Virus record (IMG/VR): IMGVR_UViG_3300008108_000181
Coordinates: 17,197 to 81,196 of that record
From: a virus
Reading direction: 5' to 3' (one strand)
Length of the DNA stretch: 64,000 nt
Shown: positions 1 to 64,000 of the stretch, piece after piece
Position numbering within the stretch: position 1 is the first letter of the stretch
Layout of the letters: every line of letters begins with the position of its first letter
Made by a program: the position numbers and the translations under genes
Notes under the pieces: model-generated
What the model saw: the letters and a program-made list of their open reading frames with translations, nothing else
What the model was told of the DNA's origin: nothing
Databases searched by the model: none

Positions 1-462
1 AGCAGTAATATTGGGAACATTATTTTTAGTAGTTGTTACTCCAATTAATATACTGCCTCCACCCAAATCGATTTGTAAATCTTGATCAACAAATGGTGTT
101 TGATTTGCAAATCGTGGATCAGTTAAATTAGCAGAGCCCTTTAATACTTTGATTTCACTTCTAAATTGTGTACCGATACTTTGTCTTTCGAATTTAATCC
201 ATTTGGAATCAGTTCTAAAGTTTACCGATTCTGAAATCAAACCCGTTTCAAATTCAGTAATATATCGAATAGAATTACCAACAAACACATCTGCATCAAT
301 ACGAATATCAGTCCCTATCACTGGTTGTGATAAATTTTCTTGTTGAGATGAAAAAGTAAATTGTATAGTTACATCAGGAGCATCGGTTGGATTAATAACG
401 CGTACCACTCCCTCATTTTCTTTAAAGATAGTTGTTTTATATGAAGTGGTAATTATAGTCAT
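1..462 (-). CDS. Phage structural protein, 3' end cut by window edge
   Basis: An open frame of 154 codons runs from an ATG at 462 to the window edge without a stop, so the C-terminus is missing. The N-terminus reads MTIITTSYKTTIFKEN and is followed by a beta-rich, Gly/Thr/Asn-rich sequence with few charges and no signal peptide. It lies 12 bases downstream of another structural gene in the same direction, in a run that leads back to the gp25 and gp6 baseplate genes. A baseplate or tail-tip component is therefore likely by context. I recognise no named family. Confidence 0.7.
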   Translation of the reverse strand, partial: MTIITTSYKTTIFKENEGVVRVINPTDAPDVTIQFTFSSQQENLSQPVIGTDIRIDADVFVGNSIRYITEFETGLISESVNFRTDSKWIKFERQSIGTQFRSEIKVLKGSANLTDPRFANQTPFVDQDLQIDLGGGSILIGVTTTKNNVPNITA

Positions 463-474
463 TTATTATCGTAT

Positions 475-1032
475 TTATCGTTGTGCATTATTATCTTGTG
501 AAGTACCAGCTACAGCAAAAGCAGGTGTTCTAAACTGACCAGGAGTTATTTCAGTATCTCCTGCTCCCCCGGCCGATGTTTGTCCTGCTCCACCTCCTGC
601 AGTTGCACCAATCACATTAGTCACTACTTCTGATGAAAGAATATATGTTTCTTGTGAATTGTTTGTACCATTAACTACCGTAATAATTTTGGGAGTTAGT
701 AATTCAGTCTCTTCGAATTTCATAACATGAGGTGTAATAAAATTAGTATTAACCCCACCAAGTAAAATACTTGCACCATTTGGTGATGATGTTATAGTAA
801 AAGAAATTGTTCTACTTGTAGGTACACTTGTAACCGCACCTGACGTATTAGTAACGGTGGTAGTGGTGGTTTCACCCGGTTGTCCTGACCCACCTCCACC
901 TTCTTCACTATTCGAAAGACTTGCGGCATCTTGTTGAGTAGCTGTAAGTGGATTACTTGGATTGAATTGTCCTATTCCACCCCCTGCTCTAACATCTCCT
1001 ACACCAATATTTGAAACATCTACTACTGCCAT
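475..1032 (-). CDS. Small tail/baseplate protein with PEGA-like segment
   Basis: A 185-aa protein with low-complexity Gly/Thr/Ser linkers (residues about 40-70 and 145-160). The middle segment, ITSSPNGASILLGG followed by a TP, resembles the start of a PEGA beta-domain, in which a P-x-G-A-x-hydrophobic turn leads to a G-x-TP. The C-terminus PGQFRTPAF resembles the end of the 498-aa protein encoded upstream (PGQYRGPGF), so the two may share a terminal docking or trimerisation tail. A TATATTTATA late-type box lies 16 bases upstream of the start. Role inferred: minor virion protein. The PEGA resemblance is by eye only. Confidence 0.65.
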   Translation of the reverse strand: MAVVDVSNIGVGDVRAGGGIGQFNPSNPLTATQQDAASLSNSEEGGGGSGQPGETTTTTVTNTSGAVTSVPTSRTISFTITSSPNGASILLGGVNTNFITPHVMKFEETELLTPKIITVVNGTNNSQETYILSSEVVTNVIGATAGGGAGQTSAGGAGDTEITPGQFRTPAFAVAGTSQDNNAQR

Positions 1033-1048
1033 TATCTTAATTTTATTT

Positions 1049-1060
1049 TATATAAATATT
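1049..1060 (-). promoter_or_regulatory. Late-type promoter box TATATTTATA
   Basis: On the coding strand this reads AATATTTATATA, 16 bases before the ATG at 1032. It is one of eight near-identical copies in the window, mostly before structural genes, with no TTTG box 20 bases further up. Confidence 0.55.
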
Positions 1061-1068
1061 TTAATATT

Positions 1069-2565
1069 TTATTGTTGTGCCCCACGAGGTGCTGTACCCC
1101 CATCAATTCCAAATCCAGGACCTCTATACTGACCAGGATTTACTTCGATGAACCCTTCACCTGTTGCTGTGGTTTGGAATCCACTACCACCGCCACCGGT
1201 TGAAGTTGGTCCAAATGAACTACCATCTCCTCCTTGTTCTTCACGCGGTGGAGGTGGTGGTGGACTACCAGCTGGTTTTTGTGTTTCTCTAATATCACTT
1301 CCATCTGATGTTTTAAGAGAACCTTCGTAGTATGATAAGGTAAATTTATCATATTCATTAAATTTTTGTAATTGGCCACCTGACGCATTTACATATCTAG
1401 CAGATGAACCATCTTTCCAACCATACCAAGTTTTTGTTACAAGTTCGGTAGTGGGAGTTGGGTTAGCAGTTATTGTAGTGTTGGTTTCAAATACACAACT
1501 ACCATCATCTTCTTTTGCCAGAGGATTGTAGTTTTTAGCATTAGGATTGGTACAACCCCTTACAACAAATTGAGAATTATCAAATGCATCAGTATCATAT
1601 TTGGTACCTGATGTAACTGTTTTTAGAAGTTGTTTTACTTCGTCTAAAGTTATTTGTTCATCTAATGTTAAAATATTCTCTTCTTGATATGTACGCTTCG
1701 GTAGATATTTATCAATTACTTTTATCAAAATTGAATTTAAAGTTTCAACAATTTTTTCAACTGAAAGTTCTAAATCTCTTGGTGTGGAAAGTGGTTTCCC
1801 ATAATTGTTAGATGAAATGTTCCAGTCTCTATTTTCTACAAAGTATTGAGCACCTTCTACTAATTTTTCTTTAATTTGATTTACAAACAATTCCCAATTT
1901 TGTACTTTGAATTCCGATTGAATTAATTTAACATAATTTTCACCAGATGTAACTGTACCATTTAATGTTAAAAATGTTTTTAATACATCATCAACTTTAA
2001 TTGATTCTACCATAGATTTTACAAAATAAATGGTATCATCTCTAAAATTTTTACCATTTAATAAAATATCTAATCTTTTTTGTAAATCATCATAAACTAT
2101 TTCGTTTTCATCTTCCATTGGGAGAATACGAATTTCAGTACGAGATGGTGATATTTCATGAATCCATAATTTATCTTTATCAACCGTTTCAGAACCAACT
2201 CTTCGGTTTAATAAAGAAACTTGACTTTTAAAAATACCATTAGAATATCCGGCTTCAGTAATAAGTTTTTCTATATCAATAATATACTCATCTGCACCAT
2301 TCATTTTCATGTTTGATGGATTTTGAGTAATTAAAAAGTATTTTCTAATATTTTCTACATCTAAAGGAATGTATCTAACTAATTGTCCTGAATCACCTTG
2401 TGGTAATTGATTATCGTTTGAATCATAAACAATAAATTCAATCATATCAGATATACCAAGACCAAAGTATGATTTACCAATTTCTCTTTCAAAAATGGTT
2501 CTATCTTTAGCGTTTACTCTAAACCCTTTTTTATCGATTATCTCTTTGAATCCTCTTATTGCCAT
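1069..2565 (-). CDS. Large tail/baseplate protein with GCTNP...DDGSC motif
   Basis: A 498-aa protein. The first ~330 residues are a mixed alpha/beta region of unknown family. Residues ~337-357 carry the cysteine motif GCTNPNAKNYNP followed by DDGSC, a short module common in large surface and secreted proteins of Bacteroidota and seen in some marine phage structural proteins. A Pro/Gly-rich stretch including PPPPPP (~430-440) leads to a C-terminal tail ending PGQYRGPGFGIDGG, matching the end of the 185-aa neighbour. The start overlaps the stop of the upstream coiled-coil gene by 10 bases, implying translational coupling. Probably a virion adhesion or baseplate component; function not established. 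Confidence 0.75.
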   Translation of the reverse strand: MAIRGFKEIIDKKGFRVNAKDRTIFEREIGKSYFGLGISDMIEFIVYDSNDNQLPQGDSGQLVRYIPLDVENIRKYFLITQNPSNMKMNGADEYIIDIEKLITEAGYSNGIFKSQVSLLNRRVGSETVDKDKLWIHEISPSRTEIRILPMEDENEIVYDDLQKRLDILLNGKNFRDDTIYFVKSMVESIKVDDVLKTFLTLNGTVTSGENYVKLIQSEFKVQNWELFVNQIKEKLVEGAQYFVENRDWNISSNNYGKPLSTPRDLELSVEKIVETLNSILIKVIDKYLPKRTYQEENILTLDEQITLDEVKQLLKTVTSGTKYDTDAFDNSQFVVRGCTNPNAKNYNPLAKEDDGSCVFETNTTITANPTPTTELVTKTWYGWKDGSSARYVNASGGQLQKFNEYDKFTLSYYEGSLKTSDGSDIRETQKPAGSPPPPPPREEQGGDGSSFGPTSTGGGGSGFQTTATGEGFIEVNPGQYRGPGFGIDGGTAPRGAQQ

Positions 2566-3599
2566 GATACTTGTTTGTTCTTATTTGCAAACACTTTATA
2601 TACTAAAATTGAAAACTTCTCACCGAATTTGTGTAAGAATTTTCCCTTATAATTTTGTTTTGGTAAAACACCCATTTCGTATGCCATGTATTCTGACCAA
2701 TCTTTAACAAAATAATTGTAAACGAATTTAGAAAAAGATTTAGATGTTTTTAATCTATTGACAATTGGTTGTGCCCAAATCCAATATCCATACATAACTT
2801 CAGGATTTTTCTGAAGTACAATATCACCGAATTTAGAATCCATGTCGTAAATGAATTGTGGCATAAATCCTTGATTATACATTTCAGTACAAATGATAGT
2901 ACCTCTTCCTTCACTATTTCGTTCATTGAGTGCATTAGCAGCATCTGCAAAGTTATTTTGTGCAGCAACTAAATTATCTTGAATTGTTGCAATAGTGTTA
3001 TTTGCTCTATCGATTGTACTTTTTGATTCCTCTTGGAGTGCTATAAATGCTTCCTTTTCTGCAAGTAATCCTTGTAACGATGCTTCTCTCGATACTCGTT
3101 CTATAGCTTCTTTTACACCTTTAGAAAGTGCAGATTGTAAATCTAATGTTACTGATTGTAGTACTTGGTTTGTAGCATCTCTTTCGTTTTCTGCAGATGA
3201 TTTTAATAATTTTTGTAAATCTATATCAATTTGTAATTGTTCTATATCAGTTCTAAGTGATTCGTTTTCTACAAGTAATTGATCTACTTGTTCTTGTAAA
3301 TCTTGTATATCAAGAAGAGCTCGATTATACAATCTTCGTAAATCATCATAAATTGTTTTTAGTACAACTGCAGGTGCTTCTACTCGTGGAGGACCTATTA
3401 ATTCATCTACAACGGTATCAACTGCTTTTACAAGTTGTTCATTATTGTAAACGGGTCTTTCAACATATCCAAATGTAGAACCATCAGTATCTACTGAAGT
3501 ATCTGATAAAATAATACCTTCAGGAGTCACCTCTTGTTTTAATGCAGCCGAACCACTTTTTATAAGTTCTGATAATATAAATTCGTTACTTAATGCCAT
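2556..3599 (-). CDS. Coiled-coil tail protein
   Basis: A 347-aa protein. Residues ~85-235 form a long predicted coiled coil rich in Glu, Gln, Leu and Ala heptads. The C-terminal ~110 residues form a separate globular domain beginning ICTEMYNQGF and containing YGYWIWAQPIV and a Trp-x-x-x-Met-Ala pattern; similar C-terminal domains occur in phage tail and fibre-associated proteins. The stop of the 353-aa gene before it and this start overlap by one base at 3599. Likely a structural tether in the baseplate or tail tip. The family name is not known to me. Confidence 0.75.
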   Translation of the reverse strand: MALSNEFILSELIKSGSAALKQEVTPEGIILSDTSVDTDGSTFGYVERPVYNNEQLVKAVDTVVDELIGPPRVEAPAVVLKTIYDDLRRLYNRALLDIQDLQEQVDQLLVENESLRTDIEQLQIDIDLQKLLKSSAENERDATNQVLQSVTLDLQSALSKGVKEAIERVSREASLQGLLAEKEAFIALQEESKSTIDRANNTIATIQDNLVAAQNNFADAANALNERNSEGRGTIICTEMYNQGFMPQFIYDMDSKFGDIVLQKNPEVMYGYWIWAQPIVNRLKTSKSFSKFVYNYFVKDWSEYMAYEMGVLPKQNYKGKFLHKFGEKFSILVYKVFANKNKQVSWQ

Positions 3600-4660
3600 T
3601 ATTTTTCTACTAAGAATGTTAAATCTCTATCTGAGAAGTATTCTATTACACCATCTCTATCTATTTTTATTTCAATATAGTATTCTCTATTAGTTTGCCA
3701 ATTTTGTAAATTTAACTTAAAAAAGTTACCATTGGAATCACAACTAACTTTTGAATAATCACCAAATGGTATAATTACATCATCAGTAACGATATCCTTT
3801 ATTTGATAATAGGTTGTTGATGGTAAGTATTTTAAATCAGTATATGTATAAAAATTAGTATAAGTTTTTAATGGATATTTTTCTCTACCAAATACTCTAA
3901 TTTCAGGTTTACTACCAATTTTATATTTACTTTTTAATCGTTTAAATGTCACATGGATATCATCAGATGTAAGTTCTGTAAGTGAACCAGTTGTGAAAAT
4001 AGAATCGTCCCATCCAACTCTTAATTTTGGTTGGTATATTGTATTTGTTTCTTTGGAAAAGAATTTTAATTGACCATAATCATTTGCATCATTTTCTAAT
4101 GAAGAATCGTATTTTATAATAAATCCATTATTTGGAAGTGAACCACTTAACCATAATTCGATTGTATTTTTTACATCGATTGATAAATCTGCAGTCTGAT
4201 ATTCAAATGATTGTGTTGCCTGAGATGCAGTATACCAAGTTCCTCCTCTACCATTATAAGAACCAGTTGAATCCAATGATAACGAATCTGCCATTAACCA
4301 ATTCGTATTAGTAGATTTGTGATTCCATGTTATACCATCACCCGAAATCTCATCAAAACGAGTTCCAATTCCCATTTCCCAAGATTGAGAAACCGGGTAG
4401 GCATATATTGTATATGATAATGGTATTTCAGATGCTTCGGCTTCATGTAAAATAAGGTCAACCGAACTCATTGTTACGTGTCCACTCACTATTGATGATG
4501 AAAGATTATTCAAATCAAACTGAATGAATGTACGAGCAACATCTTTTAGATTTCCATAATAAGTTTTAGAAACTTCTAATATTTCATCTAATCCAGTATT
4601 CTGGGTTGGTTGTTGTAAATATATTGATGCATCTTTTGATGCTGTTAAAAAATAATACAT
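3599..4660 (-). CDS. DNRLRE/CBM96-like beta-sandwich tail protein
   Basis: A 353-aa protein. The N-terminal ~210 residues resemble DNRLRE-type beta-sandwich domains: the start YYFLTASKDASIYLQQP, the ARTFIQFDL strand near residue 65, and later a WLSGSLPNNGFIIKYD strand are the usual landmarks of this fold, which often binds carbohydrate. The last ~130 residues are a second beta-rich domain without recognised family. It overlaps the baseplate wedge gene by one base at 4660 and the coiled-coil gene by one base at 3599. Likely a virion protein that may contact host surface glycans; binding specificity is inference. Confidence 0.75.
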   Translation of the reverse strand: MYYFLTASKDASIYLQQPTQNTGLDEILEVSKTYYGNLKDVARTFIQFDLNNLSSSIVSGHVTMSSVDLILHEAEASEIPLSYTIYAYPVSQSWEMGIGTRFDEISGDGITWNHKSTNTNWLMADSLSLDSTGSYNGRGGTWYTASQATQSFEYQTADLSIDVKNTIELWLSGSLPNNGFIIKYDSSLENDANDYGQLKFFSKETNTIYQPKLRVGWDDSIFTTGSLTELTSDDIHVTFKRLKSKYKIGSKPEIRVFGREKYPLKTYTNFYTYTDLKYLPSTTYYQIKDIVTDDVIIPFGDYSKVSCDSNGNFFKLNLQNWQTNREYYIEIKIDRDGVIEYFSDRDLTFLVEK

Positions 4661-6675
4661 TATATAGCCCTCCCCTTAATGTCTTTATTTGGAAATTTAA
4701 CTTCAAATACCGATGGATCTAATGATGGATATACCATCTTACCCTTTGTTGCAGCTCGAATATTATATGAATTTTTAGAATAACTACCCAAACATTTATT
4801 TACAATTTCACACTTAGGTACTGATTGAACTCCCTCTACACCTGCGATTAATAATTCAACTTCTGAAATATTAATTGGCATATTGAATGTCCAATTATCT
4901 ATATTAAAGTATTGTTGAAGTTCGGTGATACAACGAGTTAAAACTTCTCTCTTGTTATATCCACCATAAACTCTAATTTCAAAATCAACACCAATATTAA
5001 TTACAAACCCATCCAATAGATTTACACCATCAGTTAATAATCTATATTCATTCATGTATGTTTTTAGATTTTCTTTTACTGCTCTATTGAGAGGTGTTAA
5101 ATTTTTATTTAGGTTATAGCCTAAAACATATAAATTAATTGCAAATGGATTATTTTTTTCTTGTATATTATTTTTCTTACCAATTAAAAATTTTTGAACT
5201 TCTTGTTTAATTTGGTCTTCAGTTAATTCTCGATTTTTTAAATCAGTAATTAAACCAGTAAATTCATCCAACACATCAGGATTTGCCAAAATAGAAGAAG
5301 GTGAATTATTATCTAATTCTCCATCGGGTGCACAATATGCTTTAGCAATTCCACCGTATTTTGGAGGAAGTGATAATGCTCTTACTTGATAATCTTTACG
5401 AGTTACCGCTCTGTTTTGTGAACCAAAGTTAGCAAGTGAATTTTCTCTGATTTCTTCAATAGTTTCTGCACCTCTACCTCCAGTTGCAGGAATTTCATTA
5501 TCCACTGCAACTGATGCCTTCATTGAATTATATAATCGTAATTCATCTGGAGTAAAAGTTGTAGTATCATCATCGAATTCAATTCTATCAATTTTAGTTA
5601 AATCTCCTTTTGGTACATTGGAACTAATACCACCTCCAACTAAATACGAAACCGTAAGTGTCGTATTAGATGGTGCCTGACCGTATGTATTGGTTTTTAA
5701 GAAATTTGCCGGGTCAAACGATGAACCTAATTTATTAATTGAAGAATTAAGTCCTAATCCTACATTTTTAAAGTTTGGTATTAGAGTTTCATCACTTGAG
5801 TTTATTCCACCTCCAAATATAAGTGTGGTTGTATTATTTTCGTTTACTTGTTTTACAAATCTACGAGAAGTTTTAATTAACTTTAATATGTTTGGAACTG
5901 AATCTTTAAATTGAACTAAATCTTTATCGGTTTGTTCGGAATTTGGATAATCTATATACACCATTTCTTGTGCAAGATATGGTACCTCATACCATTTATT
6001 TCCATTAGAATCTCGAACATCGTAAATATCAATTACATTTGTATCTCCTATTTCTATTTTAGAGAATTGTTGTGCAGAACTAAATGATACATTTTGAGAT
6101 CTTAAAGTTGCCGAAATAGCATTAACATATTTTTTAACCAAGTATAAATTAGGTTCACCTGTTATGCTGTCATTTCTATATACACTTATTTCTCGTTCAT
6201 CCTCAACATTAAAATCTAATAATTCAGTTGTTCTGAATACAACTGAACTTGGGCCGGATACCAACATACCTTCCTTAATTCTTAAAAAATAAGTTTCATC
6301 AGGTTTAATATCACTTCCAGTTCGTGTTGCCGGTACTAATTGATATACTGATAATTTTGTAATTGCAGGAGATGTTACTTTGGGTTTATATCCTAAATAG
6401 TTTGCAAGAGCGATAACATTATTTTTATCCTCTGCATATAACATCATTGATTCTTTTAATGAATCATCAACATAGTATGATAGAACATCACCTATATACG
6501 ATGCCATTTCAATAAATAACATACCAGGGGATGCCTCATTGAAATCGGAATAAGTTTTTGGGAAATATGTTTTTGCGTATTCAATTAAATTACGTCTAAA
6601 TGATGCAAAATCTTTATTAAGATATTTTATATCTCTACCCTGATTACTTCTTCTTGTTGTACTATTTAGTGCCAT
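4660..6675 (-). CDS. Baseplate wedge protein, T4 gp6-like (baseplate J family)
   Basis: A 671-aa protein. The N-terminus has the hallmark of T4 gp6-type wedge proteins: IKYLNKDFASFRRNLIEYAK, then TYSDFNEASPGMLFIEMAS and YIGDVLSYYVD, followed by AEDKNNVIALANYLGYKPK. The middle contains the ENSLANFGSQNRAVTRKDY segment typical of baseplate J-like proteins (residues ~405-425). Gp6 dimers join baseplate wedges into the ring and trigger sheath contraction. The gene lies four bases downstream of the gp25-like gene, the same gene pairing as in other T4-like phages. Length matches gp6 (660 aa in T4). Very likely complete and functional. Confidence 0.93.
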   Translation of the reverse strand: MALNSTTRRSNQGRDIKYLNKDFASFRRNLIEYAKTYFPKTYSDFNEASPGMLFIEMASYIGDVLSYYVDDSLKESMMLYAEDKNNVIALANYLGYKPKVTSPAITKLSVYQLVPATRTGSDIKPDETYFLRIKEGMLVSGPSSVVFRTTELLDFNVEDEREISVYRNDSITGEPNLYLVKKYVNAISATLRSQNVSFSSAQQFSKIEIGDTNVIDIYDVRDSNGNKWYEVPYLAQEMVYIDYPNSEQTDKDLVQFKDSVPNILKLIKTSRRFVKQVNENNTTTLIFGGGINSSDETLIPNFKNVGLGLNSSINKLGSSFDPANFLKTNTYGQAPSNTTLTVSYLVGGGISSNVPKGDLTKIDRIEFDDDTTTFTPDELRLYNSMKASVAVDNEIPATGGRGAETIEEIRENSLANFGSQNRAVTRKDYQVRALSLPPKYGGIAKAYCAPDGELDNNSPSSILANPDVLDEFTGLITDLKNRELTEDQIKQEVQKFLIGKKNNIQEKNNPFAINLYVLGYNLNKNLTPLNRAVKENLKTYMNEYRLLTDGVNLLDGFVINIGVDFEIRVYGGYNKREVLTRCITELQQYFNIDNWTFNMPINISEVELLIAGVEGVQSVPKCEIVNKCLGSYSKNSYNIRAATKGKMVYPSLDPSVFEVKFPNKDIKGRAI

Positions 6676-6679
6676 TTAA

Positions 6680-7111
6680 TTAACCTCGTATCGTAAATGT
6701 TATTTCTTCTGTATTTATTTGATTACCAACTGTAAATTGAATATTCATATTTGCGATATTTCTATCTTTCATCTCATCTGTCATTTCAATATCGATTTGT
6801 TTGATAGTAATATATGGTAACCAATAATTTACATTAGTTGTTATTGTTTCTTCTAATCTAGTTTCAAAATCATCTGTCATTTGTTCAAAAAGTAAAGATT
6901 GTAATCCAGTACCAAAGTTGGGTTGCATAACTCGTTCACCTTTTTTGGTAAGTAAGAGATTTTTTAAATTAGCTTTTGCTTGTTCAAAGACAGAAAATGC
7001 TTGATTAAAATATCCAGTATTACCTCGTTGGACAGGTAGAGTAATACCGTAAGCAAAATCATTAAATGCTTCAGTATCTTTTACAATCTTTTTATTTAAA
7101 ACATATGCCAT
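6680..7111 (-). CDS. Baseplate wedge protein, gp25-like
   Basis: A 143-aa protein of the GPW/gp25 family. The segment VFEQAKANLKNLLLTKKGERVMQPNFG (residues ~42-68) is the family signature: a helix followed by the loop that reads TxxGERxMxPxFGT. It continues FETRLEETITTNVNYWLPYI. Gp25 forms part of the wedge core and starts sheath polymerisation together with gp6 and gp53. It lies between the 211-aa gene (3 bases upstream) and gp6 (4 bases downstream). Length is close to the T4 protein (132 aa). No lysozyme activity is expected despite the old annotation of this family. Confidence 0.93.
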   Translation of the reverse strand: MAYVLNKKIVKDTEAFNDFAYGITLPVQRGNTGYFNQAFSVFEQAKANLKNLLLTKKGERVMQPNFGTGLQSLLFEQMTDDFETRLEETITTNVNYWLPYITIKQIDIEMTDEMKDRNIANMNIQFTVGNQINTEEITFTIRG

Positions 7112-7113
7112 TA

Positions 7114-7749
7114 TTACTTATTGAACCTCTTAACTAATTGAGAGTAATCTCGGTTTAATGCTTTATCTAATGCTTCGTTTCCAGTTTTGACACCCAAACC
7201 ACCTCGTTGAGCACCGCCACCAAAATCACCATAACCCATTTTCTCTGCCATTTGATTTCTCATAGCACCCAAACCTACTTGTGCAGTTACTGGATTATTA
7301 AATGTAAATGTTTCATCAATATCAGGTTCTGCATCCATATAAGAAGGAACATAAGATGCTACTTCTTGAATGGGTTGTTGGTATGTATCTAAAATTGAAG
7401 TACCACCACCAAGACCACTTCTTTGAGCAGAACTAAATGGTTGTGTTTGATTTAGTATTTCATTCAATACCGGATTTTTTGTAAACTCTTTTGTTGGTTT
7501 ATTTTGAGTTTGTTGTCTTTCTTTTTGTAAGACAGATTCTGCAAGAGCAAAAGGGTCTAATTCTTTTGTTTTAGTTGTAGTTTGAATCGGAGTTTTACTT
7601 TTTGTTTCTTTTAAAAGTTTTACCATTTTGGCATTAACTTCTTCTTCCAAAATTTTTGGAAAAATTTTAGTTAGAAAATGTTCTTGTTTTTTAGCAACTT
7701 CCGCTTCTACAATTACTTGAATTAACTTTGCTAATTTTTTACTATCCAT
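7114..7749 (-). CDS. Baseplate-cluster protein of unknown function
   Basis: A 211-aa protein with a charged N-terminal helical region (residues ~1-60, KKLAKLIQVIVEAEVAKKQ), a Gln/Thr/Pro-rich linker, and a Gly-rich end with QRGGLGVKTGNEALDKALNRD. It is the first gene after the terminator of the TonB/lipoprotein insert and has its own TATATTTATA late-type box 20 bases upstream. It is tightly coupled to gp25. A virion assembly or wedge-associated role is plausible by position only. Confidence 0.7.
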   Translation of the reverse strand: MDSKKLAKLIQVIVEAEVAKKQEHFLTKIFPKILEEEVNAKMVKLLKETKSKTPIQTTTKTKELDPFALAESVLQKERQQTQNKPTKEFTKNPVLNEILNQTQPFSSAQRSGLGGGTSILDTYQQPIQEVASYVPSYMDAEPDIDETFTFNNPVTAQVGLGAMRNQMAEKMGYGDFGGGAQRGGLGVKTGNEALDKALNRDYSQLVKRFNK

Positions 7750-7769
7750 TTTTATTCGGTTTTATTCTT

Positions 7770-7781
7770 TATATAAATATA
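7770..7781 (-). promoter_or_regulatory. Late-type promoter box TATATTTATATA
   Basis: A perfect TATATTTATATA on the coding strand, 20 bases upstream of the ATG at 7749. It restarts transcription for the baseplate genes downstream of the terminator at 7811-7834. Confidence 0.6.
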
Positions 7782-7810
7782 CCTTTTATGGATTTTGTAT
7801 TCTAAATAAA

Positions 7811-7834
7811 AAAAGGGAGTTTTCACTCCCTTTT
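7811..7834 (-). terminator. Intrinsic terminator after the lipoprotein gene
   Basis: A perfect 10-bp stem, AAAAGGGAGT/ACTCCCTTTT, closed on the minus-strand transcript by a GAAA tetraloop and followed by a T-rich tract. It sits four bases after the lipoprotein stop and isolates the TonB/lipoprotein pair from the baseplate genes. Confidence 0.85.
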
Positions 7835-7837
7835 AAT

Positions 7838-9034
7838 TTAATTACCTTTAGATGGGAACCTAGTCCATCCATTACTCCAAATTGGTTTATCTAATTCAGG
7901 TATTACCACATCTATCTCCTTATTGCTCTTTGAAAGTGCTAGAGTTTTCAATTGGTCATTAGTTAGGATTGTAGTTGCCTTACTGATAAAGTTTAAGGTA
8001 GGATTAAATGTTCCTACTGAATTGTTTTCAAATACTGAAACTCCATCTTTTACAAATCCTGCAGTTTCATTACTTTCCAAACTCAAACCACCTTTCATCC
8101 AACCCCACACAATACTGTTCTTCATTGTGAATTGAGTTGCTCTCCTAAATCTCAAACCTAAATTGTGATTTGCTAATGCAGTAGATACATTAGGTCCAAC
8201 TAAAATCATATTGTAAAGTTTCGGATGTGTGTATGGTTGTGCAGGTGAACCCGTTCCATCGTTATCACATTCAACACCATTTCCAGCATCACCACTATCT
8301 ACGAATTGTGGGTCTCTCTTTGCTACACCATTTGTAATTGTTCCAGTATATCCAAAATCAAAATCAAAATCATCATCTGCGGTTGCGAATGCGTATAGAT
8401 TTCTTGCAGATACTGTTCCACCAAAGAATTCAAATGCATCATCGTTAGCGTAGATAGTTTGAACATTCTCAACGATTGTTCCACTACCAACTCCACCCAA
8501 TGTTAGTGCATTGATTTCTGAGTTTGGAAGTGCAGCAATACCTGCGTATTCAATTCTTACAAAACGAAGAACACCACTATTATCTAAATCGTTTGTTCCT
8601 CCATAAGGTCTACCAATACCACCTTCAATAGTTGGTTCTGATGTTCTATTGGTTTTTGCTCTACCCAATATCACAATACCACCCCAATCTCCAGGTGCTC
8701 TTTCTCCAACTGCTTTACCTGAAGTAAATACGATTGGTTTTGTTGCAGTTCCTTCTGCTACAATTTGTGCTCCTCTTTCAATTACCAATGCACCTTTCTC
8801 ACTTATATCGGATACGATTGTAGTTCCAGGTTGAATAATTAGTTTTGCTCCATCGGTTACATATACATAACCTTTCAATGTCCAAACTTTATCCGCAGTT
8901 AAAGTTGTTGTTGTGTTTATGTTACCGGAAATTGTTGTAGTTGATGGAATGTTAATTGGTCCATCACCTCCACCCAATTCGGTTTCACAACTTAATAATC
9001 CGAATGCTAAAATAGCTACTAATAGTTTTTTCAT
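7838..9034 (-). CDS. Beta-helix outer-membrane lipoprotein, partner of TonB receptor
   Basis: A 398-aa lipoprotein. The signal peptide MKKLLVAILAFGLLSC ends in a lipobox with the acceptor Cys16. The mature part contains GYVYVTDGAKLIIQPGTTI, GALVIERGAQIVAEGTATKPIVFTS and PGDWGGIVILGRAKTN, the signature of a right-handed beta-helix family of Bacteroidota often found beside TonB-dependent receptors and sometimes misnamed multidrug transporter. The start overlaps the receptor stop by four bases, so the two are coupled. The G+C content is visibly higher than in the flanking phage genes. Likely exposed on the outer membrane of the infected cell; ligand unknown. A family member inside a phage baseplate cluster is unexpected. 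Confidence 0.85.
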   Translation of the reverse strand: MKKLLVAILAFGLLSCETELGGGDGPINIPSTTTISGNINTTTTLTADKVWTLKGYVYVTDGAKLIIQPGTTIVSDISEKGALVIERGAQIVAEGTATKPIVFTSGKAVGERAPGDWGGIVILGRAKTNRTSEPTIEGGIGRPYGGTNDLDNSGVLRFVRIEYAGIAALPNSEINALTLGGVGSGTIVENVQTIYANDDAFEFFGGTVSARNLYAFATADDDFDFDFGYTGTITNGVAKRDPQFVDSGDAGNGVECDNDGTGSPAQPYTHPKLYNMILVGPNVSTALANHNLGLRFRRATQFTMKNSIVWGWMKGGLSLESNETAGFVKDGVSVFENNSVGTFNPTLNFISKATTILTNDQLKTLALSKSNKEIDVVIPELDKPIWSNGWTRFPSKGN

Positions 9035-11508
9035 AGTGTTAAATTTAGTGTTAATGAAACTGTTTGTTCGTTGTTTGTTTTAATTAAATCTCTGTTTTGT
9101 AACTTTTGGTAAAAGATTGATGATTGAGCAAATACATCACCTATTGCCAATTTTAATTCTCCCTTTGGAAGTTTGTATAAGAATGTAATATCTAATACAT
9201 CTCTACTATTTTCAAAGATGTCAGGATACCCCTGAAATCCTACTGCTGATATTCTATCTCCAACCCTATTATAGGTTATATTAAGGGTTTCATTCTTTTT
9301 GTGTATATTCACCCCACCGTTTAACACATAGGTTGACTGTCCTTGTAATTGTCTTTTAACACCATTCACTTCAACTTCGGAATTCATTACCGATGTATTT
9401 GCGTATATATCAAACCAACCATTTATCTTTTTTCTTGCTTCCAATTCAACACCATATAGGATAGCTGAATTTGGATTGGTGTAGGTTAGAAGGAGGTTAG
9501 ATGGAACCGAACCATCTGCTACAATTTGTTCTATTGGATTGATAAAGTTTTTACCAAATAGGGAAATGGAAATGTTCTCACCTGTATTCGGATACCATTC
9601 GTATTTAAGGTCAGCATTGTATATATCAGTTTTCTCTAAATTAGAGTTACCCAATAGTTGTGCGTTTCTAACAAAATCATAATACGCAAAATTTGCTACT
9701 TCTCTGAACTCTGGTCTTACTAATGTTTTACTTAATGAAAATCTATACTTTGTTTTTTCTTCGTTATATGAAAGGTTTAGGGATGGTAGTATATCCAAAT
9801 ACTCTCTATCTACATTTACTTTCTGTCCACTAAAATCTGCGGTTTGGACATCAAATAAATTGTACTCACCTCTTAATCCAGTGTTTAGTTTCCACTTACC
9901 AAATTCGGTATCATACATTGTGTATAACGAACCCAAATCAAAATCTGCCGTGTATCTATCAGTATTGTTTGTTATCTCATCTAACATATCATTTGATACA
10001 TAACGAAATACTCTAGCATTAAATCCTCGCATCTTTTTTAGGTAACCACCACCTACTTTAATCTTACCAAACTCTTTGTTGATATTACCATTCAAAGAGT
10101 TCTCATCCATCACACTCCAAAAACGATATGTATCTCTCCACGCAGTTTGATATGGTTCATCTACCCCCAATGATTTTGTAATTGGATTAACTCTATAATC
10201 GGGTTGTTCTCTGAAGGTGTATGTGTATCCTAAATTGAAATCCCAAGTCTTAACCTTACCATCTAATTGAGAACTGATTACAACATTGTTAATATGATTT
10301 GATGCCGTAGATAAAACATTCTGCACGTTATCAAAGTTATCACCAGTACGAGTTAGGTATGTATCATCGGTTTGGTAGTTCACTAATGTTTTCCAACTAT
10401 ATCTATTCTCACCCAAATAAGTCAAATTGAATAAACCATTTGTTGAAAATCTTTTTGTGAATAGAACATCTTTGTAATCATAAGCCAATTCGGTTGATGA
10501 TTGGTAATCCTTTCTATCAATGTTATTTATTGTAAATGAGTTCCTTACGGTAGAACTGAATAAGGAGTTCCATTTTCCGTTTACATATCCGAATGATACA
10601 CCACCATTTAAGTTCTGAATAGATTGGATTGTTTCAGTTGATGGATTACCAAATAGTTTAGTGTAAGCTCTCTTATCACCATTACCACTAATTCGGTATT
10701 TGTATGTGGATGGGAATGTGGAGGGGAAATCGGTAGCTTGAACTAACTTAAAATCTCTAAAAGTTGAAACCGAACCCCAACCACTTCCCGATGATATATT
10801 AAAAAAGTTATCAGATACTTCTTTAGTTGTTATCTGAACCAATCCACCTGCCCAATCACCTGGTAGATTTGCCGATGCTGATTTAGCAACTATTATGTTA
10901 TCAATTAGTGATGTGGGGATTATATCAAATGAGAATGCTCTCCTATCGGGTTCGGTTGATGGTAGTGGGGTTTTGTTTAGTAGTGCCGAATTATATCTAT
11001 CTGCTAATCCTCTTACTAATACAAACTTATCGTTTTGTATTGTTACACCACTTACTCTTTTAAGAGCATCTCCAACATTTCTATCGGGTGTCTTTTTGAT
11101 AAATTCTATGGATAATCCATCTGATACAACATTACTATTTCGTATTGATTTAACAATAGTTATATCATTTACTTTTTGGGATACACCTTGAACAATAACT
11201 TCTGATAAATCAGTAGCATCATCTGGGAATATAATATCGAATTCAGTATCGGTATCGAATACCACTTCGTTTGTGTATTCTTTGTATCCAACAAATGAAG
11301 ATTTTATTTGATACTTTCCGTTTTCTAATTGAATTAAATACTTACCATCGGTATCGGAAAGTGTTGTAAAAATACCACCCTTATCATTTATAAAAGAAAT
11401 ATGAGAAAAGTAAAGTGTTTCGGATTTTGATTTTGTAGTTCCCTTTATTGTTACTTGCGAAAACAATAAATTGGGTAGTAATAAAAGTATTAGTAAAAAC
11501 CTTTTCAT
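9031..11508 (-). CDS. TonB-dependent outer-membrane receptor
   Basis: An 825-aa receptor. The signal peptide MKRFLLILLLLPNLLFSQ has the usual Bacteroidota end. Residues ~20-95 form a carboxypeptidase-regulatory-like beta-sandwich (YLIQLENGKYQIKSSFVGYKEY). The plug follows at ~105-235 with NVGDALKRVSGVTIQNDKFVLVRG, LADRYNSALLNKTPLPST and PGDWAGGLVQITTK. The remainder is a 22-strand barrel ending in an aromatic-poor VSLTLNLTL strand. Length and domains look complete. Such receptors import siderophores, metals, vitamins or glycans with TonB energy, and many phages use them as receptors. Here the gene sits between the phage lysozyme and gp25 genes. It may supply nutrients to the infected cell or interfere with superinfection; neither is shown. 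Confidence 0.92.
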   Translation of the reverse strand: MKRFLLILLLLPNLLFSQVTIKGTTKSKSETLYFSHISFINDKGGIFTTLSDTDGKYLIQLENGKYQIKSSFVGYKEYTNEVVFDTDTEFDIIFPDDATDLSEVIVQGVSQKVNDITIVKSIRNSNVVSDGLSIEFIKKTPDRNVGDALKRVSGVTIQNDKFVLVRGLADRYNSALLNKTPLPSTEPDRRAFSFDIIPTSLIDNIIVAKSASANLPGDWAGGLVQITTKEVSDNFFNISSGSGWGSVSTFRDFKLVQATDFPSTFPSTYKYRISGNGDKRAYTKLFGNPSTETIQSIQNLNGGVSFGYVNGKWNSLFSSTVRNSFTINNIDRKDYQSSTELAYDYKDVLFTKRFSTNGLFNLTYLGENRYSWKTLVNYQTDDTYLTRTGDNFDNVQNVLSTASNHINNVVISSQLDGKVKTWDFNLGYTYTFREQPDYRVNPITKSLGVDEPYQTAWRDTYRFWSVMDENSLNGNINKEFGKIKVGGGYLKKMRGFNARVFRYVSNDMLDEITNNTDRYTADFDLGSLYTMYDTEFGKWKLNTGLRGEYNLFDVQTADFSGQKVNVDREYLDILPSLNLSYNEEKTKYRFSLSKTLVRPEFREVANFAYYDFVRNAQLLGNSNLEKTDIYNADLKYEWYPNTGENISISLFGKNFINPIEQIVADGSVPSNLLLTYTNPNSAILYGVELEARKKINGWFDIYANTSVMNSEVEVNGVKRQLQGQSTYVLNGGVNIHKKNETLNITYNRVGDRISAVGFQGYPDIFENSRDVLDITFLYKLPKGELKLAIGDVFAQSSIFYQKLQNRDLIKTNNEQTVSLTLNLTL

Positions 11509-11605
11509 AGTTATAAAGTTAGTTCTCCAATAACTATTATGGGGTTTTTTTAAAATTTTAACTTTTTGATTAACAAATTATTATCAAATTGTTTATAATA
11601 ATGTA
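11509..11605. other. Intergenic gap upstream of the TonB receptor gene
   Basis: A 97-base AT-rich gap between the muramidase stop and the receptor start. It contains a coding-strand TAATTTG that loosely resembles a Bacteroidota -7 box, but no matching -33 box and no copy of the late motif. No small ORF or hairpin was identified. The receptor promoter is therefore unresolved. Confidence 0.4.
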
Positions 11606-12592
11606 TTATTTGTATCTAAAAAGTGCAGCTTCTTCTCTTCTTCTTCTAATTAATCCTGTATAAACTTTACCATCTTCTGCTCCTTTACTTGGACCATTTT
11701 CAATACCTACTGCAGCTTCCTCAAACTTACCAGCTTTTATATTATCGATTATATCTGGATAATAGTAGAAACTTCCACAATTATACGCAAAAGATACTAA
11801 TCCTGCTTTTTGTGTTTTAGTTAACGCATCAAAAGTTTCTTTTGGCATCTGATAAATCCTTCCTTGCGGATTTTTAGCATTACCTACTACTTTATAATAA
11901 AATGTATTTCTAACTTGATATTGTAAAACTAACATAGCATCTTCTTTGGTAGTTGTATCACCATATTGTACTGTTCTAGTTGTCCAAGGATTTGCTTTTA
12001 CTAATAGCATCGATGTACCATAGCCTAATCGTGGATTTCCTTGGTCATTTCTAGCAGTATCACGAAATGATTCTTTCCTAGCAATATATTGAGCTGCAAT
12101 AACATCCCATGTTGCACCAAAATCTATTTTGGTTAAACTTGGTTCAGTACCTGCTGGGAAATTAGATGTACCAGTGTTTGTTGGAGTATTGGATTCTTGT
12201 TTAACTTCAGTTGATTTTACTTTAACCAAATCAGTTGCTGTAGAATTAAAACCGTTTCCACCGAGTCCTGCACTTGTACTACCATCGGTTTCCAATCGAG
12301 TTTCGTTCCATTCTTTATTCACAATCGGGTCAGTTTCTAATTCAACTTGAACCGAAACAATAGTATTATCATATTGTGGCTCAGGTGGTGTTTGCATTGG
12401 AACTTCAGGGCCGCCAGCCCCACTTGGTGGTATAGTATAACCTGTCCAAGTTTTAAATCCCGGCAATGGTAGTGGTGACGGCATTATAGTACCAATGGTG
12501 ATATAAATACCACCTACTGTTTGTAAATGTAATTGCATTTGAGTAATTAACTGGTTTAAAAACACTTCACTATTATCAGTTGGTCTTGCCAT
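11606..12592 (-). CDS. Baseplate-associated muramidase, GH24 (T4 lysozyme-type)
   Basis: A 328-aa protein. Residues ~1-150 are a Pro/Thr/Gly-rich structural part. Residues ~158-328 are a GH24 muramidase: the catalytic Glu174 lies in ARKESFRD, followed by LGYGTS (189-194), KAGLVSFAYNCGSFYY and the C-terminal LIRRRREEAALFR typical of the T4 lysozyme family. The reaction is cleavage of the MurNAc-GlcNAc bond. The linked N-terminal part and its position behind the spike gene suggest a tail-borne enzyme used in entry rather than a free endolysin, although it could serve in lysis as well. The next gene upstream ends seven bases away. Confidence 0.85.
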   Translation of the reverse strand: MARPTDNSEVFLNQLITQMQLHLQTVGGIYITIGTIMPSPLPLPGFKTWTGYTIPPSGAGGPEVPMQTPPEPQYDNTIVSVQVELETDPIVNKEWNETRLETDGSTSAGLGGNGFNSTATDLVKVKSTEVKQESNTPTNTGTSNFPAGTEPSLTKIDFGATWDVIAAQYIARKESFRDTARNDQGNPRLGYGTSMLLVKANPWTTRTVQYGDTTTKEDAMLVLQYQVRNTFYYKVVGNAKNPQGRIYQMPKETFDALTKTQKAGLVSFAYNCGSFYYYPDIIDNIKAGKFEEAAVGIENGPSKGAEDGKVYTGLIRRRREEAALFRYK

Positions 12593-12598
12593 ATCTTA

Positions 12599-13534
12599 TT
12601 ATCCTCCCTTTTGTGATTCAACTGCAGCTATACCATTTTCATTTAATCTCCAAAGAGCAACTGTATTAAAATCAACACCGCTTGTTTGAACCTTACCTTG
12701 AGTGAAATCACTAACCCAAGCAAATCCGGTCCAAACTTGTATGTGACCGTATCTTTTTGATTTATATCCCTGTGCAATCACATCTCCAACTTGCCATTTT
12801 GTAGAGTCTTTAATCCACTCTTCATCTACCTTGACCTTATTGTGATAATATGTGGTACCCCCAACATCAATTGCAAAAGAAGAGGCACCAGTTGAGTTAG
12901 TATCAGTACCGGGACTTTTAAACGAAAACCAATCTGCATGCCCTCGTATTGTACCAAGTTCATTTTTACCAGTCAGTGCAGCAACTACTGCTTGAGTACC
13001 TTGTGGACATAATCCATGTATATCTTGAATATAACCTCTTCTTAAATTTTCATATTTTACTCGTGGATTCTTACCAAGTTTTGGTGCAAGACTCCCTGCA
13101 ATTTGTAATAATTTATCTAAAGTACGATATCCACTTTTTACCTCTTTAGAATCAACTATTTCTTTTAATCCTTGTTCTTCAACTGCATCATCAATTATTT
13201 GTGTTTTAACATTATTTAATTGAGTTGCTGCTGATTTTTCCAAATCAGTAACAGCTTTGGCATCAATTATTTTTTGTTGTATTTTTTCAGAATTTGGATT
13301 TATAATTTCTTGAACCTCTGGATCATTTTTATCTAATGAAACTCTACTCCAATCTAATTTTTGATAAACATCATAATTAATAGGGTCTGGGTCAAGTGGG
13401 GTTTCCAATGTCACATCCGATGGAGTCCATACACCCGAATTTGTTGTAAAGTTAGATATTTGTGAAATGTGCACAAAAACTCCAAGTGGTGTTATTGATG
13501 GAATTGGTGGTGGAAATAATCGCATTGTTGCCAT
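12599..13534 (-). CDS. CHAP-like cysteine peptidase/amidase, tail-associated
   Basis: A 311-aa protein. The N-terminal ~150 residues are Pro-rich and then helical. The C-terminal ~150 residues read as a CHAP/NlpC-type hydrolase: GLCPQGTQAV supplies a nucleophile candidate Cys176, and KRYGHIQVWTG supplies His264 in the usual G-H-hydrophobic pattern, preceded by the WQVGDVIAQGY strand that normally precedes it. Such enzymes cut peptide or amide bonds in peptidoglycan. The gene lies between the muramidase and the M15 peptidase, each separated by only a few bases, so three wall-cutting activities are made together. Assignment is by motif. Confidence 0.75.
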   Translation of the reverse strand: MATMRLFPPPIPSITPLGVFVHISQISNFTTNSGVWTPSDVTLETPLDPDPINYDVYQKLDWSRVSLDKNDPEVQEIINPNSEKIQQKIIDAKAVTDLEKSAATQLNNVKTQIIDDAVEEQGLKEIVDSKEVKSGYRTLDKLLQIAGSLAPKLGKNPRVKYENLRRGYIQDIHGLCPQGTQAVVAALTGKNELGTIRGHADWFSFKSPGTDTNSTGASSFAIDVGGTTYYHNKVKVDEEWIKDSTKWQVGDVIAQGYKSKRYGHIQVWTGFAWVSDFTQGKVQTSGVDFNTVALWRLNENGIAAVESQKGG

Positions 13535-13546
13535 AATTCTATATCT

Positions 13547-14650
13547 TTATTCGTAAATTGAAACGTGCATAGGGTCATTTCTTTTTAACCATGTCATTCC
13601 TACTGATTGAAAAATGCTGGCTACTTGTAAAAAACCCTTATCAAAATCGTTAAAACTTCTTACTTTAGTGTTTCCTTTGTATATACCATCATCTTTAAAT
13701 GATACTCCATATGGATATCGTACACTATTCATGTCAATAGCAGTTCCCCATGCATGGTTTGATAATCGAGTACCACCAGTAACATTTCTAACTGCTAGAC
13801 CACCTGCACAATTTTCTATATATTTTTGTAATTTTTTTTCTCTGATTACTTTTAGAGCAGGTTCAACTATTGCAGCTAAATCTTTATGAATTGTTATTTT
13901 TTTATCACCACTCGATATCGGAAACAATATTTGTGTACAATTTGTTTTAATATAATCAGGGTTTTGTTTATACCAACGGCGAGTACCTTCAGTACTTGAA
14001 ACTTCAAAGTTAGGAGCAGGACCAGGACCAATTGCTGGCCAATAACCATTACCACACTTTTCTAATAATTTGAAATCACCACCAGTACCAGTTGTAGTAG
14101 TTGGTCCAGTTTGAGTAGAACCTCCAGTATCCGAAGATTGTTGTCCTGAATTAGATTGTTGTATTTCTCGTTGATTTGAAAAAACTTGTTCTCTATCCAC
14201 ATTTTTATTATGAGATAATGCTGCAGATGTACTACTAAATTGACTTTCGTATATTCTTTGAGTTTTTGGATACTCTATTGTTATATCTTTCTGAATTGTT
14301 TCAGCCTCTTCTACTTCTTCAGCAGTGAATAATTCTATAATTTGTTGAAGAAGTGAACCTCCCCCTGAAATCGGAGTCCAATATGCTTGAAAAGCTTTAC
14401 CCATGTTGGTAATGATAGCATGTTCACCGGATGATTGTTGAAATGCAGTATTCAAAACTCCACCCAATACTTGTTCCATTGCTGCAGTATTTCCTTCTTG
14501 AAGAGTTATTCCATTTACAGTATCAAACCCTCTTTTAATTAATGCATCATATTCTTGTACTAATTTTTTAGCAAATTGTTCTTTAAATGCTATATTTGGT
14601 TGGTTTCGCATAAAAACCAACATATTTTGTTTAAAGATTTCGTATGACAT
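13547..14650 (-). CDS. M15-family metallopeptidase (DD- or LD-peptidase), tail-associated
   Basis: A 367-aa protein. Residues ~1-130 are helical and unassigned, ~150-195 a Gln/Ser/Thr/Gly linker, and ~250-367 an M15 peptidase. Visible zinc ligands are His299 and Asp306 in LSNHAWGTAIDMN (the S-x-H-x7-D pattern) and the terminal DPMHVSI (His362). Members cut D-Ala-D-Ala or L-Ala-D-Glu links in cell-wall peptides. The stop of the spike gene is one base away, so it is likely translated together with it. The linker architecture fits a virion-borne wall peptidase. Confidence 0.85.
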   Translation of the reverse strand: MSYEIFKQNMLVFMRNQPNIAFKEQFAKKLVQEYDALIKRGFDTVNGITLQEGNTAAMEQVLGGVLNTAFQQSSGEHAIITNMGKAFQAYWTPISGGGSLLQQIIELFTAEEVEEAETIQKDITIEYPKTQRIYESQFSSTSAALSHNKNVDREQVFSNQREIQQSNSGQQSSDTGGSTQTGPTTTTGTGGDFKLLEKCGNGYWPAIGPGPAPNFEVSSTEGTRRWYKQNPDYIKTNCTQILFPISSGDKKITIHKDLAAIVEPALKVIREKKLQKYIENCAGGLAVRNVTGGTRLSNHAWGTAIDMNSVRYPYGVSFKDDGIYKGNTKVRSFNDFDKGFLQVASIFQSVGMTWLKRNDPMHVSIYE

Positions 14651-14651
14651 T

Positions 14652-15887
14652 TTATTCAGTATAATTTAAAGTAGATAACATTTCTGATAACCTTGCTTTT
14701 AAAGAATTTAATTGTGCCCTATTTTCAGGACCTGTTGCAGTTGGACCAGATGGAGTTCGATATACTTGTGAGTTAATCAAATCAATCATAGTAGATAAAA
14801 TTTCTTTTAGAATATTACCCCTAACTAATGGTTGGGACGAACTATTAGTGTTTAACAATATTTTACCACTACCTGTATTTAGTGTAATGTTAGAATTACT
14901 TCGGGATGTGGTTATATTTACATTACCACCAAAATCTAAATCTGCACCAAGACCGTTATCAATTGAAAATTTACCATCAGATATAAATCCATAATCGCCT
15001 TTTGAATGAAACACCATTTGACCTGTCTTTGCAGAAATTATAATTTTACCACTATTGATTAGTAAATGGTCATCACCCTTGAGCGGATTTGGGTATGAGG
15101 AAAATTTACTTGGAGTGATAGATGTTGTTGCAGTAAATGGTATTTGGTAATCCCCACTTGATAAAACAATAACACTACCATCACTATTCACATTTTCTTC
15201 AGTTATATCACCTTCTTTTAATGATGATATAGTTTGTGAATCTTGTCTATTACGAATTATTATAGTTGGTGAATATACATTATTTGCATTGTTATATGCA
15301 CTAAATCTGATTGATTGACCAAATCTGGTTTGTATCAATTTATCACCTTCGTATAATTTTAATCTATTTATTGGATTTGACCTAAAATACTTTCCAAAAT
15401 CACTTGTTTCAGAAGTTTCATTCGCAGTATTTCCAAGTGGAGTTCCTGTCTGTGCCGATTCTTTTATAGATGCATCAACTGCAATTTTTTCTTTTTTATC
15501 GTAAATTACATCAGCTCTTTTTTTAATAGCATTTCCAGTATTCAATGAAAATCCTGGTATTCTTCTATAATATTCAATCGAACCGACCATTACCAATTCA
15601 ACTGATTCTCCAATTACTGGTAATTCAGTATCCGATGGATTTAGACATGGATACATATTTAATTGTTCGTTTGGAGTTGTACTATCTGAATATTTTCGTA
15701 CTATAGCATAACCTACAAAAGTTGTATTTTTTTCTGTAAATGCCGTTTGAAAATCTTTTTTGTTTTTTATTCTTGGGTGGGTCTCATCCAAAATTACATC
15801 AACAACAACACCAGTACTTGTGGATGCAATTGCAGTTTGTTTATTAGTACCACTCGATATATTTGATTGTTGTATTCTAGTACTCAT
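14652..15887 (-). CDS. Baseplate hub spike, gp5/VgrG-like OB-fold and beta-helix
   Basis: A 411-aa protein. Residues ~20-110 (VVVDVILDETHPRIKN to GESVELVMVG) have the spacing of the OB fold found in gp5/gpV/VgrG spikes, where a beta barrel precedes the needle. Residues ~270-360 show short repeating beta strands (LLINSGKIIISAKTGQMVFHS, then NVNITTSRSNSNITLNTGSG), as expected for a trimeric beta-helical needle. The end is helical. The enzyme domain found in T4 gp5 is not in this protein; it may have been distributed to the three hydrolase genes immediately downstream. Overlaps the 137-aa gene by one base. Confidence 0.75.
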   Translation of the reverse strand: MSTRIQQSNISSGTNKQTAIASTSTGVVVDVILDETHPRIKNKKDFQTAFTEKNTTFVGYAIVRKYSDSTTPNEQLNMYPCLNPSDTELPVIGESVELVMVGSIEYYRRIPGFSLNTGNAIKKRADVIYDKKEKIAVDASIKESAQTGTPLGNTANETSETSDFGKYFRSNPINRLKLYEGDKLIQTRFGQSIRFSAYNNANNVYSPTIIIRNRQDSQTISSLKEGDITEENVNSDGSVIVLSSGDYQIPFTATTSITPSKFSSYPNPLKGDDHLLINSGKIIISAKTGQMVFHSKGDYGFISDGKFSIDNGLGADLDFGGNVNITTSRSNSNITLNTGSGKILLNTNSSSQPLVRGNILKEILSTMIDLINSQVYRTPSGPTATGPENRAQLNSLKARLSEMLSTLNYTE

Positions 15888-16300
15888 TACTTTTTATTAA
15901 TTTTTTGTTTCAATTCTTCTACTTCGTAAGTTAATTCATCAACTTTTTGGTCTTGGACATCTACTACTTCTTTAGCAGTTAATTCGATTTCTTTTAGTAA
16001 TTGTTCCTTTTCCTCATCACTTAGGAATCCAGCATCACCTTCTGATTTATGTTGAGAAGACATGATTCTTTGTGCAATTGCAGCAAGTTTAATTAATGCA
16101 TCATCATTCTTAACTGATGTATCTACTAAATCTTTTATGATTGGACCAATCACCGCCATATCTCCTGCATGTCTGATTACTTTTTTCATCTCTGCAATCA
16201 ATTCGGAGATTCGTTGTTTTTTATTTACTTGGTTATCGTAAATATCCTTAAATAGACCAGAAAGGTTCTTACCAGGAAATAATTCAAAATCTGTACTCAT
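15887..16300 (-). CDS. Coiled-coil protein at head of baseplate hub cluster
   Basis: A 137-aa, strongly helical protein; residues ~95-137 are a coiled coil (ELTAKEVVDVQDQKVDEL, then YEVEELKQKINKK). There is no signal peptide or membrane segment. It is the first gene of the hub/hydrolase run, with a perfect TATATTTATATA box 20 bases upstream and a terminator just above that. A structural or chaperone role for the spike is possible; no family recognised. Confidence 0.65.
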   Translation of the reverse strand: MSTDFELFPGKNLSGLFKDIYDNQVNKKQRISELIAEMKKVIRHAGDMAVIGPIIKDLVDTSVKNDDALIKLAAIAQRIMSSQHKSEGDAGFLSDEEKEQLLKEIELTAKEVVDVQDQKVDELTYEVEELKQKINKK

Positions 16301-16320
16301 GATTTTACCATATTATGTTG

Positions 16321-16332
16321 TATATAAATATA
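16321..16332 (-). promoter_or_regulatory. Late-type promoter box TATATTTATATA
   Basis: A perfect coding-strand match 20 bases upstream of the ATG at 16300. It lies directly below the terminator at 16341-16366, so it would start a new late transcript covering the spike and wall hydrolases. Confidence 0.6.
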
Positions 16333-16340
16333 GTAAACGA

Positions 16341-16366
16341 AAAAACCTCACCGAAGTGAGGTTTTT
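16341..16366 (-). terminator. Intrinsic terminator with UUCG tetraloop
   Basis: A perfect 11-bp stem AAAAACCTCAC/GTGAGGTTTTT. On the minus-strand RNA the loop is C(UUCG)G, an exceptionally stable tetraloop, followed by a U run. It lies eight bases after the stop of the small membrane protein. The symmetric A/T ends could let it work in both directions. Confidence 0.88.
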
Positions 16367-16373
16367 ATCTAAT

Positions 16374-16793
16374 TTACTTTTTTATATTGACCCTTTTTTT
16401 GTTGGGATTTAATGGTTTGTTTTGCCATTCTTTTTCATCAATACCATCCATTTTACCATCTCCATCTTCATCGACTTCGATACCAATTCTTGGTTCTTGT
16501 TTTACAATTTCAGGTTCAACAATTTCAACTTCTTTTACGATTGGTTTGATTGGTGTAGAGGGCTCGGGTGAATCATCACCCATCGTATTAGAAAGTGAAA
16601 CTCCATCTTCTTCATCCATTTTTTGAACCAACATCTTATCCTTATCTGTATCACTAAACCAATAATCTATAATCTTACCATACGAACCAATGAAGGCACC
16701 CAACATTAATAATAGTAGTTCTTTCCATTCTTGACCTACTATTGTTTCAGTATGATTTAATAAATCCTTAAATCCAGAACTTTGATTTTCCAT
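16374..16793 (-). CDS. Small single-pass membrane protein with EF-hand-like loop
   Basis: A 139-aa protein with one membrane segment at about residues 21-40 (WKELLLLMLGAFIGSYGKII), a Pro/Glu/Val-rich linker, and a C-terminal calcium-loop-like sequence DEDGDGKMDGID (D-x-D-x-D-G spacing). It stands as a single transcription unit between two terminators with its own late-type box, about 90 bases upstream of the hub cluster. Timing and size would fit a holin or spanin-like lysis protein, but it has only one membrane segment and no other lysis hallmark, so this is a guess. Confidence 0.6.
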   Translation of the reverse strand: MENQSSGFKDLLNHTETIVGQEWKELLLLMLGAFIGSYGKIIDYWFSDTDKDKMLVQKMDEEDGVSLSNTMGDDSPEPSTPIKPIVKEVEIVEPEIVKQEPRIGIEVDEDGDGKMDGIDEKEWQNKPLNPNKKRVNIKK

Positions 16794-16817
16794 TTATGTA
16801 ATCTCCTATTTTTTACA

Positions 16818-16827
16818 TATAAATATA
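16818..16827 (-). promoter_or_regulatory. Late-type promoter box TATATTTATA
   Basis: Coding-strand TATATTTATA 24 bases upstream of the ATG at 16793. The leader between box and start includes AGGAG, one of the few Shine-Dalgarno-like sequences in the window. Confidence 0.55.
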
Positions 16828-16834
16828 AAATAAA

Positions 16835-16858
16835 AAACCCAAGTATTAACTTGGGTTT
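16835..16858 (-). terminator. Intrinsic terminator after carbamoyltransferase
   Basis: A perfect 10-bp inverted repeat AAACCCAAGT-ATTA-ACTTGGGTTT followed on the minus strand by a T-rich stretch. It lies about 34 bases after the carbamoyltransferase stop. Confidence 0.82.
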
Positions 16859-16891
16859 AATTTTTTGTTAGTTTTTATACTCTGAGTATAA

Positions 16892-18610
16892 TTATATTAT
16901 CTTTTTTCGAACTATATAATTGTGTAATACTAAAGTATCCATTTCACAATTCAAAAATGTTTTAACTGCAGTTTCTGGGTCTAACACCATAGTTTGATCT
17001 TTTAAGTTAAATGAAGTGTTGAGGACAATTGGATAACCATTATCTATTTCCAATTGATTTAACAATCTATACATTCGTGATTGTTGTCTATTATTCAATG
17101 TTTGAATTCTTGCAGAACCATCAATGTGAGTAATTGCTGGTAAATTCTTTCTATGTTCTTCTTTCACTTTCACTACTTGATTCATATATGGAACCAAATG
17201 TTTATAATCAAAGTACTTTAATCGTTCTTCTTCTTTTATAATTGGTGCAAATGGTCTAAACCCTTCTCTTTTTTTAATTACACGATTTACTCGTGCTTTC
17301 ATTTGTGGGTCTCTTGGATTAGCCAAAATAGAACGATTCCCAAGGGCTCGAGAACCAAATTCCATTCTCCCCTCGAACCAACCAATGACATTTCCATCAG
17401 TAATTTCTCTACTGATGATTGGAATAATTTCTGAATGATTTTTATATTCATACCAAACTTCATTTTCGTGTTTATCTAATACTTCTTTTATTTTTTCATT
17501 TGTATACGAAGGCCCCAAATAAGGATTTGTATTTACTACTCTATTTTTGTTATTTAATTGATTATACCAATAATAAAGAGCAGAACCAATAGCAGAACCA
17601 GCATCAGATGGTGCAGGTGGAATCCACAATCCCTTGAATGGTGTCATATCGGTAATCTTCCCATTTGCAGTTCCATTGTATGCACACCCACCACTCAGAC
17701 AAACATTATTAGCAGGTCTTAATGCAATTGCACGATTTAATAATCTAAAAAAATAATGTTCGTACTCGTGTTGTAATGTTGCAGCTAAATCTTTATGGTC
17801 TTGTGTAATTTCCTCATCGGGTAATCTATTAGGGAATCCAAACAACTCTCCCAATTTCTCGTTAAACATAGATTTATCATCCCAATCATAGGTAAAATAA
17901 TCCATATTGATTTTATATCCACCATCATCGGTAGATGAAATCAAATGAGAAAATTTAGATAAATATTTTTTGTAATCACCATACGGTGCAAGACCCATTA
18001 CTTTGTATTCACCTTCATTTGGTTTGAATCCAAGAAATGCGGTAAATACTGAGTATAACATTCCTAAAGAATGTGGGAACTCTACACTTTGAAGTTTAAT
18101 TATTCTATTCTCTTCACCATAAGCAATTACGGTAGTTTCCCACTCACCTACCCCATCTACCGAAACAATCATTGCTCTCTCGTAGGGTGATGTATAGAAT
18201 GAATATGCTAAATGTGAGAGGTGGTGTTCGGTGTGAAACAATTCTGAATTAGGAAATAATTTCTTAATCTTTTTTTCTACCTTTTTGTATTCTTGTTTAT
18301 TATTGTAGATAATTTTTTGTCTATTAATTTCATTAACGAACCCACCACGTTTTGTAGATTTTTCAATTCTATCAATTTTCAATTCGGGTAGTTCATAAAA
18401 AGTAACTACATTAATATCGTTAGGAGTAATTCCTTCGTTTTCTAATAACCAAGTTATAGTATTAATTGGAAATGAAGAATCATGCTTTATACCAGTAAAT
18501 CTTTCCTCTTCAACTGCACCTACAACCTCACCATTTTTAATGAGAGCAGCAGCAGAATCATGATAACCAGAACTTATTCCTAAAATATAAAAATTATTCA
18601 CTTTCATCAA
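16892..18610 (-). CDS. Carbamoyltransferase, NodU/CmcH/TobZ family
   Basis: A 572-aa protein. The N-terminal YrdC/Kae1-like half starts ILGISSGYHDSAAALIKNGEVVGAVEEERFTG and contains HTEHHLSHLAYSFYTSP, providing metal-binding histidines, and later LSGGCAYNGTANGKI. The C-terminal domain has GWFEGRMEFGSRALGNRSILA. These enzymes transfer a carbamoyl group from carbamoyl phosphate via carbamoyl-AMP to a hydroxyl, usually on a sugar or small molecule. Phage copies are known, including in T4-like marine phages, with substrates mostly unknown. The start overlaps the stop of the sigma-factor gene by 17 bases. It could modify a virion glycan or DNA base; no evidence decides. Confidence 0.92.
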   Translation of the reverse strand: MMKVNNFYILGISSGYHDSAAALIKNGEVVGAVEEERFTGIKHDSSFPINTITWLLENEGITPNDINVVTFYELPELKIDRIEKSTKRGGFVNEINRQKIIYNNKQEYKKVEKKIKKLFPNSELFHTEHHLSHLAYSFYTSPYERAMIVSVDGVGEWETTVIAYGEENRIIKLQSVEFPHSLGMLYSVFTAFLGFKPNEGEYKVMGLAPYGDYKKYLSKFSHLISSTDDGGYKINMDYFTYDWDDKSMFNEKLGELFGFPNRLPDEEITQDHKDLAATLQHEYEHYFFRLLNRAIALRPANNVCLSGGCAYNGTANGKITDMTPFKGLWIPPAPSDAGSAIGSALYYWYNQLNNKNRVVNTNPYLGPSYTNEKIKEVLDKHENEVWYEYKNHSEIIPIISREITDGNVIGWFEGRMEFGSRALGNRSILANPRDPQMKARVNRVIKKREGFRPFAPIIKEEERLKYFDYKHLVPYMNQVVKVKEEHRKNLPAITHIDGSARIQTLNNRQQSRMYRLLNQLEIDNGYPIVLNTSFNLKDQTMVLDPETAVKTFLNCEMDTLVLHNYIVRKKII

Positions 18611-19358
18611 ATATATCGTCTTCGAATTCTATATTAGATACATCAATCCAAAATGGTTTTTCTTTTACTGAAAATTCTCCATTTTCTAAATACTCATTTA
18701 ACATTTTTTTCTGATGTTGTTTCATTACATTTACCACTTTGGTAATATAATGTGTTTTACAATCAGTCATTTCTCTAATAAGTAGATAAAGATGTTTTTT
18801 ATTAAAATTTTCTATATACTGACTTCTACGAAACAATTCTAATACTGCATCTGCTATTTGAATATCTCTTTTCTTATTAAAGACAGTAGCAAGATGTTTA
18901 TCCCAATACTCTAACATTATCTCATTAAACTCTCTAAACTCACCTGCCTCTTCAGTTTCATAAAAATCATTTTCGGGATTCCAACTCTCAGGCATTTCTG
19001 ATACAAGAGCGTTTTGTTTCCATCTTTTAAAATTACCATTGTTTTTTAAGATAAGATGATTCTTTGCAATAATACTAAAATAAGAAAATGCCCTACCTTT
19101 GTTTTCTTTATACATATGTATTTTTTCAATCATAGTAGATACAACCTCTGCCTGAATATCTTTTTTAGGTGAATCAAAGTATGAAAACTTAAATGTATTA
19201 AGAACATTTTCTGCTAACTTTTCAAACGGATATTTAATTCTTTCTTCATAGATTCTTGACCGTTTGATTGGGTCTTTTGTTTTATTGTATTCTACTATTG
19301 CATCTTGTGCAGGAGTACCAAAATAAATTTTATCTTTTGGTTTTCTTTGTTTCATCAT
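18594..19358 (-). CDS. Late-transcription sigma factor, T4 gp55-like
   Basis: A 254-aa protein. The centre, IQAEVVSTMIEKIHMYKENKGRAFSYFSIIAKNHLILKNN (residues ~69-108), matches the sigma region 2-like core of gp55-type late sigma factors of T4-like phages, in which an N-K-x-x-x-A-F-S-Y-F motif is prominent. Gp55 replaces the host sigma factor and reads a simple -10-only promoter. The repeated TATATTTATA boxes in this window are good candidates for its target. The C-terminal part lacks an obvious region 4. Other members of the late system (gp33 coactivator, gp45 clamp) are not recognised here. One base separates the stop of the small membrane protein gene upstream. Confidence 0.82.
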   Translation of the reverse strand: MMKQRKPKDKIYFGTPAQDAIVEYNKTKDPIKRSRIYEERIKYPFEKLAENVLNTFKFSYFDSPKKDIQAEVVSTMIEKIHMYKENKGRAFSYFSIIAKNHLILKNNGNFKRWKQNALVSEMPESWNPENDFYETEEAGEFREFNEIMLEYWDKHLATVFNKKRDIQIADAVLELFRRSQYIENFNKKHLYLLIREMTDCKTHYITKVVNVMKQHQKKMLNEYLENGEFSVKEKPFWIDVSNIEFEDDIFDESE

Positions 19359-19359
19359 A

Positions 19360-19623
19360 TTATAATTCTTGATTTAGATCTTCGATAATGTTTTTTAGTT
19401 GCTCGAACGTGGCACCAACCTCATCATCTTTTTCAAAAACTTCTCGGTTATCAATATCTCTCATTTGTTGTAATGTAGTTTCAATTTTAATACGAGTTCC
19501 TTCCACAACATCGGTTAGAGTATCTTCAAGTTCTTCGTTTTGTTTGATAAGGTTTCTTAAACCAATTCCCAAAACAATATTAAGTATAGCTAATAAAACA
19601 AGGAGTGTATAAACTAATTCCAT
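19360..19623 (-). CDS. Small membrane-anchored coiled-coil protein
   Basis: An 87-aa protein with an N-terminal membrane segment (residues ~3-23, VYTLLVLLAILNIVLGIGL) and a following acidic coiled coil. It lies one base upstream of the gp55-like gene and three bases downstream of the 125-aa gene. No family recognised. Its position beside the sigma factor is suggestive but not evidence of a transcription role. Confidence 0.6.
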   Translation of the reverse strand: MELVYTLLVLLAILNIVLGIGLRNLIKQNEELEDTLTDVVEGTRIKIETTLQQMRDIDNREVFEKDDEVGATFEQLKNIIEDLNQEL

Positions 19624-19626
19624 AAA

Positions 19627-20004
19627 TTAAATTGTTTTGATAGAAGATTTGATATTTTGAAGTAATTGTAACTCATTCTGAAATACTTTCTTTTCAAATT
19701 CTTCTCTATCTTTTTCAATATAATTCCTCACAACATTAATAACATAATCGTTAAATGGCAGTGGGGATTGCGCAACATAGGTAAATTTGTGATTAGTGAT
19801 TGTCACCGAAGTATCTCCAACTTTTACATAGTATCCCAATCGTTTGTTAGAGATATAATACTTACCACTAATTGGAGCAGTGATACATTCAGTATCTTCA
19901 TCATCAAAAAGTAATCCAATAATATCAATTACTAATTGTTCGTGTTCTTGTGGTTTAAATGATGGGATAATTTTTTCTTTAAATTTGGTAAATAAGGATT
20001 TCAT
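19627..20004 (-). CDS. Hypothetical protein, 125 aa
   Basis: A soluble alpha/beta protein starting MKSLFTKFKEKIIPSFKPQEHEQLVIDIIG and ending with a charged helix EKDREEFEKKVFQNELQLLQNI. No signal peptide or cysteine motif. It lies between the glucosaminidase and the small membrane protein in a compact operon reading towards the sigma factor. I do not recognise the family. Confidence 0.6.
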   Translation of the reverse strand: MKSLFTKFKEKIIPSFKPQEHEQLVIDIIGLLFDDEDTECITAPISGKYYISNKRLGYYVKVGDTSVTITNHKFTYVAQSPLPFNDYVINVVRNYIEKDREEFEKKVFQNELQLLQNIKSSIKTI

Positions 20005-20010
20005 AACTTT

Positions 20011-20571
20011 TTAGAATTTAGATTTAAGATTTTGATTTTGAATAATTTCTTGTAGTTTTAAAATGTAATTAGGGTCTTCTGCATACGAAGATGAGAGATA
20101 TGAAAAATAATCACTCTCACTTTTTAATTTATGAAGATATGTTGATGAATACAATGCATAATCATATACCGATTCTGTCCAAGTATCATAATACGCATGA
20201 CCGTGTTGTGTTCCACCTGCAGTATTAATTCGTGTCACTGCTTGTTTCATTCCAAAAAGGTTGTTGTTCTCATTAAACATTTTGGATGTAAAATGTGCAG
20301 TTTCCAATTTGGCCTGAGCTAATACGATGTGTGGGAATTTGAAATTTAACTCTTTGATTTTAGAAATCAATTTTTCTTCGGAGAACTCATTTTGTTTTGC
20401 AAAAATTAATTCAACCTCCCTTTCAGTTAAATCACCATTTTTGTAATTATTGATTTGTGAAATGGCACCGATTGAAACGAGTACCGAAACTACAAATGTA
20501 AATTTAAATAAATGGTTTGAGAATTTAATTTTTCTAAAATCTCTTGTTTTTTTGTCATAAATGTAAATCAT
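20011..20571 (-). CDS. Membrane-anchored glucosaminidase (GH73/FlgJ-type), probable endolysin
   Basis: A 186-aa protein. A single N-terminal membrane segment (residues ~24-43, FTFVVSVLVSIGAIS) acts as a signal anchor. The rest is a GH73 N-acetylglucosaminidase: ILAQAKLETAHFTSKMFNENNNLFGMK carries the catalytic Glu (in K-L-E-T) and the NLFGMK signature, followed by GGTQHGHAYYDTWTESVYDYALY. It cuts the glycan strand of peptidoglycan. With membrane export and its own host-type promoter, it is the best candidate for the lysis enzyme, separate from the three tail-associated hydrolases at 11.6-14.7 kb. Confidence 0.85.
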   Translation of the reverse strand: MIYIYDKKTRDFRKIKFSNHLFKFTFVVSVLVSIGAISQINNYKNGDLTEREVELIFAKQNEFSEEKLISKIKELNFKFPHIVLAQAKLETAHFTSKMFNENNNLFGMKQAVTRINTAGGTQHGHAYYDTWTESVYDYALYSSTYLHKLKSESDYFSYLSSSYAEDPNYILKLQEIIQNQNLKSKF

Positions 20572-20594
20572 AATAGTTTAAATTTGTTACTCTA

Positions 20595-20626
20595 CAAAGA
20601 TACGAAAAAAAACCCAAACTACCAAA
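20595..20626 (-). promoter_or_regulatory. Host-type promoter upstream of the glucosaminidase
   Basis: Coding-strand TTTG (20623-20626), 20-base spacer, TATCTTTG (20595-20602): a full match to the Bacteroidota TTTG/TAnnTTTG promoter. The leader to the ATG at 20571 is about 17 bases. Confidence 0.7.
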
Positions 20627-20642
20627 TTCTAAGGTAATTTTT

Positions 20643-20900
20643 TTATGCCTCACCAATATCATTTCCCATAAACATTGTCATGGTATTCATTTTTTTGGAG
20701 GCCAAGTTCAACTCTTGGACTTGTTTATTTAGTATTGTAAGATTATTTTGAATCTTATCATTTACTTTATCTGAATCAATTACATTGGTTTCTACCAATT
20801 CATCAAAAATGGCACTTAAAGTAATTTCTAGTGTTAGAATTCTTTCAAACAAAATAGTAATCTCATCTTTCGATTGAGTTGGTTTACTTTTAGAAGTCAT
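20643..20900 (-). CDS. Hypothetical helical protein, 85 aa
   Basis: A helical protein with amphipathic segments (ITILFERILTLEITLSAIFDELVET) and no membrane segment. It overlaps the start of the preceding 86-aa gene by 11 bases, indicating coupling. No family recognised. The next gene in the direction of transcription (glucosaminidase) has its own promoter, so this gene ends a unit. Confidence 0.55.
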   Translation of the reverse strand: MTSKSKPTQSKDEITILFERILTLEITLSAIFDELVETNVIDSDKVNDKIQNNLTILNKQVQELNLASKKMNTMTMFMGNDIGEA

Positions 20901-21150
20901 AAGATGATGAATAGTTTAGTGCAGATTTTAAAAAATCTTGAAAATGGATATCGAGATCTGAATCATAAACATTTTCTCCAAATGAGTTTTTTATGGTTGA
21001 TTCGGCAAATCCAATTGCTGCAGCCAATCTCGTACAAATGATTTTGTATTCGTGAATATTGAAGTCATCGGGTATGGTTAGTTCAATTTGTGATGCTTCT
21101 CTGCAATCTTTTAACAAATCATCGGTATATTTAAATATAAGTTTTGCCAT
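20890..21150 (-). CDS. Hypothetical protein, 86 aa
   Basis: A soluble 86-aa protein (MAKLIFKYTDDLLKDCREAS at the start) between the deformylase and the 85-aa gene; overlapping and neighbouring stops make a compact operon. The central IHEYKIICTRLAAAIGFAE segment is helical. I do not recognise the family. Confidence 0.55.
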   Translation of the reverse strand: MAKLIFKYTDDLLKDCREASQIELTIPDDFNIHEYKIICTRLAAAIGFAESTIKNSFGENVYDSDLDIHFQDFLKSALNYSSSYDF

Positions 21151-21161
21151 AATAAATACAA

Positions 21162-21773
21162 TTATAGTACTTCTACTCCTTGAATTAGTTGAGCCTTTTT
21201 GTACTTCATGAACTCGGTTTCACCGTTTGGTAATTTAACCATTACCATTTCATTTCTACCATATTTCTTTGGTGCATAAAAAGTTGGATTGTATCGTCTG
21301 ATTGGGTCGGTAATCAACACACCATTCAAGTGGTCAATTTCGTGTTGTGCGCAAACACTTTCCAACAATCCCATATCATTAAAAAATTCATTACCATCTT
21401 TCCAATTACCAACTACATTATCCGGCCCGAATACAACTCTTCCCAAATTATCACATTCAATTGTGATTGATTTATGTCTAACTGTCTTTATGGGTTTTCT
21501 CATAGTTTTTGGTATGGATAAACATTGTTCTACATACGCAACTGTGTCTTGTGATGCTTCTACTATTCGTGGGTTAATCAATACAAGCGGTTCGATTACA
21601 TTAACCACACATGCCCTAACATCTAATCCGATTTGGGTTGCCGATAAGCCAATACCACCATAAGTTTTTAAACCATCAAGAAGTTTGACTGATATATCAT
21701 CAATTTGTTCTTGTGTGAATGAACTTGGTTCAATTCTTTTTTGTAATTTTGAAGGGTTTTTAATAAGTGTCAT
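21162..21773 (-). CDS. def: Peptide deformylase
   Basis: A polypeptide deformylase that removes the formyl group from the N-terminal Met of new proteins. All three metal and active-site motifs are present when counted from the chosen start: GIGLSATQIG (residues 40-49), EQCLS with Cys84 (Gly of the usual EGCLS replaced by Gln), and QHEIDH with two His ligands and catalytic Glu (143-148). A longer reading frame begins at 21830, but its first 19 codons overlap the upstream gene; the ATG at 21773 lies right after that stop and leads directly into LIKNPSK, a family-like start. Phage deformylases are common in T4-like marine phages. Confidence 0.93.
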   Translation of the reverse strand: MTLIKNPSKLQKRIEPSSFTQEQIDDISVKLLDGLKTYGGIGLSATQIGLDVRACVVNVIEPLVLINPRIVEASQDTVAYVEQCLSIPKTMRKPIKTVRHKSITIECDNLGRVVFGPDNVVGNWKDGNEFFNDMGLLESVCAQHEIDHLNGVLITDPIRRYNPTFYAPKKYGRNEMVMVKLPNGETEFMKYKKAQLIQGVEVL

Positions 21774-21774
21774 A

Positions 21775-22083
21775 TTATTTTGTTTTATGTGGGTGATATG
21801 GGTCAATAAAGGTTGATTTGTAATACTCATCAGTATATTCTACTTCAGGTGGAAAAATTGAAGATTTTGTTTTATCAACAAGAGTTCTTTCTGAAAGTGG
21901 TGAACCCAACGGCCTTTGATAAATAGTCTCACCCTTATCAGGGGATTCGTAAATAAATTTACCTTCTACTAATTTCATATATTCTTGTATTTTTTCTTGA
22001 TGTTCGTAATACAATTTCCTAACTTGTTTACCCAATTCCATATCATTTGAATACTGATTAACTAATTCGATTATTTCTTTCAT
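21775..22083 (-). CDS. Hypothetical protein, about 102 aa
   Basis: The frame is open from 22116, but the ATG at 22083 overlaps the stop of the nucleotidyltransferase by four bases (ATGA type) and is preferred, giving MKEIIELVNQYS. The first half is helical and charged, the second half Pro/Tyr-rich (SPLSERTLVDKTKSS, YHPHKTK at the end). No known domain. Its coupling to the nucleotidyltransferase upstream and the deformylase downstream indicates one operon. Confidence 0.6.
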   Translation of the reverse strand: MKEIIELVNQYSNDMELGKQVRKLYYEHQEKIQEYMKLVEGKFIYESPDKGETIYQRPLGSPLSERTLVDKTKSSIFPPEVEYTDEYYKSTFIDPYHPHKTK

Positions 22084-22556
22084 TCTGCTAAATTTAAATA
22101 TTTTTCTAATAGCCAAGATGATGATTGAACTTTATCACCAAGACCCCATACCGAATCGATTCCTAATGAATCACATACTGCATTTTCAGGAGTTGTGGTT
22201 TCAGTTCTATCTCCACCATTACCAAATGCTACAGCACCTTTTAGTAATTCTCCATTTTCTTTTATATACTTTCGTTTGGATGCGTTAATAAAATCAATCG
22301 CTGTATTATCCAAATGGTCCTTTGGATTCATAACATAAACCCAATCCACGTTTTTAAGATTACTCATTATGAATGCTCGTTCTTGTTCGTTCATGAATGA
22401 CCTTCCTTTTTTTCGTGTCAACCATGCATCGTTATTTAAACCAATCCAAACTTCATCTGCTAGTTCTTTTGCGTTGTTGATACATTCAATGTGGCCTTTA
22501 TGAACAGGGTCAAATCCACCACTAATTAAAATTACTTTATATTTTTTTTGTTCCAT
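22080..22556 (-). CDS. Cytidylyltransferase-like nucleotidyltransferase
   Basis: A 158-aa protein of the HIGH-motif nucleotidyltransferase superfamily. GGFDPVHKGHIECINNAKEL (residues 14-33) contains the nucleotide-binding HxGH signature, and VQSSSWLLEKYL near the end occupies the place of the ISSTxIR motif, here with the Arg missing. Relatives (TagD, RfaE C-terminal domain, CoaD) join a nucleotide to a phosphorylated sugar, alcohol or cofactor. It precedes a WavE-like glycosyltransferase gene in the same region, so activation of a sugar for a surface or virion glycan is possible. Confidence 0.82.
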   Translation of the reverse strand: MEQKKYKVILISGGFDPVHKGHIECINNAKELADEVWIGLNNDAWLTRKKGRSFMNEQERAFIMSNLKNVDWVYVMNPKDHLDNTAIDFINASKRKYIKENGELLKGAVAFGNGGDRTETTTPENAVCDSLGIDSVWGLGDKVQSSSWLLEKYLNLAE

Positions 22557-22561
22557 AAGTG

Positions 22562-22593
22562 TAAAGATACGAAATTATTTTTAATTAAACAAG
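22562..22593 (-). promoter_or_regulatory. Host-type promoter, nearly leaderless
   Basis: Coding-strand CTTG (22590-22593), 20-base spacer, TATCTTTA (22562-22569). The box ends only five bases before the ATG at 22556, so the transcript would be almost leaderless. The -7 box deviates at its last base. Confidence 0.5.
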
Positions 22594-22595
22594 TT

Positions 22596-23333
22596 TTATG
22601 TAAAATTACTAATGTGTAATTTATAATTTGGTTGAGCTTCGTTGTGAATTTGTATATATCGTTTGGCATATTTTGAACTTCTATCTTGAGTTATTAATTT
22701 GATAGAATTATCATTTAGTGCAGCTGCAAAATTTCGATGCCATTCACGAATTAAAAATGTTTTAAGTTTTAAAGTTTTCCAATTAAAATTATTTTCTATT
22801 ATTTTATTTCCAATAGGAATGTGTGATGCTGGGTCATTATTATCTTTAAATAAATTTACAAATCGTTTTACTGTTTTAAAATCACCACCCATGTAATAAT
22901 CATTAATCCAAAATTCATCAATTTTAGCAGGACCACCTGTCTGAACATAAAGAGTATCAGGATTCCACTCTTGAGTTAGTATTGTATGCCAATCACTTAC
23001 CATATCACAACGATGTAAAAATACTTTATCATATTTTTCTTCATCAGTTACGGAGTTAATACCTGTAATCCAATGATGGTACATCTTTTTTGAGTTATGA
23101 ATATGTTTCTCACCAAAATAAATGTAATCATTTAATAATAATTTAATATTTGGTACTAATTTATAAACTAAATCAATTTCTTTTTGAGATAACTGAAAGT
23201 TTCTTCCATGAGTTTTTAAAATTTTCCAAGTTGAAAAAATAACATCAACTTTATCTAAATCAAATAATTGTTGTGGAATTACGGGAAATGTTCTAAATTC
23301 CCCAAAAAAAATAAAAAGATTTTTTTTTTCCAT
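22596..23333 (-). CDS. WavE-like glycosyltransferase
   Basis: A 245-aa protein. FGEFRTFPVIPQQLFDLDKVDVIFSTW at the start, YDKVFLHRCDMVSDW (residues ~100-115) and INDYYMGGDFKTVKRFVNLF (~145-165) follow the layout of WavE-type LPS glycosyltransferases, with a RxD pair in place of a DxD motif. WavE-like enzymes build lipopolysaccharide core in Vibrio, and phage homologues occur in large marine phages. It might alter host surface glycans or decorate the virion. The start ATG follows an A-rich leader; the neighbouring nucleotidyltransferase has its own promoter. Confidence 0.7.
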   Translation of the reverse strand: MEKKNLFIFFGEFRTFPVIPQQLFDLDKVDVIFSTWKILKTHGRNFQLSQKEIDLVYKLVPNIKLLLNDYIYFGEKHIHNSKKMYHHWITGINSVTDEEKYDKVFLHRCDMVSDWHTILTQEWNPDTLYVQTGGPAKIDEFWINDYYMGGDFKTVKRFVNLFKDNNDPASHIPIGNKIIENNFNWKTLKLKTFLIREWHRNFAAALNDNSIKLITQDRSSKYAKRYIQIHNEAQPNYKLHISNFT

Positions 23334-23338
23334 AAATG

Positions 23339-23467
23339 TTATTCCTTATCTAAAATTTGTTGAATATGTTGGATTCTCATCTTATCCTCAACTGATTGAA
23401 TTTTTTGAAGTTTTAATTTCATTAATTCTAATCTTAATTGTTCTTTATTGTTTTCGTGTAAGTTCAT
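23339..23467 (-). CDS. Short helical protein, 42 aa
   Basis: A 42-codon frame that begins MNLHENNKEQLRLELMKL and ends IQQILDKE. It starts three bases after the stop of the 77-aa gene and ends just before the glycosyltransferase start, filling the gap with typical phage codon use and a coiled-coil pattern. Probably a real small protein of the operon; function unknown. Confidence 0.5.
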   Translation of the reverse strand: MNLHENNKEQLRLELMKLKLQKIQSVEDKMRIQHIQQILDKE

Positions 23468-23469
23468 AT

Positions 23470-23703
23470 TTAATTTTCTTTAAAGTATGCATCGATACTA
23501 TCATTAATATCTTTATTTAGGATTTCTAATTCGAATACCAAACTTTTTAAAAACTCCTCTGACCACAATCCCCAACTTTTATTTTTATTTTCCGAATAGT
23601 AGTAGAACCCATGTACCTTTGTAAACTCACCAACAATAATTCCAGTTGATTTTAAACTTATTTCATAAGTTTGATTTTTAATTTTTTCTGTTATCTTAAG
23701 CAT
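23470..23703 (-). CDS. Hypothetical protein, 77 aa
   Basis: A small soluble protein with beta-rich N-terminal half (MLKITEKIKNQTYEISLKS) and an aromatic stretch FYYYSENKNKSWGLW. It overlaps the preceding 80-aa gene by eight bases. No family recognised; the operon continues from thymidylate synthase. Confidence 0.55.
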   Translation of the reverse strand: MLKITEKIKNQTYEISLKSTGIIVGEFTKVHGFYYYSENKNKSWGLWSEEFLKSLVFELEILNKDINDSIDAYFKEN

Positions 23704-23938
23704 TTTTTTTAATGTTTATGGTTATTCCGGCATTTCCAGTTGAAATCTCGTATGAATTATAACGATTATCATTTATCCAACCACACCTTTCAAATTTAAA
23801 TATAATCACATCCCTACCTTGAAATACTCCATGAATAGCATTAGTGGCATAATCTATATGGGGATGTATTATATGACCCATCTTCCAACTATCTACAAAT
23901 TCTGATTCTAATTCTTCAGGTAGGATGTGAATCAACAT
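23696..23938 (-). CDS. Hypothetical protein, 80 aa
   Basis: A small soluble protein beginning MLIHILPEELESEFVDSWKMG with His/Asp-rich centre (HIIHPHIDY). It follows the thymidylate synthase stop by three bases and overlaps the 77-aa gene. The clustered His and Asp could bind metal, but no known motif is present. Confidence 0.55.
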   Translation of the reverse strand: MLIHILPEELESEFVDSWKMGHIIHPHIDYATNAIHGVFQGRDVIIFKFERCGWINDNRYNSYEISTGNAGITINIKKNA

Positions 23939-23941
23939 TTT

Positions 23942-25057
23942 TTAATTACTTAAAGGTGCTTTGATTTTATCATGTGATTGATAACCTATTAACTCAAAAC
24001 AATCAGGTCTATAACTCATAATCTTTTGATCGAAAGTTTTTTCACCCAATCTTTCTTTTACCAATTGGTGTTGATACCAATTTCTTTCAGTTATTTGCAC
24101 CTTTGGTAATTTAAACGGTTCTCTACTGATTTGTTCTTTCGCTTGTTCAATGTGGTTTGAATATAGATGCACATCTCCCAAATTACCAATCAATTCATCT
24201 GGTACCATATTTACTTCCTTTGCAATAATCTCCAATAACAAACCATAGGAAGCTATGTTAAATGGTAATCCTAAAAATGTATCTACTGACCTCTGGTTCC
24301 ACATTAAAGAGATTGCTCGTTTAGGAACATTAGCATCATCACATACTTTATGCATTTCTACATCAGTATCTATTGTTTCATAACCACCTTCTTTAAGAGA
24401 ATCGTATAATCTTGTACTTCCTTTAGAACCTAACTCTGTTCTTTCTTTAGCACTCAATTCTCTTGTATAAACTTGGAATCCATAATGACAAGGAGGTAAA
24501 ACCATTTCATCCAATTGACCCACATTCCAAGCAGATACCATTAATCTTCTACTATCGGGATTTGTTTTGAGTTCGTTGATTAGATTTGTGATTTGGTCTA
24601 TTCCAATGAAGTATTCGTTACTAATTGAGTCGTGTTTTCTTTCACCCCAACTTCTCCATTGCTTACCATAGATTGGTCCTAAATCACCCCACTTCTTTGC
24701 AAACTCATTATCGGTTTTAATATTATGGATGAATTGTTCTTTAGTGAATTGGTAACCAGAGTCAAGTGAAGTCTTGGAAGCGTAGTTCTTATAAGCATCA
24801 CCATCCCAAATGTGACAATCGTAATCCAATAAAAACTTAATGTTTGTACTACCTCTCAAAAACCATAGGAGTTCTGCCACCATAACATTCCACGCCATTT
24901 TCTTTGTGGTTAATAATGGGAATCCTTGTGACATTCGGTGACGGATTTGTCTACCAAATACTGAAATAGTTCCAGTACCTGTCCTATCCTTTTTCTCCAC
25001 ACCGTTATCAAGAATATCTTGTAGTAAGTCTTGGTATTTTGTATCTAATCTATTCAT
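23942..25057 (-). CDS. thyA: Thymidylate synthase ThyA
   Basis: A 371-aa enzyme that methylates dUMP to dTMP using methylene-tetrahydrofolate. The N-terminus KKDRTGTGTISVFGRQIRH and ELLWFLRGSTN, the nucleophile Cys190 in LPPCHYGFQVY preceded by DSRRLMVSAWNVGQLDEM, and SVDTFLGLPFNIASYGLL are all present. It is longer than the usual ~264-aa enzyme because of insertions around residues 90-160 and a Lys/Gly-rich one at ~200-245 just after the catalytic loop. Together with the dCMP deaminase at 44.1 kb and the deoxynucleotidase at 31.9 kb it supports dTTP supply for an AT-rich genome. Confidence 0.95.
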   Translation of the reverse strand: MNRLDTKYQDLLQDILDNGVEKKDRTGTGTISVFGRQIRHRMSQGFPLLTTKKMAWNVMVAELLWFLRGSTNIKFLLDYDCHIWDGDAYKNYASKTSLDSGYQFTKEQFIHNIKTDNEFAKKWGDLGPIYGKQWRSWGERKHDSISNEYFIGIDQITNLINELKTNPDSRRLMVSAWNVGQLDEMVLPPCHYGFQVYTRELSAKERTELGSKGSTRLYDSLKEGGYETIDTDVEMHKVCDDANVPKRAISLMWNQRSVDTFLGLPFNIASYGLLLEIIAKEVNMVPDELIGNLGDVHLYSNHIEQAKEQISREPFKLPKVQITERNWYQHQLVKERLGEKTFDQKIMSYRPDCFELIGYQSHDKIKAPLSN

Positions 25058-25063
25058 ATAATA

Positions 25064-25423
25064 TTAATTTGTAAATCCATGAGAAGTTGGTTTTCCATTT
25101 TCATCAACCAATACAAATACAATTTTATCTATTCGGATAATACTTTGTTTAGTATCTTTGTTTCGTACTTCACAAGCAATGGTTATTGAAGTTTTACCAA
25201 AATTAACTAATTCACATCCGATTTCGATTATATCACCAAGTTTAGCAGATGCAACAAAGTTCACCTCACTCATTGCTTTGGTGACAATACTTCTACTACC
25301 TAATTGACAAATGCAAAAGATTGCAGCTTCTTCATCAATCCATTTTAGGAGTTGACCACCAAAGAGTGTACCTCTTGCATTTAAATCTTCGTACTTAACT
25401 AATTTTCGTGTTCTAAAATTCAT
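25064..25423 (-). CDS. Acyl-CoA thioesterase, hotdog fold (YciA-like)
   Basis: A 119-aa hotdog-fold thioesterase. ARGTLFGGQLLKWIDEEAAIFC (residues ~16-37) is the family signature with the G-x-x-F-G-G turn and the Asp of the active site, followed by VNFVASAKLGDIIEIGCELVNFGKTSI. It should hydrolyse acyl-CoA or similar thioesters. A thioesterase of this type is an unusual phage gene. The promoter box upstream ends four bases from the ATG, which implies a leaderless transcript. It follows a small hypothetical gene and precedes thymidylate synthase by six bases. Confidence 0.88.
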   Translation of the reverse strand: MNFRTRKLVKYEDLNARGTLFGGQLLKWIDEEAAIFCICQLGSRSIVTKAMSEVNFVASAKLGDIIEIGCELVNFGKTSITIACEVRNKDTKQSIIRIDKIVFVLVDENGKPTSHGFTN

Positions 25424-25427
25424 TTTA

Positions 25428-25459
25428 CAAATATACTAAAAAAATTTTAATTATCCAAA
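25428..25459 (-). promoter_or_regulatory. Host-type promoter giving a leaderless thioesterase mRNA
   Basis: Coding-strand TTTG (25456-25459), 20-base spacer, TATATTTG (25428-25435), exact to consensus. Only TAAA separates the -7 box from the ATG at 25423, so the start of transcription should coincide with the start codon. It lies inside the end of the preceding 68-aa gene. Confidence 0.7.
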
Positions 25460-25657
25460 TGTTGATGTTCTAACATCTGCCATAAAATTTCTTAATTTTT
25501 GTAATTTGTAAATTAATTGTTCTTGCTCAAGTGAACCTTTTCTAATTTCAAAAATCAAATCATCTATTGAGACAACCCCAATACTTAATCCATCTTCTTT
25601 TGAATGTAAAAAATTTTCTGATACTTTGTGTTTTCTTGCTACGTCTTGTAAATTCAT
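25451..25657 (-). CDS. Hypothetical protein, 68 aa
   Basis: A small helical protein, MNLQDVARKHKVSENFLHSK at the start. The first 20 residues could form a helix-turn-helix-like element, but the rest (LIFEIRKGSLEQEQLIYKLQKLRNFM) is a plain amphipathic helix. It follows the helicase stop by five bases. Its 3' end carries the thioesterase promoter. No family recognised. Confidence 0.55.
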   Translation of the reverse strand: MNLQDVARKHKVSENFLHSKEDGLSIGVVSIDDLIFEIRKGSLEQEQLIYKLQKLRNFMADVRTSTFG

Positions 25658-25662
25658 AATTT

Positions 25663-27048
25663 CTATTTTTTAATTGTTTCTAATCTAATAATTTCTTCTT
25701 TAATTTTTTGGTTATATGGATTCCAAGTAATATTATCCAACAACCATTTTCTATAATAAGGAGGTATAGATGCAACTGGTTTGTTTTTATATTTACCAAA
25801 TGTCATATATACTTTTTGGATTTCTCCTTCTTCATTTCGTTGTTCGGCAAGATTTATCCCACCTTCCAAGTGTAATCCTATTTCGTGAATTGGTACACCA
25901 GTAATCTTCTTCTTATTCTCCCCATATAACTCCCATGTACCATCTTCATCCTCTTTATAATACAAATCCTCTACCTTACCAAATCGTTCAACAGAACCCA
26001 CGAAATCAACTACTAAGCAATCCTTCTTCTTTTCATGGATACGAGTTCCTCTACCAACAAACTGATACCACCATGAAATGGATGCGGTAGGTCTTGCGGT
26101 AATCAAACAATCCAATTCAGGATAATCAAATCCAACAGTTAGAACATTGACTTGAACTATAACTCTAATCTTTTGATTTCTAAATTCTTCAATGATTCGA
26201 TTTCTATCTTGAGTAGGAGTTTCACCAGTAACAACTGCTGCCATTGGAATTCTTCCTGCAAGTTTGGTTGCTTGTTCAATTGTTGGTACAGCGACAAGAA
26301 TAGATTTTCTATCTTCGATTTCTCGTACCTTCTTTACTATTTTATCTTCTATGTTTTGATTTTCATATGCTCGAGCAATAGAATCATTTGTAAATTCTGC
26401 ACCTGATGAATTGAATACCAATGCACCAGTATCAAAATCATAAGATTGATACACAAGTGGTGTCCAAAATCCTAACTTAACGGTATCTTGAATTTGAGCA
26501 ACATGAATGATGTGTTTAAAGAACGCACCTTTACTTGAACGATTGGTCAACATCACTAACTTAGAGTAAGGACCAGTATCACCCATATTCGATTGTAATT
26601 TGAGTGGAGTTGCAGTTAACCCAAGAATATGAGTTGCTTTCATCCCATCCACAAATCTTCTTAACTGACCTGATTTTTCTCTTGGGTATCTATCACACTC
26701 ATCTATAATAATCTTACTAACACCCATTTCTCTGAACTTGTGAGCAATGTTAATAATAGAACCGATGGTTGCGTAAGTAATATCACCTAACTCTTTCTGT
26801 CCCATAGAAGCAGAATAGATTGATGCAGACCCACCAAAGAAAATAAACTTATTATAATTTTGTTCTAATAATTCTTTTGATGGTTGGAGAACCAAAACCT
26901 TTTCACCAATACCTTTTGCGATATGGGCAATAACAATTGATTTACCGAATGCAGTAGGTGCAACGATAATGGATGGTGCCATTTTTGGTAGTTTAAAAAA
27001 TTCAACACCGATTGTTACTGGTTCAATTTGGTTCGCTCGTAACTTCAC
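25663..27048 (-). CDS. SF2 DNA helicase (UvsW/RadD-like) with C-terminal FGKYKNKP domain
   Basis: A 461-aa superfamily 2 helicase. Walker A APTAFGKS (30-37), motif II DECD (116-119), motif III LTATP (143-147), and in the second RecA domain VGFDYPELDCLI plus QFVGRGTRIHEKKKD (motif VI) are present. After residue ~405 comes MTFGKYKNKPVASIPPYYRKWLLDN, a DUF3820-like module seen on phage and bacterial exonuclease or helicase proteins. By analogy to T4 UvsW it may unwind branched DNA or R-loops during recombination-dependent replication. The start overlaps the stop of a 71-aa gene by four bases. Confidence 0.88.
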   Translation of the reverse strand: MKLRANQIEPVTIGVEFFKLPKMAPSIIVAPTAFGKSIVIAHIAKGIGEKVLVLQPSKELLEQNYNKFIFFGGSASIYSASMGQKELGDITYATIGSIINIAHKFREMGVSKIIIDECDRYPREKSGQLRRFVDGMKATHILGLTATPLKLQSNMGDTGPYSKLVMLTNRSSKGAFFKHIIHVAQIQDTVKLGFWTPLVYQSYDFDTGALVFNSSGAEFTNDSIARAYENQNIEDKIVKKVREIEDRKSILVAVPTIEQATKLAGRIPMAAVVTGETPTQDRNRIIEEFRNQKIRVIVQVNVLTVGFDYPELDCLITARPTASISWWYQFVGRGTRIHEKKKDCLVVDFVGSVERFGKVEDLYYKEDEDGTWELYGENKKKITGVPIHEIGLHLEGGINLAEQRNEEGEIQKVYMTFGKYKNKPVASIPPYYRKWLLDNITWNPYNQKIKEEIIRLETIKK

Positions 27049-27260
27049 ACTTTATATTTACTTTTAAATCTTGCCAAAAACGATTCCCCAATTCCAATTT
27101 CTAATATTTGGTGTTCGTTTGGAATTATTGGTTTTCGTTTTGTATTATCAATAATATCATCAATTCTTATATTAGTAAATATATCAATATATATTTTTGG
27201 GTTTTTTTCTGGTCCTTTGTGAACTACAACTACTTTTAATAATTCATTTAAATTACCCAT
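27045..27260 (-). CDS. Hypothetical protein, 71 aa
   Basis: A small protein starting MGNLNELLKVVVVHKGPEKN, coupled to the helicase by a four-base overlap. It is basic and beta-rich and ends with IGESFLARFKSKYKV. No recognised family. Coupling suggests it acts with the helicase, but nothing else supports this. Confidence 0.55.
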   Translation of the reverse strand: MGNLNELLKVVVVHKGPEKNPKIYIDIFTNIRIDDIIDNTKRKPIIPNEHQILEIGIGESFLARFKSKYKV

Positions 27261-27261
27261 T

Positions 27262-27405
27262 TTAGAGAGATAAACTTAAATTATGTAAAATTAATGCCAA
27301 TAACATAATAACAACCGCTGCAAAAGCGTATGTTACTACTTTTTCATTTGTAGATTGTCTATCTTTACTTCTACCTTGTCTATATTTTCTATCATTTTTT
27401 TTCAT
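27262..27405 (-). CDS. Small membrane protein, 47 aa
   Basis: A 47-codon frame: a basic N-terminus MKKNDRKYRQGRSKDRQ followed by one membrane segment (VVTYAFAAVVIMLLALIL, residues ~24-41). It fills the gap between the UvdE gene and the 71-aa gene, with the stop one base from the next start. Positive-inside charge pattern predicts a cytoplasmic N-terminus. Function unknown; phage small membrane proteins of this shape can modify host envelope functions. Confidence 0.5.
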   Translation of the reverse strand: MKKNDRKYRQGRSKDRQSTNEKVVTYAFAAVVIMLLALILHNLSLSL

Positions 27406-27411
27406 ATCACA

Positions 27412-28311
27412 TTAATTTAAAAATGGTAAAATTGCTAATTCTTTTGCTTTTGATTCAACCATAATGTCCAAATCCAACTCGTATGTATTGGGGAGGGCAT
27501 TAATATAATCCGAATGTGCTTGTGGTTTGATTTTGATGTTGTTTTCATGTAATGATTTTGATTCGGAATAATGAACTTCGGGTGTAATACCTTTTGGCCA
27601 AGTTGATACTGCAAGTTTGAGTGCCTGTTCTTCACTCAATCCACCAGTACAAAACTTGTGGTGATGGTAATCAAACACAATTGGAATACCTGTCTTCTCA
27701 TGGATATACATCAAATCTTTTACCGAATACATAGATTCCTTGTCATCGTTCTCAACTGTCAATCGTGTCTGAACTGATGGTGATAATCGTTGGAAGTTTA
27801 AGATAAATCTATCCATTGCAGATTTCTTATCACCATACACACCATTACAATGAATGTTGATATTGTTATATGGAGATTTTTCTAATCCCATCAAATCAAA
27901 TATCTTACCATGAAGTTCCAAATCAATAATTGTATTTTGAACTACCGATTCTTTAGGAGATGTCAGAACATTAAATGGGCCAGGATGTGAATTGATTCTC
28001 ATACCAACTGATTGTGCGTAATGACCTGCACCCGATAATAAAGTTCGGATACGAAGGAATTGTGGTAAATCCTCAAACTTGTATTCACTTGCCCAAGGAA
28101 AGAACTCGGATGATAATCGGAATAGTTTGATATTATTCTCATGATTCCATCTGAGAATGTGAATCAAATCACGAGAATTTTCTAACCCCAATTCACCGGC
28201 GTAATCTAAACCTCGTTCTAAAAAGGTTTTTCTAACCATAGAACGATTAGTAGTAATCTTGGGTTTGCGACTACCAAGTGTCATGTTAATACAAGCATAT
28301 CCTAAATTCAT
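27412..28311 (-). CDS. uvsE: UV-damage endonuclease UvdE/UvsE
   Basis: About 299 aa. MNLGYACINMTL is the typical start of UVDE enzymes, followed by LRWNHENNIKLFRLSSEFFPW, the metal-binding GMRINSHPGPFNVL, VENDDKESMY and VFDYHHHKFC with the clustered metal-ligand His. It nicks DNA 5' of UV photoproducts with three divalent metals in a TIM barrel. The frame is open from 28347, but the ATG at 28311 gives the family N-terminus and lies a normal distance below the promoter at 28337-28368. The HHHK cluster is intact, so the enzyme should be active. Confidence 0.92.
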   Translation of the reverse strand: MNLGYACINMTLGSRKPKITTNRSMVRKTFLERGLDYAGELGLENSRDLIHILRWNHENNIKLFRLSSEFFPWASEYKFEDLPQFLRIRTLLSGAGHYAQSVGMRINSHPGPFNVLTSPKESVVQNTIIDLELHGKIFDLMGLEKSPYNNINIHCNGVYGDKKSAMDRFILNFQRLSPSVQTRLTVENDDKESMYSVKDLMYIHEKTGIPIVFDYHHHKFCTGGLSEEQALKLAVSTWPKGITPEVHYSESKSLHENNIKIKPQAHSDYINALPNTYELDLDIMVESKAKELAILPFLN

Positions 28312-28336
28312 AAGTGTAGTTTTAAATGTTATTCTA

Positions 28337-28368
28337 CAAATATACAAAAAATAAATGAATTATCCTAC
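28337..28368 (-). promoter_or_regulatory. Host-type promoter upstream of uvsE
   Basis: Coding-strand GTAG (28365-28368), 20-base spacer, TATATTTG (28337-28344). The -33 position deviates from TTTG. The leader to the ATG at 28311 is about 20 bases and decides the uvsE start. Confidence 0.55.
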
Positions 28369-28370
28369 TA

Positions 28371-28694
28371 CTATATCGAAAAACTTTCACCGCACCCACA
28401 AGTTCGTGATGCGTTTGGATTTACAAAGTGGAATCCTTTTCCATTCAAACCCGAAGTATAACTCAATTCAGTTCCAACCAAATATAGTAATGATTTTTTA
28501 TCTATCAGAACTTTTACACCATTATCTTCACAAATAGTATCACTATCAGTTTTAGTTCCATCAAATTGTAAATCATACATCAACCCACTACAACCACCCC
28601 CCTTTACTGAAACCCGAATGAATTGTTCGGTTTGGTTTTCAGTATCTATTAATCGTTGTATCTCATTAGATGCATCGTTAGAAACTGTAATCAT
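28371..28694 (-). CDS. A-type iron-sulfur carrier, IscA/ErpA/HesB family
   Basis: A 107-aa protein with the three conserved cysteines: Cys35 in GGGCSGLMY, and Cys99 and Cys101 in the C-terminal TCGCGESF. A-type carriers hold a [2Fe-2S] or [4Fe-4S] cluster and pass it to target enzymes. HesB-like genes occur in several marine T4-like phages. The phage radical-SAM protein at 48.1-49.9 kb needs a [4Fe-4S] cluster and is an obvious possible client. It ends just above the uvsE promoter and starts two bases after the membrane protein stop. Confidence 0.93.
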   Translation of the reverse strand: MITVSNDASNEIQRLIDTENQTEQFIRVSVKGGGCSGLMYDLQFDGTKTDSDTICEDNGVKVLIDKKSLLYLVGTELSYTSGLNGKGFHFVNPNASRTCGCGESFSI

Positions 28695-28696
28695 AA

Positions 28697-30115
28697 TTAA
28701 TAAGTTTTACTTGTAAAATCAGTTGGATAAATTTCTTTTTTATATTGTTCTACTGCATTTTGATTACCCCCTTGGTAATTAATCCAAAACTCAATAGCTT
28801 TTCTATCGTTAATCCATCTATCTCTTTTACTCCAATCAAATCGTGGGTTAGTATAATATGGACCATCTTTATATGGTGTCTTCCAACCACCACCTTCATA
28901 CCATTCCATATATTCTTCGTCAGATATTACTCCATCACCATCTTTATCTGCAGATAATTCATCATCCGAAACAACACCATCACCATTTAAATCTAATCCT
29001 TTTTTGGATTTTTTTTCAAGATAGTTGTCAAATGCTTCTTTTAATACTTCGTTTGGGTCTGAATCTTCTTTTATTGTTTCAAAAAATACTTCTCCATCAA
29101 TTGACGATAGTATGTATGGTTTATCTTCTAATCCATCCATTAAAGTGACATCCCAATCATCATACAAACCATCTTTCTCATCTGCTTCTATGATTTCTTT
29201 AATAAGTTCTCTTTGTTTTTCTTTATCATTGGCTATACCAGCATCATCTATAATAACATCCATTCCTTTTTCTGATAAATCATCACCATATAATTCTCTT
29301 TTCTGAATCACTTTCTTTTTATCTTCTTCACCTTTATCAACTTTCATAGCGTTATTGAAAGCAACTACTAATGCAATTGCAAGTGGGTCAAATACAAATA
29401 TGATGATTAAAATAAACCAGTTAATAATAACATCCATAGGTTTTCCTAATAAACCACTCAAGTATTCCAAAGGTCCTAATTCAGAACCCACTTCAACATT
29501 AGTATCAATTTCTAATATTTGTAATTGGATTGATTGTAGTGAATCTGCTGCAACTTGTCTTTTAGATTGAACTTCTTTTCGGTTTTGTTCTTCAATTACT
29601 ATACGAGATTGTGCTGCTCTTAATTCGGTTGTAGATACTGAACTTTGTGTTTTACCATTTTTATCAGTATACTGAATTTGTTGTGTCTTTGCAGATGATA
29701 GTGTAGAAATGTTTTCAGAAATTCTTTCTAACTCTTTATCATATCGAATAACATCATCTTCCCAAAACTTTTCTTTTTGTTGTAAGAATGTTTTTTCTTT
29801 TGATGTTACTGAATATAGTTTGAATGTATCTTGGAATGCAGCAGTTAGGAATCCATAAATACCAAGAGAGGTAATAAGAACCAATACTAAAGTTGCACCT
29901 AACAAATAGATTCGGAATCCTTTGTTAATCTTCTCCCAATAGTTGTAAAGGTAACCTGCAACAATTAGTTTAGCAAGTTCCAATGAGGATGCCATTAAAA
30001 TTACCGAGAGGGATGCACCGGCAAACAATTTCGCTAAACCAGTTACCGAAAAGAATGCTGCGTTAAATGCTATGAATAGTGCGGATAACCCTAATAATAG
30101 AGTTCTTAATTTCAT
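28697..30115 (-). CDS. Multi-pass membrane protein with cytoplasmic coiled coil and EF-hand loops
   Basis: A 472-aa protein. Membrane segments lie at about residues 5-24, 30-55, 67-92 and 230-257; between the third and fourth is a helical, charged stretch (~105-215). The C-terminal third is acidic and contains two calcium-loop-like sequences, DLNGDGVVSDDE and DKDGDGVISDEE, both with D-x-D/N-x-D-G spacing and a Glu at position 12. The topology resembles DUF4407-type membrane proteins. Calcium binding is a direct prediction from the loops; the role in infection is unknown. The end is soluble and aromatic. Confidence 0.75.
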   Translation of the reverse strand: MKLRTLLLGLSALFIAFNAAFFSVTGLAKLFAGASLSVILMASSLELAKLIVAGYLYNYWEKINKGFRIYLLGATLVLVLITSLGIYGFLTAAFQDTFKLYSVTSKEKTFLQQKEKFWEDDVIRYDKELERISENISTLSSAKTQQIQYTDKNGKTQSSVSTTELRAAQSRIVIEEQNRKEVQSKRQVAADSLQSIQLQILEIDTNVEVGSELGPLEYLSGLLGKPMDVIINWFILIIIFVFDPLAIALVVAFNNAMKVDKGEEDKKKVIQKRELYGDDLSEKGMDVIIDDAGIANDKEKQRELIKEIIEADEKDGLYDDWDVTLMDGLEDKPYILSSIDGEVFFETIKEDSDPNEVLKEAFDNYLEKKSKKGLDLNGDGVVSDDELSADKDGDGVISDEEYMEWYEGGGWKTPYKDGPYYTNPRFDWSKRDRWINDRKAIEFWINYQGGNQNAVEQYKKEIYPTDFTSKTY

Positions 30116-30121
30116 GTTGTA

Positions 30122-30301
30122 TTATCCTAAATGAACGATTTCTTGTAACTTCTCTAACCCATAGAGAATTTCTTTAAGATAAATTTCTGCTTGTTTTTGG
30201 TCTGCTGCTCTGTCACCAGAAACCATTTCTTTAACAATTTTGGTTCTTGATATCAAAGATTCGATAGTATCATCTGCTCTTTGTTTGTAAATATCTTTCA
30301 T
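30122..30301 (-). CDS. Small helical protein, 59 aa
   Basis: A 59-codon frame, MKDIYKQRADDTIESLISRT at the start and LYGLEKLQEIVHLG at the end: fully helical and charged. It starts 22 bases below a TATATTTATA-type box and ends six bases before the large membrane protein start, so the two form one late-type unit. Too short for most gene callers but well supported by context. Confidence 0.6.
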   Translation of the reverse strand: MKDIYKQRADDTIESLISRTKIVKEMVSGDRAADQKQAEIYLKEILYGLEKLQEIVHLG

Positions 30302-30323
30302 AGTTATGTTTTTAGTACTACTT

Positions 30324-30333
30324 TATAAATATT
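30324..30333 (-). promoter_or_regulatory. Late-type promoter box AATATTTATA
   Basis: Coding-strand AATATTTATA, 22 bases upstream of the ATG at 30301 and just below the terminator at 30345-30368. First base differs from the consensus. Confidence 0.5.
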
Positions 30334-30344
30334 GTGAGGTAAAA

Positions 30345-30368
30345 AAAGGGGAGTTTTCACTCCCCTTT
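30345..30368 (-). terminator. Intrinsic terminator after hsp20
   Basis: A perfect 10-bp stem AAAGGGGAGT/ACTCCCCTTT with a GAAA loop on the minus-strand RNA and a U tract. It lies about 20 bases after the Hsp20 stop. It is nearly the same sequence as the terminator at 7811-7834. Confidence 0.87.
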
Positions 30369-30388
30369 CAAAAATCAAGTTAAAAAAA

Positions 30389-30754
30389 TTAATAAGAGAT
30401 TTTAAGAGTTCTACTCTTTCTTTCGTTCTTCTTATCAATTAATAAAACCAATAATCCATTTTCGAATTTAGCTTCTGATTTAGTACCATCGTAATCAGTA
30501 CCGACCGTAAGTTTCAAATCAATATCCTTTACAAACCGAGAAGTACCTTCTTCTTTTTTTGCAATGATATGAACGAATTCTTCGGTTACATCAACTTGGA
30601 TATTTTTTGGTGAATGACCGAGTGTGTTGATGATTACTTGTTGTTTTCCACTTTCCAATACTTCAACTTCAAATTGAGAAGTTTTGTAATTGTAAGTTGG
30701 TTCTTTTGCCAATTCTTTAAATAGTTTGTCAAATGTGTCAAGTGTGTAGAACAT
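30389..30754 (-). CDS. Small heat-shock protein Hsp20
   Basis: A 121-aa alpha-crystallin-type chaperone. The domain runs from about residue 26 to the end: FEVEVLESGKQQVIINTLG, NIQVDVTEEFVHIIAKKEEG, and the hallmark KFENGLLVLLIDKK followed by RTLKISY. Hsp20 proteins hold unfolding proteins in a refoldable state; phage copies are common in T4-like marine phages. It is a single-gene unit with a strong terminator. Two TGACA-N3-TGTCA palindromes lie 70-105 bases upstream and probably control it. Confidence 0.92.
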   Translation of the reverse strand: MFYTLDTFDKLFKELAKEPTYNYKTSQFEVEVLESGKQQVIINTLGHSPKNIQVDVTEEFVHIIAKKEEGTSRFVKDIDLKLTVGTDYDGTKSEAKFENGLLVLLIDKKNERKSRTLKISY

Positions 30755-30824
30755 AGTTTTTTTCCTTTTTTTTAGTTAAACATTTATATCTTATTTTACA
30801 ATTTATATACCATAGGAGTTTTTA

Positions 30825-30859
30825 TGACACAATGTCAGTTTGTATGTGACAACTTGTCA
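30825..30859. promoter_or_regulatory. Two palindromic operators TGACA-N3-TGTCA
   Basis: TGACACAATGTCA (30825-30837) and TGACAACTTGTCA (30847-30859) are identical 5-base arms around three bases, repeated with 22-base spacing, about two helical turns. They lie in the gap upstream of hsp20 and directly after the HD hydrolase stop. Such phasing is expected for a dimeric regulator binding twice to one face of the DNA. The protein that binds is not identified. Confidence 0.65.
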
Positions 30860-31519
30860 TTAGAATACTTTAGAATCTTCCCACTGTTTGTTTTCTTGTC
30901 TACAACTCATGTGGTCTGCCCAATGTAGAACATAAGGTAAATCTGTCTTCAATCTCATTTCTGGTCTGAACGAAATAAAGTATCCTTTTGTTGCTTCGTT
31001 ATACAATCCATCGGCCAACATAATACCAATCATTTCTTTTTCGTTGTACTGAATACCATATTGATTTAACAACCATAAGGCACGATGGGTGACATCCATA
31101 TAATGATTCTCACCATTAATCTTAAACATCATACCTTGATTCTTACGATGCCAATCAGAAGTTTCTTCAATATAGTGTGGTTGACCGGGAACCCCTAACT
31201 TACCTAAATCGTGATGGAATGCAGCAAAGAATAATTCTTCATCAGTAAAATCAACCTTAACTCCACCTTCCTCATACACCTTTTTAAGTTTGTATGAGTT
31301 TCTGGCAACATTCATAACATGGTCGATATATCCACCTACATACGCAGAGTGATAATGTTCTTTACCACTTGCAGGTGCAATTGCTAGTTCGGTCCCTAAT
31401 TCTGATTCCGAATACATATGAAGTAACTTTTCTAATCGTTCTCCACTAAATACTTTTTTCAGAGCCTCTATGAATCTATCATAGTTCCCTTGTAGTTGTT
31501 CTGCTGTATAATTTTTCAT
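30860..31519 (-). CDS. HD-domain phosphohydrolase
   Basis: A 219-aa protein with the HD metal site: VGGYIDHVMNV (His66), AAFHHDLGKLG (His103-Asp104) and YVLHWADHMSC near the end (second Asp). HD proteins remove phosphates from nucleotides or cyclic nucleotides; close phage relatives are annotated only as HD-family hydrolases. Substrate unknown. Its stop lies right at the hsp20 operators, so those do not control this gene. Starts MKNYTAEQLQGNYDRF. Confidence 0.85.
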   Translation of the reverse strand: MKNYTAEQLQGNYDRFIEALKKVFSGERLEKLLHMYSESELGTELAIAPASGKEHYHSAYVGGYIDHVMNVARNSYKLKKVYEEGGVKVDFTDEELFFAAFHHDLGKLGVPGQPHYIEETSDWHRKNQGMMFKINGENHYMDVTHRALWLLNQYGIQYNEKEMIGIMLADGLYNEATKGYFISFRPEMRLKTDLPYVLHWADHMSCRQENKQWEDSKVF

Positions 31520-31555
31520 TTTGCTAAGTTACAAAATTATTTTCATTTATCAAAA

Positions 31556-31900
31556 TTAATCCTCATAAATCTCCCTACCTGTCAGGGCTCGATATAGTAT
31601 TTCAATTTCTTCTTCTGATTTACAAAAACCAAGACCATTCAAATCTTCTAACTCTACATAATAGTGACCTTTTGGTAATCCAAGTTCTTTATTCTCATCA
31701 TTACAACTTGATATCATAACCAAACAATCTTCATCGGGATTATCTTTGGGTAAGGGTAGAACATAATAATAATAGACATAAGTACCACCTTCTTCATCCT
31801 CATCTTCTTCAATCTCCTCTATTTTCAACCAACCTTGTCTTTCAAAGGTTTCTTCAGTTATAGGAGTTTCTGGAAATTCAATAATATCTTCGTTTATCAT
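31556..31900 (-). CDS. Acidic hypothetical protein, 114 aa
   Basis: A very acidic protein (Glu/Asp-rich, e.g. LKIEEIEEDEDEEGGTYV), with YVYYYYVLPLPKD in the middle. DNA-mimic proteins share such acidity, but nothing further supports that. It lies in an operon between the deoxynucleotidase (12 bases upstream) and the HD hydrolase. No family recognised. Confidence 0.6.
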   Translation of the reverse strand: MINEDIIEFPETPITEETFERQGWLKIEEIEEDEDEEGGTYVYYYYVLPLPKDNPDEDCLVMISSCNDENKELGLPKGHYYVELEDLNGLGFCKSEEEIEILYRALTGREIYED

Positions 31901-31912
31901 TTGGATAATTTA

Positions 31913-32398
31913 TTATAGTAATCGTTCCAAAATACTATCCCAAGTTGGAAATTCATTTACAGTGTTGGTTTCCCAATTAGTACCGAACTGAAGAAGAGTA
32001 CCTCGAAACTCCCCAGCACCATTCTTGGTTCTATCATCGATTAGGTAATCACCCATCAACAAATCCTTTCGGTGAGTAATAAACATTTTCTTGTGGAATA
32101 GGTTACCAAAGTAATCCTCAATCCAAAATCTCTTATCCATTCCTGCCATTGGGTTTCCCCAAGGTGCGGTAGTTGCGATAAACAATTCGTACTTACCACA
32201 CTCTGCCAGTTTCTTCACCGCCTCGATAGCACCTTCCATAGGTGGAGCGTTTCGGAATAACCCTTGAATGTGGTCGGGATGTGTTTTGTATCGTTCTCTT
32301 AGATGTGGATGAAGGGTGAAGAAGTTTTCTATTGCCTTTCCAAAATCAACAAGGACACCGTCCATGTCAATGTAGATGATTTGTTTTCTCTCGTTCAT
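31913..32398 (-). CDS. 5'(3')-deoxyribonucleotidase, HAD superfamily (NT5C-like)
   Basis: A 161-aa HAD phosphatase. IIYIDMDGVLVDFGKAIENFF (from residue 8) carries the nucleophile and general-acid Asp pair, FIATTAPWGNPM the second motif, and LLMGDYLIDDRTKNG the metal-binding Asp pair. Family members dephosphorylate dNMPs such as dUMP and dTMP and help recycle host nucleotides. It is the first gene after a perfect host-type promoter and begins an early unit with the acidic protein and HD hydrolase. Confidence 0.9.
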   Translation of the reverse strand: MNERKQIIYIDMDGVLVDFGKAIENFFTLHPHLRERYKTHPDHIQGLFRNAPPMEGAIEAVKKLAECGKYELFIATTAPWGNPMAGMDKRFWIEDYFGNLFHKKMFITHRKDLLMGDYLIDDRTKNGAGEFRGTLLQFGTNWETNTVNEFPTWDSILERLL

Positions 32399-32430
32399 AT
32401 TGTTTTTTATTATCTCTTAATCTTACATAA

Positions 32431-32462
32431 CAAATATACAAAAAAAGTTTCGTATTTCCAAA
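32431..32462 (-). promoter_or_regulatory. Host-type promoter upstream of deoxyribonucleotidase
   Basis: Coding-strand TTTG (32459-32462), 20-base spacer, TATATTTG (32431-32438), exact. Leader to the ATG at 32398 is about 27 bases. Confidence 0.72.
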
Positions 32463-32482
32463 TCCTAGTCAATGTTTTTTAA

Positions 32483-33634
32483 TTAAATCAATGCTTTTTT
32501 GTTAAAATCACATTGAAGTAATTTAAATAAATCTCTAATCTCATTGTTTTTAAAAAAGTTTAAATAATTGTGAACTATTACATCTTGCATTTCATTCTTT
32601 AATTCTTTCAATTCATCCAAATTTAATTCGGATATAGTTTCCATCACCTTTACTATTTTATTAAATCGTTTTTTTAAATCAGTTTCAGTATCATAACTCT
32701 CATCCCACCAATTACTAAATGTTTTATAACCCAATTCATGTAATTTATTTAAAGTAAAAGGATTTCCAAATACAATAAAAGGTTGGCATAGGTAAATGGG
32801 TTTGTATGTTTTTTCGGATATAAAAAGTGAATCATTATCATATAGAGTTTCAGTAACGATATTTAAAAAAGATTTTAAATGAGCATCTACATTTAATCTT
32901 GCACCTCCACCTATTTTTTGATTATCCCAACGAGGGACATCATAATAATAGTTTTTATCAACACCTCGTAATGTTGTAATAGATTTATTTTTAAACTTTG
33001 AATTAGTAGTTAATTCATTAAACATTAATAATCTATTTTCTCTAGCTATACCGTTGAAACATAAAAAATGAAATTCAAAATTGGTATTCAAAAATTTAGT
33101 ATATTCAGTTTGATGTGAATTTACTTTTATTGAATCCAATTTAGATATTGATAGAAAGTTTATATGGTTACCAAAATAGTTGTAATTGATTATAGTAAAA
33201 TTATTATTTGAAAATTGAATTAGGTTTGAGGTAATTACAATAACATCATCCTTTGAAAAATTATATTTTTGACATAAGTCATTTATCCAATTCACACACG
33301 AAGTATTGAAATATCCTTCAAGTAAATAAGCAAAAACAATTTTACATTTTTTGAGTTTAATTGATGCTATTAAATTTTCATCTAAATCAATAGTTTTATG
33401 ATTGTCAAATAACTTATTATCAAATAGTATTATGGGATATATAAAATTTAAATTATTTTTAATAAAAAAATGAATACTACTTTCTTTAAAATTACCTAAA
33501 GTATTATCTAATAAATTTGAAATACTTGTTTTGCCACTGATAATCCAATCAGGTTCGATATCATAGTTGTGTAAGTTTAAATAAGATGTATTATCATAAC
33601 CAACATTTATTAATAAGTTTTTTAAATCACTCAT
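32483..33634 (-). CDS. Glycosyltransferase-like protein with SEKTYKP motif
   Basis: A 383-aa, very AT-rich gene. The C-terminal half contains FHFLCFNGIARENRLLMFNEL and LFISEKTYKPIYLCQPFIVFGN followed by LHELGYKTFSNWWDESYD, a pattern seen in glycosyltransferase-10-like and related proteins of large marine phages, where the E-K-x-x-K-P segment binds a nucleotide sugar. Two further proteins in this window (37493-38773 and 46146-47375) share the pattern. It is the last gene of the modification island and overlaps the SGNH gene by four bases. Sugar and acceptor unknown; the enzymatic call is moderate. Confidence 0.6.
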   Translation of the reverse strand: MSDLKNLLINVGYDNTSYLNLHNYDIEPDWIISGKTSISNLLDNTLGNFKESSIHFFIKNNLNFIYPIILFDNKLFDNHKTIDLDENLIASIKLKKCKIVFAYLLEGYFNTSCVNWINDLCQKYNFSKDDVIVITSNLIQFSNNNFTIINYNYFGNHINFLSISKLDSIKVNSHQTEYTKFLNTNFEFHFLCFNGIARENRLLMFNELTTNSKFKNKSITTLRGVDKNYYYDVPRWDNQKIGGGARLNVDAHLKSFLNIVTETLYDNDSLFISEKTYKPIYLCQPFIVFGNPFTLNKLHELGYKTFSNWWDESYDTETDLKKRFNKIVKVMETISELNLDELKELKNEMQDVIVHNYLNFFKNNEIRDLFKLLQCDFNKKALI

Positions 33635-34251
33635 ATCAAATCAGGTTCAAAGTACTTTTTATAAAAAATTTCAGATAATGATTTATGTGATTTAAATGAA
33701 AGATGATAATCTACTATTTGTCCTTCAGTTGCATCTTTTATAGTTTCAAGACCTTTTAAATCAGTCTGAACATTCCATAAAATTACTTTTTCACATCCCT
33801 TTTGTATGAGGAGTTTTTTAATCCATTCAAATCTTTTTATCTGTCTATTCTTATATAAAATGTTATCTGCAAAGTAATACTGGAAATTTATGATGGTTTC
33901 AAATTCATCATTCGTTAATCCATTTTCGGTTTTACTTTTTGAAAAATCGTGAACTATGGACTCAAAATGATTATTAATTGGTACATCAAATCGGTGGGCG
34001 TGTGTCATTCCAATAAACACATAATCATCTTTACTTATCTCTTTCCACGTATCAATTATAGTATCTATGATTGTATCGTTTGAACTTCCATTCTTTCCAA
34101 GATTTTTTAGTTCAACATTTAATTTATCACTTAACCATACTGGCCAAACCCCATCTCCTGATTTGTAATAACTTTCATAATACTCATCATTTGGATGACA
34201 CCCATGTCCTGCAGTATTACTATCACCAAATGTCCATAGTGTAGATTTCAT
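33631..34251 (-). CDS. SGNH/GDSL-family hydrolase
   Basis: A 206-aa protein. Block I GDSNTAGHG (residues 9-17) holds the nucleophile Ser, and LGKNGSSNDTIIDTI (~54-68) fits the Asn-containing block III; VFIGMTHAHRFD follows. A block V Asp-x-x-His is not clear by eye. SGNH enzymes are esterases, often acting on acetylated sugars. It is coupled by four-base overlaps on both sides (acetyltransferase upstream, glycosyltransferase-like downstream), so acyl groups on a glycan may be both added and removed. Confidence 0.7.
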   Translation of the reverse strand: MKSTLWTFGDSNTAGHGCHPNDEYYESYYKSGDGVWPVWLSDKLNVELKNLGKNGSSNDTIIDTIIDTWKEISKDDYVFIGMTHAHRFDVPINNHFESIVHDFSKSKTENGLTNDEFETIINFQYYFADNILYKNRQIKRFEWIKKLLIQKGCEKVILWNVQTDLKGLETIKDATEGQIVDYHLSFKSHKSLSEIFYKKYFEPDLI

Positions 34252-34688
34252 AATTTAGAAGTATAACCAATACTTTCAACTAACTCAAACACAACATTAT
34301 TCCAATCTTCTATTTCAACATGGATTGAATTATATTTTTCTAACATAACACCACTAACTTTTCTGTAAAACCAAGTTGGTGAATACTTTGGTCTTGGTAT
34401 TTGTTTGGTGACATATAAGTTATAACCAAAACAAGTATCTGAAGTAAGTTCTTTAAACCAGACATATCCAATTGGTGTATTGTTTAATTTTAATAAAAAT
34501 AAATAATGTTTTGATTCTAATCTTAATTTGCAATCATCTATATCAAACATCCCATCCCACTTATATTCTGAATTAAATGAATCTATAAGTGATTGAATAT
34601 CGGAAATATAATTTTCTATATCCACTACAAGATGAGTGGTTAGTTCTTCTTTTATAAAATTATCTTTATGTAAAATATATTTTCTCAT
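34248..34688 (-). CDS. GNAT-like acetyltransferase
   Basis: A 146-aa protein. NTPIGYVWFKELTSDTCFGYNLYVTKQIPR has the beta4-beta5 look of GNAT folds, and the end, VEIEDWNNVVFELVESIGY, resembles the usual N-x-x-A-x-x-x-Y-x-x-x-G-F motif. GNAT enzymes acetylate amines or sugars from acetyl-CoA. The acetyl-CoA-binding Q/R-x-x-G-x-G/A loop is not obvious, so this is a fold-level call. It is coupled to the sulfotransferase and SGNH genes. Confidence 0.5.
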   Translation of the reverse strand: MRKYILHKDNFIKEELTTHLVVDIENYISDIQSLIDSFNSEYKWDGMFDIDDCKLRLESKHYLFLLKLNNTPIGYVWFKELTSDTCFGYNLYVTKQIPRPKYSPTWFYRKVSGVMLEKYNSIHVEIEDWNNVVFELVESIGYTSKL

Positions 34689-35425
34689 CAGAATAATGTT
34701 TTTACATTTTTTACTTTATCATAAGGTAAATAAATAGAATCATATTTTTCTTTAAATTCATCATTAAGTTTTAGTTTTGTATCAAAGTGTTGGCTAGTAT
34801 TTATATTCATTAATTTAAAATCCATATTTAATTTATTTGATACCCACTCTTCTAATTTATACAACTCATTAAAATCAAACCATATTATATTAGGGTCATG
34901 GTTGTGCCACTTTGAATACGGAAATAATAAAATTTTTAACCAGTTTATACCATGTTGATTAACATTTAATTTATATTTTTTTATAAAAACTTGAACAATT
35001 ACTTCTACACTTTCTGCTGATTGTAAGTCATATTTTTTATACCATAATAATTCATCAATAGTAAGATTTGATAATTTATTAAATGTATCTAAATGATTAT
35101 ATCTATGAAACATTTTTAATATATGTTTCCATAAGGATATAAATCTTTCATACTTATTTCTCTTAACAGATATAACATCATAATGATATCCAAATTTTTC
35201 TTTTAAAATACGTATTTGCTCATGACCATGTACAAAGTCTATATCAAACTCTTGAAAATTTATTTGATTTATATTATCATATTGAGTGTGAATTAATTGA
35301 TTTTCTATATTAAACTCGGTATGATAGTGTTTAATTTCTAAATTTTGTTTTACACATGATGCCATAAATGCAGTAGATGCACATCTTGGTAATGATAAAT
35401 AAATAAATTTATTTTCTACTAACAT
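34688..35425 (-). CDS. Sulfotransferase-like protein, copy 1
   Basis: A 245-aa protein. The N-terminal FIYLSLPRCASTAF (residues 7-20) is a PAPS 5'-phosphosulfate loop of P-x-C-A-S-T type, and VKRNKYERFISLWKH (87-101) matches the 3'-phosphate-binding Arg...Ser motif. The likely reaction is transfer of sulfate from PAPS to a sugar or protein hydroxyl. The gene at 36103-36846 is a paralogue with the same opening residues MLVENKF and same motifs. Each copy is followed upstream by an oxygenase-like gene, giving a duplicated pair. No PAPS-synthesis gene is in this window, so PAPS would come from the host. Confidence 0.78.
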   Translation of the reverse strand: MLVENKFIYLSLPRCASTAFMASCVKQNLEIKHYHTEFNIENQLIHTQYDNINQINFQEFDIDFVHGHEQIRILKEKFGYHYDVISVKRNKYERFISLWKHILKMFHRYNHLDTFNKLSNLTIDELLWYKKYDLQSAESVEVIVQVFIKKYKLNVNQHGINWLKILLFPYSKWHNHDPNIIWFDFNELYKLEEWVSNKLNMDFKLMNINTSQHFDTKLKLNDEFKEKYDSIYLPYDKVKNVKTLF

Positions 35426-36073
35426 TTAAATTATTGATTTTAAGTCTGTTTGTATTATACTAACATTACCAGAAACTGAAATTCTCTCAACTCCTTGTGT
35501 GTAAAATGGTGATACATAATGAATCAAATATGATGGAAATATAATTACCTCTCCCTTTTTAGGAGTGTGTTGAATCAAAGCTGATGGGGATAACAAATTA
35601 TTTACCAATTGAGTGTAAGGGGTTACATCGAGTTGTGTATTATTTCCATAAAAAAAAGATATTGTACCTGGTCGATATGATGCTTCACTAAATGGTTGTT
35701 CATTTATTATTTCTTGTGGGAAATCTAAATAAATTACAAATGATATTTCTCCATTATGATGTCTGTGTGGTGGATTATGTTCACCTGATTTTTGTCTATT
35801 AATCCATAAACTATTTAATGTTGTTTTATAGTTCGAATGGATAATACCTCTTTCAATTCGAATCCATTCGATATATTCTTTAATTTTTATTAATATATCT
35901 GATTCAAATTTCTTTTTTAATAATTCAGAATACGTTTTTTCGTTTTCAATATGACCAGCTAGGCTTGATTTAGCATCATCTCTTTGTTGTACACCGTCTA
36001 ATAACAAATCTGCCCTTAATTTTTCAGAGATAGTACTAATTAATACAGGTGGTCCAAATTTTAATTCTTTCAT
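35426..36073 (-). CDS. 2-oxoglutarate/Fe(II) oxygenase-like protein, copy 1
   Basis: A 215-aa protein. PPHRHHNGEISFVIYLD (residues 101-117) and EVIIFPSYLIHYVSPF (175-190) with His185 and Arg197 in ERISVSGNVS follow the double-stranded beta-helix core of phage 2OG-Fe(II) oxygenases. The usual H-x-D is replaced by His-rich R-H-H-N, so one metal ligand is uncertain. Such enzymes hydroxylate proteins, sugars or bases. It ends directly at the start of sulfotransferase copy 1, with no gap between them, so hydroxylation and sulfation of one substrate is a natural hypothesis. Confidence 0.72.
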   Translation of the reverse strand: MKELKFGPPVLISTISEKLRADLLLDGVQQRDDAKSSLAGHIENEKTYSELLKKKFESDILIKIKEYIEWIRIERGIIHSNYKTTLNSLWINRQKSGEHNPPHRHHNGEISFVIYLDFPQEIINEQPFSEASYRPGTISFFYGNNTQLDVTPYTQLVNNLLSPSALIQHTPKKGEVIIFPSYLIHYVSPFYTQGVERISVSGNVSIIQTDLKSII

Positions 36074-36102
36074 ATCAACTTATATGTTTTTTTTTTAGAA
36101 AA

Positions 36103-36846
36103 TTATATTAGTGTTTTATTATTTTTTTGAATATCATAATAATCATAAATGTCATTATATCTTTTTATAAACTCATCATTTAATTTTAATTCACATTCAA
36201 AATGCTGACTTCCATTTGATTTTTCCATTTTAAATGGTTTATTGGTTTTATTAGATACCCAATCCTCCAATTCTGTAAAATTTCCAAAATCAAAGTATTT
36301 TATTTTTGGATTATTATTATGCCAATACGATGTTGGTCTAAATGCAATTTGTAACATATTGATAAAATAATCATCAACGTATTTTTCAATACCATTTCTT
36401 TTACAAAACTCAATAAATACTAATTTTTCAGATTCATGTGAAATTAAATCGAAAGTTTTAAAAAATAATATATCATCTAAATTTAATTTTTTAAGTATAT
36501 TTACCAGTTCAATTGGATACCGATACCGTAATCGTTCCATTTCTACCATATCAATTGTGTGCTTCCATACCGAAATAAATCTTTCATATCTATTTCGTTT
36601 AATTGATATTATATCATATTTGTTTCCAAATTTATCAATTAACTCACTTGATTTTTCGTGAACATGAAATATATGGTCAGCTAATTCTTCATTATTCATA
36701 GATAAATCTATAAAATGTGCCGATTCATCATACCGTTTTTGATTAAAATGATTTATTTCAAATCCATGTCGAATACATGATATATAAAAAGAAAAAGATG
36801 CACATCTTGGTAAAGACACAAATAAAAATTTATTTTCTACTAACAT
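36103..36846 (-). CDS. Sulfotransferase-like protein, copy 2
   Basis: A 247-aa paralogue of the gene at 34688-35425. It shares MLVENKF, FVSLPRCASFSF (5'-phosphosulfate loop, with Phe-Ser in place of Thr-Ala) and IKRNRYERFISVWKH (3'-phosphate motif), and the late FKMEKSNGSQHFECELKLNDEF segment. Between the motifs identity is low, so the duplication is not recent or has diverged under selection. It lies directly against oxygenase copy 2 upstream. The Thr-to-Ser change in the phosphate loop may affect activity. Confidence 0.78.
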   Translation of the reverse strand: MLVENKFLFVSLPRCASFSFYISCIRHGFEINHFNQKRYDESAHFIDLSMNNEELADHIFHVHEKSSELIDKFGNKYDIISIKRNRYERFISVWKHTIDMVEMERLRYRYPIELVNILKKLNLDDILFFKTFDLISHESEKLVFIEFCKRNGIEKYVDDYFINMLQIAFRPTSYWHNNNPKIKYFDFGNFTELEDWVSNKTNKPFKMEKSNGSQHFECELKLNDEFIKRYNDIYDYYDIQKNNKTLI

Positions 36847-37491
36847 TTATATCAATGATTTTTGTTTTTTTATATATTCAAATCCAGTATTTCCAGCAAA
36901 TACTATTCTATCTATGTTAGATTTTGGTGCATTATTAGCAGCATGGGGAAGTGATGCCTCCATTATTATTAAATCATCTTCTTCTGGTCTAATCCAATAA
37001 TCTTCTCCAGTTTTTCCTTTTATATATAAAACACTATCATCTCCTTCTACAATATCAGGCATTTGTATATAATATACCCATGTGTAATGTGGAAAAAAAC
37101 CTTTTTGTTTTTTTTTAATTTCAATATGAGTATGGTATCTAGTATCATCTTTTGTTATGTGATACACATCATTATCTCCTTTTACAAATTCGCGTTGTAC
37201 TGGTTTTTTTGAACGAGTTACATTTATCCACGCATCTGCATTAAATTTATTGTATATATTATAATTTTTAATGTATAGTGATTTACACATCTTCCAACTT
37301 TTATTCATAATTTCATCAAATATAGCATCCATACCATCATAGTATGGATATGCATCGACCTCTTTAAATGGACTAAAAAAATCTTCCATTTCCATTTTAT
37401 AAAACCATTTTAATAAATGTTGTTTATTATCTAACATATTTAATTTTGTTTTCCAAATATAGGTAGAATTATCAAAATATATCTTTTCCAT
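36847..37491 (-). CDS. 2-oxoglutarate/Fe(II) oxygenase-like protein, copy 2
   Basis: A 214-aa protein. DTRYHTHIEIKKK (His120, His122, Glu124) and LIIMEASLPHAANNAP (His183) with IDRIVFAGN (Arg195) give an H-x-E...H...R layout compatible with a 2OG-Fe(II) oxygenase; WVYYIQMPDIVEGDDSVLYI supplies the strand between. It is much diverged from copy 1. It starts against the glycosyltransferase-like gene and stops against sulfotransferase copy 2, so the order oxygenase then sulfotransferase is repeated twice in the island. Confidence 0.65.
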   Translation of the reverse strand: MEKIYFDNSTYIWKTKLNMLDNKQHLLKWFYKMEMEDFFSPFKEVDAYPYYDGMDAIFDEIMNKSWKMCKSLYIKNYNIYNKFNADAWINVTRSKKPVQREFVKGDNDVYHITKDDTRYHTHIEIKKKQKGFFPHYTWVYYIQMPDIVEGDDSVLYIKGKTGEDYWIRPEEDDLIIMEASLPHAANNAPKSNIDRIVFAGNTGFEYIKKQKSLI

Positions 37492-37492
37492 A

Positions 37493-38773
37493 TTATATAA
37501 TATTTTTGTATATAGTATTTCTTTCTATAATAAAGTTATTATGAATTATACTTTTTAAAAATGAATTTTCATTGTTAATAAAACTCATTAATTTACTATG
37601 TGTGGTATTACTCCAATCAATACATAGCTGTCTATTAGTTTCATAATTTTTCATAAATTCTTCTACGAATAAAACAAATTTTTCAGGATTACCGTTTACC
37701 CTTTTTATTTCATTATAAAATGGATGTGAATGTGTATCTAATATTTCAGATACTACATCTAATGGATATTGATGAGTAGATATAAAAGGAATGTTAGCCA
37801 GTAAGAATCCATATGTTTTTTCAGATAAATAGTTTGATGTAAAATCACCTTCTTTCCAATCCCAAGTTTCGGATAGTATATGCATTTTAGACATAGGAAG
37901 AATTCTCATCAAATAATCCAAATAATGCTCTATGTTTTCAATCCAAGATATATCATCAAAATCATCTCCTTTATTAATATTGTAGTTGATATTTTTTTCT
38001 AATTGTTTAGAATACATAGTAAATTCTTTATTAATACAATTATCTACTCTCGAAAGATATATTCTTTCATCATTTAGTTTTGCTAATCCATTTATGATAC
38101 TAGTTCTATTTCTCTTATGATACCTCATAGAAAAACATAAATCATACGGTTGATTTAATTTACTAAATATGTTTTTAAATTCATAATACCAACGAATTGA
38201 TAGGAGTTCATTCCATTGATGTATTGTATTTGTCAAACAAAAAAAATGATTTGGATATTTGGTTTTCACGAACTCGTTAAAGATTACATTATCTGTTATG
38301 ATAAAATGATTTTTTAATCTATCTATCTGAACCTCCAAATCCATCACATTTGGATAGTTAATCCCATCATATTTAATGATAGATTTTTCAGTTCGTAATA
38401 AAAAAATAAACCAATTACTTTTATTTTCCAAAGTATCGGCTATCCATTTCATTATTGGAATATCATTAATACCAAATTCTGCTCCCCATTTTCCACGATG
38501 AGAAGTATCACCTTCTTTACGATTTACACAATCAATAATTTTTAACTTATCATCTTGGTTTATTTGTTCTAAACAAGTTAAAAAATCTAATATATGATAT
38601 CCATCGGTATTATCATTTATAAAAGGATTGAATACTAATTCCAAATCTTGCTTTTCATATCTGCAAAAAATAGAACCAATATTATTAGTTAGTTCATATC
38701 TCCTATTAGTTGTTTTATGAAACAACTTATAAAAAAGAGAAATGGAATAAAAATGATGAATGTAAAATTTCAT
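37493..38773 (-). CDS. Glycosyltransferase-like protein with SEKTY motif
   Basis: A 426-aa protein, very AT-rich. The C-terminal region has DLCFSMRYHKRNRTSIINGL (residues ~210-230) and NYLSEKTYGFLLANIPFIS (~320-338), equivalent to the SEKTYKP region of the 383-aa protein; the Lys-Pro is replaced by Gly-Phe. The first 150 residues have no match by eye. Likely a nucleotide-sugar-dependent enzyme of the same class as those in large marine phages. It heads the double sulfotransferase-oxygenase block. Confidence 0.55.
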   Translation of the reverse strand: MKFYIHHFYSISLFYKLFHKTTNRRYELTNNIGSIFCRYEKQDLELVFNPFINDNTDGYHILDFLTCLEQINQDDKLKIIDCVNRKEGDTSHRGKWGAEFGINDIPIMKWIADTLENKSNWFIFLLRTEKSIIKYDGINYPNVMDLEVQIDRLKNHFIITDNVIFNEFVKTKYPNHFFCLTNTIHQWNELLSIRWYYEFKNIFSKLNQPYDLCFSMRYHKRNRTSIINGLAKLNDERIYLSRVDNCINKEFTMYSKQLEKNINYNINKGDDFDDISWIENIEHYLDYLMRILPMSKMHILSETWDWKEGDFTSNYLSEKTYGFLLANIPFISTHQYPLDVVSEILDTHSHPFYNEIKRVNGNPEKFVLFVEEFMKNYETNRQLCIDWSNTTHSKLMSFINNENSFLKSIIHNNFIIERNTIYKNII

Positions 38774-38797
38774 TAAAAATAATAACCAATTTTAATA

Positions 38798-39181
38798 CTA
38801 AATTATTTTATTTTTTCTGATATCCCAGTATGTTTGCCAATATTTAGTTCCATAATCATGACACAATTCATCATCTGGTTCAATTTCCTTTAATGAATAA
38901 AATTCAATAAATTTATCATCTTTTACTTTCCAATTGATATTAGGAGAATCTGAATGATTATAAATAGCACCATACCCTAATGGAAAGATTCGTTTGGTGG
39001 TGTGTTCATCAATTTGAAACAAATAATCTAGTAATGGATTGATATTAGAATTATAAATTGGTAAAAAATAACAAGTTTCAACTATCTCACCTATATTAAT
39101 TTTTTCCAAAGTAAATACACCAAAACCCTTTACTTCGTCTATATACCTTATTTCTAATTTAATTTTATTAAAAATTTTCAT
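38798..39181 (-). CDS. SET-domain protein (putative protein lysine methyltransferase)
   Basis: A 127-aa protein that is nearly all SET domain. EVKGFGVFTLEKINIGEIVE (residues ~16-35) is the N-terminal SET sequence; YGAIYNHSDSPNINWK with NHSDSPN (75-81) is the AdoMet-binding and pseudoknot motif; and EIEPDDELCHDYGTKYW (~99-115) is the final motif with the catalytic-site Tyr. SET enzymes methylate protein lysines with AdoMet. Viral stand-alone SET proteins are known from chlorella viruses and occur in some phages. Pre- and post-SET cysteine clusters are absent. It precedes the modification island and follows the tail-fibre block. Confidence 0.85.
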   Translation of the reverse strand: MKIFNKIKLEIRYIDEVKGFGVFTLEKINIGEIVETCYFLPIYNSNINPLLDYLFQIDEHTTKRIFPLGYGAIYNHSDSPNINWKVKDDKFIEFYSLKEIEPDDELCHDYGTKYWQTYWDIRKNKII

Positions 39182-39209
39182 TTATTAAAAAAATAAGCAC
39201 AACCCTTAT

Positions 39210-39491
39210 CTATATTAAACTATTTTTTTGTTTTCGTGTATTTCCAAAGACATCGGAATCTTCAACATCTAACCATTTATGAAGAGGACACGCATCGTAT
39301 CTTGGTGAGAATATTTTTTTACTAATAGGACACCCACACTCATCACATTTCAGATACCCACCAATCCCAGTAACCTTCTTATCACATCCGTTGCATATCT
39401 CTAATCGTCCTTCTGCTAATTTTAATTGAGATTCGGTGGGATTGTTAGCTATAATCCAAGACTCTGCTATCTCCTTTACTTTATCAAACAT
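39210..39491 (-). CDS. Small zinc-ribbon-like cysteine protein
   Basis: A 93-aa protein with CNGCDKK, LKCDECGCPISKK and DACPLHKW, i.e. seven cysteines in C-x2-C / C-x2-C-x-C / C patterns, a small Cys-rich module widespread in phages. A second copy is at 50280-50603 (ACSIRTDNTC...SGCGCNIAAK...QCPAGKW). The N-terminal helix ends NNPTESQLKLAEGRLEICN. It probably binds zinc; function unknown. It lies between the tail-fibre block and the SET gene. Confidence 0.7.
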   Translation of the reverse strand: MFDKVKEIAESWIIANNPTESQLKLAEGRLEICNGCDKKVTGIGGYLKCDECGCPISKKIFSPRYDACPLHKWLDVEDSDVFGNTRKQKNSLI

Positions 39492-39509
39492 ATAACTAAT
39501 TATTAATTA

Positions 39510-39659
39510 TTATAAATGGTTTTCCTTTACGGCATTTACAAATAAATTAATTTTATCTGAAATAGCCGATTTTACAGCAGAGTTTGTATTTATTCTCTGT
39601 CTTTTAAATAATTCAGTATAATCTGAATATGTTATATTTTTGTTAATTTCGGTTGCCAT
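39510..39659 (-). CDS. Small protein after the tail fibre, 49 aa
   Basis: A 49-codon frame starting MATEINKNITYSDYTELFKR one base after the tail-fibre stop. It is helical and basic with no cysteine or membrane segment. Immediate coupling to the fibre gene suggests a fibre-assembly helper or cap, but this is inference from position. Confidence 0.55.
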   Translation of the reverse strand: MATEINKNITYSDYTELFKRQRINTNSAVKSAISDKINLFVNAVKENHL

Positions 39660-39660
39660 A

Positions 39661-41598
39661 TTAATTTAGTTTTTTAAATTCTACATCTATTTTATTGTAA
39701 TCAACTACATATAATCCATTTTCATTTAAAGATAATGAATCTTCATAATTAGTTCCAATCAACTCTTGAGCAATAACTCCTTGATATAATCCTTCTTCGT
39801 TTTTGTAATTAAATTGATAAACATTTAACCCAAAATCAGATACACCAATTAAAGTCAAATTTTCTTTATATTGAATATCTGATTTTTGGTCATTACAATA
39901 AGCAGTATTTGATATATACCCACTATGCGGTAAGTAGGTAAATACCGCGGCATTTTTTCCATATACGACTCTTGAACATCCTCCGTAGTAATTCGACCCC
40001 CAATAACCCGGACATGCAGTATTGTATGCATTATCAATGCAAGTATACCAAGCAACACAAAATGCTCCTCCGGCACCTCCGTGTGTATTTACAGCAGTCC
40101 AATATCTACAATCATAACCAAAGTTATGTGTAACTAACCCATATCTACTTTGATTTTCAGTTTCTTCCAAAGTAAGGAATAAATCCAATTCTTCAAAATC
40201 CAAAGTGTATCCAGTAAATTTATCAAATCTAAAATTTACATTGGTTATAGTAGTAATAATTAATTGATTAGTAGTGGTATCGAAGGTAAGAATTTCATCA
40301 CCGACTTTTAACTCTGAATATGTTTGAAATTTAACATAATCACCATCTTTTACCATTATTTCGGCATGGACAACATCACTAAATGTAGAATTAGTATCAG
40401 TTTCAAATGTAACTAATACTCCATAAAAATCAGTAGTTGATTTGTTTTCTAAAAATGATGATGATACTTGATAATCTGTAATTATTGAATCATATGAAGA
40501 GGACCACGCTACCAAACTAGGTGTATCACTTTCATCAGGTAATTCTGCAAATAAAATAGATTTTACTTCATCACCTATTTGTAAATTGGGTGCCAATTCA
40601 ATACTACCATCTGGTAATAGGACTTTAGTATTTTGGGTAGCACTTAACTTTATTGCAACTTGATTAGCTGTTGTATAAAATTTTTGAAGATATCTCATTC
40701 TATCCCAAGGTTGAACTTGATTGGTATCATCAAAATCTGCTGAAGATAGAAGTGGTAAAATTGTTGTTTTTTCTATAACTTGTAAGTTAATAATATCCAA
40801 ATTCGAACCATATAATAAATCTATGCTTCTATATGTATTTAATCTACCATCAAATAAATCGGTATCATTGAAAATATATTCTTGGATATATTCATCAACT
40901 TCCAAATTAGATTTTAAACTATTTAATTCTTCAAGTGTACTAATCTTATATAATTTTGGATAGATTTTATTATCAGAAGGAGTTACTCTTTTTTTAATAC
41001 AATAGTTAGGATGGTTTCCATTATCTCTTAATGTAGTACCAATACTATCTATACCAAATTCATTATCATCAATATAACATTTTGGAATAGAATTATTATC
41101 TGCATCATACATTAACTTTAAAAATCCCCAATTATCTCTAGCGTAATTATCATCAATTAATGCAGTAGTATCAAATGATAATCGTATGATTAGTTTATCT
41201 TCTGTATCTTCTACAAAAGGAATGGTAGTAGAAGTGGCATCTGTGCTTATTGTTACTAATTCTATATTACTTCCAGATAAAAATGATTTTAAATACTGAT
41301 TAAAAGTAAAATTAAAAGGTATGTTTGGTAATGAGTTAGCAGTACGATTTGAATTTATACTACGAAGTTCATTAAGTTCATAATTAAGTGTGTTAGCTGT
41401 TTCCGCGGACCTATTGGTTTCATTTGAAATTAATACAACTTCTGTAAAATTATTTGAAATTACAAAATTTTCAAATGATGCTGAATCAAAATTAAGAGAC
41501 CATTGGGTATCTAATTGAATATTTGTATTTGTTTCTAATGCTTTGAAGGTACCATCGGTATCTTTCATAAAATCAGTACCTATAATAACTGCTCTCAT
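39661..41598 (-). CDS. Tail fibre with C-terminal S74 intramolecular chaperone
   Basis: A 645-aa protein in several parts. Residues ~1-290 include LIIRLSFDTTALIDDNYARDNWGFLKLMYD and VDEYIQEYIFN, which resemble an ATP-grasp-like module seen at the start of some marine phage virion proteins. Residues ~315-480 read like a Hint-type fold (TKVLLPDGSIELAPNLQIGD, then ELKVGDEILTFD and a final HN). Residues ~480-565 hold six Cys in a Gly/Tyr/Trp-rich tip. Residues 573-645 are an S74 chaperone with the Ser573/Lys578 dyad in SDIQYK and the YQGVIAQEL motif, which trims itself off after trimerisation. A TATATTTATATA box lies 27 bases upstream. Probably a receptor-binding fibre. Confidence 0.82.
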   Translation of the reverse strand: MRAVIIGTDFMKDTDGTFKALETNTNIQLDTQWSLNFDSASFENFVISNNFTEVVLISNETNRSAETANTLNYELNELRSINSNRTANSLPNIPFNFTFNQYLKSFLSGSNIELVTISTDATSTTIPFVEDTEDKLIIRLSFDTTALIDDNYARDNWGFLKLMYDADNNSIPKCYIDDNEFGIDSIGTTLRDNGNHPNYCIKKRVTPSDNKIYPKLYKISTLEELNSLKSNLEVDEYIQEYIFNDTDLFDGRLNTYRSIDLLYGSNLDIINLQVIEKTTILPLLSSADFDDTNQVQPWDRMRYLQKFYTTANQVAIKLSATQNTKVLLPDGSIELAPNLQIGDEVKSILFAELPDESDTPSLVAWSSSYDSIITDYQVSSSFLENKSTTDFYGVLVTFETDTNSTFSDVVHAEIMVKDGDYVKFQTYSELKVGDEILTFDTTTNQLIITTITNVNFRFDKFTGYTLDFEELDLFLTLEETENQSRYGLVTHNFGYDCRYWTAVNTHGGAGGAFCVAWYTCIDNAYNTACPGYWGSNYYGGCSRVVYGKNAAVFTYLPHSGYISNTAYCNDQKSDIQYKENLTLIGVSDFGLNVYQFNYKNEEGLYQGVIAQELIGTNYEDSLSLNENGLYVVDYNKIDVEFKKLN

Positions 41599-41625
41599 AA
41601 TTGATTTTTTTGTTTAAATTCATTT

Positions 41626-41637
41626 TATATAAATATA
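41626..41637 (-). promoter_or_regulatory. Late-type promoter box TATATTTATATA
   Basis: A perfect coding-strand match 27 bases upstream of the tail-fibre ATG at 41598. Confidence 0.6.
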
Positions 41638-41658
41638 CCAAACCCCTAAAATAGGTAT

Positions 41659-42399
41659 TTATTTACCATTCTTAAACGATCCTGATATATTTGGTAACAT
41701 AGAATAGAACTCGTCATACGCTTCCAATAGGGAATCCACAACTGGGTGTCTATGGTTAGTAAGTAGAGTATGAGAATCCATATCTTTGATTTTTTTAGAC
41801 GCAGATACCAAGAACTTAAACCCACTTTCTCCTTTTGATTTTAAATCTACTTGTTGTGTATCACCACATACTACCATCTTACTTCTAATACCCAAACGAG
41901 ATGTAATCATTTCCATTTGTTCGTTAGTACAATTCTGTGCTTCATCAACAATAATAAATGAATCCAAGAAAGTTCTTCCTCTCATGAATGCAAGTGGTAC
42001 AATTTCAACTGTCCCATTTTCTAAAATCTCATCAATTTTTTGTTTGTTGTAAAGTTGGTAGAAGTTTGCATAGACTGGTTGCATCCAAGGTTCCATCTTT
42101 TCTCTAAGGTCTCCTGGTAAGAATCCAATTTCTTCCTTACTAACGGTTGGTCTTGTGATGATGATTTGTTTTACTTCTTTCTTAAACAACATATCCAATG
42201 CAACCTGACATGCTAGAAGTGTTTTACCACTACCTGCTTTACCACTCAGGATGGTAATTGCATTACTTAAAATCTTTTCTTTGGCTTGTTTTTGTTCTTC
42301 ATTTAACTGAAGTTGGAATTTAATAGAACCTTTTGGTCTTTTTTGTTCTGCGATTTGTTCGGTTAATTCTTTATGTTTTGGTGATATATTTGGAGCCAT
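41659..42399 (-). CDS. phoH: PhoH-like P-loop ATPase
   Basis: A 246-aa PhoH-family protein. Walker A is GKAGSGKT (53-60), followed by ITRPTVSKEEIGFLPGDLREKM and Walker B SFIIVDEAQNCT, then SRLGIRSKMVVCGDTQQVD. PhoH proteins are RNA-binding ATPases/helicases; phage copies are extremely common in marine myoviruses and a classical marker gene. Role in infection unsettled. No phosphate-box is visible upstream. It starts 14 bases after the 120-aa gene stop. Confidence 0.95.
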   Translation of the reverse strand: MAPNISPKHKELTEQIAEQKRPKGSIKFQLQLNEEQKQAKEKILSNAITILSGKAGSGKTLLACQVALDMLFKKEVKQIIITRPTVSKEEIGFLPGDLREKMEPWMQPVYANFYQLYNKQKIDEILENGTVEIVPLAFMRGRTFLDSFIIVDEAQNCTNEQMEMITSRLGIRSKMVVCGDTQQVDLKSKGESGFKFLVSASKKIKDMDSHTLLTNHRHPVVDSLLEAYDEFYSMLPNISGSFKNGK

Positions 42400-42413
42400 A
42401 AATTTTGATTTAA

Positions 42414-42776
42414 TTAAATAACATTTTTTTGTTTTTTGGAATCATCTAATTTTTTTCTTGATGATTTGTTTTTAAAATCTGATTTGTACGTTTGTATTAA
42501 TGCACATTTTTCGTATATTTCTTTTTTCACAAACCAATCATTACAATAATCCAAGACGATTAAGTAATCTTTTTGTTCAATCATTACTACTGAAGGAGCA
42601 TTGACATGAACTACAAAACCCACATTTTCTTTCCCATCTAAAATTGCATTGTGTATATTTTGTGCAACTTGCCAGAGAACATCATCTCCATTCTTATTCA
42701 AAAAGTTTTGAACGAATGGGTTGGTTGGAACTAAATATTTTTCCCACCCCACGGTTGTAAAAGCTCTTGTTCTCAT
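42414..42776 (-). CDS. Hypothetical protein, 120 aa
   Basis: A soluble alpha/beta protein starting MRTRAFTTVGWEKYLVPTNP and ending in a basic tail (KSSRKKLDDSKKQKNVI). VGFVVHVNAPSVVMIEQKDYLIVLDYC is a beta-rich centre. It lies between a structural protein gene and phoH. No family recognised. Confidence 0.55.
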   Translation of the reverse strand: MRTRAFTTVGWEKYLVPTNPFVQNFLNKNGDDVLWQVAQNIHNAILDGKENVGFVVHVNAPSVVMIEQKDYLIVLDYCNDWFVKKEIYEKCALIQTYKSDFKNKSSRKKLDDSKKQKNVI

Positions 42777-42784
42777 ATCTTATT

Positions 42785-44101
42785 CTATTTTAGTATAAGG
42801 TCTACATTTCTATCTGATTTTGGTACAACTTGTAATCTTTTTATTTGATTACCAACTTCTATTGGATATGATAAATCATTCGGTTTTACATTTGGACCAA
42901 ATTGTGCAAAGATTATTTTTAATGCTTCTTTAACTTGAAGTTCGGTATATTTTGTAACACCCATTTGTCCTTTTGCAGCTAATAATAAGTTTCTCCATTC
43001 TTTCTCATCATCTTCTCGTTCTTTATTGAAAACAACATTTTTACTTTGAAGTGGAGAACGAGTAGTTGATCTTTTCAAGATATATTCTACCCAAGAACCA
43101 CTTGCCTTTCTAACTGCTTTATCTAAAATTTCCAATCCCTTTGGAGTTAACGATGCTGCAGTTGCAACTGCTGCTCCACCCACTGCGGTTCCAACCGCCG
43201 TACCCACTGCAGCAACTACTGGAGCTAGAGCACCAAAGGTTGCTAGGGTTGCTGCAACAGCAATTACTGCTCCTAATACTTGAAATCCAACTGGTCCAAA
43301 TTGTTTATATTCTTGCTTACCCGGTGGTACTCTTTCACTTAAAATAGCATCTACTAATTTTGGTACAACATCTTCTTCGGGTATAGGTTGTAAGAATCCA
43401 CTAACTTCTAATACTGATGGCAATTCTAAACTATACTCTTCTCGGATTATTTGTGCACCAATTGCTTCGGGGTCTGGTTCTTTATTCTTAATCATTGAAT
43501 CGTATAAAGTTTTTAACCCGATTCCTAAATCTTCATCAGGTACATATTCCCATGAACCCAATTCATCAATTGGTTTTAATTCAATATCACCTACATCTTT
43601 ACTTACCAACCAATCTACATATGTAAGAATATCTTCTTGGGTATCTAATGTTGTTCGTATTTCGGTTTCAGAATATGCCTCAGTAACTTTAAATTTATTT
43701 TTTTTGTGATATTCAGTAAGGAAAAATAAATCCAAATTTATATTTGGTACAGTTCGTATAGAAAACCAAGGATTTCGCTCATTGTATGCTTTGATTAAAT
43801 CATCGTACATACCTTGTGATGTGTATGCAGTAGGTGACCCTAAATTTATTATAAATCTAAAATTGGTTTCTGGTATCGGTACAACATTAGCCTTGATAGG
43901 ATCTAAAAGTGGGTATGTTACTTCGTTTTCTTCATACACACCTCGTAATATAATATTATCCAATCTCGTAGAAACAAAGTTGGATTTTGGAATACCAGTT
44001 TCATTAGCAGGGTAATTATTTCCCGGCTCAATTATATTGGTCAAGTTTCCATCCGAATCTCTTTTTGGTAATCCTATATTATCTAATGGTATATACTTCA
44101 T
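42785..44101 (-). CDS. Structural protein with glycine-zipper hydrophobic segment
   Basis: About 438 aa from MKYIPLDNIGLPKRD; a longer reading needs a TTG start at 44116 and is less likely. The first 200 residues are beta-rich (NFRFIINLGSPTAYTS, WFSIRTVPNINLDLFF). Residues ~275-320 are a long Ala/Gly-rich hydrophobic stretch (VLGAVIAVAATLATFGALA, then repeated GTAVG), typical of membrane-inserting or ejected virion proteins. The C-terminus ends IKRLQVVPKSDRNVDLILK. A TGATATTTATA sequence sits only three bases above the ATG and is too close to serve as a normal late promoter for this start. Confidence 0.65.
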   Translation of the reverse strand: MKYIPLDNIGLPKRDSDGNLTNIIEPGNNYPANETGIPKSNFVSTRLDNIILRGVYEENEVTYPLLDPIKANVVPIPETNFRFIINLGSPTAYTSQGMYDDLIKAYNERNPWFSIRTVPNINLDLFFLTEYHKKNKFKVTEAYSETEIRTTLDTQEDILTYVDWLVSKDVGDIELKPIDELGSWEYVPDEDLGIGLKTLYDSMIKNKEPDPEAIGAQIIREEYSLELPSVLEVSGFLQPIPEEDVVPKLVDAILSERVPPGKQEYKQFGPVGFQVLGAVIAVAATLATFGALAPVVAAVGTAVGTAVGGAAVATAASLTPKGLEILDKAVRKASGSWVEYILKRSTTRSPLQSKNVVFNKEREDDEKEWRNLLLAAKGQMGVTKYTELQVKEALKIIFAQFGPNVKPNDLSYPIEVGNQIKRLQVVPKSDRNVDLILK

Positions 44102-44142
44102 ACCTATAAATATCAAATAAGTAGAATTACTTATTCAATAAC

Positions 44143-44595
44143 TTAAATGAGGTGGTCATCGTAAAAACAAACCTTCACTCCTGTCTCCATAAACATATCC
44201 CAACTTCTTTCTTGGGATTCTTTCCACAACTCTCCCTTTGTCACATCTACTTTTTCACAAAAAATTCGTTTCACACCTGAATTGATAATACCCCTAGCAC
44301 AATCTGCACAAGGTAGACCACAACTCAAATACATCGTAGTTCCTTTGGTAGATACACCAATACGAGCTGCATTATAGATTGCATTTCTTTCGGCATGTTC
44401 AAACCAATAATACTTCTCAGGTCTATCTTGTCTATAATCAAGTCCATCATCCAAACCTCGTGGAAATGAATTATAACCAGTAGATACTATCTCACCATCT
44501 TTACCAACAATAACTGCACCTATTTGAGTGTATTTATCTTTTGATTTTAGTTTGACAGTATTTGCCAACTGTCTATAATAACTTACCCAATTCAT
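44143..44595 (-). CDS. dCMP deaminase
   Basis: A 150-aa zinc deaminase. The active-site His67 and proton-shuttling Glu69 are in WFEHAERNAIYNAAR, and the zinc cysteines C96 and C99 in CGLPCADCARGI. It converts dCMP to dUMP, the substrate of the thymidylate synthase at 23.9 kb. The enzyme also has the N-terminal KYTQIGAVIVGKDGEIVSTGYN and GLDDGLDY typical of phage dCMP deaminases. It overlaps the 66-aa gene by four bases. Confidence 0.93.
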   Translation of the reverse strand: MNWVSYYRQLANTVKLKSKDKYTQIGAVIVGKDGEIVSTGYNSFPRGLDDGLDYRQDRPEKYYWFEHAERNAIYNAARIGVSTKGTTMYLSCGLPCADCARGIINSGVKRIFCEKVDVTKGELWKESQERSWDMFMETGVKVCFYDDHLI

Positions 44596-44792
44596 CCTAC
44601 TATATTAGCTTCTTCAATCTTTTTACAAAAAATATATGTTCCATTTTGATTACTTTTAAATGCAACATCACACCCTAACCAATCTTTTAATCCTTGTGTA
44701 TCTTTGACTCTATCGATTGGATATTCAGCGTGGATTTGATATAGGTTATCATTTATACTTTGAATAGGCCGTTTATATGATGGGTGTCTCAT
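44592..44792 (-). CDS. Hypothetical protein, 66 aa
   Basis: A small protein (MRHPSYKRPIQSINDNLYQIHAEYP) coupled to dCMP deaminase by a four-base overlap and immediately adjoining the membrane protein upstream. WLGCDVAFKSNQNGTYIFCKKIEEA is beta-rich. No family recognised. Confidence 0.55.
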   Translation of the reverse strand: MRHPSYKRPIQSINDNLYQIHAEYPIDRVKDTQGLKDWLGCDVAFKSNQNGTYIFCKKIEEANIVG

Positions 44793-44978
44793 TTAATCTC
44801 GTTCGTTATATGAATCAATTCCTGTTTTTATCATTATCACAAACATAACAATTCCAAACCACTCTAAGAAATTATAGTAGTTAACTGGAAATATAAATCG
44901 ATTAAATGAGTATGCGGTAAAGGTAATTAAAAAAAGTACAAATATACCCATCAACCATTCTTTAAATTCGTTATTCAT
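44793..44978 (-). CDS. Small two-pass membrane protein
   Basis: About 61 aa from MNNEFKEWLMGIF. The frame is open to 45032, but the upper part overlaps the preceding 58-aa gene; ATGs at 44978 and 44984 overlap its stop and are the likely starts. Two membrane segments (LMGIFVLFLITFTAYSF and WFGIVMFVIMIKTGI). Function unknown. Confidence 0.6.
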   Translation of the reverse strand: MNNEFKEWLMGIFVLFLITFTAYSFNRFIFPVNYYNFLEWFGIVMFVIMIKTGIDSYNERD

Positions 44979-45147
44979 CTTCATCTTCAAATGTTTCCCA
45001 AGTTTTATATTTGGGTTTTCGTTTATAATCAATTTTATTCTTATGGGTTTTTTCGGTCATCTTCTTCCCAACTTGATGGGATACTTCACCAAAACTCATA
45101 TCATCCCACTCAACCTTATCTTGATAGAGATTTTTCTTCTTTGCCAT
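44971..45147 (-). CDS. Small charged protein, 58 aa
   Basis: A 58-codon frame, MAKKKNLYQDKVEWDDMSFG at the start and TWETFEDEDE at the end. It has a basic centre (KKMTEKTHKNKIDYKRKPK) and acidic end. It overlaps the small membrane protein start and the 59-aa gene upstream, as expected in this compact operon. Codon use is phage-like. No family recognised. Confidence 0.5.
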   Translation of the reverse strand: MAKKKNLYQDKVEWDDMSFGEVSHQVGKKMTEKTHKNKIDYKRKPKYKTWETFEDEDE

Positions 45148-45295
45148 TTTCTTTTAACTCAATATTAAGCCCTTCAAATAGTTTTCTATTTCTAACGAAT
45201 TGGTCTAAACTCCATATAATATCGTTGGTAGTTAAAGTGGTACTTTCAACTTGACCATCCAAATATTTAATTGTTATTTCGTAAGTCTTATTCAT
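45116..45295 (-). CDS. Small protein, 59 aa
   Basis: A 59-codon frame starting MNKTYEITIKYLDGQVESTT and ending KSLSR. It starts within the last codons of the 200-aa gene and overlaps the 58-aa gene by 32 bases in another frame. Beta-strand N-terminus, helical end. Likely real by spacing and codon pattern; function unknown. Confidence 0.5.
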   Translation of the reverse strand: MNKTYEITIKYLDGQVESTTLTTNDIIWSLDQFVRNRKLFEGLNIELKENGKEEKSLSR

Positions 45296-45890
45296 ACTCT
45301 TGTGGATTTTCTTCTCTATCTTTTAAGTATTCAATATATGCAATTTCTAAATTGGTTGCCATTTCATTTAATTCAGCATACCAATTTTCTGTATAAAAAT
45401 CATCTTCATTGTGCATATCCCAATCATATACTTCATCAGTATCTTCCATATCATCGTAATCATACTTACCAACGATAAAGGCACCACTTGGGTCATACGA
45501 TTCATCTTCATATGTTCCTTTCAAATAACAATCTCCATCAATCATTTGTAATTCATCTCTCAATCGTAATAAGAAAGGAATAGGTACTGACCATGCTGAT
45601 GATAAAATAATATGGCAATCTTCGGGTAGTTCTGAATAATCAAATTCAACATTCATCCATTTCGGCCCGATTATACTTTCCCATAAATCATTTGATGGAA
45701 AATCAACATCTACATCAAAGTTTTCTTTTTCATTTTTGTAACAATAAGAAGTACCTTCAAGGTTGTTGATGATATCAATTGCATCAACTTCGTAAGTTCC
45801 TCTTCTTGATTTAAAAATTTCTTGTAATCGTTTTGCTACACGTGGTTCATTTGATTTAACGGTAACAAAGGTTTGCATTTCGTTTGCCAT
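45288..45890 (-). CDS. Phage conserved hypothetical protein, 200 aa
   Basis: A 200-aa acidic protein. ANEMQTFVTVKSNEPRVAKRLQEIF at the start and ILSSAWSVPIPFLLRLRDEL in the middle resemble API92-like phage proteins in which a ferredoxin-like domain and a W-P-P-hydrophobic segment occur. The C-terminus is very acidic (YDYDDMEDTDEVYDWD). Function unknown. Coupled upstream to the SWIM gene. Confidence 0.6.
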   Translation of the reverse strand: MANEMQTFVTVKSNEPRVAKRLQEIFKSRRGTYEVDAIDIINNLEGTSYCYKNEKENFDVDVDFPSNDLWESIIGPKWMNVEFDYSELPEDCHIILSSAWSVPIPFLLRLRDELQMIDGDCYLKGTYEDESYDPSGAFIVGKYDYDDMEDTDEVYDWDMHNEDDFYTENWYAELNEMATNLEIAYIEYLKDREENPQEYE

Positions 45891-45901
45891 TTGTTTTTTG
45901 T

Positions 45902-46084
45902 TTATAATTTATGTCCTAATTTTTCGTTTATTGATTTCATGTGTTTACATGGTTGGAATCTTCGAAACATTCTTGCCTCGCAAGTACAATCGGTAATCTT
46001 CCAATCTTTTACTGTTACTTTGTAGTATTTCAATTTACCTGTCTTTTTATCACGAGAACCCATCTCATTATAAAACCATTCCAT
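45902..46084 (-). CDS. SWIM-type zinc-finger protein, 60 aa
   Basis: A 60-aa protein with the SWIM pattern C-x-C-x10-C-x-H: Cys33, Cys35, Cys46, His48 in DCTCEARMFRRFQPCKHMK. SWIM domains bind zinc and occur in MuDR-type and RecA-associated proteins, where they contact DNA or protein. A stand-alone SWIM protein is uncommon. It is the first gene after a perfect host-type promoter at 46111-46142, so it is likely early. Confidence 0.75.
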   Translation of the reverse strand: MEWFYNEMGSRDKKTGKLKYYKVTVKDWKITDCTCEARMFRRFQPCKHMKSINEKLGHKL

Positions 46085-46110
46085 ATCTTTAGAGTTTATA
46101 TCTTATGTAA

Positions 46111-46142
46111 CAAAGATAGTAAAAATTTGTTACAATTCCAAA
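46111..46142 (-). promoter_or_regulatory. Host-type promoter upstream of the SWIM gene
   Basis: Coding-strand TTTG (46139-46142), spacer of 20 containing GAATTGTAA, TATCTTTG (46111-46118). Leader to the ATG at 46084 is about 20 bases. It overlaps the end of the preceding gene's noncoding spacer. Confidence 0.7.
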
Positions 46143-46145
46143 TCA

Positions 46146-47375
46146 TTAGATATAAATTTTTTCTATTAAATCTTTATTAGCTTCATATACCTTAATTGTA
46201 TCACCAAATATAAATTTTCCCAAATCTCTATGGATATGATTTTCAATAATTGTTTTATTAAAAAGATTTTCCTGATTGTATATGAATCTTTCTTTGTTTT
46301 TAAGGTATAATGAATGTATATCTATTTTTGATAATTTTATTATTTGTTGTGTAATTATCAATACTTTTTTTGATAAATCACTGCCTTCAAATCCACGATA
46401 TGTAATTGGTTCGATTAAATCATATGAATGGTCTATAATGTCATCAAACATATCAAAATCCATTTTTCGTAAATCATTTACGATTCCGTAGTGGCCTAGT
46501 ATTATTGGAAATTGTAAATTATAAAAAGGCTTGATACATTTTTCAGTTTTAAAAGGTAATAAATCATGTCTTGATTCGGTTACAACTTCCACATAAGAAT
46601 TGCTACTTAACAGTGGATGTAATCCAAAAAAATTATTACTAAATAATGTATCATCAAGAGTTATTTGTGGAATATTATATGTGATGGTTTTGTTTGAATC
46701 TATATTAAAGTATTGATAAATGTTTTGATTTGATTTAAAGGTTACATATCCTATATTCAATAAATTATTACTAATCAAAGAATCAACCATTTTAACTCGA
46801 TGTACGCGGGGTTCTTTGTTTAGACACATAAATAATTTATCTTTTTTATCATCTCTCCAAGTTAATCCAGCACATACTTTATTTAGGTCTTCATATTGGT
46901 GTATCATTGTTCTATTAAAACGAGAACAAAATATACGAGGACCACCTAAATCATATTTAAAAAAATGAAATTTTTTATATGTTTCTTCAAGATTATTGTA
47001 ATGACTAAATGGTATTAAAATTTTTATATCTGCTCCACTTTTTTCTAAATCCTCTCGTTTACTAAAAAGTAAAGTATCTATATCATAACCTTCACCTAAT
47101 AAATCAATACAAAAAGTGTGATAATTTATATCATACGATTTAAGTAATGATATATTAAATTCTCTAAAATCAAATCCATGAATAAAAATATGACTAAATG
47201 TAAATGATTTAAATTTAACAAGGTCATCTTCTGTGTATGAATAATATATGTTTTTATTATTTTCAAAATTTATTCCACTAAAATGTGCATCTTGAATGTT
47301 ACAACCTTTTCCGATTATTAAAATATTTCTATTACTCGTTAGATGGGAATATATATTTGGTATAAAATCAACCAT
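46146..47375 (-). CDS. Glycosyltransferase-like protein, third SEKTY-type copy
   Basis: A 409-aa, AT-rich gene. VTESRHDLLPFKTEKCIKPFYNLQFPIILGHYGIVNDL followed by DMFDDIIDHSYDLI (residues ~275-330) corresponds to the T/S-E-K-x-x-K-P...G region and the later D-E/H-S-Y-D of the proteins at 32.5 and 37.5 kb. LFMCLNKEPRVHRVKMVDSLI resembles their middle region. It lies apart from the island, beside a small membrane protein. Substrate unknown. Confidence 0.55.
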   Translation of the reverse strand: MVDFIPNIYSHLTSNRNILIIGKGCNIQDAHFSGINFENNKNIYYSYTEDDLVKFKSFTFSHIFIHGFDFREFNISLLKSYDINYHTFCIDLLGEGYDIDTLLFSKREDLEKSGADIKILIPFSHYNNLEETYKKFHFFKYDLGGPRIFCSRFNRTMIHQYEDLNKVCAGLTWRDDKKDKLFMCLNKEPRVHRVKMVDSLISNNLLNIGYVTFKSNQNIYQYFNIDSNKTITYNIPQITLDDTLFSNNFFGLHPLLSSNSYVEVVTESRHDLLPFKTEKCIKPFYNLQFPIILGHYGIVNDLRKMDFDMFDDIIDHSYDLIEPITYRGFEGSDLSKKVLIITQQIIKLSKIDIHSLYLKNKERFIYNQENLFNKTIIENHIHRDLGKFIFGDTIKVYEANKDLIEKIYI

Positions 47376-47378
47376 ATT

Positions 47379-47723
47379 TTATTTCCAAAAAATCTGAACT
47401 AGAATAATTGATACAGCAAGTACCAAACAAACGAATGTTTTGAGTGATATGTTCTCGTTAAACAATACCCAACTCAATGTGGTAAAGATAATGATTCCAA
47501 TGCCAAACCCAATCAATCGAGATGGCCATAGTTCACCGTTAGCATACTTAACCAAACTATCTACTGATTTAATATAAAAATAAGTTGATGGTAGTGAACT
47601 TAACAAAACAAGTATGGGATACTTCTCAAACCAATTCCATTTAACACTACCTTGAAGTTGGAAAAAGGACAGAACCTGTCCTAATATTCCATACAATATA
47701 CCAATTACTAAATTACTAAACAT
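47379..47723 (-). CDS. Four-pass membrane protein (DMT-like)
   Basis: A 114-aa protein with four membrane segments (about residues 3-20, 33-50, 66-86, 92-112). Size and topology resemble half of an EamA/DMT transporter or a small multidrug resistance unit; similar small membrane proteins accompany sugar-modification genes in phages as putative flippases. It starts four bases after its upstream gap and precedes the glycosyltransferase-like gene by three bases, which fits such a pairing. Transport function is inference. Confidence 0.65.
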   Translation of the reverse strand: MFSNLVIGILYGILGQVLSFFQLQGSVKWNWFEKYPILVLLSSLPSTYFYIKSVDSLVKYANGELWPSRLIGFGIGIIIFTTLSWVLFNENISLKTFVCLVLAVSIILVQIFWK

Positions 47724-47732
47724 ATTATTTTA

Positions 47733-48044
47733 TTACAAGTATTGTGGACCAAAGTATTCCCACTTATCGGTACCATCGAAGATATTACCACGAGAATGTT
47801 TTGCCGGAGATTTCCAAGATGCGGGTTTTAATAAATCTCCTGGTTTAATTGGTGCACCTTTGTTATCACCATCTTTCATGGAAACAAATCCCCAACAAGT
47901 GGAACCATCCCATAATCGGATGTATTTAGAACCCTTATCAACTCGAAGAGGAGTGTAGGGTTTGTAACCAAACTTGGTATCCCAATATTGTTTTCTTTGT
48001 TCGTTGACTTTTTCTAACCAGATTTCAAATTTTGTAGTTGCCAT
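47733..48044 (-). CDS. Phage conserved hypothetical protein, about 103 aa
   Basis: Starts at MATTKFEIWLEKVNEQRKQY (48044); the longer frame to 48077 would begin at or above the transcription start set by the promoter at 48088-48119, so the ATG at 48044 is chosen. YIRLWDGSTCWGFVSMKDGDNKGAPIKPGDLLKPASWKSP has a compact beta pattern with WxSP. No known function. Confidence 0.62.
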   Translation of the reverse strand: MATTKFEIWLEKVNEQRKQYWDTKFGYKPYTPLRVDKGSKYIRLWDGSTCWGFVSMKDGDNKGAPIKPGDLLKPASWKSPAKHSRGNIFDGTDKWEYFGPQYL

Positions 48045-48087
48045 ATTGTTTAGGGGTTTAAGGTTTATCTCTCTCAATCTTACAAAA

Positions 48088-48119
48088 CAAATATACGAAA
48101 AAAAGCAATACGAGTCAAG
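48088..48119 (-). promoter_or_regulatory. Host-type promoter
   Basis: Coding-strand CTTG (48116-48119), 20-base spacer, TATATTTG (48088-48095), with a leader of about 37 bases to the ATG at 48044. Confidence 0.62.
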
Positions 48120-48125
48120 TGTTTT

Positions 48126-49901
48126 TTAAATTATTTTTTTACTTACCAAATTATATTTATGCTCACCTTGTTTTGTAAAAACATAATTATCAAACTCTTT
48201 TATTTTTTCAGGTATTTTACAATCCTCGAGATTATATATATCACCAAGCGAATGAGAATGATGGTCACTATTTCTTTCAATCAGTTCATAATAAAGACCA
48301 CGATTGTAAACCGAATGAGTAATTCCTATTTCTTTAAATACTTGTTCAATACGATTCAATCTATCCAATCGTTCGTATGAATTGTTGTAGTTGGTATTAA
48401 AGTTAACCGTGTTGTGGTATTGAATATAGTTTCCCTCCTTAACCCATTTTTGTTTAAGAGTTTCATGTATTAAAAATCCAGAACAAGTTAAAATTTCTGA
48501 CATACAATCATGATACTCTTTGATAAAATCAACAGTTAATTGAAAATCTTCTTCAGTTTCATTTAAATACCCAATGATTAATTGCATTGCAAATTGCATT
48601 GGCCATTTATATTCTTTATTTATAATTCTTACATTTTCAAAAATTTCACGAACCCCATCGGTATTTGGATATTTTTTCATGTGTTTCAAAACTGATTCCG
48701 ATGCAGATTCAAATCCGGTAATCATTTTAAGTAATCCGGCTCTACGATACAATCTCATAGTTTCCAAATCTCTCATAGGAGTTTGTAATCTCATATTGCC
48801 ACCAAAAGTAAATCCCTTATCAGGCCAACCTTTTTCGATAATAACTTCACAAAATCTTTTTAACCATTTTGGGTCTCCATTGATAATCGAATCATGACAG
48901 AAAAAATTCATTCTACCTTTAGCAATCCAGTATTCGATTTCTTCTATTACAGTTTCTAATTTTCTATATCTGAATACTGGTATGAATTCTGGTACAGAAC
49001 AAAAGGTACAACGATATGGACATCCTCTACTTAATACCAATGGTACATTATGTTGATAAACTGATTTGTAATAATAATTATCTTCTAGCAATTCATAATT
49101 TGGAAAAGGTAATATATCCATATCAATAGTACCTCGTTGTGAATTGAATACTAATTTACCATTAGAATCTCTCCAAACTGCACCATTAATTTTTGCTAAA
49201 GATTCATCTGTCATATCACAAGTTAATAACTCAACAAATGTAATCTCACCATCTCCTCGTACAAAAACATCTATAAAATCATAACTTTCGGTCTTGTAAT
49301 TTGCATTTGGAAGAACACCAAAATCCAAAACTTCAATTCCATTACCACCAAAAAGTATTTTTATATGTGGATATTTTTCTTTTATCTTTTTAGCAATTGC
49401 TATCGATGCATCTATATTACCATCAATTATACTAAAACCAAAAAATGCAGGATTTGTCTTATCAATATATTTGAATACGAATCCTTCAATAATATGATTC
49501 ATTTCTCGAAAGGTATACAAGTGTTCGTATTGACCTTGATTTGCATAGGTATTAAACCATTGAAAAAATTCAGATTGTTTATTGGGAGGATTTAAGTAAA
49601 AATAATCAATTACTGGGTCAATAATCGATACTCGTAAATCTGAATGATATTTATCAATATAAGATTTTAATGCAACAACCCCTGCATAATAACCCGATTC
49701 ATTGATATTTGGAACTTGCATTAAAATACAATCTTGTTCTTTAATATCTTCGTAATGAAATTTATGGGTAAATTGATTTTCCTTATCAATGACTTGTTTG
49801 TGATTGATATAATTACTTAAATCAATCTTGACATCAATTAATGGGACATTATTATTTATTTGATGTAAAATTCTTTCTTCAACTTTTGAAATTTCTGTCA
49901 T
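48126..49901 (-). CDS. Radical SAM protein with B12-binding-like N-terminal domain
   Basis: A 591-aa protein. Residues ~60-260 have a Rossmann-like B12-binding arrangement (VSIIDPVIDYF, IKILFGGNGIEVL, DVFVRGDGEITFVEL), but the D-x-H-x-x-G cobalamin ligand is not seen. The radical SAM core has the [4Fe-4S] cysteines 294, 298 and 301 in SRGCPYRCTFCSVPEF. Then IIGYLNETEEDFQLTVDFIKEYH and a C-terminal helical part. Class-B-type radical SAM enzymes carry out methylations, ring contractions or lipid modifications. Homologues occur in some large marine phages with unknown substrates. The A-type Fe-S carrier at 28.4 kb may assist it. Confidence 0.88.
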   Translation of the reverse strand: MTEISKVEERILHQINNNVPLIDVKIDLSNYINHKQVIDKENQFTHKFHYEDIKEQDCILMQVPNINESGYYAGVVALKSYIDKYHSDLRVSIIDPVIDYFYLNPPNKQSEFFQWFNTYANQGQYEHLYTFREMNHIIEGFVFKYIDKTNPAFFGFSIIDGNIDASIAIAKKIKEKYPHIKILFGGNGIEVLDFGVLPNANYKTESYDFIDVFVRGDGEITFVELLTCDMTDESLAKINGAVWRDSNGKLVFNSQRGTIDMDILPFPNYELLEDNYYYKSVYQHNVPLVLSRGCPYRCTFCSVPEFIPVFRYRKLETVIEEIEYWIAKGRMNFFCHDSIINGDPKWLKRFCEVIIEKGWPDKGFTFGGNMRLQTPMRDLETMRLYRRAGLLKMITGFESASESVLKHMKKYPNTDGVREIFENVRIINKEYKWPMQFAMQLIIGYLNETEEDFQLTVDFIKEYHDCMSEILTCSGFLIHETLKQKWVKEGNYIQYHNTVNFNTNYNNSYERLDRLNRIEQVFKEIGITHSVYNRGLYYELIERNSDHHSHSLGDIYNLEDCKIPEKIKEFDNYVFTKQGEHKYNLVSKKII

Positions 49902-49985
49902 TTTTTTTTCGAAAATCTTATAGTTATAAAAGCTTATATACTTAAAACTGATAAGTACAAAGATAAGTATTATAACCCTTAACTA

Positions 49986-50273
49986 TTATACTTTATAACT
50001 AGCGTTTTTTTCCTCTATCCAAGATTTTCTTAATAGGTTTAAAACTTCCCTTTCTTCAGTTGTATAATAACCTTTTTTTAATACTGAAGATATCAATATC
50101 AAACTCTCATTAATTCCACTAATCCACTCGTTGTGCATTTCTAGAGTTGCACCGTTTAGTGCAGATTTATTTACCTTACTACCTTCAAGGTACATATCCT
50201 TTAACCAATACTCAATATCTAATAAAAGATTTTTTAATTCTTCGGTGAGAATATCACTTCTACCCATTGCCAT
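49986..50273 (-). CDS. Small-protein family member (W...GYY...EVLNLLR...WI)
   Basis: A 95-aa helical protein. LKNLLLDIEYWLKDMYLEG at the start, a middle with ISGINESLILISSVLKKGYYTTEEREVLNLLRKSWIEEKN. The final pattern, G-Y-Y, acidic, L-N-x-x-R-x-x-W-I, is repeated in at least six other small proteins in this window (55620, 56250, 61376, 61723, 61998, 62287). Function unknown. It overlaps nothing and lies six bases after the Cys-rich gene. Confidence 0.65.
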   Translation of the reverse strand: MAMGRSDILTEELKNLLLDIEYWLKDMYLEGSKVNKSALNGATLEMHNEWISGINESLILISSVLKKGYYTTEEREVLNLLRKSWIEEKNASYKV

Positions 50274-50279
50274 ATTATA

Positions 50280-50603
50280 TTACCATTTACCAGCTGGACA
50301 TTGAGATTGACGAGAAAGAGTTTTAGCTGCAATGTTACACCCACACCCACTTACCATTTGATTCGTTTTTTGATTAAGAATCATTTTGTTAGGGTCACAA
50401 GTATTATCGGTTCGTATAGAACATGCATTGCAATGAAGTAATCTTGATTCAGCTAACTTACGAGTTTCTTCATCTAATAAACCAAAATTAGATTTAACTA
50501 GATTTCCCCACCCATCGAGTATTTCACTTAATTTTCCCATAATGCTATTTAATTGTGCTCCTCCTCTTGGGCTCGAACCAAGGACCCCATGATTAACAGT
50601 CAT
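50280..50603 (-). CDS. Small zinc-ribbon-like cysteine protein, second copy
   Basis: A 107-aa reading frame; the first residues overlap the tRNA-Asn, so the true start is probably the ATG MGKLSEILDGWGNLV at about 50540. LLHCNACSIRTDNTCDPNK, MVSGCGCNIAAK and SQCPAGKW give the C-x2-C / C / C-x-C / C pattern shared with the protein at 39210-39491. Likely a zinc-binding phage protein of unknown role. Confidence 0.65.
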   Translation of the reverse strand: MTVNHGVLGSSPRGGAQLNSIMGKLSEILDGWGNLVKSNFGLLDEETRKLAESRLLHCNACSIRTDNTCDPNKMILNQKTNQMVSGCGCNIAAKTLSRQSQCPAGKW

Positions 50604-50631
50604 GTGCTCTAACCAGCTGAGCTAAGGAGGA
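50558..50631 (-). tRNA. tRNA-Asn(GTT)
   Basis: 74 nt. Acceptor TCCTCCT/AGGAGGA, D arm AGCTCAGCTGGTTAGAGC, anticodon loop CTGTTAA in CATGA/TCATG stem, T arm with GGTTCGAGCC. 3' CCA is not encoded. Confidence 0.95.
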
Positions 50632-50644
50632 ATGTTTGCTGGTA

Positions 50645-50717
50645 AGGATGGATTCGAACCACCACGAGGACTTTAGCCAAAGGACATTGCATGCATTGTG
50701 GTCAACCCATTATCCTT
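50645..50717 (-). tRNA. Aberrant tRNA-like element (anticodon unresolved)
   Basis: 73 nt. It has a T arm GGTTCGAATCC and termini that pair (AAGGAT/ATCCTT), but the D arm and anticodon arm do not fold into standard shape: the best central hairpin is CTTT-GGCT-AAAG and the loop has no U33. It could be a degenerate tRNA or a tRNA-like RNA. Confidence 0.4.
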
Positions 50718-50792
50718 CGTTTATCAGTTACTCCCCACCCCCGAGCTCACTTCCAGTTCCCAATCGAGTTCTTTCGTCATAGAATATCATTG

Positions 50793-50877
50793 CAGAGGAG
50801 GAGGGATTCGAACCCCCGTTACCTTTCAGTAAAACGGTTTTCAAGACCGCCGCGTTCAACCGCTCTGCCACTCCTCT
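50793..50877 (-). tRNA. tRNA-Ser(TGA)
   Basis: 85 nt class II tRNA. Acceptor AGAGGAG/CTCCTCT, discriminator G, anticodon loop CTTGAAA, a long variable arm, T arm GGGGGTTCGAATCCCTC. Confidence 0.95.
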
Positions 50878-50880
50878 AAA

Positions 50881-50972
50881 TAGGAATGAGTATTTGCAAC
50901 TACTCAATCCCGAACATGACTTACTCTGGGACGCTGTTCTCATGGGTAGCGTAGTAAGTACTGTTGACTAAT
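50881..50972. other. Spacer between HNH gene and tRNA-Ser
   Basis: A 92-base stretch without ORF. It contains no recognisable T arm, promoter or hairpin. It may be the processed spacer of the tRNA transcript. Confidence 0.3.
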
Positions 50973-51374
50973 TTATCTATATGTTCTACTTGATTTACGA
51001 TTACCAATATTTTTGTAGGTATTGGTAAGTGAATGACAATTAGGACACACTACTCTTAAATTATTTATATTGTTATTATATGCATCTCCATCAATATGGT
51101 CTATTTCTAATGGACTTTTACCGGTATATTTATTGACTTCATCCCAACCACATTTAGAACACTTGTGATTAGATTTATCAATTAAATATCTATTCATCCA
51201 AACTGGTACTGAGTTGCCACCTTTTTGAATAATATTATTACCACTTAACCATTCATTCAGTTTAAGTTTTGTTTGATACTCTCCCTGACATTTATTACCA
51301 CAATAAACATTATTATTTGGAATTGCTTTTTCACAATTTAAACATTTTTTTTCTAATTTTTCTCTATTTCTCAT
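50973..51374 (-). CDS. HNH homing-type endonuclease in the tRNA cluster
   Basis: A 133-aa HNH nuclease. N-terminal zinc knuckle CLNCEKAIPNNNVYCGNKCQ; a second pair in HKCSKCGWDE; the HNH core PLEIDHIDGDAYNNNINNL with catalytic His, and CPNCHSLTNTY at the end. It stands between tRNA-Ser and tRNA-Thr, a common place for phage homing endonucleases, and has its own late-type TATATTTATATT box 17 bases upstream, so it is probably transcribed independently. Confidence 0.9.
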   Translation of the reverse strand: MRNREKLEKKCLNCEKAIPNNNVYCGNKCQGEYQTKLKLNEWLSGNNIIQKGGNSVPVWMNRYLIDKSNHKCSKCGWDEVNKYTGKSPLEIDHIDGDAYNNNINNLRVVCPNCHSLTNTYKNIGNRKSSRTYR

Positions 51375-51391
51375 TGGTATACCTATTCTTT

Positions 51392-51403
51392 AATATAAAT
51401 ATA
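51392..51403 (-). promoter_or_regulatory. Late-type promoter box TATATTTATATT
   Basis: Coding-strand TATATTTATATT, 17 bases upstream of the HNH ATG at 51374. It differs from consensus only in the last base. Confidence 0.55.
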
Positions 51404-51429
51404 GGTTTACCAAATAAAACATCAAAAAG

Positions 51430-51501
51430 AGCTCCCACTCGGAATCGAACCAAGTTATCATGATTACAAGTCATGTGCATCGCCAGCAATGCTTTAGGAG
51501 C
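51430..51501 (-). tRNA. tRNA-Thr(TGT)
   Basis: 72 nt. Acceptor GCTCCTA/TGGGAGC, anticodon loop CTTGTAA in CATGA/TCATG, T arm CTTGGTTCGATTCCGAG. CCA not encoded. Confidence 0.93.
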
Positions 51502-51527
51502 TTTAACTATCGTTCTATTTAATTGAT

Positions 51528-51935
51528 TTACCCTTTCAGTAAATCTTTTTGTTTAATTTTATTTTCTAATTTATCTAAACGAGAATCTAATAAAGATAAA
51601 ACATCTTTTTCATTTTCATCTATATTAGATTGTACCTCTCGTATTTCTTCATCAATTCTTCTATGCAAAATATCTTTTGTATCACCAATAAAATCTAATG
51701 CATCTTTTAATTGAAGTTGTAAATCTCTTACTTCATTATCAATCCTACGATGTACATCATCTGATACATCCTCAACTCTACGATGTAGATTACTAACCTC
51801 ATCGTTTGAACTTCTTTCTAAGAATTGAACTTCTTCTTTCAACTCTTTTACTAAAGTACCTACCCTAACAATAACCACAACCCCTAATACTAAAAGAACT
51901 GTGACCACTCCTAAAACAAAATATACTATTTCCAT
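51528..51935 (-). CDS. Membrane-anchored coiled-coil protein with LHRRID repeats
   Basis: A 135-aa protein. One N-terminal membrane segment (residues ~4-24, VYFVLGVVTVLLVLGVVVIV), then a long coiled coil with repeats VHRRIDNEV, LHRRIDEEI and LHRRVEDV. The heptad phase is continuous. It lies inside the tRNA cluster between tRNA-Thr and tRNA-Glu. Role unknown; such membrane-bound coiled coils may form a scaffold in the infected cell. Confidence 0.65.
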   Translation of the reverse strand: MEIVYFVLGVVTVLLVLGVVVIVRVGTLVKELKEEVQFLERSSNDEVSNLHRRVEDVSDDVHRRIDNEVRDLQLQLKDALDFIGDTKDILHRRIDEEIREVQSNIDENEKDVLSLLDSRLDKLENKIKQKDLLKG

Positions 51936-51984
51936 AATTTTTTCTTTTTTTTAAGTTATACAATATGTGAAAGAACGATAGTTG

Positions 51985-52056
51985 TACTCGATACGGGAAT
52001 CGAACCCGTGTTTTATCCGTGAAAGGGATACGTCCTAACCCCTAGACGAACCGAGC
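51985..52056 (-). tRNA. tRNA-Glu(TTC)
   Basis: 72 nt. Acceptor GCTCGGT/ATCGAGT with two G-T pairs, D arm TCGTCTAGGGGTTAGGA, anticodon loop CTTTCAC, T arm ACGGGTTCGATTCCCGT. Confidence 0.93.
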
Positions 52057-52076
52057 AGGGTAATCATAATAATGAG

Positions 52077-52159
52077 TATCAGGAGCGGGAATCGAACCCG
52101 CACAGCCAATGGCCAACAGATTTTAAGTCTGTCGTGTCTACCTATTCCACCACCCCGAC
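52077..52159 (-). tRNA. tRNA-Leu(TAA)
   Basis: 83 nt class II tRNA. Acceptor GTCGGGG/TCCTGAT with G-T pairs, anticodon loop CTTAAAA in ACAGA/TCTGT, variable arm GGCCATTGGC, T arm GCGGGTTCGATTCCCGC. Two promoters lie just upstream. Confidence 0.93.
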
Positions 52160-52180
52160 ATTTCTTCGTATAAGAACTTG

Positions 52181-52192
52181 TATATAAATATA
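52181..52192 (-). promoter_or_regulatory. Late-type promoter box upstream of tRNA-Leu
   Basis: A perfect TATATTTATATA on the coding strand, 21 bases before the tRNA-Leu 5' end. As no protein start follows, this copy supports a promoter rather than a translation role for the motif. Confidence 0.62.
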
Positions 52193-52199
52193 TACAATA

Positions 52200-52231
52200 C
52201 AAATATACGAAATTTATTTTACAATTCCAAA
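52200..52231 (-). promoter_or_regulatory. Host-type promoter upstream of tRNA-Leu
   Basis: Coding-strand TTTG (52228-52231), spacer of 20 containing GAATTGTAAAA, TATATTTG (52200-52207). It lies immediately upstream of the late-type box, so the tRNA cluster can be made both early and late. Confidence 0.75.
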
Positions 52232-52308
52232 CTTGTAGTTTAGTTAGAAAGTCAGTTGGATAATAAACATATCCAACCGAACTAACTAAACGAACACGTC
52301 TGGGGGAG

Positions 52309-52382
52309 TGGGCCCACTTGGAATCGAACCAAGCACCTACTGATTATGAGTCAGTTGCTCTAACCGAATGAGCTATAGGCCC
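52309..52382 (-). tRNA. tRNA-Met(CAT) (or tRNA-Ile2)
   Basis: 74 nt. Acceptor GGGCCTA/TGGGCCC, D arm TAGCTCATTCGGTTAGAGC, anticodon loop CTCATAA, T arm CTTGGTTCGATTCCAAG. Base modification of the CAT anticodon could make it Ile; the first base pair is G-C, so it is not a typical initiator. Confidence 0.92.
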
Positions 52383-52442
52383 TTAATTTTATATTTATCC
52401 AAAACTACTTTTTTTAAAGAGATTTGGAAGATTATAAATCGT

Positions 52443-52515
52443 GGGTGATTACTGGGATTCGAACCCAAACTAAAAGAACCACAAACTTTCGTGCTACCTT
52501 TACACCATAATCACC
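52443..52515 (-). tRNA. tRNA-His(GTG)
   Basis: 73 nt. Acceptor GGTGATT/AATCACC, discriminator C as in His tRNAs, D arm TGGTGTAAAGGTAGCA, anticodon loop TTGTGGT, T arm TTGGGTTCGAATCCCAG. The anticodon stem has one T-T mismatch. Confidence 0.88.
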
Positions 52516-52517
52516 AT

Positions 52518-52916
52518 TTAGTATTTACTCTTTACTTTTACTACATTCCAATCCATTTCACTATCCTTATTCAATCTAAAGTAATAATGACCACCAGTAG
52601 AATACGCTCTGAACTTTAGCATCCAAAAGATTGTATTTTCTAATTCACCGATTATAGATTCATTACCACTCCATCCTATGGTATGTAATTCAAGCATACC
52701 ATCTTCTTCTTTATATCCATAATCATAATACCACAATTCTTTAATGTAGTTTAGGAGTTGGGTATAATCAGTAGTATTGAAGAACTTACCATATACTAAC
52801 TCACCATCAATCTTTTCACTACCCCAATTACGAATATACTTCAGTGCCTCATCAGTTGGGTAACCATCCTCATCGAACAAATAGAATGGGTATATATAAT
52901 CTAATTTGGTTTCCAT
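52518..52916 (-). CDS. Phage conserved hypothetical protein, 132 aa
   Basis: A 132-aa protein. ELVYGKFFNTTDYTQLLNYIKELWYYDYGY and ELHTIGWSGNESIIGEL, NTIFWMLKFRAYSTGGHYYFRL have the feel of a compact soluble domain with many aromatics; similar proteins occur in phages with unknown function. It sits between tRNA-Gln and tRNA-His inside the tRNA cluster and ends three bases before tRNA-His. Confidence 0.62.
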   Translation of the reverse strand: METKLDYIYPFYLFDEDGYPTDEALKYIRNWGSEKIDGELVYGKFFNTTDYTQLLNYIKELWYYDYGYKEEDGMLELHTIGWSGNESIIGELENTIFWMLKFRAYSTGGHYYFRLNKDSEMDWNVVKVKSKY

Positions 52917-52931
52917 AATTTTATTTTAATG

Positions 52932-53002
52932 TTATCCTACAAGGATTCGAACCTCGAACAACTGAACCAAAATCAGTAGTGTTACCGTTACACCATAGGA
53001 TA
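52932..53002 (-). tRNA. tRNA-Gln(TTG)
   Basis: 71 nt. Acceptor TATCCTA/TAGGATA, D arm TGGTGTAACGGTAACA, anticodon loop TTTTGGT in CTGA/TCAG stem, T arm CGAGGTTCGAATCCTTG. Confidence 0.93.
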
Positions 53003-53067
53003 ATGTTTAGATTTGTAAAACTCATCCCTAACGGGGTAAAGAAACTCCATCTAATAAGTTTTTTGCG

Positions 53068-53158
53068 TAGTCAGGACAGGATTCGAACCTGTACTCCCCA
53101 TTACAGGGAGCGTGATACAGCCACCAATGTAGCTGTGGCACCCAATTGCCACCTGACT
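53068..53158 (-). tRNA. Aberrant class II tRNA-like gene (possibly Tyr GTA)
   Basis: 91 nt. Acceptor AGTCAGG/CCTGACT is perfect and the T arm ACAGGTTCGAATCCTGT is canonical. Between them lie three hairpins: GTGGCA/TGCCAC, CAGCTAC/GTGGCTG with an ATTG loop, and CTCC-CTGTAAT-GGGG. If the last is the anticodon arm it reads GTA (Tyr), but then an extra 20-nt hairpin sits in the D region and no variable arm remains. It has its own host-type promoter (53211-53242), so it is probably expressed. Confidence 0.55.
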
Positions 53159-53210
53159 ATTTTATTTCAATTTCGGTAGGAGAACTTCTTTCTCCCTTAA
53201 CTCAACAATA

Positions 53211-53242
53211 CAAAGATACGAAAAAGATTTCATATTTCCTAA
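53211..53242 (-). promoter_or_regulatory. Host-type promoter upstream of the aberrant tRNA
   Basis: Coding-strand TTAG (53239-53242), 20-base spacer with GAAATATGAA, TATCTTTG (53211-53218). It directs transcription into the tRNA-like gene at 53068-53158 about 45 bases below. Confidence 0.55.
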
Positions 53243-53263
53243 TGTTTTATTAAATAAAAAACC

Positions 53264-53312
53264 CCAACTTAATTAAAGTTAGGGTTTCTAAAAATCGGTT
53301 GATTTTTAGAAA
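53264..53312 (-). terminator. Double hairpin terminator after lipoprotein gene
   Basis: Directly after the stop comes a perfect 12-bp stem TTTCTAAAAATC/GATTTTTAGAAA (53285-53296 and 53301-53312), then a second, slightly imperfect hairpin around ACCCCAACTT/AAGTTAGGGT and a T-rich tract. It separates the lipoprotein gene from the tRNA cluster. Confidence 0.78.
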
Positions 53313-53522
53313 TTACTTCACTGACTGCTCAGAAACTGGCTCAGCTACTTCTTCACCTGCAGCTGCACCGGCAACTTCAAGAGTTTCTTCAGTTTGTACG
53401 GCTGCGGAATCAACTTGTACTGAATCAACTGCTACAGAGTCAGTTCCTTCAGATTGAACTCCTTTACCACCACAAGCAACCATTACTGTTGCAAGTACTG
53501 CGAATAGAAATACTTTTTTCAT
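53313..53522 (-). CDS. Small phage lipoprotein
   Basis: A 69-aa protein with a lipoprotein signal peptide MKKVFLFAVLATVMVACGG (lipobox Cys17). The mature 52 residues are Val/Ala/Glu/Ser-rich and acidic, without Cys, and probably disordered. Phage lipoproteins can block receptors (as Llp in T5) or act as spanins. No inner-membrane spanin partner is evident next to it. It forms a single unit with a 190-base leader and a double terminator. Confidence 0.78.
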   Translation of the reverse strand: MKKVFLFAVLATVMVACGGKGVQSEGTDSVAVDSVQVDSAAVQTEETLEVAGAAAGEEVAEPVSEQSVK

Positions 53523-53714
53523 TTTTCTTTTTTTTTAATTGTTAAACATTTGTTTTACTACATAAATTGATTTAGACCTTCTAAATCTTTTTATACTCTT
53601 TTTTAACTCGTATAATAAGTATAACGAATTAATAAAAACATTAAAAATCCAACCCGAGTATCTTTCATCACCTATAAGGATTTATGAATATTTGATGTTT
53701 TCAATTTACTTTTA
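53523..53714. other. Long leader of the lipoprotein gene
   Basis: About 190 bases between the promoter at 53715-53746 and the lipoprotein ATG. No ORF of note. It holds an A-rich tract directly before the start and an imperfect palindrome near CGTATAATAAGTATAACG. A regulated leader is possible but no known riboswitch pattern is seen. Confidence 0.35.
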
Positions 53715-53746
53715 CAAAGATACGAAACTTTTTTCAGAATTCCTAA
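53715..53746 (-). promoter_or_regulatory. Host-type promoter, lipoprotein unit
   Basis: Coding-strand TTAG (53743-53746), spacer containing GAATTCTGAA, TATCTTTG (53715-53722). -33 deviates from TTTG. Confidence 0.55.
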
Positions 53747-53753
53747 TGCTTTG

Positions 53754-54020
53754 TTAAAATCTTTTCGATATTTTTAAAATTAATTCTTGTTCTTCATCTG
53801 TCAAGGATAGAAAGTTTGAACTAATCTTACCTAGTTGTTCTCTAAACAACTGCTCATTCAAACTTACATTATCATAATCGGACCCAGCGTAGATTTGTTT
53901 TTCCAATTCAGTTTGGTAATATCCATCTATATAGAGTTCGTCTACTAGTTCTTGTTTTTCATGTGAGGATAATCCATCAATAATTTCATCCAAATCAATA
54001 TCCATGTTAATGTATGCCAT
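53754..54020 (-). CDS. Hypothetical acidic helical protein, 88 aa
   Basis: MAYINMDIDLDEIIDGLSSHEKQELVDELYIDGY at the start. The frame is open from 54032, but the promoter -7 box ends 10 bases above that ATG, so the ATG at 54020 is a better start. Acidic, helical, no cysteine. Proteins of this type occur in other phages; function unknown. Confidence 0.6.
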   Translation of the reverse strand: MAYINMDIDLDEIIDGLSSHEKQELVDELYIDGYYQTELEKQIYAGSDYDNVSLNEQLFREQLGKISSNFLSLTDEEQELILKISKRF

Positions 54021-54041
54021 AGTTTTTCTCATTTTGTTTTA

Positions 54042-54073
54042 CAAATATACGAAAAAAAATTCAGAATTCCTAC
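54042..54073 (-). promoter_or_regulatory. Host-type promoter
   Basis: Coding-strand GTAG (54070-54073), spacer with GAATTCTGAA, TATATTTG (54042-54049). It sets the start of the 88-aa gene at 54020. Confidence 0.6.
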
Positions 54074-54078
54074 TACTT

Positions 54079-55014
54079 CTAAAAGATATTTTTAATATAT
54101 GGTATAGGGTTTATTTCAGTTGTATCCTTCTCAATATGCTCTAATATGGAATCTGCTAAGTATTGATGCTGTATTAATGTTGGGTGTTCGTTTTTAGTAT
54201 TTGGAAATTCCTTATCGATTCTTTTATGTGGAAAGGTACATTCCCATTCTTCATAATATTTGTAATAGTTTCCATCATACCCCTTTAAAGGTACGAGTAA
54301 TGATTCTATGTAAGAATTATTGCGTATATGGTCAAATGATGTAGAATTACACCACGAATCAATCAGATAAAGTTTTGCAGTTTTCTGATACTTTTTAAGT
54401 TGTTCTATGTGGTACTCGAGATTTCTCTGTCTATGTGGATGAAATATAAAATCAACATAAGTTATAATATCACCTTGTTTTTCCCACTCTAACATTTTTT
54501 GAAAATTGAATTTAGGAATACCTTCATATTTTTCCAAATAATCAATTCTACTTTGTGTCCATTCATCTATTGGTTCATTATTAATAACTTTATGAACGTA
54601 ATCAACATAGACATTAAATGGTTTGGGTCTGTCTATTTTACAAAAATCACAATTACAATTAATATCAGAATGTAAAAAATTTCTATCAATTGAAGTAAAA
54701 AAATGTATAATATATTTTGTATCTAAACTTAAATTCTCTTCAATTAGTAATCGTGATGAATGCCAATCTCCTCCATTATCTTTTCTAACAATTGATTTTA
54801 AACCAAGTTTTTTTTCTATTAATCCTGCAAATCTATTCTCTTCTCTAAATTTTATTGATTCAGGAGTTTGTTTATACAACAATCCTCCAGATTCACTATC
54901 ATCAACCCACTCATTATAAACTTCTCGTTGAGATTTCCAATACGGAGTATCTATGTAAAGTTCCAATCCTTCTCCCCATACAAAAGAGTCACCGGAATAA
55001 ATTATATTATTCAT
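54079..55014 (-). CDS. SGNH-hydrolase-like protein
   Basis: A 311-aa protein. NIIYSGDSFVWGEGLEL (residues 3-19) is an SGNH block I with the nucleophile Ser, as in the 206-aa protein at 33.6 kb. DNGGDWHSSRLLIEE (~78-92) may be block III with the Asn replaced; the block V Asp/His are not assigned. CNCDFCKIDRP (~119-129) adds a Cys cluster. Likely an esterase acting on an unknown ester, low specificity by eye. It is unusually long for a stand-alone SGNH domain. Confidence 0.6.
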   Translation of the reverse strand: MNNIIYSGDSFVWGEGLELYIDTPYWKSQREVYNEWVDDSESGGLLYKQTPESIKFREENRFAGLIEKKLGLKSIVRKDNGGDWHSSRLLIEENLSLDTKYIIHFFTSIDRNFLHSDINCNCDFCKIDRPKPFNVYVDYVHKVINNEPIDEWTQSRIDYLEKYEGIPKFNFQKMLEWEKQGDIITYVDFIFHPHRQRNLEYHIEQLKKYQKTAKLYLIDSWCNSTSFDHIRNNSYIESLLVPLKGYDGNYYKYYEEWECTFPHKRIDKEFPNTKNEHPTLIQHQYLADSILEHIEKDTTEINPIPYIKNIF

Positions 55015-55067
55015 TATTGCTGTATTGATTTTTTATTAATAATAGATATTTAGAATTCTAATTTATT

Positions 55068-55292
55068 TTAAATAATCTTAACATCGAATCCATTTAGAAA
55101 CATATATTCCTCTATTATTTCTAAATCATGAAACTCACCTTCCTTTACAACTGCATGACCTTTGGTTGCCATGGTAAATGCAATTTGTTCACACTGGATT
55201 TCCTCGTGTTCGGTTATATCCCAAATGGCATCAATTGTCTCATCGATTGTTTTGTAGGGTGTATCGTATATAACTAATTTACGAGGTTCCAT
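55068..55292 (-). CDS. ClpS-like adaptor protein
   Basis: A 74-aa protein. KLVIYDTPYKTIDETIDAIWDITEHEEIQCEQIAFTMATKGHAVVKEG has the layout of ClpS: a strand and an Asp in the N-degron loop, a first helix, then a helix with E-Q-x-x-x-x-M/T...G-x-A-V-V-x-x-G, the most conserved ClpS signature. ClpS delivers N-degron substrates to ClpAP. A phage ClpS could redirect host proteolysis. It overlaps nothing and follows the membrane protein stop by two bases. The assignment is motif-based and moderate. Confidence 0.6.
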   Translation of the reverse strand: MEPRKLVIYDTPYKTIDETIDAIWDITEHEEIQCEQIAFTMATKGHAVVKEGEFHDLEIIEEYMFLNGFDVKII

Positions 55293-55294
55293 TG

Positions 55295-55630
55295 TTATTG
55301 TAAGAAAGTTATTAGATAAGGTGATATTTTATATCCAACATACGCACCTAATGCGGTTGGGACTGGGAATACTATAAACTTACCCAAATCAGTAACATAC
55401 TTTGGTCTGTTTACAATCTTACCCAAGAAGAAGTAGAATATCATATAAGAGATAAGAACCGCCATATCAATTCTTAAACTAACTGCTACGATTACAACTG
55501 CACCCAAAAATCCATATAGGAAGTTGTATAACACTCCATCAATCCAAACTTCTTGTGGTGATGATGAATTGTAATCTTCTACTATGGTAGATAAGGGTAA
55601 TTTCTTTTTTCTTCTTAATTTACTTTCCAT
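55295..55630 (-). CDS. Three-pass membrane protein, 111 aa
   Basis: A 111-aa protein with a basic N-terminus and three membrane segments (about residues 33-50, 52-70, 88-108). FYFFLGKIVNRPKYVTDLGKFIVFPVP joins the last two. The start overlaps the upstream small-family gene by 11 bases. Function unknown. Confidence 0.6.
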   Translation of the reverse strand: MESKLRRKKKLPLSTIVEDYNSSSPQEVWIDGVLYNFLYGFLGAVVIVAVSLRIDMAVLISYMIFYFFLGKIVNRPKYVTDLGKFIVFPVPTALGAYVGYKISPYLITFLQ

Positions 55631-55943
55631 TAGTGTAATCGTTTAACTTTTTAACTGCTTTGTTTAATCGTGTTTCTTGTATATATCTATCTCTCATTTC
55701 ATTTAGAAACACTTGTTGTTCTTTGGTATAGAATTGTACTCTTGATATTTCCGATAATTCATCTATCCGATTTCTCCAAATAGGTTCTTGTGGGGTCCCG
55801 AATGGGTGTGGTTGTTTTAATTTCTCTATACACCAATCTCGAAGGATAATGATTGCTCTTTTCTTGTCATCGGTAATCAGGTAATCCTCCCAATAACCCG
55901 AACTCAAATTATTCAAGTTCATCAGAATTTGTTTCATATCCAT
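55620..55943 (-). CDS. Small-protein family member (107 aa)
   Basis: Contains the family pattern: IIILRDWCIEKLKQ, then ISRVQFYTKEQQVFLNEMRDRYIQ, i.e. W, a helix, a turn, and L-N-E-x-R-x-x-Y-I. It is longer at the N-terminus than the copies at 61-62 kb and ends in a basic helix. Function unknown; see the finding on the dispersed family. Confidence 0.62.
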   Translation of the reverse strand: MDMKQILMNLNNLSSGYWEDYLITDDKKRAIIILRDWCIEKLKQPHPFGTPQEPIWRNRIDELSEISRVQFYTKEQQVFLNEMRDRYIQETRLNKAVKKLNDYTNGK

Positions 55944-55970
55944 ACTCGTCCGCTTTTGTCGGTCAAACTT

Positions 55971-56243
55971 TTAATTTTTAAATGGATCCCTTTTTATTGA
56001 TAGTTGCTCTCTTCTCTCCATCTCCAATGCTTTCAACCTCTGTCCTCGTATCAACTTAATTAAGTGTACTAGGATGATTATCCCATTCAAGGTCATTACC
56101 GATACCTCATCGTTATAATAACCCCACAATGCCCATCCCATACATCCTACGGAGTTGACTACTCTCATCTTCACCCCATCGAATCCAAACGATGATAGTG
56201 TCACTATGGTGGATATCCATCCTAATAATTCTATTGGTGTCAT
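55971..56243 (-). CDS. Membrane protein resembling SemiSWEET/YgjV half-transporter
   Basis: A 90-aa protein with three membrane segments. LGWISTIVTLSSFGFDGVKMRVVNSVGCMGWALWGYY and LNGIIILVHLIKLIRG follow the PQ-loop/SemiSWEET-like layout with a conserved small-residue turn before the second helix and an Asn in the third. SemiSWEETs work as dimers and move sugars; phage copies have unknown cargo. The C-terminal tail is charged and cytoplasmic. Family assignment is moderate. Confidence 0.55.
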   Translation of the reverse strand: MTPIELLGWISTIVTLSSFGFDGVKMRVVNSVGCMGWALWGYYNDEVSVMTLNGIIILVHLIKLIRGQRLKALEMERREQLSIKRDPFKN

Positions 56244-56249
56244 ACTGAG

Positions 56250-56546
56250 TTAGAAAGGTAGTGTGTCTTTATCTTTTAAATATAAGTAACGGATGTGATT
56301 GATAATGAATCTATCTTCTTCATCGTACCCATCTTGTTTAAGTATCTTTACTATCAAACTTATATACTCCATTACTTGTAGTGGGTCAATTGATAGAACT
56401 GTATTTGATGATAGGGATGATTTGTTAGTCATCATCCAATCTTGGAGTTTGACTAAAAACTTTTGTTGAGCTGGGGATAAGACATATCGTGTGAATTGTG
56501 TCCCATATCCTAGTCCATTGGTTGTGTTTGTAGTTTGAGTACTCAT
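56250..56546 (-). CDS. Small-protein family member (98 aa)
   Basis: LSPAQQKFLVKLQDWMMTNK, then a variable middle, IVKILKQDGYDEEDRFIINHIRYLYLK: the same W...GY...hydrophobic-N-x-x-R order as the copies at 49986 and 61-62 kb. It has a longer Thr-rich N-terminus. Function unknown. Confidence 0.62.
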   Translation of the reverse strand: MSTQTTNTTNGLGYGTQFTRYVLSPAQQKFLVKLQDWMMTNKSSLSSNTVLSIDPLQVMEYISLIVKILKQDGYDEEDRFIINHIRYLYLKDKDTLPF

Positions 56547-56556
56547 TCGTTCTTAA

Positions 56557-56757
56557 TTATTCTATACTATCTTTTATATTACCGAATTTCTCCATATCAA
56601 TATCATCTACCTTAATGTATGCACCACTCGGTTTTCCATCTTTTCCCATAATCATAAACACATTTCCCGAATCTTGGGCAGTGTTTATGATTTCGGTAGT
56701 GTAAGTGGGATTGAGTTTCAACATATATTGAATAGTATCGTTCATCAAAACCATCAT
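56557..56757 (-). CDS. Hypothetical protein, 66 aa
   Basis: A small soluble protein; FMIMGKDGKPSGAYIKVDDID suggests two beta strands with a Gly turn. It overlaps the upstream membrane protein stop by four bases. The start may be the internal MNDTIQYMLKLNP. Function unknown. Confidence 0.5.
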   Translation of the reverse strand: MMVLMNDTIQYMLKLNPTYTTEIINTAQDSGNVFMIMGKDGKPSGAYIKVDDIDMEKFGNIKDSIE

Positions 56758-56939
56758 TGTTTATCTTCTTTACTTTCTTTAAACTTTAATGTAGCGAGAC
56801 CAGTTGAAAATGATATGATAATACCAATCAATAGGTTTAACCAGTATGGTAAATGAGGAGAAGAGATGGCCATGGTGAATCCAAATACGAATACTATTGG
56901 AAGAAAGTTCCATTTTACGAGGTTGATAAATTTTTTCAT
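56754..56939 (-). CDS. Two-pass membrane protein, 61 aa
   Basis: A 61-aa protein with two membrane segments (NFLPIVFVFGFTMAISS and WLNLLIGIIISFSTGLATL) and a charged end KFKESKEDKQ. Coupled by four-base overlap to the 66-aa gene. Function unknown. Confidence 0.55.
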   Translation of the reverse strand: MKKFINLVKWNFLPIVFVFGFTMAISSPHLPYWLNLLIGIIISFSTGLATLKFKESKEDKQ

Positions 56940-56944
56940 ATGAT

Positions 56945-57178
56945 TTAAACTGTTTTTTGTGCTAAAACTTTTAATTTAACTTTATTTCTTTTATCTATAT
57001 GGTAATTGTACCAACTTTCAGCTACGGATTGGGAATAAAATGTAGCTCCATTTTCAGAGTGTTCTTCAAAATAGTCAGTCCAGTACCCAAATATATTACA
57101 TTTTTGTACTTTCCAAAATGGTTTACCATCATTAGTCCACTTATCTTCTATCTCTAATAACCTATAAGTTCGCTTCAT
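56945..57178 (-). CDS. Hypothetical aromatic-rich protein, 77 aa
   Basis: A 77-aa basic protein with many Trp/Tyr (KCNIFGYWTDYFEEHSEN, VAESWYNYHIDK). Beta-rich, no cysteine motif. It lies between the nuclease-like gene and the two-pass membrane protein. Not recognised. Confidence 0.55.
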   Translation of the reverse strand: MKRTYRLLEIEDKWTNDGKPFWKVQKCNIFGYWTDYFEEHSENGATFYSQSVAESWYNYHIDKRNKVKLKVLAQKTV

Positions 57179-57203
57179 AACTTATTTCTTTTTAGTTGGT
57201 TTT

Positions 57204-57710
57204 TTATATTTTTTCAAATTTAAAAAATTGATTAAGTTTTGCATTAGTAGGTGCATGATTGGAAACTCTAGCACTATCTCGAGAATATGTATATGGTCTA
57301 CGATTCTCAAACTTACCACCTCCCATTAAGTAGGTAAAATCATTCCAATCTAAAATATGGATTTGACAATCAAATTGTTTTTCCAAATCTTCAAGATGTT
57401 CACCAACACTCATGTGTATAGGTGAATAAGGATGTAGAATATAGATATTTGTTAATCCATACTTACGAATATATTTCCAACATTTATGTGGAAGCTTATC
57501 CCCAATCGAACCACTTATTCCTTGTGCAATACAATCCATGTGAAATGTACCATTGATGATGAAATCAATACCAGAAGAAAATCGTTTATATACAATTCCC
57601 ATAGATGTTAAGTATTTTTCAACTCTATCTTCTAATGCCCTTCCTCTTTCATGTACTTGTTCGGTAAATTGTACAATACGAGTCTCCCCTATTTTAGTAA
57701 GTGTTCTCAT
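57204..57710 (-). CDS. Putative nuclease-like protein (PD-(D/E)XK candidate)
   Basis: A 168-aa protein. ERGRALEDRVEKYLTSMGIVYKRFSSGIDFIINGTFHMDCIAQG has the order helix with Glu, strand, strand with Asp expected of PD-(D/E)XK nucleases, followed by GDKLPHKCWKYIRKYG and IYILHPYSP. The final catalytic Lys is not clearly placed. It overlaps the 56-aa membrane protein stop by four bases. If correct it could cut host or competing DNA; the call is low. Confidence 0.42.
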   Translation of the reverse strand: MRTLTKIGETRIVQFTEQVHERGRALEDRVEKYLTSMGIVYKRFSSGIDFIINGTFHMDCIAQGISGSIGDKLPHKCWKYIRKYGLTNIYILHPYSPIHMSVGEHLEDLEKQFDCQIHILDWNDFTYLMGGGKFENRRPYTYSRDSARVSNHAPTNAKLNQFFKFEKI

Positions 57711-57877
57711 TTCTTTTTAGTTGGTTTTTCAGTAGGTTCACTTAAATCTTCATCAAAAAGGTCTTCACCTTTGTAATCGGGATGATTCTTACTCATGTAA
57801 TCAATTCCATTGACCCATTGGATACCAATGAATACTGAAACCAATACACATACAAATATACTAATTACTAGTTCCAT
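57707..57877 (-). CDS. Small membrane protein, 56 aa
   Basis: A 56-codon frame starting MELVISIFVCVLVSVFIGIQ (one membrane segment) followed by an acidic/Lys-rich cytoplasmic tail ending TEKPTKKK. Its TGA overlaps the ATG of the 168-aa gene (ATGA), so the frame is well supported. Function unknown. Confidence 0.6.
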   Translation of the reverse strand: MELVISIFVCVLVSVFIGIQWVNGIDYMSKNHPDYKGEDLFDEDLSEPTEKPTKKK

Positions 57878-57888
57878 ATTGTTTTTGT

Positions 57889-57984
57889 TTATCGTTTATT
57901 ACGCAATCCTTTAATTCCATCCATGAGTACCATTACACAAAAGGTCAAGGTTACGATTGATAATGCAAATGTCATTAAGTCCAT
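57889..57984 (-). CDS. Membrane micro-protein, 31 aa
   Basis: A 31-codon frame, MDLMTFALSIVTLTFCVMVL then DGIKGLRNKR: one membrane segment and a basic tail. It is the first frame after an exact host-type promoter (leader ~17 bases) and leads into the 56-aa membrane protein. Its length fits small phage membrane regulators; function unknown. Confidence 0.55.
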   Translation of the reverse strand: MDLMTFALSIVTLTFCVMVLMDGIKGLRNKR

Positions 57985-58007
57985 ATCTTATTGATTTTTA
58001 ATAGTCA

Positions 58008-58039
58008 CAAATATACAAATTATTTTTCACAATTCCAAA
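58008..58039 (-). promoter_or_regulatory. Host-type promoter, exact consensus
   Basis: Coding-strand TTTG (58036-58039), spacer GAATTGTGAAAAATAATTTG, TATATTTG (58008-58015). It shows the full conserved form of the early class. Confidence 0.78.
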
Positions 58040-58192
58040 TTAGAAGTTTGACCAACTGAAACTTTCAGAACCACAAGAACATTTAAATTGTCTTGCCCAC
58101 TTACCAAGGGTGAAGTTGTAGGTTCTCACACTTTTTTTATTACAACGATAACAGTTGCATGATTTCTTTTCGGTGTTGTGGTATCTGGCCAT
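58040..58192 (-). CDS. Small zinc-ribbon protein, 50 aa
   Basis: A 50-codon frame, MARYHNTEKKSCNCYRCNKK at the start and FKCSCGSESFSWSNF at the end, with five cysteines in C-x-C-x2-C / C-x-C arrangement, a compact zinc ribbon. Its stop lies in the -33 box of the next promoter. A promoter at 58229-58260 lies about 37 bases upstream. Probably a small zinc protein binding RNA, DNA or a host enzyme. Confidence 0.6.
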   Translation of the reverse strand: MARYHNTEKKSCNCYRCNKKSVRTYNFTLGKWARQFKCSCGSESFSWSNF

Positions 58193-58228
58193 ATCTTTTA
58201 TATTTTAAGTTTCTTTCTCATTACTCTA

Positions 58229-58260
58229 CTAATATACGAAATGTTTTTCACATTTCCAAA
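58229..58260 (-). promoter_or_regulatory. Host-type promoter upstream of zinc-ribbon gene
   Basis: Coding-strand TTTG (58257-58260), spacer GAAATGTGAAAAACATTTCG, TATATTAG (58229-58236). Confidence 0.7.
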
Positions 58261-58537
58261 CGCTTTGATAAAAAAGATAAAAAATAAACCTACCACACTT
58301 GAGACCGATATGAGAGAGATAAAAGTGTGTGGTAGGTGATCCTGACGGATACTTGGGATAGGAGAGAATGGCCTCAAAAAATAAGGGAGATGAAGTATCC
58401 GGCTTTCTTTGCTCCCCAAATGGGAAACTGTCACGCAATCGGTTTTATTATTTGCTGGCTTCAACTTCATCTTGGTATTATACACCGTTAGAGTAGTATC
58501 TCAATCACGGCTTGGTCTTATACCCTTTTGGTATAAG
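58261..58537 (-). ncRNA. Candidate structured noncoding RNA
   Basis: About 275 bases with no convincing gene: the open frames present use codons unlike the rest of the phage. Strong paired elements are visible: TCTTATACC/GGTATAAGA (58515-58537, spanning the stop of the 60-aa membrane gene), GGATACTT/AAGTATCC about 50 bases apart, and ACCTACCACAC/GTGTGGTAGGT, whose downstream arm is followed on the minus strand by TTTATTTTTT, as in an intrinsic terminator. G+C is above the surrounding genes. The likely transcript is read from the promoter at 58730 or processed from it. Class unknown; it does not resemble tmRNA, 6S or RNase P by eye. Confidence 0.5.
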
Positions 58538-58700
58538 AGTTAATTAGTAGTATGGTGGTTAATACCGAACATACAATGATTAATGTTAGTGGGTCTGCAA
58601 TCCATAGAAGGGCAAGACCACATATTGTCATGATGATTGGTTCTACGGAAATCAAGAACACAACAAGGACAGCGAGAGTAAGGGGGATGTACTTTAACAT
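58518..58700 (-). CDS. Two-pass membrane protein, 60 aa
   Basis: MLKYIPLTLAVLVVFLISVEPIIMTICGLALLW followed by LTLIIVCSVLTTILLIN: two membrane segments and a basic end. It lies about 30 bases below a host-type promoter. The stop codon lies inside the hairpin that starts the candidate RNA. Function unknown. Confidence 0.58.
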   Translation of the reverse strand: MLKYIPLTLAVLVVFLISVEPIIMTICGLALLWIADPLTLIIVCSVLTTILLINSYTKRV

Positions 58701-58729
58701 AGTTTTATCTTTTATCTTTTATAACATTA

Positions 58730-58761
58730 CAAATATACGAAATGTTTTTCACAATTCCTAC
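58730..58761 (-). promoter_or_regulatory. Host-type promoter
   Basis: Coding-strand GTAG (58758-58761), spacer GAATTGTGAAAAACATTTCG, TATATTTG (58730-58737). Spacer is identical in its first ten bases to the promoter at 58008. Confidence 0.62.
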
Positions 58762-58778
58762 TATTTTGGAAAATATTT

Positions 58779-59015
58779 TTAGAAATTATATGCATTCCAA
58801 ATTCTTTCGGCTGGAGCGAGGTATTGTTCACCAACTCTATGGTTATGTTCCTTATTCAGTTCATAAGGAGAAGGTAGTACCTCCATAGTACAAGTACCAT
58901 GATAAGGATGTATACTAATCAACTTTGCCCGTAGGGTTGGGGAGAAGTTATCTGAAACCGGGAATCCAATTCTTGATTTGAGTTCTTCTGCGTAGTTTAT
59001 TCTGAAACGGTTCAT
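58779..59015 (-). CDS. Hypothetical protein, 78 aa
   Basis: A 78-aa soluble protein (MNRFRINYAEELKSRIGFPV at the start; ERIWNAYNF at the end). It follows the 49-aa gene by one base. Function unknown. Confidence 0.55.
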   Translation of the reverse strand: MNRFRINYAEELKSRIGFPVSDNFSPTLRAKLISIHPYHGTCTMEVLPSPYELNKEHNHRVGEQYLAPAERIWNAYNF

Positions 59016-59016
59016 A

Positions 59017-59166
59017 TTAGTTATGGTTTAAGGTCCAAACTCCATTTTCCATCATTGAAGTAAATACCTTTCGTGGCATTACTCTTTCTACTCCATTGGG
59101 GAATAGGACCAGGACGATTGATTGTCCGTAGTGTAACCAGGTTCGGGTGATGTGGGGTTGTGTCAT
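59017..59166 (-). CDS. Hypothetical protein, 49 aa
   Basis: A 49-codon frame, MTQPHITRTWLHYGQSIVLV at the start. Beta-rich. It is the first gene after an exact host-type promoter (leader ~25 bases) and adjoins the 78-aa gene. The promoter spacing and adjoining start are the main support. Confidence 0.55.
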   Translation of the reverse strand: MTQPHITRTWLHYGQSIVLVLFPNGVERVMPRKVFTSMMENGVWTLNHN

Positions 59167-59196
59167 ATCGTTTATGGTTTATCTCTTATTACTCTA

Positions 59197-59228
59197 CTAA
59201 TGTACGAATAAAAGCTCACAATTCCAAA
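59197..59228 (-). promoter_or_regulatory. Host-type promoter
   Basis: Coding-strand TTTG (59225-59228), spacer GAATTGTGAGCTTTTATTCG, TACATTAG (59197-59204). Confidence 0.68.
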
Positions 59229-59232
59229 TTTT

Positions 59233-59406
59233 TTAGGAATTATTTTTTGCTCTTCTTATGGCTAGAATCATATTGAAAGCCTCTAGTTGAGCTTCGGTAG
59301 GAGTGTATCCATTGTTCAGAGCTTGGTACTGATAAGTTTCATATAATTTTTTCTCCTTCGGACTGAGGGAAGAAAAGAATTCAAAGTTGGGGTTAATCTT
59401 ACTCAT
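59233..59406 (-). CDS. Hypothetical protein, 57 aa
   Basis: A 57-codon frame: MSKINPNFEFFSSLSPKEKK at the start, then LYETYQYQALNNGYTPTEAQ. Helical with a turn. It lies between the 78-aa gene upstream and the next promoter; its end carries the -33 region. Likely real by codon use. Confidence 0.5.
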   Translation of the reverse strand: MSKINPNFEFFSSLSPKEKKLYETYQYQALNNGYTPTEAQLEAFNMILAIRRAKNNS

Positions 59407-59433
59407 ATCTTTTTAGTTTTAATGTTTTAATAA

Positions 59434-59661
59434 TTAAGGGGCCATCAACCATTGTGAATAAACTTCGTCATAAGTGACACCCATGATTTCGGATAGTCTA
59501 CTAAACACTCGTTCTCGAATCACACTATCACCTACTCCGATGTACTCATAGACATCTTCGTAGTTATCTAACACTCGGAACAAACCTTCAAAGGTTGCAT
59601 TCTCATTGATTTCGATTCCCATTTCATCTGTCGGGAAGTTCTCAAGGTAGTACTCTCTCAT
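59434..59661 (-). CDS. Hypothetical protein, 75 aa
   Basis: MREYYLENFPTDEMGIEINE at the start; LFRVLDNYEDVYEYIGVGDSVIRERVFSRLSEIMG suggests a helix-turn-helix-like pair of helices near the centre. It follows a host-type promoter at 59694-59725; the ATG at 59661 is preferred over 59670 on leader length. Function unknown. Confidence 0.55.
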   Translation of the reverse strand: MREYYLENFPTDEMGIEINENATFEGLFRVLDNYEDVYEYIGVGDSVIRERVFSRLSEIMGVTYDEVYSQWLMAP

Positions 59662-59693
59662 GTTTCTCATATCTTTTATCTCTTATTACAATA

Positions 59694-59725
59694 CTAATAT
59701 AGAAATAAATGCTGAGAAATACAAG
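59694..59725 (-). promoter_or_regulatory. Host-type promoter
   Basis: Coding-strand CTTG (59722-59725), 20-base spacer, TATATTAG (59694-59701). Confidence 0.58.
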
Positions 59726-59768
59726 TACTTTATTAAACTTTTTTATAACTACTTGATAATCAAGGAAA

Positions 59769-60011
59769 TTATTTTAAAGATATATGATATTTTTTTAAGG
59801 CCTCTTGGTGTTTTTTATTGATTATTTTAAACCTTCTACCTAAGTCATTTAGTTTTTCTCGTTGGATTCTATCGTACATTTGTTCTTTCAAGATTCCATT
59901 AATCATATCAAATACCTCAAGATCCATAAGGTAACTAGGATATTCCATCATAAGTTCTCTTAACCATTCATCTTGTCGGTAATTCAGGCTCCAGTATTGT
60001 GTCTTTGCCAT
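59769..60011 (-). CDS. Possible distant small-family member (80 aa)
   Basis: MAKTQYWSLNYRQDEWLREL and MINGILKEQMYDRIQREKLNDLGRRFKI: the order W, helix, L-N-D-x-x-R-x-x-I resembles the small-protein family (55620, 56250, 61376 and others), but the G-Y turn is absent. Basic. Its membership is uncertain. Confidence 0.5.
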   Translation of the reverse strand: MAKTQYWSLNYRQDEWLRELMMEYPSYLMDLEVFDMINGILKEQMYDRIQREKLNDLGRRFKIINKKHQEALKKYHISLK

Positions 60012-60027
60012 TCTATAATTACATTTC

Positions 60028-60225
60028 TTAATCTAGTTCTCCATCGTAACGATATTCAACCTCATCTCTATATGAGGTAACATCTTGTTGGTGTTCTACA
60101 CCATCACATTCGTCCCAAGGACAATCTTCAACTTTTTCTAAAGCTTCTTCATATGTTTCAGCTTCAACATGGAGGGTCCAAGCCTCTTCCACATATCGTT
60201 CGGCAATAATAATAAATTTTGGCAT
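60028..60225 (-). CDS. Small acidic protein homologous to C-terminus of next gene
   Basis: A 65-aa protein: FIIIAERYVEEAWTLHVEAETYEEALEKVED, then an acidic end. The order strand, V-x-x-x-W-T, A-x-x-x-x-E-A, then an acidic D/E-rich tail matches the last ~60 residues of the 192-aa protein upstream (TVQTWTHTVMA...EAYRKAEEG). DpnD/PcfM-like small domains share this layout. Function unknown. Confidence 0.6.
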   Translation of the reverse strand: MPKFIIIAERYVEEAWTLHVEAETYEEALEKVEDCPWDECDGVEHQQDVTSYRDEVEYRYDGELD

Positions 60226-60236
60226 ATTGTGTTTGT

Positions 60237-60815
60237 TTAAATTGTTTCGTAATCTATCTCACCGTAATCATCAAAATCATCGTTCTCATCATGACCCTCA
60301 CCTTCTTCTGCTTTTCTATAAGCTTCACATACACTTCTAGCCATTACCGTATGAGTCCAAGTTTGAACTGCAGTTCTTGAGCATTGAATGGTGTATTCTG
60401 ATTCTTCGTTGTTTTCCCAATCTTCATCATCTTCCTCACATTCATCAGTATTGATTCTTGTTGGAGAATTCTCTCTAGTCATCTTATCACACTCCTCGAT
60501 GATTGAGTTTCGAAACTTTTTCAAATCATCGTATGAGTTAAAATCAAAACTAAATGAACCCACCTCGGAGTTAATAGTAACTTGAACGTGCTCGGGTGTA
60601 TCATTTTGATATTGGTTCTCTCTAACATACCTTACTGAATGTCGGTAGTTCTCGCCGAAATCAACTAATGAATTTTCGGGATACAAAGTATACCATGGCC
60701 AGTTCTCATCCGAACTCTTTACCATCTTATACTCGTTCTCTAACTCTTGTAGTTCTTTAATAACATTGGAATATCGTTTCTCAAAACTACTCTCCCATTT
60801 TTTTGTTCTTTTCAT
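60237..60815 (-). CDS. Two-part acidic protein, 192 aa
   Basis: N-terminal ~125 residues: basic helix KKWESSFEKRYSNVIKELQEL, then beta strands (HVQVTINSEVGSFSFDFN). C-terminal ~60 residues: EYTIQCSRTAVQTWTHTVMARSVCEAYRKAEEG, homologous to the 65-aa protein at 60028. The linker is very acidic. Not recognised as a whole; perhaps a fusion of an unknown domain with the small domain. Confidence 0.58.
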   Translation of the reverse strand: MKRTKKWESSFEKRYSNVIKELQELENEYKMVKSSDENWPWYTLYPENSLVDFGENYRHSVRYVRENQYQNDTPEHVQVTINSEVGSFSFDFNSYDDLKKFRNSIIEECDKMTRENSPTRINTDECEEDDEDWENNEESEYTIQCSRTAVQTWTHTVMARSVCEAYRKAEEGEGHDENDDFDDYGEIDYETI

Positions 60816-60834
60816 AATTTAAAATAATTTTAAG

Positions 60835-61365
60835 TTATCCCCACCACGAATGTTGGGTCACATTTATTTGTTGATATTTGGTTTTAATTTTATATTTTAA
60901 GTATTGTGAAATAGGGTCATCGTTGGTTTCCAATTTATTCAGTTTGGAGTGCACCCAACCCATGTATGTATTCAATTCAATTTTACATTTTGTATACGAT
61001 TGTTTGTTTAACTTGAGCTGTATATTTTCTTCCTTGGTAGTATAGTGATACGATGCGTTATCCTTGATGAATTGTTTCATAACATCATTACTTAAATTCA
61101 TTTCAATAATTCTTTCAGCTAACCCTTTCAATCCATAGTGATGTTCTTTACATAGATTGGTATGGTTTCCTGAATCAAACACTTGTTCAAATGCTTCTTT
61201 GGAATAATACCCACTAAAAAACTCTTTAGTTTGAGTCATATAAAAAATGTTGTTTCTAATACCATCTACTACATAACGATGTAGATGTGGTGCGGTTTTG
61301 ACAATAGACATGCTATGTTCAATGTACTCCACCAATTCATTTAAGTTTTTAGGTTTATTATTCAT
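60835..61365 (-). CDS. Hypothetical protein, 176 aa
   Basis: A 176-aa protein, basic. LCKEHHYGLKGLAERIIEMN in the centre (a Cys and two His) and KCKIELNTYMGWVHSKLNKLETN. The Cys/His group recalls HNH-like nucleases, but no D/E-H-N core is seen. No family recognised. Confidence 0.55.
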   Translation of the reverse strand: MNNKPKNLNELVEYIEHSMSIVKTAPHLHRYVVDGIRNNIFYMTQTKEFFSGYYSKEAFEQVFDSGNHTNLCKEHHYGLKGLAERIIEMNLSNDVMKQFIKDNASYHYTTKEENIQLKLNKQSYTKCKIELNTYMGWVHSKLNKLETNDDPISQYLKYKIKTKYQQINVTQHSWWG

Positions 61366-61375
61366 AACTTATATT

Positions 61376-61651
61376 TTATATACTCATTACTAAATTTATA
61401 TCTAATGAATTCCTTATCCATCTCATTCGTAACTCATTCAACCAATCCTTGTCCGTATCCCAATAGTATCCATCAGATAAAATCGTTGTTACTCTTTTCT
61501 TATATAGATACAAATCAAAATCTTCACCTACTACTTTGATTCTCCCACCCTCATGTCCACCTTTCATATTATCCAACCACTTATTGGTTAGCCAGTATTC
61601 CATGTCTGCCAGATAGTATCTTTGTTTATAACTTAAATTAATTGATTTCAT
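61376..61651 (-). CDS. Small-protein family member (91 aa)
   Basis: SYKQRYYLADMEYWLTNKW, then RVTTILSDGYYWDTDKDWLNELRMRWIRNSLDINLV. It shares the Q-R-x-x-L...W start, the I-L-x-x-G-Y/W-Y turn and the L-N-E-L-R-x-R-W/F/Y-I-x-x-S-L/M-D end with its neighbours at 61723 and 61998. Its leader is almost identical over 36 bases to that of the gene at 62287-62511. Function unknown. Confidence 0.68.
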   Translation of the reverse strand: MKSINLSYKQRYYLADMEYWLTNKWLDNMKGGHEGGRIKVVGEDFDLYLYKKRVTTILSDGYYWDTDKDWLNELRMRWIRNSLDINLVMSI

Positions 61652-61682
61652 AATTTTAAAATAAAGTTTTCAACCCTTCACT
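61647..61682. repeat. 36-bp repeated leader, copy 1
   Basis: It matches positions 62507-62542 with two mismatches and spans the start codon and leader of a small-family gene. Both copies include coding-strand AGTGAAGGGTTGAAAA. Confidence 0.75.
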
Positions 61683-61722
61683 ACAATTCGGACACCCAGT
61701 CAGATATAAAGAGATATAGTTA

Positions 61723-62001
61723 CTATATCCATATATCATCAACAAGATGTACATCTAAAGACTTCTTTAAAAATCTTTCTCTTAACTCATTCAACCATTT
61801 CTTATCAGATTCCGAATACCATCCATATAGAAGAATACCTTCTATCTCCATCTTATATCTTCTTATAGTAGAATCAAGACCATTTACTTTCAATCTACCA
61901 TCATCACCATCTTCAAGGTCTCGGATATAATCTGCATAAACCCAATCCTTTAACTTCTCTAAGAAGTGTCGTTGTTCAAAACTTAAATGTATTCTACTCA
62001 T
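61723..62001 (-). CDS. Small-protein family member (92 aa)
   Basis: MSRIHLSFEQRHFLEKLKDW at the start, IEGILLYGWYSESDKKWLNE and LRERFLKKSLDVHLVDDIW at the end: all family marks. The frame is open to 62007, but the ATG at 62001 overlaps the upstream TGA (ATGA) and is preferred. Together with 61376 and 61998 it forms a local tandem array. Confidence 0.68.
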   Translation of the reverse strand: MSRIHLSFEQRHFLEKLKDWVYADYIRDLEDGDDGRLKVNGLDSTIRRYKMEIEGILLYGWYSESDKKWLNELRERFLKKSLDVHLVDDIWI

Positions 62002-62279
62002 AGCCATATACCATTAACATAATGTATATCCATAGAATCATTAATATATCTTTCTCTTAACTCATTCAACATATCTCTTTCAACATTAGTATACCAACCA
62101 CCTCCCTCTCGGGAAAGAATATCATTAACATAGAAATAGTACCTACTTAATACCTTTTCCTTACCATTTATCTTAATAGGAGTATCTTCACCCCAAAGCA
62201 TGATTTGAGTATTATGTATCCATAGGGACATCTTTTGTAAATAGTATCGTTGTCCAAAAGTTAGGTTATGTGTCACCAT
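61998..62279 (-). CDS. Small-protein family member (93 aa)
   Basis: LTFGQRYYLQKMSLWIHNTQ, ILSREGGGWYTNVERDMLNE, LRERYINDSMDIHYVNGIWL. It is the closest relative of the 61723 gene by eye (same Q-R-x-x-L, G-W-Y, L-N-E-L-R-E-R and D-I-W endings). Stop overlaps the next start. Function unknown. Confidence 0.68.
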   Translation of the reverse strand: MVTHNLTFGQRYYLQKMSLWIHNTQIMLWGEDTPIKINGKEKVLSRYYFYVNDILSREGGGWYTNVERDMLNELRERYINDSMDIHYVNGIWL

Positions 62280-62286
62280 AGGTTTA

Positions 62287-62511
62287 TTAATTATCTAAAG
62301 AGTAATACTTCCAATCCTTTATCCACTCCTCTCGTATCTCATTCAACATGATTTGGTCAAAGTAATCATAATGACCAAGAGATAGGATAGTCATGATTCG
62401 TTGTATAGTCAAGGGGTCATATCTTCTTTTCAACCATAACAAGTTAGTGGTAGTAATCAACTCTAACCACATCCTTTGTTTATCATTTACCGTTAATGTT
62501 CTTTCTTTCAT
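62287..62511 (-). CDS. Small-protein family member (74 aa, shorter)
   Basis: LTVNDKQRMWLELITTTNLLWL, then IMTILSLGHYDYFDQIMLNEIREEWIKDW. Same order of marks but shorter variable middle. First gene after the unusual 62.5-62.8 kb noncoding region; its leader is a near-copy of the leader of the 61376 gene. Confidence 0.66.
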   Translation of the reverse strand: MKERTLTVNDKQRMWLELITTTNLLWLKRRYDPLTIQRIMTILSLGHYDYFDQIMLNEIREEWIKDWKYYSLDN

Positions 62512-62542
62512 AATTTTAAAATAAGATTTTCAACCCTTCACT
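62507..62542. repeat. 36-bp repeated leader, copy 2
   Basis: Near-identical (34 of 36 bases) to 61647-61682. Confidence 0.75.
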
Positions 62543-62795
62543 CTATGTGTACTATTTACTCTATCGGCTCATCAAGACCCACTTTGCATTAATGCACATT
62601 GTGCACCACCATAGGGGGGTACTACTATGTTTTTTCCTAGAGTGAAAAAGCTAGCCCGCACAATAAAATGTATCCGAGCCCCCTATACAGGAACTTTTAA
62701 AATAGCATTTACAAGAAACTCGGAAGGGTGGCAGCTCCCCTACACCCCTCCACATAGGAAAACTATAAAAACTATAAAGGGAAAAACTATAAAAC
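62543..62795. other. Noncoding region with overlapping palindromes
   Basis: About 250 bases without a convincing gene. TGCATTAATGCA (62585-62596) and TGCACATTGTGCA (62593-62605) are perfect palindromes sharing four bases. G-rich and C-rich tracts (AGGGGGGT at 62613, CCCCTACACCCCTCC near 62745) and three ACTATAAA repeats (62762-62793) follow, and TTATCCACA, identical to a DnaA-box consensus, lies at 62796-62804 inside the next stop. A plus-strand open frame (62627-62818) exists but has atypical codon use and opposite direction. It may be a regulatory or origin-like region. Confidence 0.4.
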
Positions 62796-63038
62796 TTATC
62801 CACAAAATAGTTCCTTAAATGCTTGGGCCTCTCTCATAGTTTCCGCATCCTTCTTAGTACCGCGATTTATGAGTTCTTCCGCCAGGTAGGAATCTACCGC
62901 GAGAATAGCCTTTTCTAAAGTTATATATTTCTTACCTAAAAATTGATTCTTATTCTTAGGGGTCTTGGTCATAGTTACCAAGGTAGGGAAAGACTCCGTA
63001 GGAGTAGATTCTATTAGGATGTTTTTATACTTCGTCAT
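62796..63038 (-). CDS. Hypothetical protein, 80 aa
   Basis: A basic N-terminal part (TMTKTPKNKNQFLGKKYITL) and helical end (AVDSYLAEELINRGTKKDAETMREAQAFKELFCG). No known domain. Its last codons coincide with a DnaA-box-like TTATCCACA on the plus strand. Two genes separate it from the strong promoter at 63623. Confidence 0.55.
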   Translation of the reverse strand: MTKYKNILIESTPTESFPTLVTMTKTPKNKNQFLGKKYITLEKAILAVDSYLAEELINRGTKKDAETMREAQAFKELFCG

Positions 63039-63050
63039 ATCTTATATTGA

Positions 63051-63584
63051 TTATAGGGATAGTGCCTGAATTACTTTACTTACCACACTCTTATTCATAT
63101 AGGTGAGTTCTTGTTCCAAGGTTCTACCCTCGTTCTTAATCTCGTTCACCCAGTATTCTACCGAACCCCAAGTTGCCTTATTCTCTATAAAGATATAAGA
63201 GGGGAAGTACTTCAGTTGTGTACCACTATCGGTTCTTACCTCCACATCAGAATACTCGTAACAATCTGTCATACCATCGTACCTACCGGCTTTGAAGGAT
63301 GTACCGAAAGAATGGATTTGGGAGTAGATAGGGAGGGAAAGTGGAGAACCATCAGAGTTACACACATTTACTCTCACGGAAGAACCTCCACTATATACAT
63401 CAGAGGTTGCCCACACTTTCACACCGGGAAAGTTCTTCTTCACGAACTGCTTAATCACACTCGCGGTGTTCTTGGCACTCATGTAGATATATTGGGTGTT
63501 GTCCCACTTGTCTACTCGTAGGGAGTTAGAGGGAAGTTCGAAGGTCTGGCCTGAAAGTTGGATTCTGATTTTCTTAGATTTCAT
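63051..63584 (-). CDS. LPD29-like domain protein, 177 aa
   Basis: TASVIKQFVKKNFPGVKVWATSD, VYSGGSSVRVNVCNSDGSPL and FKAGRYDGMTDCYEY follow the pattern of large-polyvalent-protein-associated domain 29 (helix with Lys-x-F-P, S-x-x-Y-S-G-G-x-S, F-D/Y-G-M). This domain is found in phages and conjugative elements as part of long polyproteins; here it stands nearly alone. Function unknown. It begins a unit with its own exact host-type promoter. Confidence 0.6.
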   Translation of the reverse strand: MKSKKIRIQLSGQTFELPSNSLRVDKWDNTQYIYMSAKNTASVIKQFVKKNFPGVKVWATSDVYSGGSSVRVNVCNSDGSPLSLPIYSQIHSFGTSFKAGRYDGMTDCYEYSDVEVRTDSGTQLKYFPSYIFIENKATWGSVEYWVNEIKNEGRTLEQELTYMNKSVVSKVIQALSL

Positions 63585-63622
63585 ATCGTTTAGGGGTTAT
63601 GGTTTATCTCTTTTCTACACTA

Positions 63623-63654
63623 CTAATATAGGGAATATATTCCATATATCCAAA
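63623..63654 (-). promoter_or_regulatory. Host-type promoter upstream of LPD29-like gene
   Basis: Coding-strand TTTG (63651-63654), 20-base spacer with GATATATGGAAT, TATATTAG (63623-63630). Leader to the ATG at 63584 is about 33 bases. Confidence 0.68.
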
Positions 63655-63713
63655 TCCTAGAGAAATATTTTTACCACATTTCTCTAAGTATCTGATAATG
63701 AGGAGCATTGTTT

Positions 63714-63995
63714 TTAAAGACGTACCTCAGATAGGTAGTTCTCTAGTCCCATCACCACCACCGGCTTGGAGAACTTCACCTCGTGGTCTATGTACTCATA
63801 AAGGCAATGGTCATTACTCTGTTCCTCCACCATCTTAGTAATGGCGAGTACCAATGCCTTTTTGTCGGCATATAATGCCATATCGGCATCTAGTGGGAAA
63901 TAGAAATCTACTCCACCCTTGGGTTTCCAATAGGGGGTATTGGTGTCAGAGTAGTTCTCATAATACTGGGCGGTTACTTGAATAGTACACATCAT
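63714..63995 (-). CDS. Hypothetical protein, 93 aa, near window end
   Basis: TIQVTAQYYENYSDTNTPYWKPKGGVDFYFPLD and MVEEQSNDHCLYEYIDHEVKFSKP. Related phage proteins with the Q-Y-Y-E-N-Y...W-K-P-K-G-G pattern have no known function. Its start lies five bases from the right edge; an internal Met at 63992 is possible. Beyond this end the promoter is not visible. Confidence 0.55.
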   Translation of the reverse strand: MMCTIQVTAQYYENYSDTNTPYWKPKGGVDFYFPLDADMALYADKKALVLAITKMVEEQSNDHCLYEYIDHEVKFSKPVVVMGLENYLSEVRL

Positions 63996-64000
63996 ATCTT

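What the first reader, a model, noticed from the sequence alone, without database searches (positions are those of the whole stretch)
7811..11508. Phage-borne TonB-dependent receptor plus beta-helix lipoprotein inserted in the baseplate cluster
A complete 825-aa receptor with signal peptide, plug and barrel, and its coupled lipoprotein lie between the tail muramidase and gp25 genes, with a private terminator. The pair is typical of Bacteroidota chromosomes, and some lines of it have clearly higher G+C (about 40% against 20-30%). TonB receptors are classic phage receptors and nutrient importers. A phage that makes one may feed the infected cell, present a decoy, or exclude rivals.
Basis: partly seen in the sequence, partly recalled or inferred. 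Interest (0 to 1): 0.82.

Follow-up and report, generated by a model that had tools for sequence, protein, structure and literature searches.

The report
Phage-borne phosphate-starvation nutrient importer cassette
Many unrelated large phages of Bacteroidota carry a swappable gene cassette encoding an outer-membrane nutrient importer of the kind these bacteria switch on when starved of phosphate, with what looks like the bacterium's own phosphate-starvation switch in front of it, so an infected, phosphate-starved cell can probably be made to keep feeding the virus.

Summary
Receptor (9031-11508) and lipoprotein (7838-9034) are intact, overlap by ATGA, and are followed by a terminator (7811-7834). 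They form a mobile cassette: over 110 IMG/VR contigs encode the receptor, 61 non-redundant loci show 47 gene contexts, and two close relatives of this phage have an empty site. dN/dS is 0.03-0.22.

Chromosomal homologues sit beside phosphate genes (PiT permease, PstS, porin O/P, PhoBR-like pairs). A published F. johnsoniae pair with the same domains is induced 2^8-2^10 by Pi depletion.

Chromosomal copies have 11-bp TTAACA repeats upstream, also found before PstS, OprP and PhoB genes: a Pho box. A model trained only on chromosomes ranks the phage receptor's upstream region first in 41 of 61 loci (about 3 expected), in the same 11-bp phase to a -7 element as in host promoters.

Most likely this is an auxiliary metabolic ("moron") cassette, switched on by host PhoB, importing phosphorus compounds into P-starved infected cells: an outer-membrane counterpart of cyanophage pstS. 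Three Aquirufa-genus genomes carry the phage-type pair, shown for one to replace the native pair inside the host's Pho locus. PhoB binding, expression and substrate are untested.

The parts
11568..11595 (-). Putative Pho box: three 11-bp direct repeats, TAAACAATTTG ATAATAATTTG TTAATC
   Evidence: Matrix trained on chromosomal receptors; rank 1 of 36 gene-upstream regions of this locus, third best site in the whole record; 11-bp spacing specific to receptor upstreams
11528..11536 (-). -7 promoter-like element TAGTTATTG, 31 nt after the Pho box
   Evidence: TAnTTATTG in 33/61 phage receptors against 18/1266 controls; phased 20/31/42 nt to the box, same phase as host TAnnTTTG
9031..11508 (-). TonB-dependent receptor, 825 aa: signal peptide, CarbopepD_reg_2, plug, barrel
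   Evidence: Pfam, AF2 barrel and Foldseek match to TonB-dependent transporters, dN/dS 0.05-0.22
7838..9034 (-). Surface-type lipoprotein, 398 aa, beta-helix, translationally coupled to the receptor (ATGA overlap 9031-9034)
   Evidence: Lipobox and overlap, AF2 and Foldseek, dN/dS 0.03-0.14
7811..7834 (-). Intrinsic terminator of the cassette
   Evidence: the same position in 39 of 48 phage copies
11606..12592 (-). Flank: phage lysozyme/endolysin-type protein (not part of the cassette)
   Evidence: PF00959, PHROG endolysin; borders the empty site in L337 and L334
7114..7749 (-). Flank: 211-aa phage gene next to gp25 (not part of the cassette)
   Evidence: Borders the empty site in L337 and L334

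Best explanation
A mobile phage 'moron' cassette (Pho-box promoter, TonB-dependent receptor, surface lipoprotein, terminator) that imports a phosphorus source into infected, phosphate-starved Bacteroidota cells. Shown from sequence: an intact co-translated pair under purifying selection; a self-contained promoter-like region and terminator; insertion in many different phage contexts with an empty site in sister phages; homology to chromosomal pairs in Pho neighbourhoods; the same phased 11-bp repeats as in host Pho promoters. Inferred: host PhoB, active in a P-starved cell, binds the repeats and switches the cassette on; the lipoprotein sits on the cell surface over the barrel and captures or presents a P-containing substrate (phosphate ester or other organic P); the host TonB-ExbB-ExbD complex drives import; host phosphatases and the PiT/Pst permeases finish uptake. 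This would keep P flowing for phage DNA while host gene expression is being shut down.
For: Chromosomal relatives beside PHO4, PstS, porin O/P, phosphatase-superfamily and PhoBR-like genes; PHO4 within 12 kb in 5 of 31 genomes, about 0.2 expected. Published: same-domain TBDT Fjoh_0545 and lipoprotein Fjoh_0546 induced 2^8-2^10 by Pi depletion; Caulobacter ElpS with its TonB receptor neighbour made on Pi starvation. Pho-box matrix trained on chromosomes only: receptor upstream ranks first in 41 of 61 phage loci; 11-bp spacing best in 42/61 against 38/346 controls; motif also before PstS, OprP, PhoB and PiT genes; phase to the -7 element shared by phages and hosts. Cassette: terminators 39/48 against 68/579 and 47 contexts in 61 loci, empty sites. 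Selection: dN/dS 0.03-0.22. The phage-type pair replaces the native pair inside the Pho locus of an Aquirufa genome. Precedent: cyanophage pstS under host PhoBR.
Against: No expression or binding data. About a third of phage loci lack a clear Pho box and one set seems to use the upstream gene's promoter. The window's own box is only the third best site in its record. PMC10976474 warns that Pho-box prediction in phages is unreliable. The substrate is unknown, and the lipoprotein family could instead aid phosphatases (ElpS). Phage loci are related, so motif counts are not independent. Fjoh and Caulobacter sequences could not be aligned directly here.
Confidence: 0.72

Rival explanations
1. Decoy or superinfection exclusion: the phage puts its own receptor variant on the surface so that competing phages are blocked or misdirected.
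For: TonB-dependent receptors are common phage receptors (general knowledge); the pair sits in the late tail operon of this phage and varies in sequence among phages.
Against: A decoy does not need the lipoprotein partner (always next to the receptor where sequence allows), a conserved plug (mean identity 0.83), or a Pho-box promoter. The promoter and the chromosomal context point to phosphate.
Confidence: 0.1
2. An importer under phosphate control but for something else (glycans, metals, a siderophore-like compound), or a lipoprotein that mainly activates or anchors phosphatases.
For: The lipoprotein fold resembles polysaccharide-acting beta-helices (also noted in PMC8115612). ElpS overexpression raised alkaline phosphatase activity without being a phosphatase itself.
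Against: PiT, PstS and phosphatase-superfamily neighbours; published induction was reported under Pi depletion only.
Confidence: 0.14
3. Host contamination, misassembly or a dead captured gene.
For: Bacterial-type genes in a phage tail operon; IMG/VR records are metagenomic fragments.
Against: Purifying selection; over 110 contigs with one phage-type clade on a long stem; the same junctions in several metagenomes; terminase genes in 12 of 25 records.
Confidence: 0.02

Closest known systems
Fjoh_0545 (TonB transporter) and Fjoh_0546 (lipoprotein FII) of the F. johnsoniae phoBR cluster (PMC8115612)
   Same: Same three receptor Pfam domains; adjacent lipoprotein without Pfam family, pectin-lyase-like fold; phosphate-starvation gene cluster.
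   Different: Chromosomal. The phage version is a separate clade, in a mobile cassette. Direct alignment not done: sequences not held.
ElpS (CC_0170) and its TonB receptor CC_0171 of Caulobacter crescentus (PMC2996285)
   Same: Lipoprotein next to a TonB receptor, made on phosphate starvation; our receptor also matches TIGR01782 TonB-Xanth-Caul at E 1.8e-52, below its cut-off.
   Different: Another phylum; ElpS is released by a type II secretion-dependent step. Homology is via PMC8115612's statement, not tested here.
Cyanophage pstS/phoA under host PhoBR (PMC10976474 and works it cites)
   Same: Works alike: a phage phosphate-acquisition gene under a host Pho box.
   Different: PstS is a periplasmic binding protein; here an outer-membrane receptor with lipoprotein, in phages of another host phylum, and no PstS found.
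Megaphage 'SusC' TonB receptor of Mar_Mega_1 and LR745206 (PMC9723777)
   Same: Phage-borne TonB receptor; LR745206's is paired with a similar lipoprotein (28% and 40% identity).
   Different: Far outside the phage clade, so probably a separate acquisition; no Pho box seen before the receptor; carbohydrate uptake was suggested.
SusCD/PusCD and XusAB receptor-lipoprotein systems of Bacteroidota
   Same: Barrel plus surface lipoprotein architecture (XusA among Foldseek hits).
   Different: The partner here is a beta-helix with no SusD Pfam domain.

Membership tests
TonB-dependent receptor | Plug domain and outer-membrane barrel | tested here: met
   PF07715 and PF14905 above cut-off; Foldseek best hits FecA, FoxA, BtuB
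TonB-dependent receptor | TonB box | tested here: inconclusive
   Candidate LSEVIVQG near residue 101, kept as xEVxVxS in variants lacking the N-terminal domain (read by eye)
TonB-dependent receptor | Active transport of a ligand | not testable with these tools
   Needs uptake assays
Pho-type (FII/ElpS-like) surface lipoprotein | Lipobox and beta-helix fold, next to a TonB receptor | tested here: met
   adjacency
Pho-type (FII/ElpS-like) surface lipoprotein | Direct sequence homology with Fjoh_0546 or CC_0170 | not tested
   Those sequences were not held under a name; arrangement matches PMC8115612
Pho regulon member | Pho box upstream | tested here: met
   (family-wide; the window's own site is modest alone)
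Pho regulon member | PhoB binding and low-Pi induction | not testable with these tools
   Needs band-shift and expression data
Phage moron / auxiliary metabolic cassette | Own promoter and terminator, present in some and absent in sister phages | tested here: met
   (promoter by sequence only)
SusCD-type system | SusD-like lipoprotein partner (PF07980, PF14322) | tested here: not met
   No Pfam match for the lipoprotein
Cyanophage-type PstS gene | PstS substrate-binding protein encoded by the phage | tested here: not met
   PF12849 in 0 of 25 cassette-bearing records, which may be fragments

The most novel reading that the evidence does not exclude
Phages maintain, trade and spread their own version of a host Pho-regulon outer-membrane importer as a self-contained cassette that keeps the host Pho-box geometry, so any PhoB-bearing host can switch it on; and the phage-type version has entered bacterial chromosomes, replacing the native pair in place within the host's Pho locus (3 of 38 genomes of the Aquirufa genus carry it; in the one compared closely, flanks are about 76-95% identical to a relative with the native pair).
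Probability: 0.5. Interest if true: 0.9.

Novelty: new variant of a known kind. Interest (0 to 1): 0.85.

Why it matters
Phage control of host phosphorus uptake is known mainly from cyanophages that carry the periplasmic protein PstS. Here an outer-membrane, TonB-driven importer appears in many large phages of another phylum, in a portable cassette with what looks like the host's own starvation switch. If it works, phages reshape phosphorus uptake in Bacteroidota, and phage and host trade importer versions. It also gives a testable putative Pho-box consensus (TTAACATTnnC repeats, phased to TAnnTTTG) for Bacteroidota, for which the literature search found no description. It makes phage-borne TonB receptors, so far noted only in passing, experimentally approachable.

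Tried and rejected
PHROGs: no family for either protein. PDB sequence search: no meaningful relative. DNA search of named phages: none; protein search: only distant metagenomic records. PhoX as an independent Pho marker: present in only 2 of 27 genomes, uninformative. Most PF12849 hits carry no box; PF12849 is broader than PstS, so only the loci with PstS or OprP-PstS context were taken as support, which is a choice made after seeing the data. PF03237 gave no terminase in the window's own record. A phage PstS: none. AF2 of the receptor: plug poorly predicted, used only for the barrel. Considered and set aside: host contamination, SusCD, high G+C as proof of recent import. The colocation expectation (about 0.2) is a hand estimate from copy number and genome size, and the 31 genomes were chosen by similarity, not at random.

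Full report
WHAT IS THERE. The window is bases 17197-81196 of an 81,196-base linear IMG/VR record. In the minus-strand tail operon, between a lysozyme gene (11606-12592) and a 211-aa gene followed by gp25 and a baseplate wedge gene, lie an 825-aa TonB-dependent receptor (9031-11508) and a 398-aa lipoprotein (7838-9034). The receptor has CarbopepD_reg_2, Plug and OMP_b-brl_3 domains. The lipoprotein has a lipobox, no Pfam domain, and models as a beta-helix like pectate lyases and polygalacturonases (TM-scores are low, so the fold class only). They overlap by ATGA. A 10-bp-stem terminator follows at 7811-7834. G+C is only slightly raised.

A PHAGE FAMILY. Pattern scans of IMG/VR found 118 contigs encoding the receptor and 138 encoding the lipoprotein; these are lower bounds set by the search patterns. 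Nearly every receptor locus with enough sequence downstream also has the lipoprotein. Contigs reach 326 kb. Of 25 records tested, 12 have a Terminase_6N gene, in two size classes (526-542 and 587-590 aa), which suggests at least two phage lineages. Among 61 non-redundant loci there are 47 different flanking-gene combinations. The pair seems to move between phages: in the region compared L003 shares only the pair and one other related gene with the window, yet the pair differs by dS of about 0.25. dN/dS is 0.05-0.22 (receptor) and 0.03-0.14 (lipoprotein), similar to structural genes.

A CASSETTE. Two contigs of the same phage group, L334 and L337, have the lysozyme gene followed directly by the 7114 homologue (74-80% identical) and no pair: the empty site. 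At least ten other contigs, several from other metagenomes, have the lipoprotein or the pair at that place. The homology of L337 with the window ends just past the lysozyme stop codon and resumes past the terminator (read directly). A terminator follows the lipoprotein in 39 of 48 phage loci, against 68 of 579 other genes.

HOST RELATIVES AND PHOSPHATE. In the phylum of the closest chromosomal match, 193 of 297 genomes encode a lipoprotein relative. In 33 fetched loci receptor and lipoprotein are nearly always adjacent. Neighbours include PHO4/PiT permeases, a phosphatase-superfamily protein, porin O/P, a PstS above its NCBIfam cut-off and PhoB/PhoR-like pairs (the PhoB models are the best matches for the regulators but stay below their equivalog cut-offs). 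PHO4 is within 12 kb of the pair in 5 of 31 genomes at about one copy per genome; about 0.2 would be expected (hand estimate, and two of the five genomes share a genus). Independent published work: F. johnsoniae Fjoh_0545 (same three Pfam domains) and Fjoh_0546 in the phoBR cluster are induced about 2^8 and 2^10 by Pi depletion (PMC8115612); Caulobacter makes the lipoprotein ElpS (CC_0170, next to TonB receptor CC_0171) on Pi starvation (PMC2996285).

THE PROMOTER. Upstream of chromosomal receptors stand tandem 11-bp repeats TTAACATTnnC. A position matrix built only from 30 chromosomal upstream regions scores at least 15 in 81% of receptors (its training set) and in 2.9% of 420 other genes; top other genes include PstS, PiT and PhoB-like genes, and sites precede further PstS or OprP-PstS genes. 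This identifies it as a Pho box by association; it resembles the cyanobacterial consensus PyTTAAPyPyT/A (quoted in PMC10976474). Applied to phages, which were not used in training, the receptor's upstream region ranks first among all gene-upstream regions in 41 of 61 loci, with about 3 expected. With spacing as the only variable, 11 bp is best in 42 of 61 phage receptors and in 38 of 346 control intergenic regions (about one tenth, as chance gives); Mann-Whitney p is about 1e-20. Downstream lies TAnTTATTG (33 of 61 against 18 of 1266 controls), at 20, 31 or 42 nt from the box in 26 of 27 cases. In host promoters the distance to TAnnTTTG is -2, 9, 20, 31 or 42 in all 14 loci that have that element near the box (counted by eye). 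The 11-bp phase is therefore the same in phage and host. Phage loci are related by descent, so these counts are not independent events, but phage copies at 63-68% identity keep the geometry. In the window: box 11568-11595, element 11528-11536, gap 31. Taken alone the window's box is only the third best in its record. About a third of phage loci lack a clear box, and one set (L042, L043, L044 and others) appears to rely on the upstream gene's transcription.

PHAGE AND HOST EXCHANGE. In the receptor tree all clade phage copies plus one chromosomal copy (Aquirufa, L147) form a single clade on a long stem (support 100); the Aquirufa copy is nested inside it (93, below the starred level). In that GTDB genus 3 of 38 genomes carry the phage-type lipoprotein (72-73%) while 29 carry the native type (44-49%). 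The locus is the same: flanking genes 76-95% identical (mostly 87-95%) and in the same order, but receptor 34% and lipoprotein 48% identical to the native pair, which has been replaced in place. Direction of transfer is not settled. The exchange at the host's own Pho locus argues that the two versions do the same job.

MECHANISM. Most likely: in a P-starved cell active PhoB turns on the cassette; the lipoprotein captures a P compound at the surface; the receptor imports it with the host's TonB energy; host phosphatases and inner-membrane permeases do the rest. Shown: gene content, coupling, selection, mobility, promoter geometry. Inferred: PhoB binding, timing in infection, substrate, benefit to the phage. 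Cyanophages give the precedent with pstS under host PhoBR, with that paper's warning that predicted Pho boxes in phages need binding data.

NOVELTY. A phage-borne phosphate-acquisition gene under host PhoB is a known kind; the outer-membrane receptor-lipoprotein form, the cassette, the host phylum and the in-place host replacement are new as far as the searches of open-access papers went. The nearest prior report is a megaphage 'SusC' with a carbohydrate reading; here its LR745206 homologue proves to have the same kind of lipoprotein partner.

Noticed in passing
L147 (8.3-12.1 kb) compared with L176; L322, L323: Phage-type receptor-lipoprotein pair sits in the host Pho locus of Aquirufa in place of the native pair; neighbouring genes stay highly similar and collinear with a relative that has the native pair.
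   Followed up: partly
Chromosomal loci L147-L178, L181-L208: A putative Bacteroidota Pho box: tandem TTAACATTnnC repeats with 11-bp period, phased to a TAnnTTTG element, upstream of Pho-type receptors, PstS, OprP and PhoB-like genes.
   Followed up: partly
L211 (LR745206 megaphage, 72610-84853): A 634-kb megaphage carries a distant, apparently independently acquired receptor-lipoprotein pair, earlier reported only as a SusC-like receptor.
   Followed up: partly
L024, L030-L036, L042-L044, L054-L067 and others: Many phage receptors lack the N-terminal CarbopepD_reg domain (about 750 instead of 825 aa) yet keep plug and barrel.
   Followed up: no
window 16374-16793: A 139-aa gene of unknown function whose relatives recur 1-5 kb upstream of the cassette in many otherwise different phages.
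   Followed up: no
window 16892-18610: A carbamoyltransferase (PHROG 1601, Nol-like) of 572 aa in the structural region; possible surface or DNA modification role.
   Followed up: no
window 23942-25057: A thymidylate synthase whose third-position G+C is also raised (0.27) over its neighbours.
   Followed up: no
window 50557-53158: Cluster of nine tRNA-like genes, one with an unusual 4-base anticodon call (attg) at 53067-53158.
   Followed up: no

What the first reader, a model, noticed from the sequence alone, without database searches (positions are those of the whole stretch)
49986..62511. Dispersed family of at least seven small phage proteins
Proteins at 49986, 55620, 56250, 61376, 61723, 61998 and 62287 (perhaps 59769) share: an early Q-x-x-x-L...W helix, a variable middle, I-L-x-x-G-W/Y/H-Y, an acidic turn, and L-N-E-L/I-R-x-x-W/Y/F-I. 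Four are in tandem. Such copy number in one phage points to selection for diversity, for instance against varied host targets. No known family is recognised.
Basis: seen in the sequence. Interest (0 to 1): 0.75.

Follow-up and report, generated by a model that had tools for sequence, protein, structure and literature searches.

The report
Fast-changing phage array of small proteins
A bacteria-infecting virus carries eight distantly related copies of one small, previously unnamed helical protein, and larger relatives keep a tandem array of such genes at the same genomic place whose members change much faster than their neighbours, which suggests (but does not prove) a toolkit aimed at varied bacterial targets.

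Summary
All eight window proteins, including the doubtful one at 59769, belong to one family: leave-one-out HMMs recover each (E 8e-4 to 7e-19) while the first non-member scores 0.2 or worse. It is the largest paralog family among 112 predicted genes; the next has two members. Pfam, PHROGs, NCBIfam, PADLOC and PDB give no convincing match. Two AlphaFold models of about 20%-identical members share one small fold: three helices with two short strands. Related phages of about 288 kb carry 9-11 copies. Their tandem array sits, as here, just downstream of an LPD29 gene and a second conserved gene. A profile built without phage G102 finds about ten members in it; reversed decoys score 0.22 or worse. 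Between sister phages G091 and G102 array genes share a median 35% identity, against 78% for neighbours (p about 1e-6), and array genes lack the sister signal of their flanks. A separate copy is a conserved singleton. Most likely (inferred, about 0.4) these are host-takeover or anti-defence binding proteins on a common scaffold. No target is known; function is untested.

The parts
62287..62511 (-). family member h, 74 aa, first gene of the tandem block
   Evidence: leave-one-out HMM E 2.1e-7
61998..62279 (-). family member g, 93 aa
   Evidence: leave-one-out HMM E 4.4e-15
61723..62007 (-). family member f, 94 aa; overlaps g by 10 bases
   Evidence: leave-one-out HMM E 7e-19; AlphaFold model pLDDT 79.7, pTM 0.71
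61376..61651 (-). family member e, 91 aa
   Evidence: leave-one-out HMM E 2e-16
59769..60011 (-). family member d, 80 aa, most diverged
   Evidence: leave-one-out HMM E 8.4e-4, best non-member 0.2
56250..56546 (-). family member c, 98 aa
   Evidence: leave-one-out HMM E 4e-10
55620..55943 (-). family member b, 107 aa
   Evidence: leave-one-out HMM E 8e-6
49986..50273 (-). family member a, 95 aa; positional counterpart of the conserved singleton of related phages (between a Cys-rich protein gene and a radical SAM gene)
   Evidence: leave-one-out HMM E 2.7e-9; synteny with L218, L090
61652..61682 (-). 31-base leader of e, duplicated upstream of h
   Evidence: 29/31 identical; score 27 v. shuffled maximum 14
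62512..62542 (-). 31-base leader of h, copy of the leader of e
62796..63038 (-). small conserved gene immediately upstream of the array in this phage and in G084, G091, G102 (50% identity to G084)
63051..63584 (-). LPD29-domain gene, second conserved upstream neighbour of the array
   Evidence: Pfam PF18847 E 3.8e-7, above cut-off; same place in G084, G091, G102
63622..63654 (-). promoter-like element of Bacteroidota type (TTTGG-N-TAnnTTAG) upstream of LPD29
   Evidence: consensus match only
55971..56243 (-). YgjV/SemiSWEET-like small membrane protein gene between members c and b; its homologue also lies inside the G102 array
   Evidence: PF10688 E 0.0051 here, 1.9e-6 in G102; single copy per record
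50280..50603 (-). Cys-rich (zinc-ribbon-like) protein gene upstream of member a; the listed ORF starts upstream, the conserved part is the last 86 residues
   Evidence: orthologues in G007, G015, G084, G091, G102

Best explanation
Shown: the genes are one family of 74-121-residue proteins (a few longer, with extensions) with one predicted fold (beta, helix, helix, beta, helix). They exist as (1) a conserved singleton next to a Cys-rich protein gene and (2) an array at a fixed place downstream of an LPD29 gene, where members are duplicated, replaced and diverge faster than the neighbours. Inferred: the fold is a small, tolerant binding scaffold. The core (L, L, W, I, L, G-x-Y, L, W/Y) is kept, while most other positions and the loop between helices 1 and 2 vary. 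Array members would be made early in infection and each bind a cellular protein, most likely of a defence or host-control system, so that gain, loss and divergence of copies track the varied defences of the hosts. The singleton would do a constant job.
For: Single fold in two members about 20% identical. Fixed array position with changing content in four phages. Array v. neighbours 35% v. 78% identity in sister phages. No sister signal in six array sets, against +4 to +43 points in six flank or singleton sets. Duplicated leader. Largest paralog family in the contig. Bacteroidota-type promoter-like elements concentrate on the coding strand of this region: six of the window's nine strict matches lie beyond 46 kb. 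Precedent from the literature: anti-defence genes cluster in mobile elements (PMC7648647), and phages amplify anti-defence loci under pressure from immunity (PMC13096335).
Against: No target, toxicity or anti-defence activity is known; PADLOC gives no hit better than 0.016. Conserved polar residues across the family (Q13 in 29/38, N68 in 30/38, R71 in 27/38, [KR]64) hint at a shared function beyond the fold. The G084/G102 pair shows no significant excess divergence (p 0.35). 'Early' rests only on promoter-like matches and gene position. Part of the low G091/G102 identity comes from pairing non-orthologous paralogs after gene replacement.
Confidence: 0.4

Rival explanations
1. All members share one biochemical activity, for example binding nucleic acid, RNA polymerase or a small membrane protein, and the paralogs form hetero-oligomers or stage-specific versions of one regulator. 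Divergence follows from co-evolution of subunits rather than of host targets.
For: Conserved polar face Q13, [KR]64, N68, R71. One long member in G091 and G102 carries the domain with extra N- and C-terminal parts. Family genes lie beside small membrane protein genes: YgjV-like next to b/c here and inside the G102 array, and another beside the singleton in G007, G084, G091 and G102.
Against: No similarity to a known nucleic-acid-binding fold. Gene content of the array changes freely between phages, which fixed subunits would resist.
Confidence: 0.25
2. The array serves phage-phage conflict (superinfection exclusion or immunity to a rival's effector), so that alleles differ by strain.
For: Array history is uncoupled from the flanks: G102 shares 68-72% identical members with the more distant G084 that are missing from its sister G091. 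Membrane-protein neighbours.
Against: The proteins look soluble and helical, without signal or membrane segments; no direct evidence.
Confidence: 0.15
3. Duplicates under relaxed constraint: gene birth and decay without selection for diversity.
For: f/g dN about equal to dS (0.60/0.64); very low identities.
Against: All copies are intact, the core motif is kept in 38 sequences, and the same array persists in four phages at one place.
Confidence: 0.12
4. The similarity is only generic helical composition.
For: Pairwise scores of d and b are weak.
Against: Leave-one-out recovery, detection in a phage not used for training, decoys at 0.22 or worse.
Confidence: 0.01

Closest known systems
Clustered small anti-defence proteins of phages and mobile elements (anti-CRISPR and anti-defence clusters, e.g. 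PMC7648647)
   Same: Small proteins in a variable cluster with gain and loss of genes
   Different: Known clusters mostly collect unrelated folds (own knowledge); here one fold is duplicated. No defence target is known
Segmental amplification of anti-defence loci in T6 (SegB, PMC13096335)
   Same: Extra copies of short phage genes as an answer to host immunity
   Different: Those are recent repeats; here copies are old, diverged and stable at one locus
LPD29 and other polyvalent-protein domains (PMC5512222)
   Same: A standalone LPD29 gene is the fixed upstream neighbour of the array
   Different: Family members have no LPD domain; the link is positional only
Three-helix bundle binders (SCIN-D 3t46, designed minibinders 8s1x, 9cwp)
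   Same: Closest arrangement of helices, Z 5.8-5.9, rmsd 2.7-3.4 over 61-69 residues
   Different: Z is within the range of common helical arrangements; no sequence similarity, and beta elements differ

Membership tests
Known protein families (Pfam, PHROGs, NCBIfam) | Score above the family cut-off or a clear E-value in several members | tested here: not met
   Best single hits are 0.00059 (Pfam) and 0.0019 (PHROGs) in one of 38 members each, none shared by two members
Anti-defence (anti-CRISPR-like) proteins | Inhibits a defence system | not testable with these tools
   Needs infection assays
Anti-defence (anti-CRISPR-like) proteins | Small proteins in a variable, clustered accessory locus | tested here: met
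Csm2/Cas11-type small subunits | Sequence or fold match to Cas11/Csm2 | tested here: inconclusive
   One PADLOC hit at 0.025; Csm2 chains at Z 2.8-3.4, too weak
Helix-turn-helix DNA-binding proteins | HTH or winged-helix profile or fold match | tested here: inconclusive
   HTH_16 E 0.19 in one member only; no significant fold match
Homing endonucleases (a usual cause of phage paralogs) | GIY-YIG, HNH or LAGLIDADG nuclease domain | tested here: not met
   No such match in any member

The most novel reading that the evidence does not exclude
A diversifying phage arsenal built on a single small fold: a fixed locus where copies are duplicated, exchanged between phages and diverge so that each binds a different host defence or control protein, while one separated copy keeps an ancestral task.
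Probability: 0.3. Interest if true: 0.78.

Novelty: new variant of a known kind. Interest (0 to 1): 0.58.

Why it matters
If the array members bind different host proteins, one fold and one locus would give a ready-made way to find unknown bacterial defences: pull down each paralog and read the targets. It also gives a searchable family (HMM, model, neighbours) in a large group of T4-like phages, probably of Bacteroidota, where most early genes have no annotation. The contrast between the conserved singleton and the changing array makes the question directly testable.

Tried and rejected
DNA and protein searches of 50,697 named phages found no relative. A weak tblastn hit of one array member to a Salmonella phage ParB-like protein (E 0.1) did not hold up in profile comparison. 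Weak hits in the 484-kb record LR756508 (GIY-YIG and other long proteins), in G099 (an 'IITExQY' type protein) and in a rumen bacterium (17 residues) were judged chance. phrog_4807 matched only one member (E 0.0019; one search found no other). Fold searches gave no hit below E 0.97 in the PDB and 0.11 in viral models; Z up to 5.9 is within the range of common helical arrangements. The membrane protein beside the singleton could not be shown to be YgjV-like. Sequence patterns for the core three members found nothing in IMG/VR, so relatives were reached through marker genes (gp6, phoH, LPD29). Literature searches for an expanded small-protein family in phages gave nothing direct.

Full report
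Setting. The window is bases 17197-81196 of an 81,196-base IMG/VR record, classed as linear and probably a fragment. Its baseplate wedge protein has 37% identity to Flavobacterium phage immuto and 42% to Microcystis phage Mel-JY01, and 136 relatives in IMG/VR. Promoter-like elements are of Bacteroidota type (TTTGG ... TAnnTTTG). It is thus a T4-like phage, probably of Bacteroidota (inference).

Observation. Shuffled Smith-Waterman scores place e, f and g at z 20-26 to each other and most others at z 4-9; d (59769) is weak pairwise. A leave-one-out profile recovers every member, d at 8.4e-4, against non-members at 0.2 or worse. phmmer clustering of 112 predicted genes gives one group of six from this family; no other group exceeds two. 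Members e and h share a 31-base leader with 29 identities.

Known families. No Pfam, PHROGs, NCBIfam or PADLOC model matches more than one member, and none convincingly. The PDB by sequence gives nothing better than 0.16.

Relatives. Short-pattern scans with single members failed, so kin phages were found by marker genes and searched with the family profile. Members occur in G007, G086 and G088 (one each), G015 (two), G044 (two), and as arrays in G084 (288,673 bases, 9-10 matches), G091 (287,455 bases, 9) and G102 (45,154 bases, 11). Most kin records lack a match, but many are fragments that do not cover the region, so prevalence cannot be stated. G102 was not used to build the tested profile: its members scored 8e-19 to 0.0075 (one further at 0.14), while reversed decoys began at 0.22. 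G007, G086 and G088 carry identical singletons and are not independent.

Two genomic places. (1) Singleton: Cys-rich protein, small membrane protein, family member, in G007, G084, G091 and G102, with a radical SAM gene after it in G084; the window has Cys-rich protein, member a, radical SAM. Its identity is 58-72% between phages. (2) Array: an LPD29 gene, then a conserved small gene, then the tandem members, in the window, G084, G091 and G102. LPD29 is PF18847, above cut-off in the window, below it in G102. In the window further members (b, c, d) lie a few kilobases downstream.

Rate and history. Reciprocal best hits between G091 and G102: array median 35% (n=8), other genes 78% (n=20), Mann-Whitney p=1.3e-6; G084/G091 37% v. 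65%, p=0.03; G084/G102 47% v. 62%, p=0.35, not significant. In three-way sets the sister pair G091/G102 is closer by 4 to 43 points for five flanking genes and the singleton, but by -18 to +0.5 points for six array sets. Two G102 members are 68-72% identical to G084 members that G091 lacks. So the array is decoupled from its flanks by replacement, exchange or fast change. Part of the low identity comes from pairing members that are not true orthologues. dN/dS of e/f/g is near saturation and is not used as evidence.

Fold. AlphaFold2 of f (13 sequences): pLDDT 79.7, pTM 0.71, beta 5-7, helix 10-32, hairpin 38-47, helix 48-61, beta 63-65, helix 66-81. AlphaFold2 of the G007 singleton (38 sequences): pLDDT 90.6, pTM 0.78, beta 6-8, helix 11-28, helix 35-54, beta 56-58, helix 62-76. 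Same order of elements; f adds a hairpin in the variable middle. The two models were compared by order of elements, not superposed. Foldseek finds nothing significant; the best VIA matches are three-helix bundles at Z 5.9, which may be only a common arrangement. Column statistics show a conserved hydrophobic core, the G-x-Y turn, and the polar positions Q13, [KR]64, N68 and R71.

Interpretation. The family, fold, two genomic contexts and unusual divergence are shown. That array members are early host-directed binding proteins is inference by analogy with anti-defence clusters (PMC7648647) and amplification of anti-defence loci (PMC13096335). A single shared activity with co-evolving paralogs, phage-phage conflict and relaxed constraint remain open. 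The recurrent small membrane protein neighbours (YgjV-like between c and b and inside the G102 array; another beside the singleton) are a lead for partner searches.

Noticed in passing
window 9031-11508 and 7838-9034 (- strand); also L098 15187-16245 and 16369-19083: The phage encodes a TonB-dependent outer-membrane receptor (Plug, CarboxypepD_reg, OMP barrel) next to a lipoprotein-like gene. A similar pair is seen in the ORF list of the related record G044. Unusual cargo for a T4-like phage.
   Followed up: partly
window 46141-63654, - strand: Bacteroidota-type promoter-like sites (TTTGG-N-TAnnTT[TA]G) are concentrated on the coding strand; nine strict matches on the - strand of the window, none on the + strand.
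   Followed up: partly
window 50557-53158: Cluster of nine tRNA-like genes, the last (53067-53158) with an unassigned four-base anticodon.
   Followed up: no
window 16892-18610, 27412-28347, 48126-49901: NodU-like carbamoyltransferase, UvdE UV endonuclease and a radical SAM protein; the radical SAM gene also follows the family singleton in G084.
   Followed up: no
window 39210-39491 and 50280-50603: Two paralogous proteins, one of them the Cys-rich protein beside member a, in one contig.
   Followed up: no
L122-L129: The eight closest phoH relatives (88-95% identity) all end within about 6 kb upstream of phoH, on the side where the family lies here, while extending much further on the other side. 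This may reflect a hypervariable region that breaks assemblies.
   Followed up: partly
L217 16019-16627, L236 13479-14096: About 200-residue proteins containing the family domain plus conserved N- and C-terminal parts without any Pfam match.
   Followed up: partly
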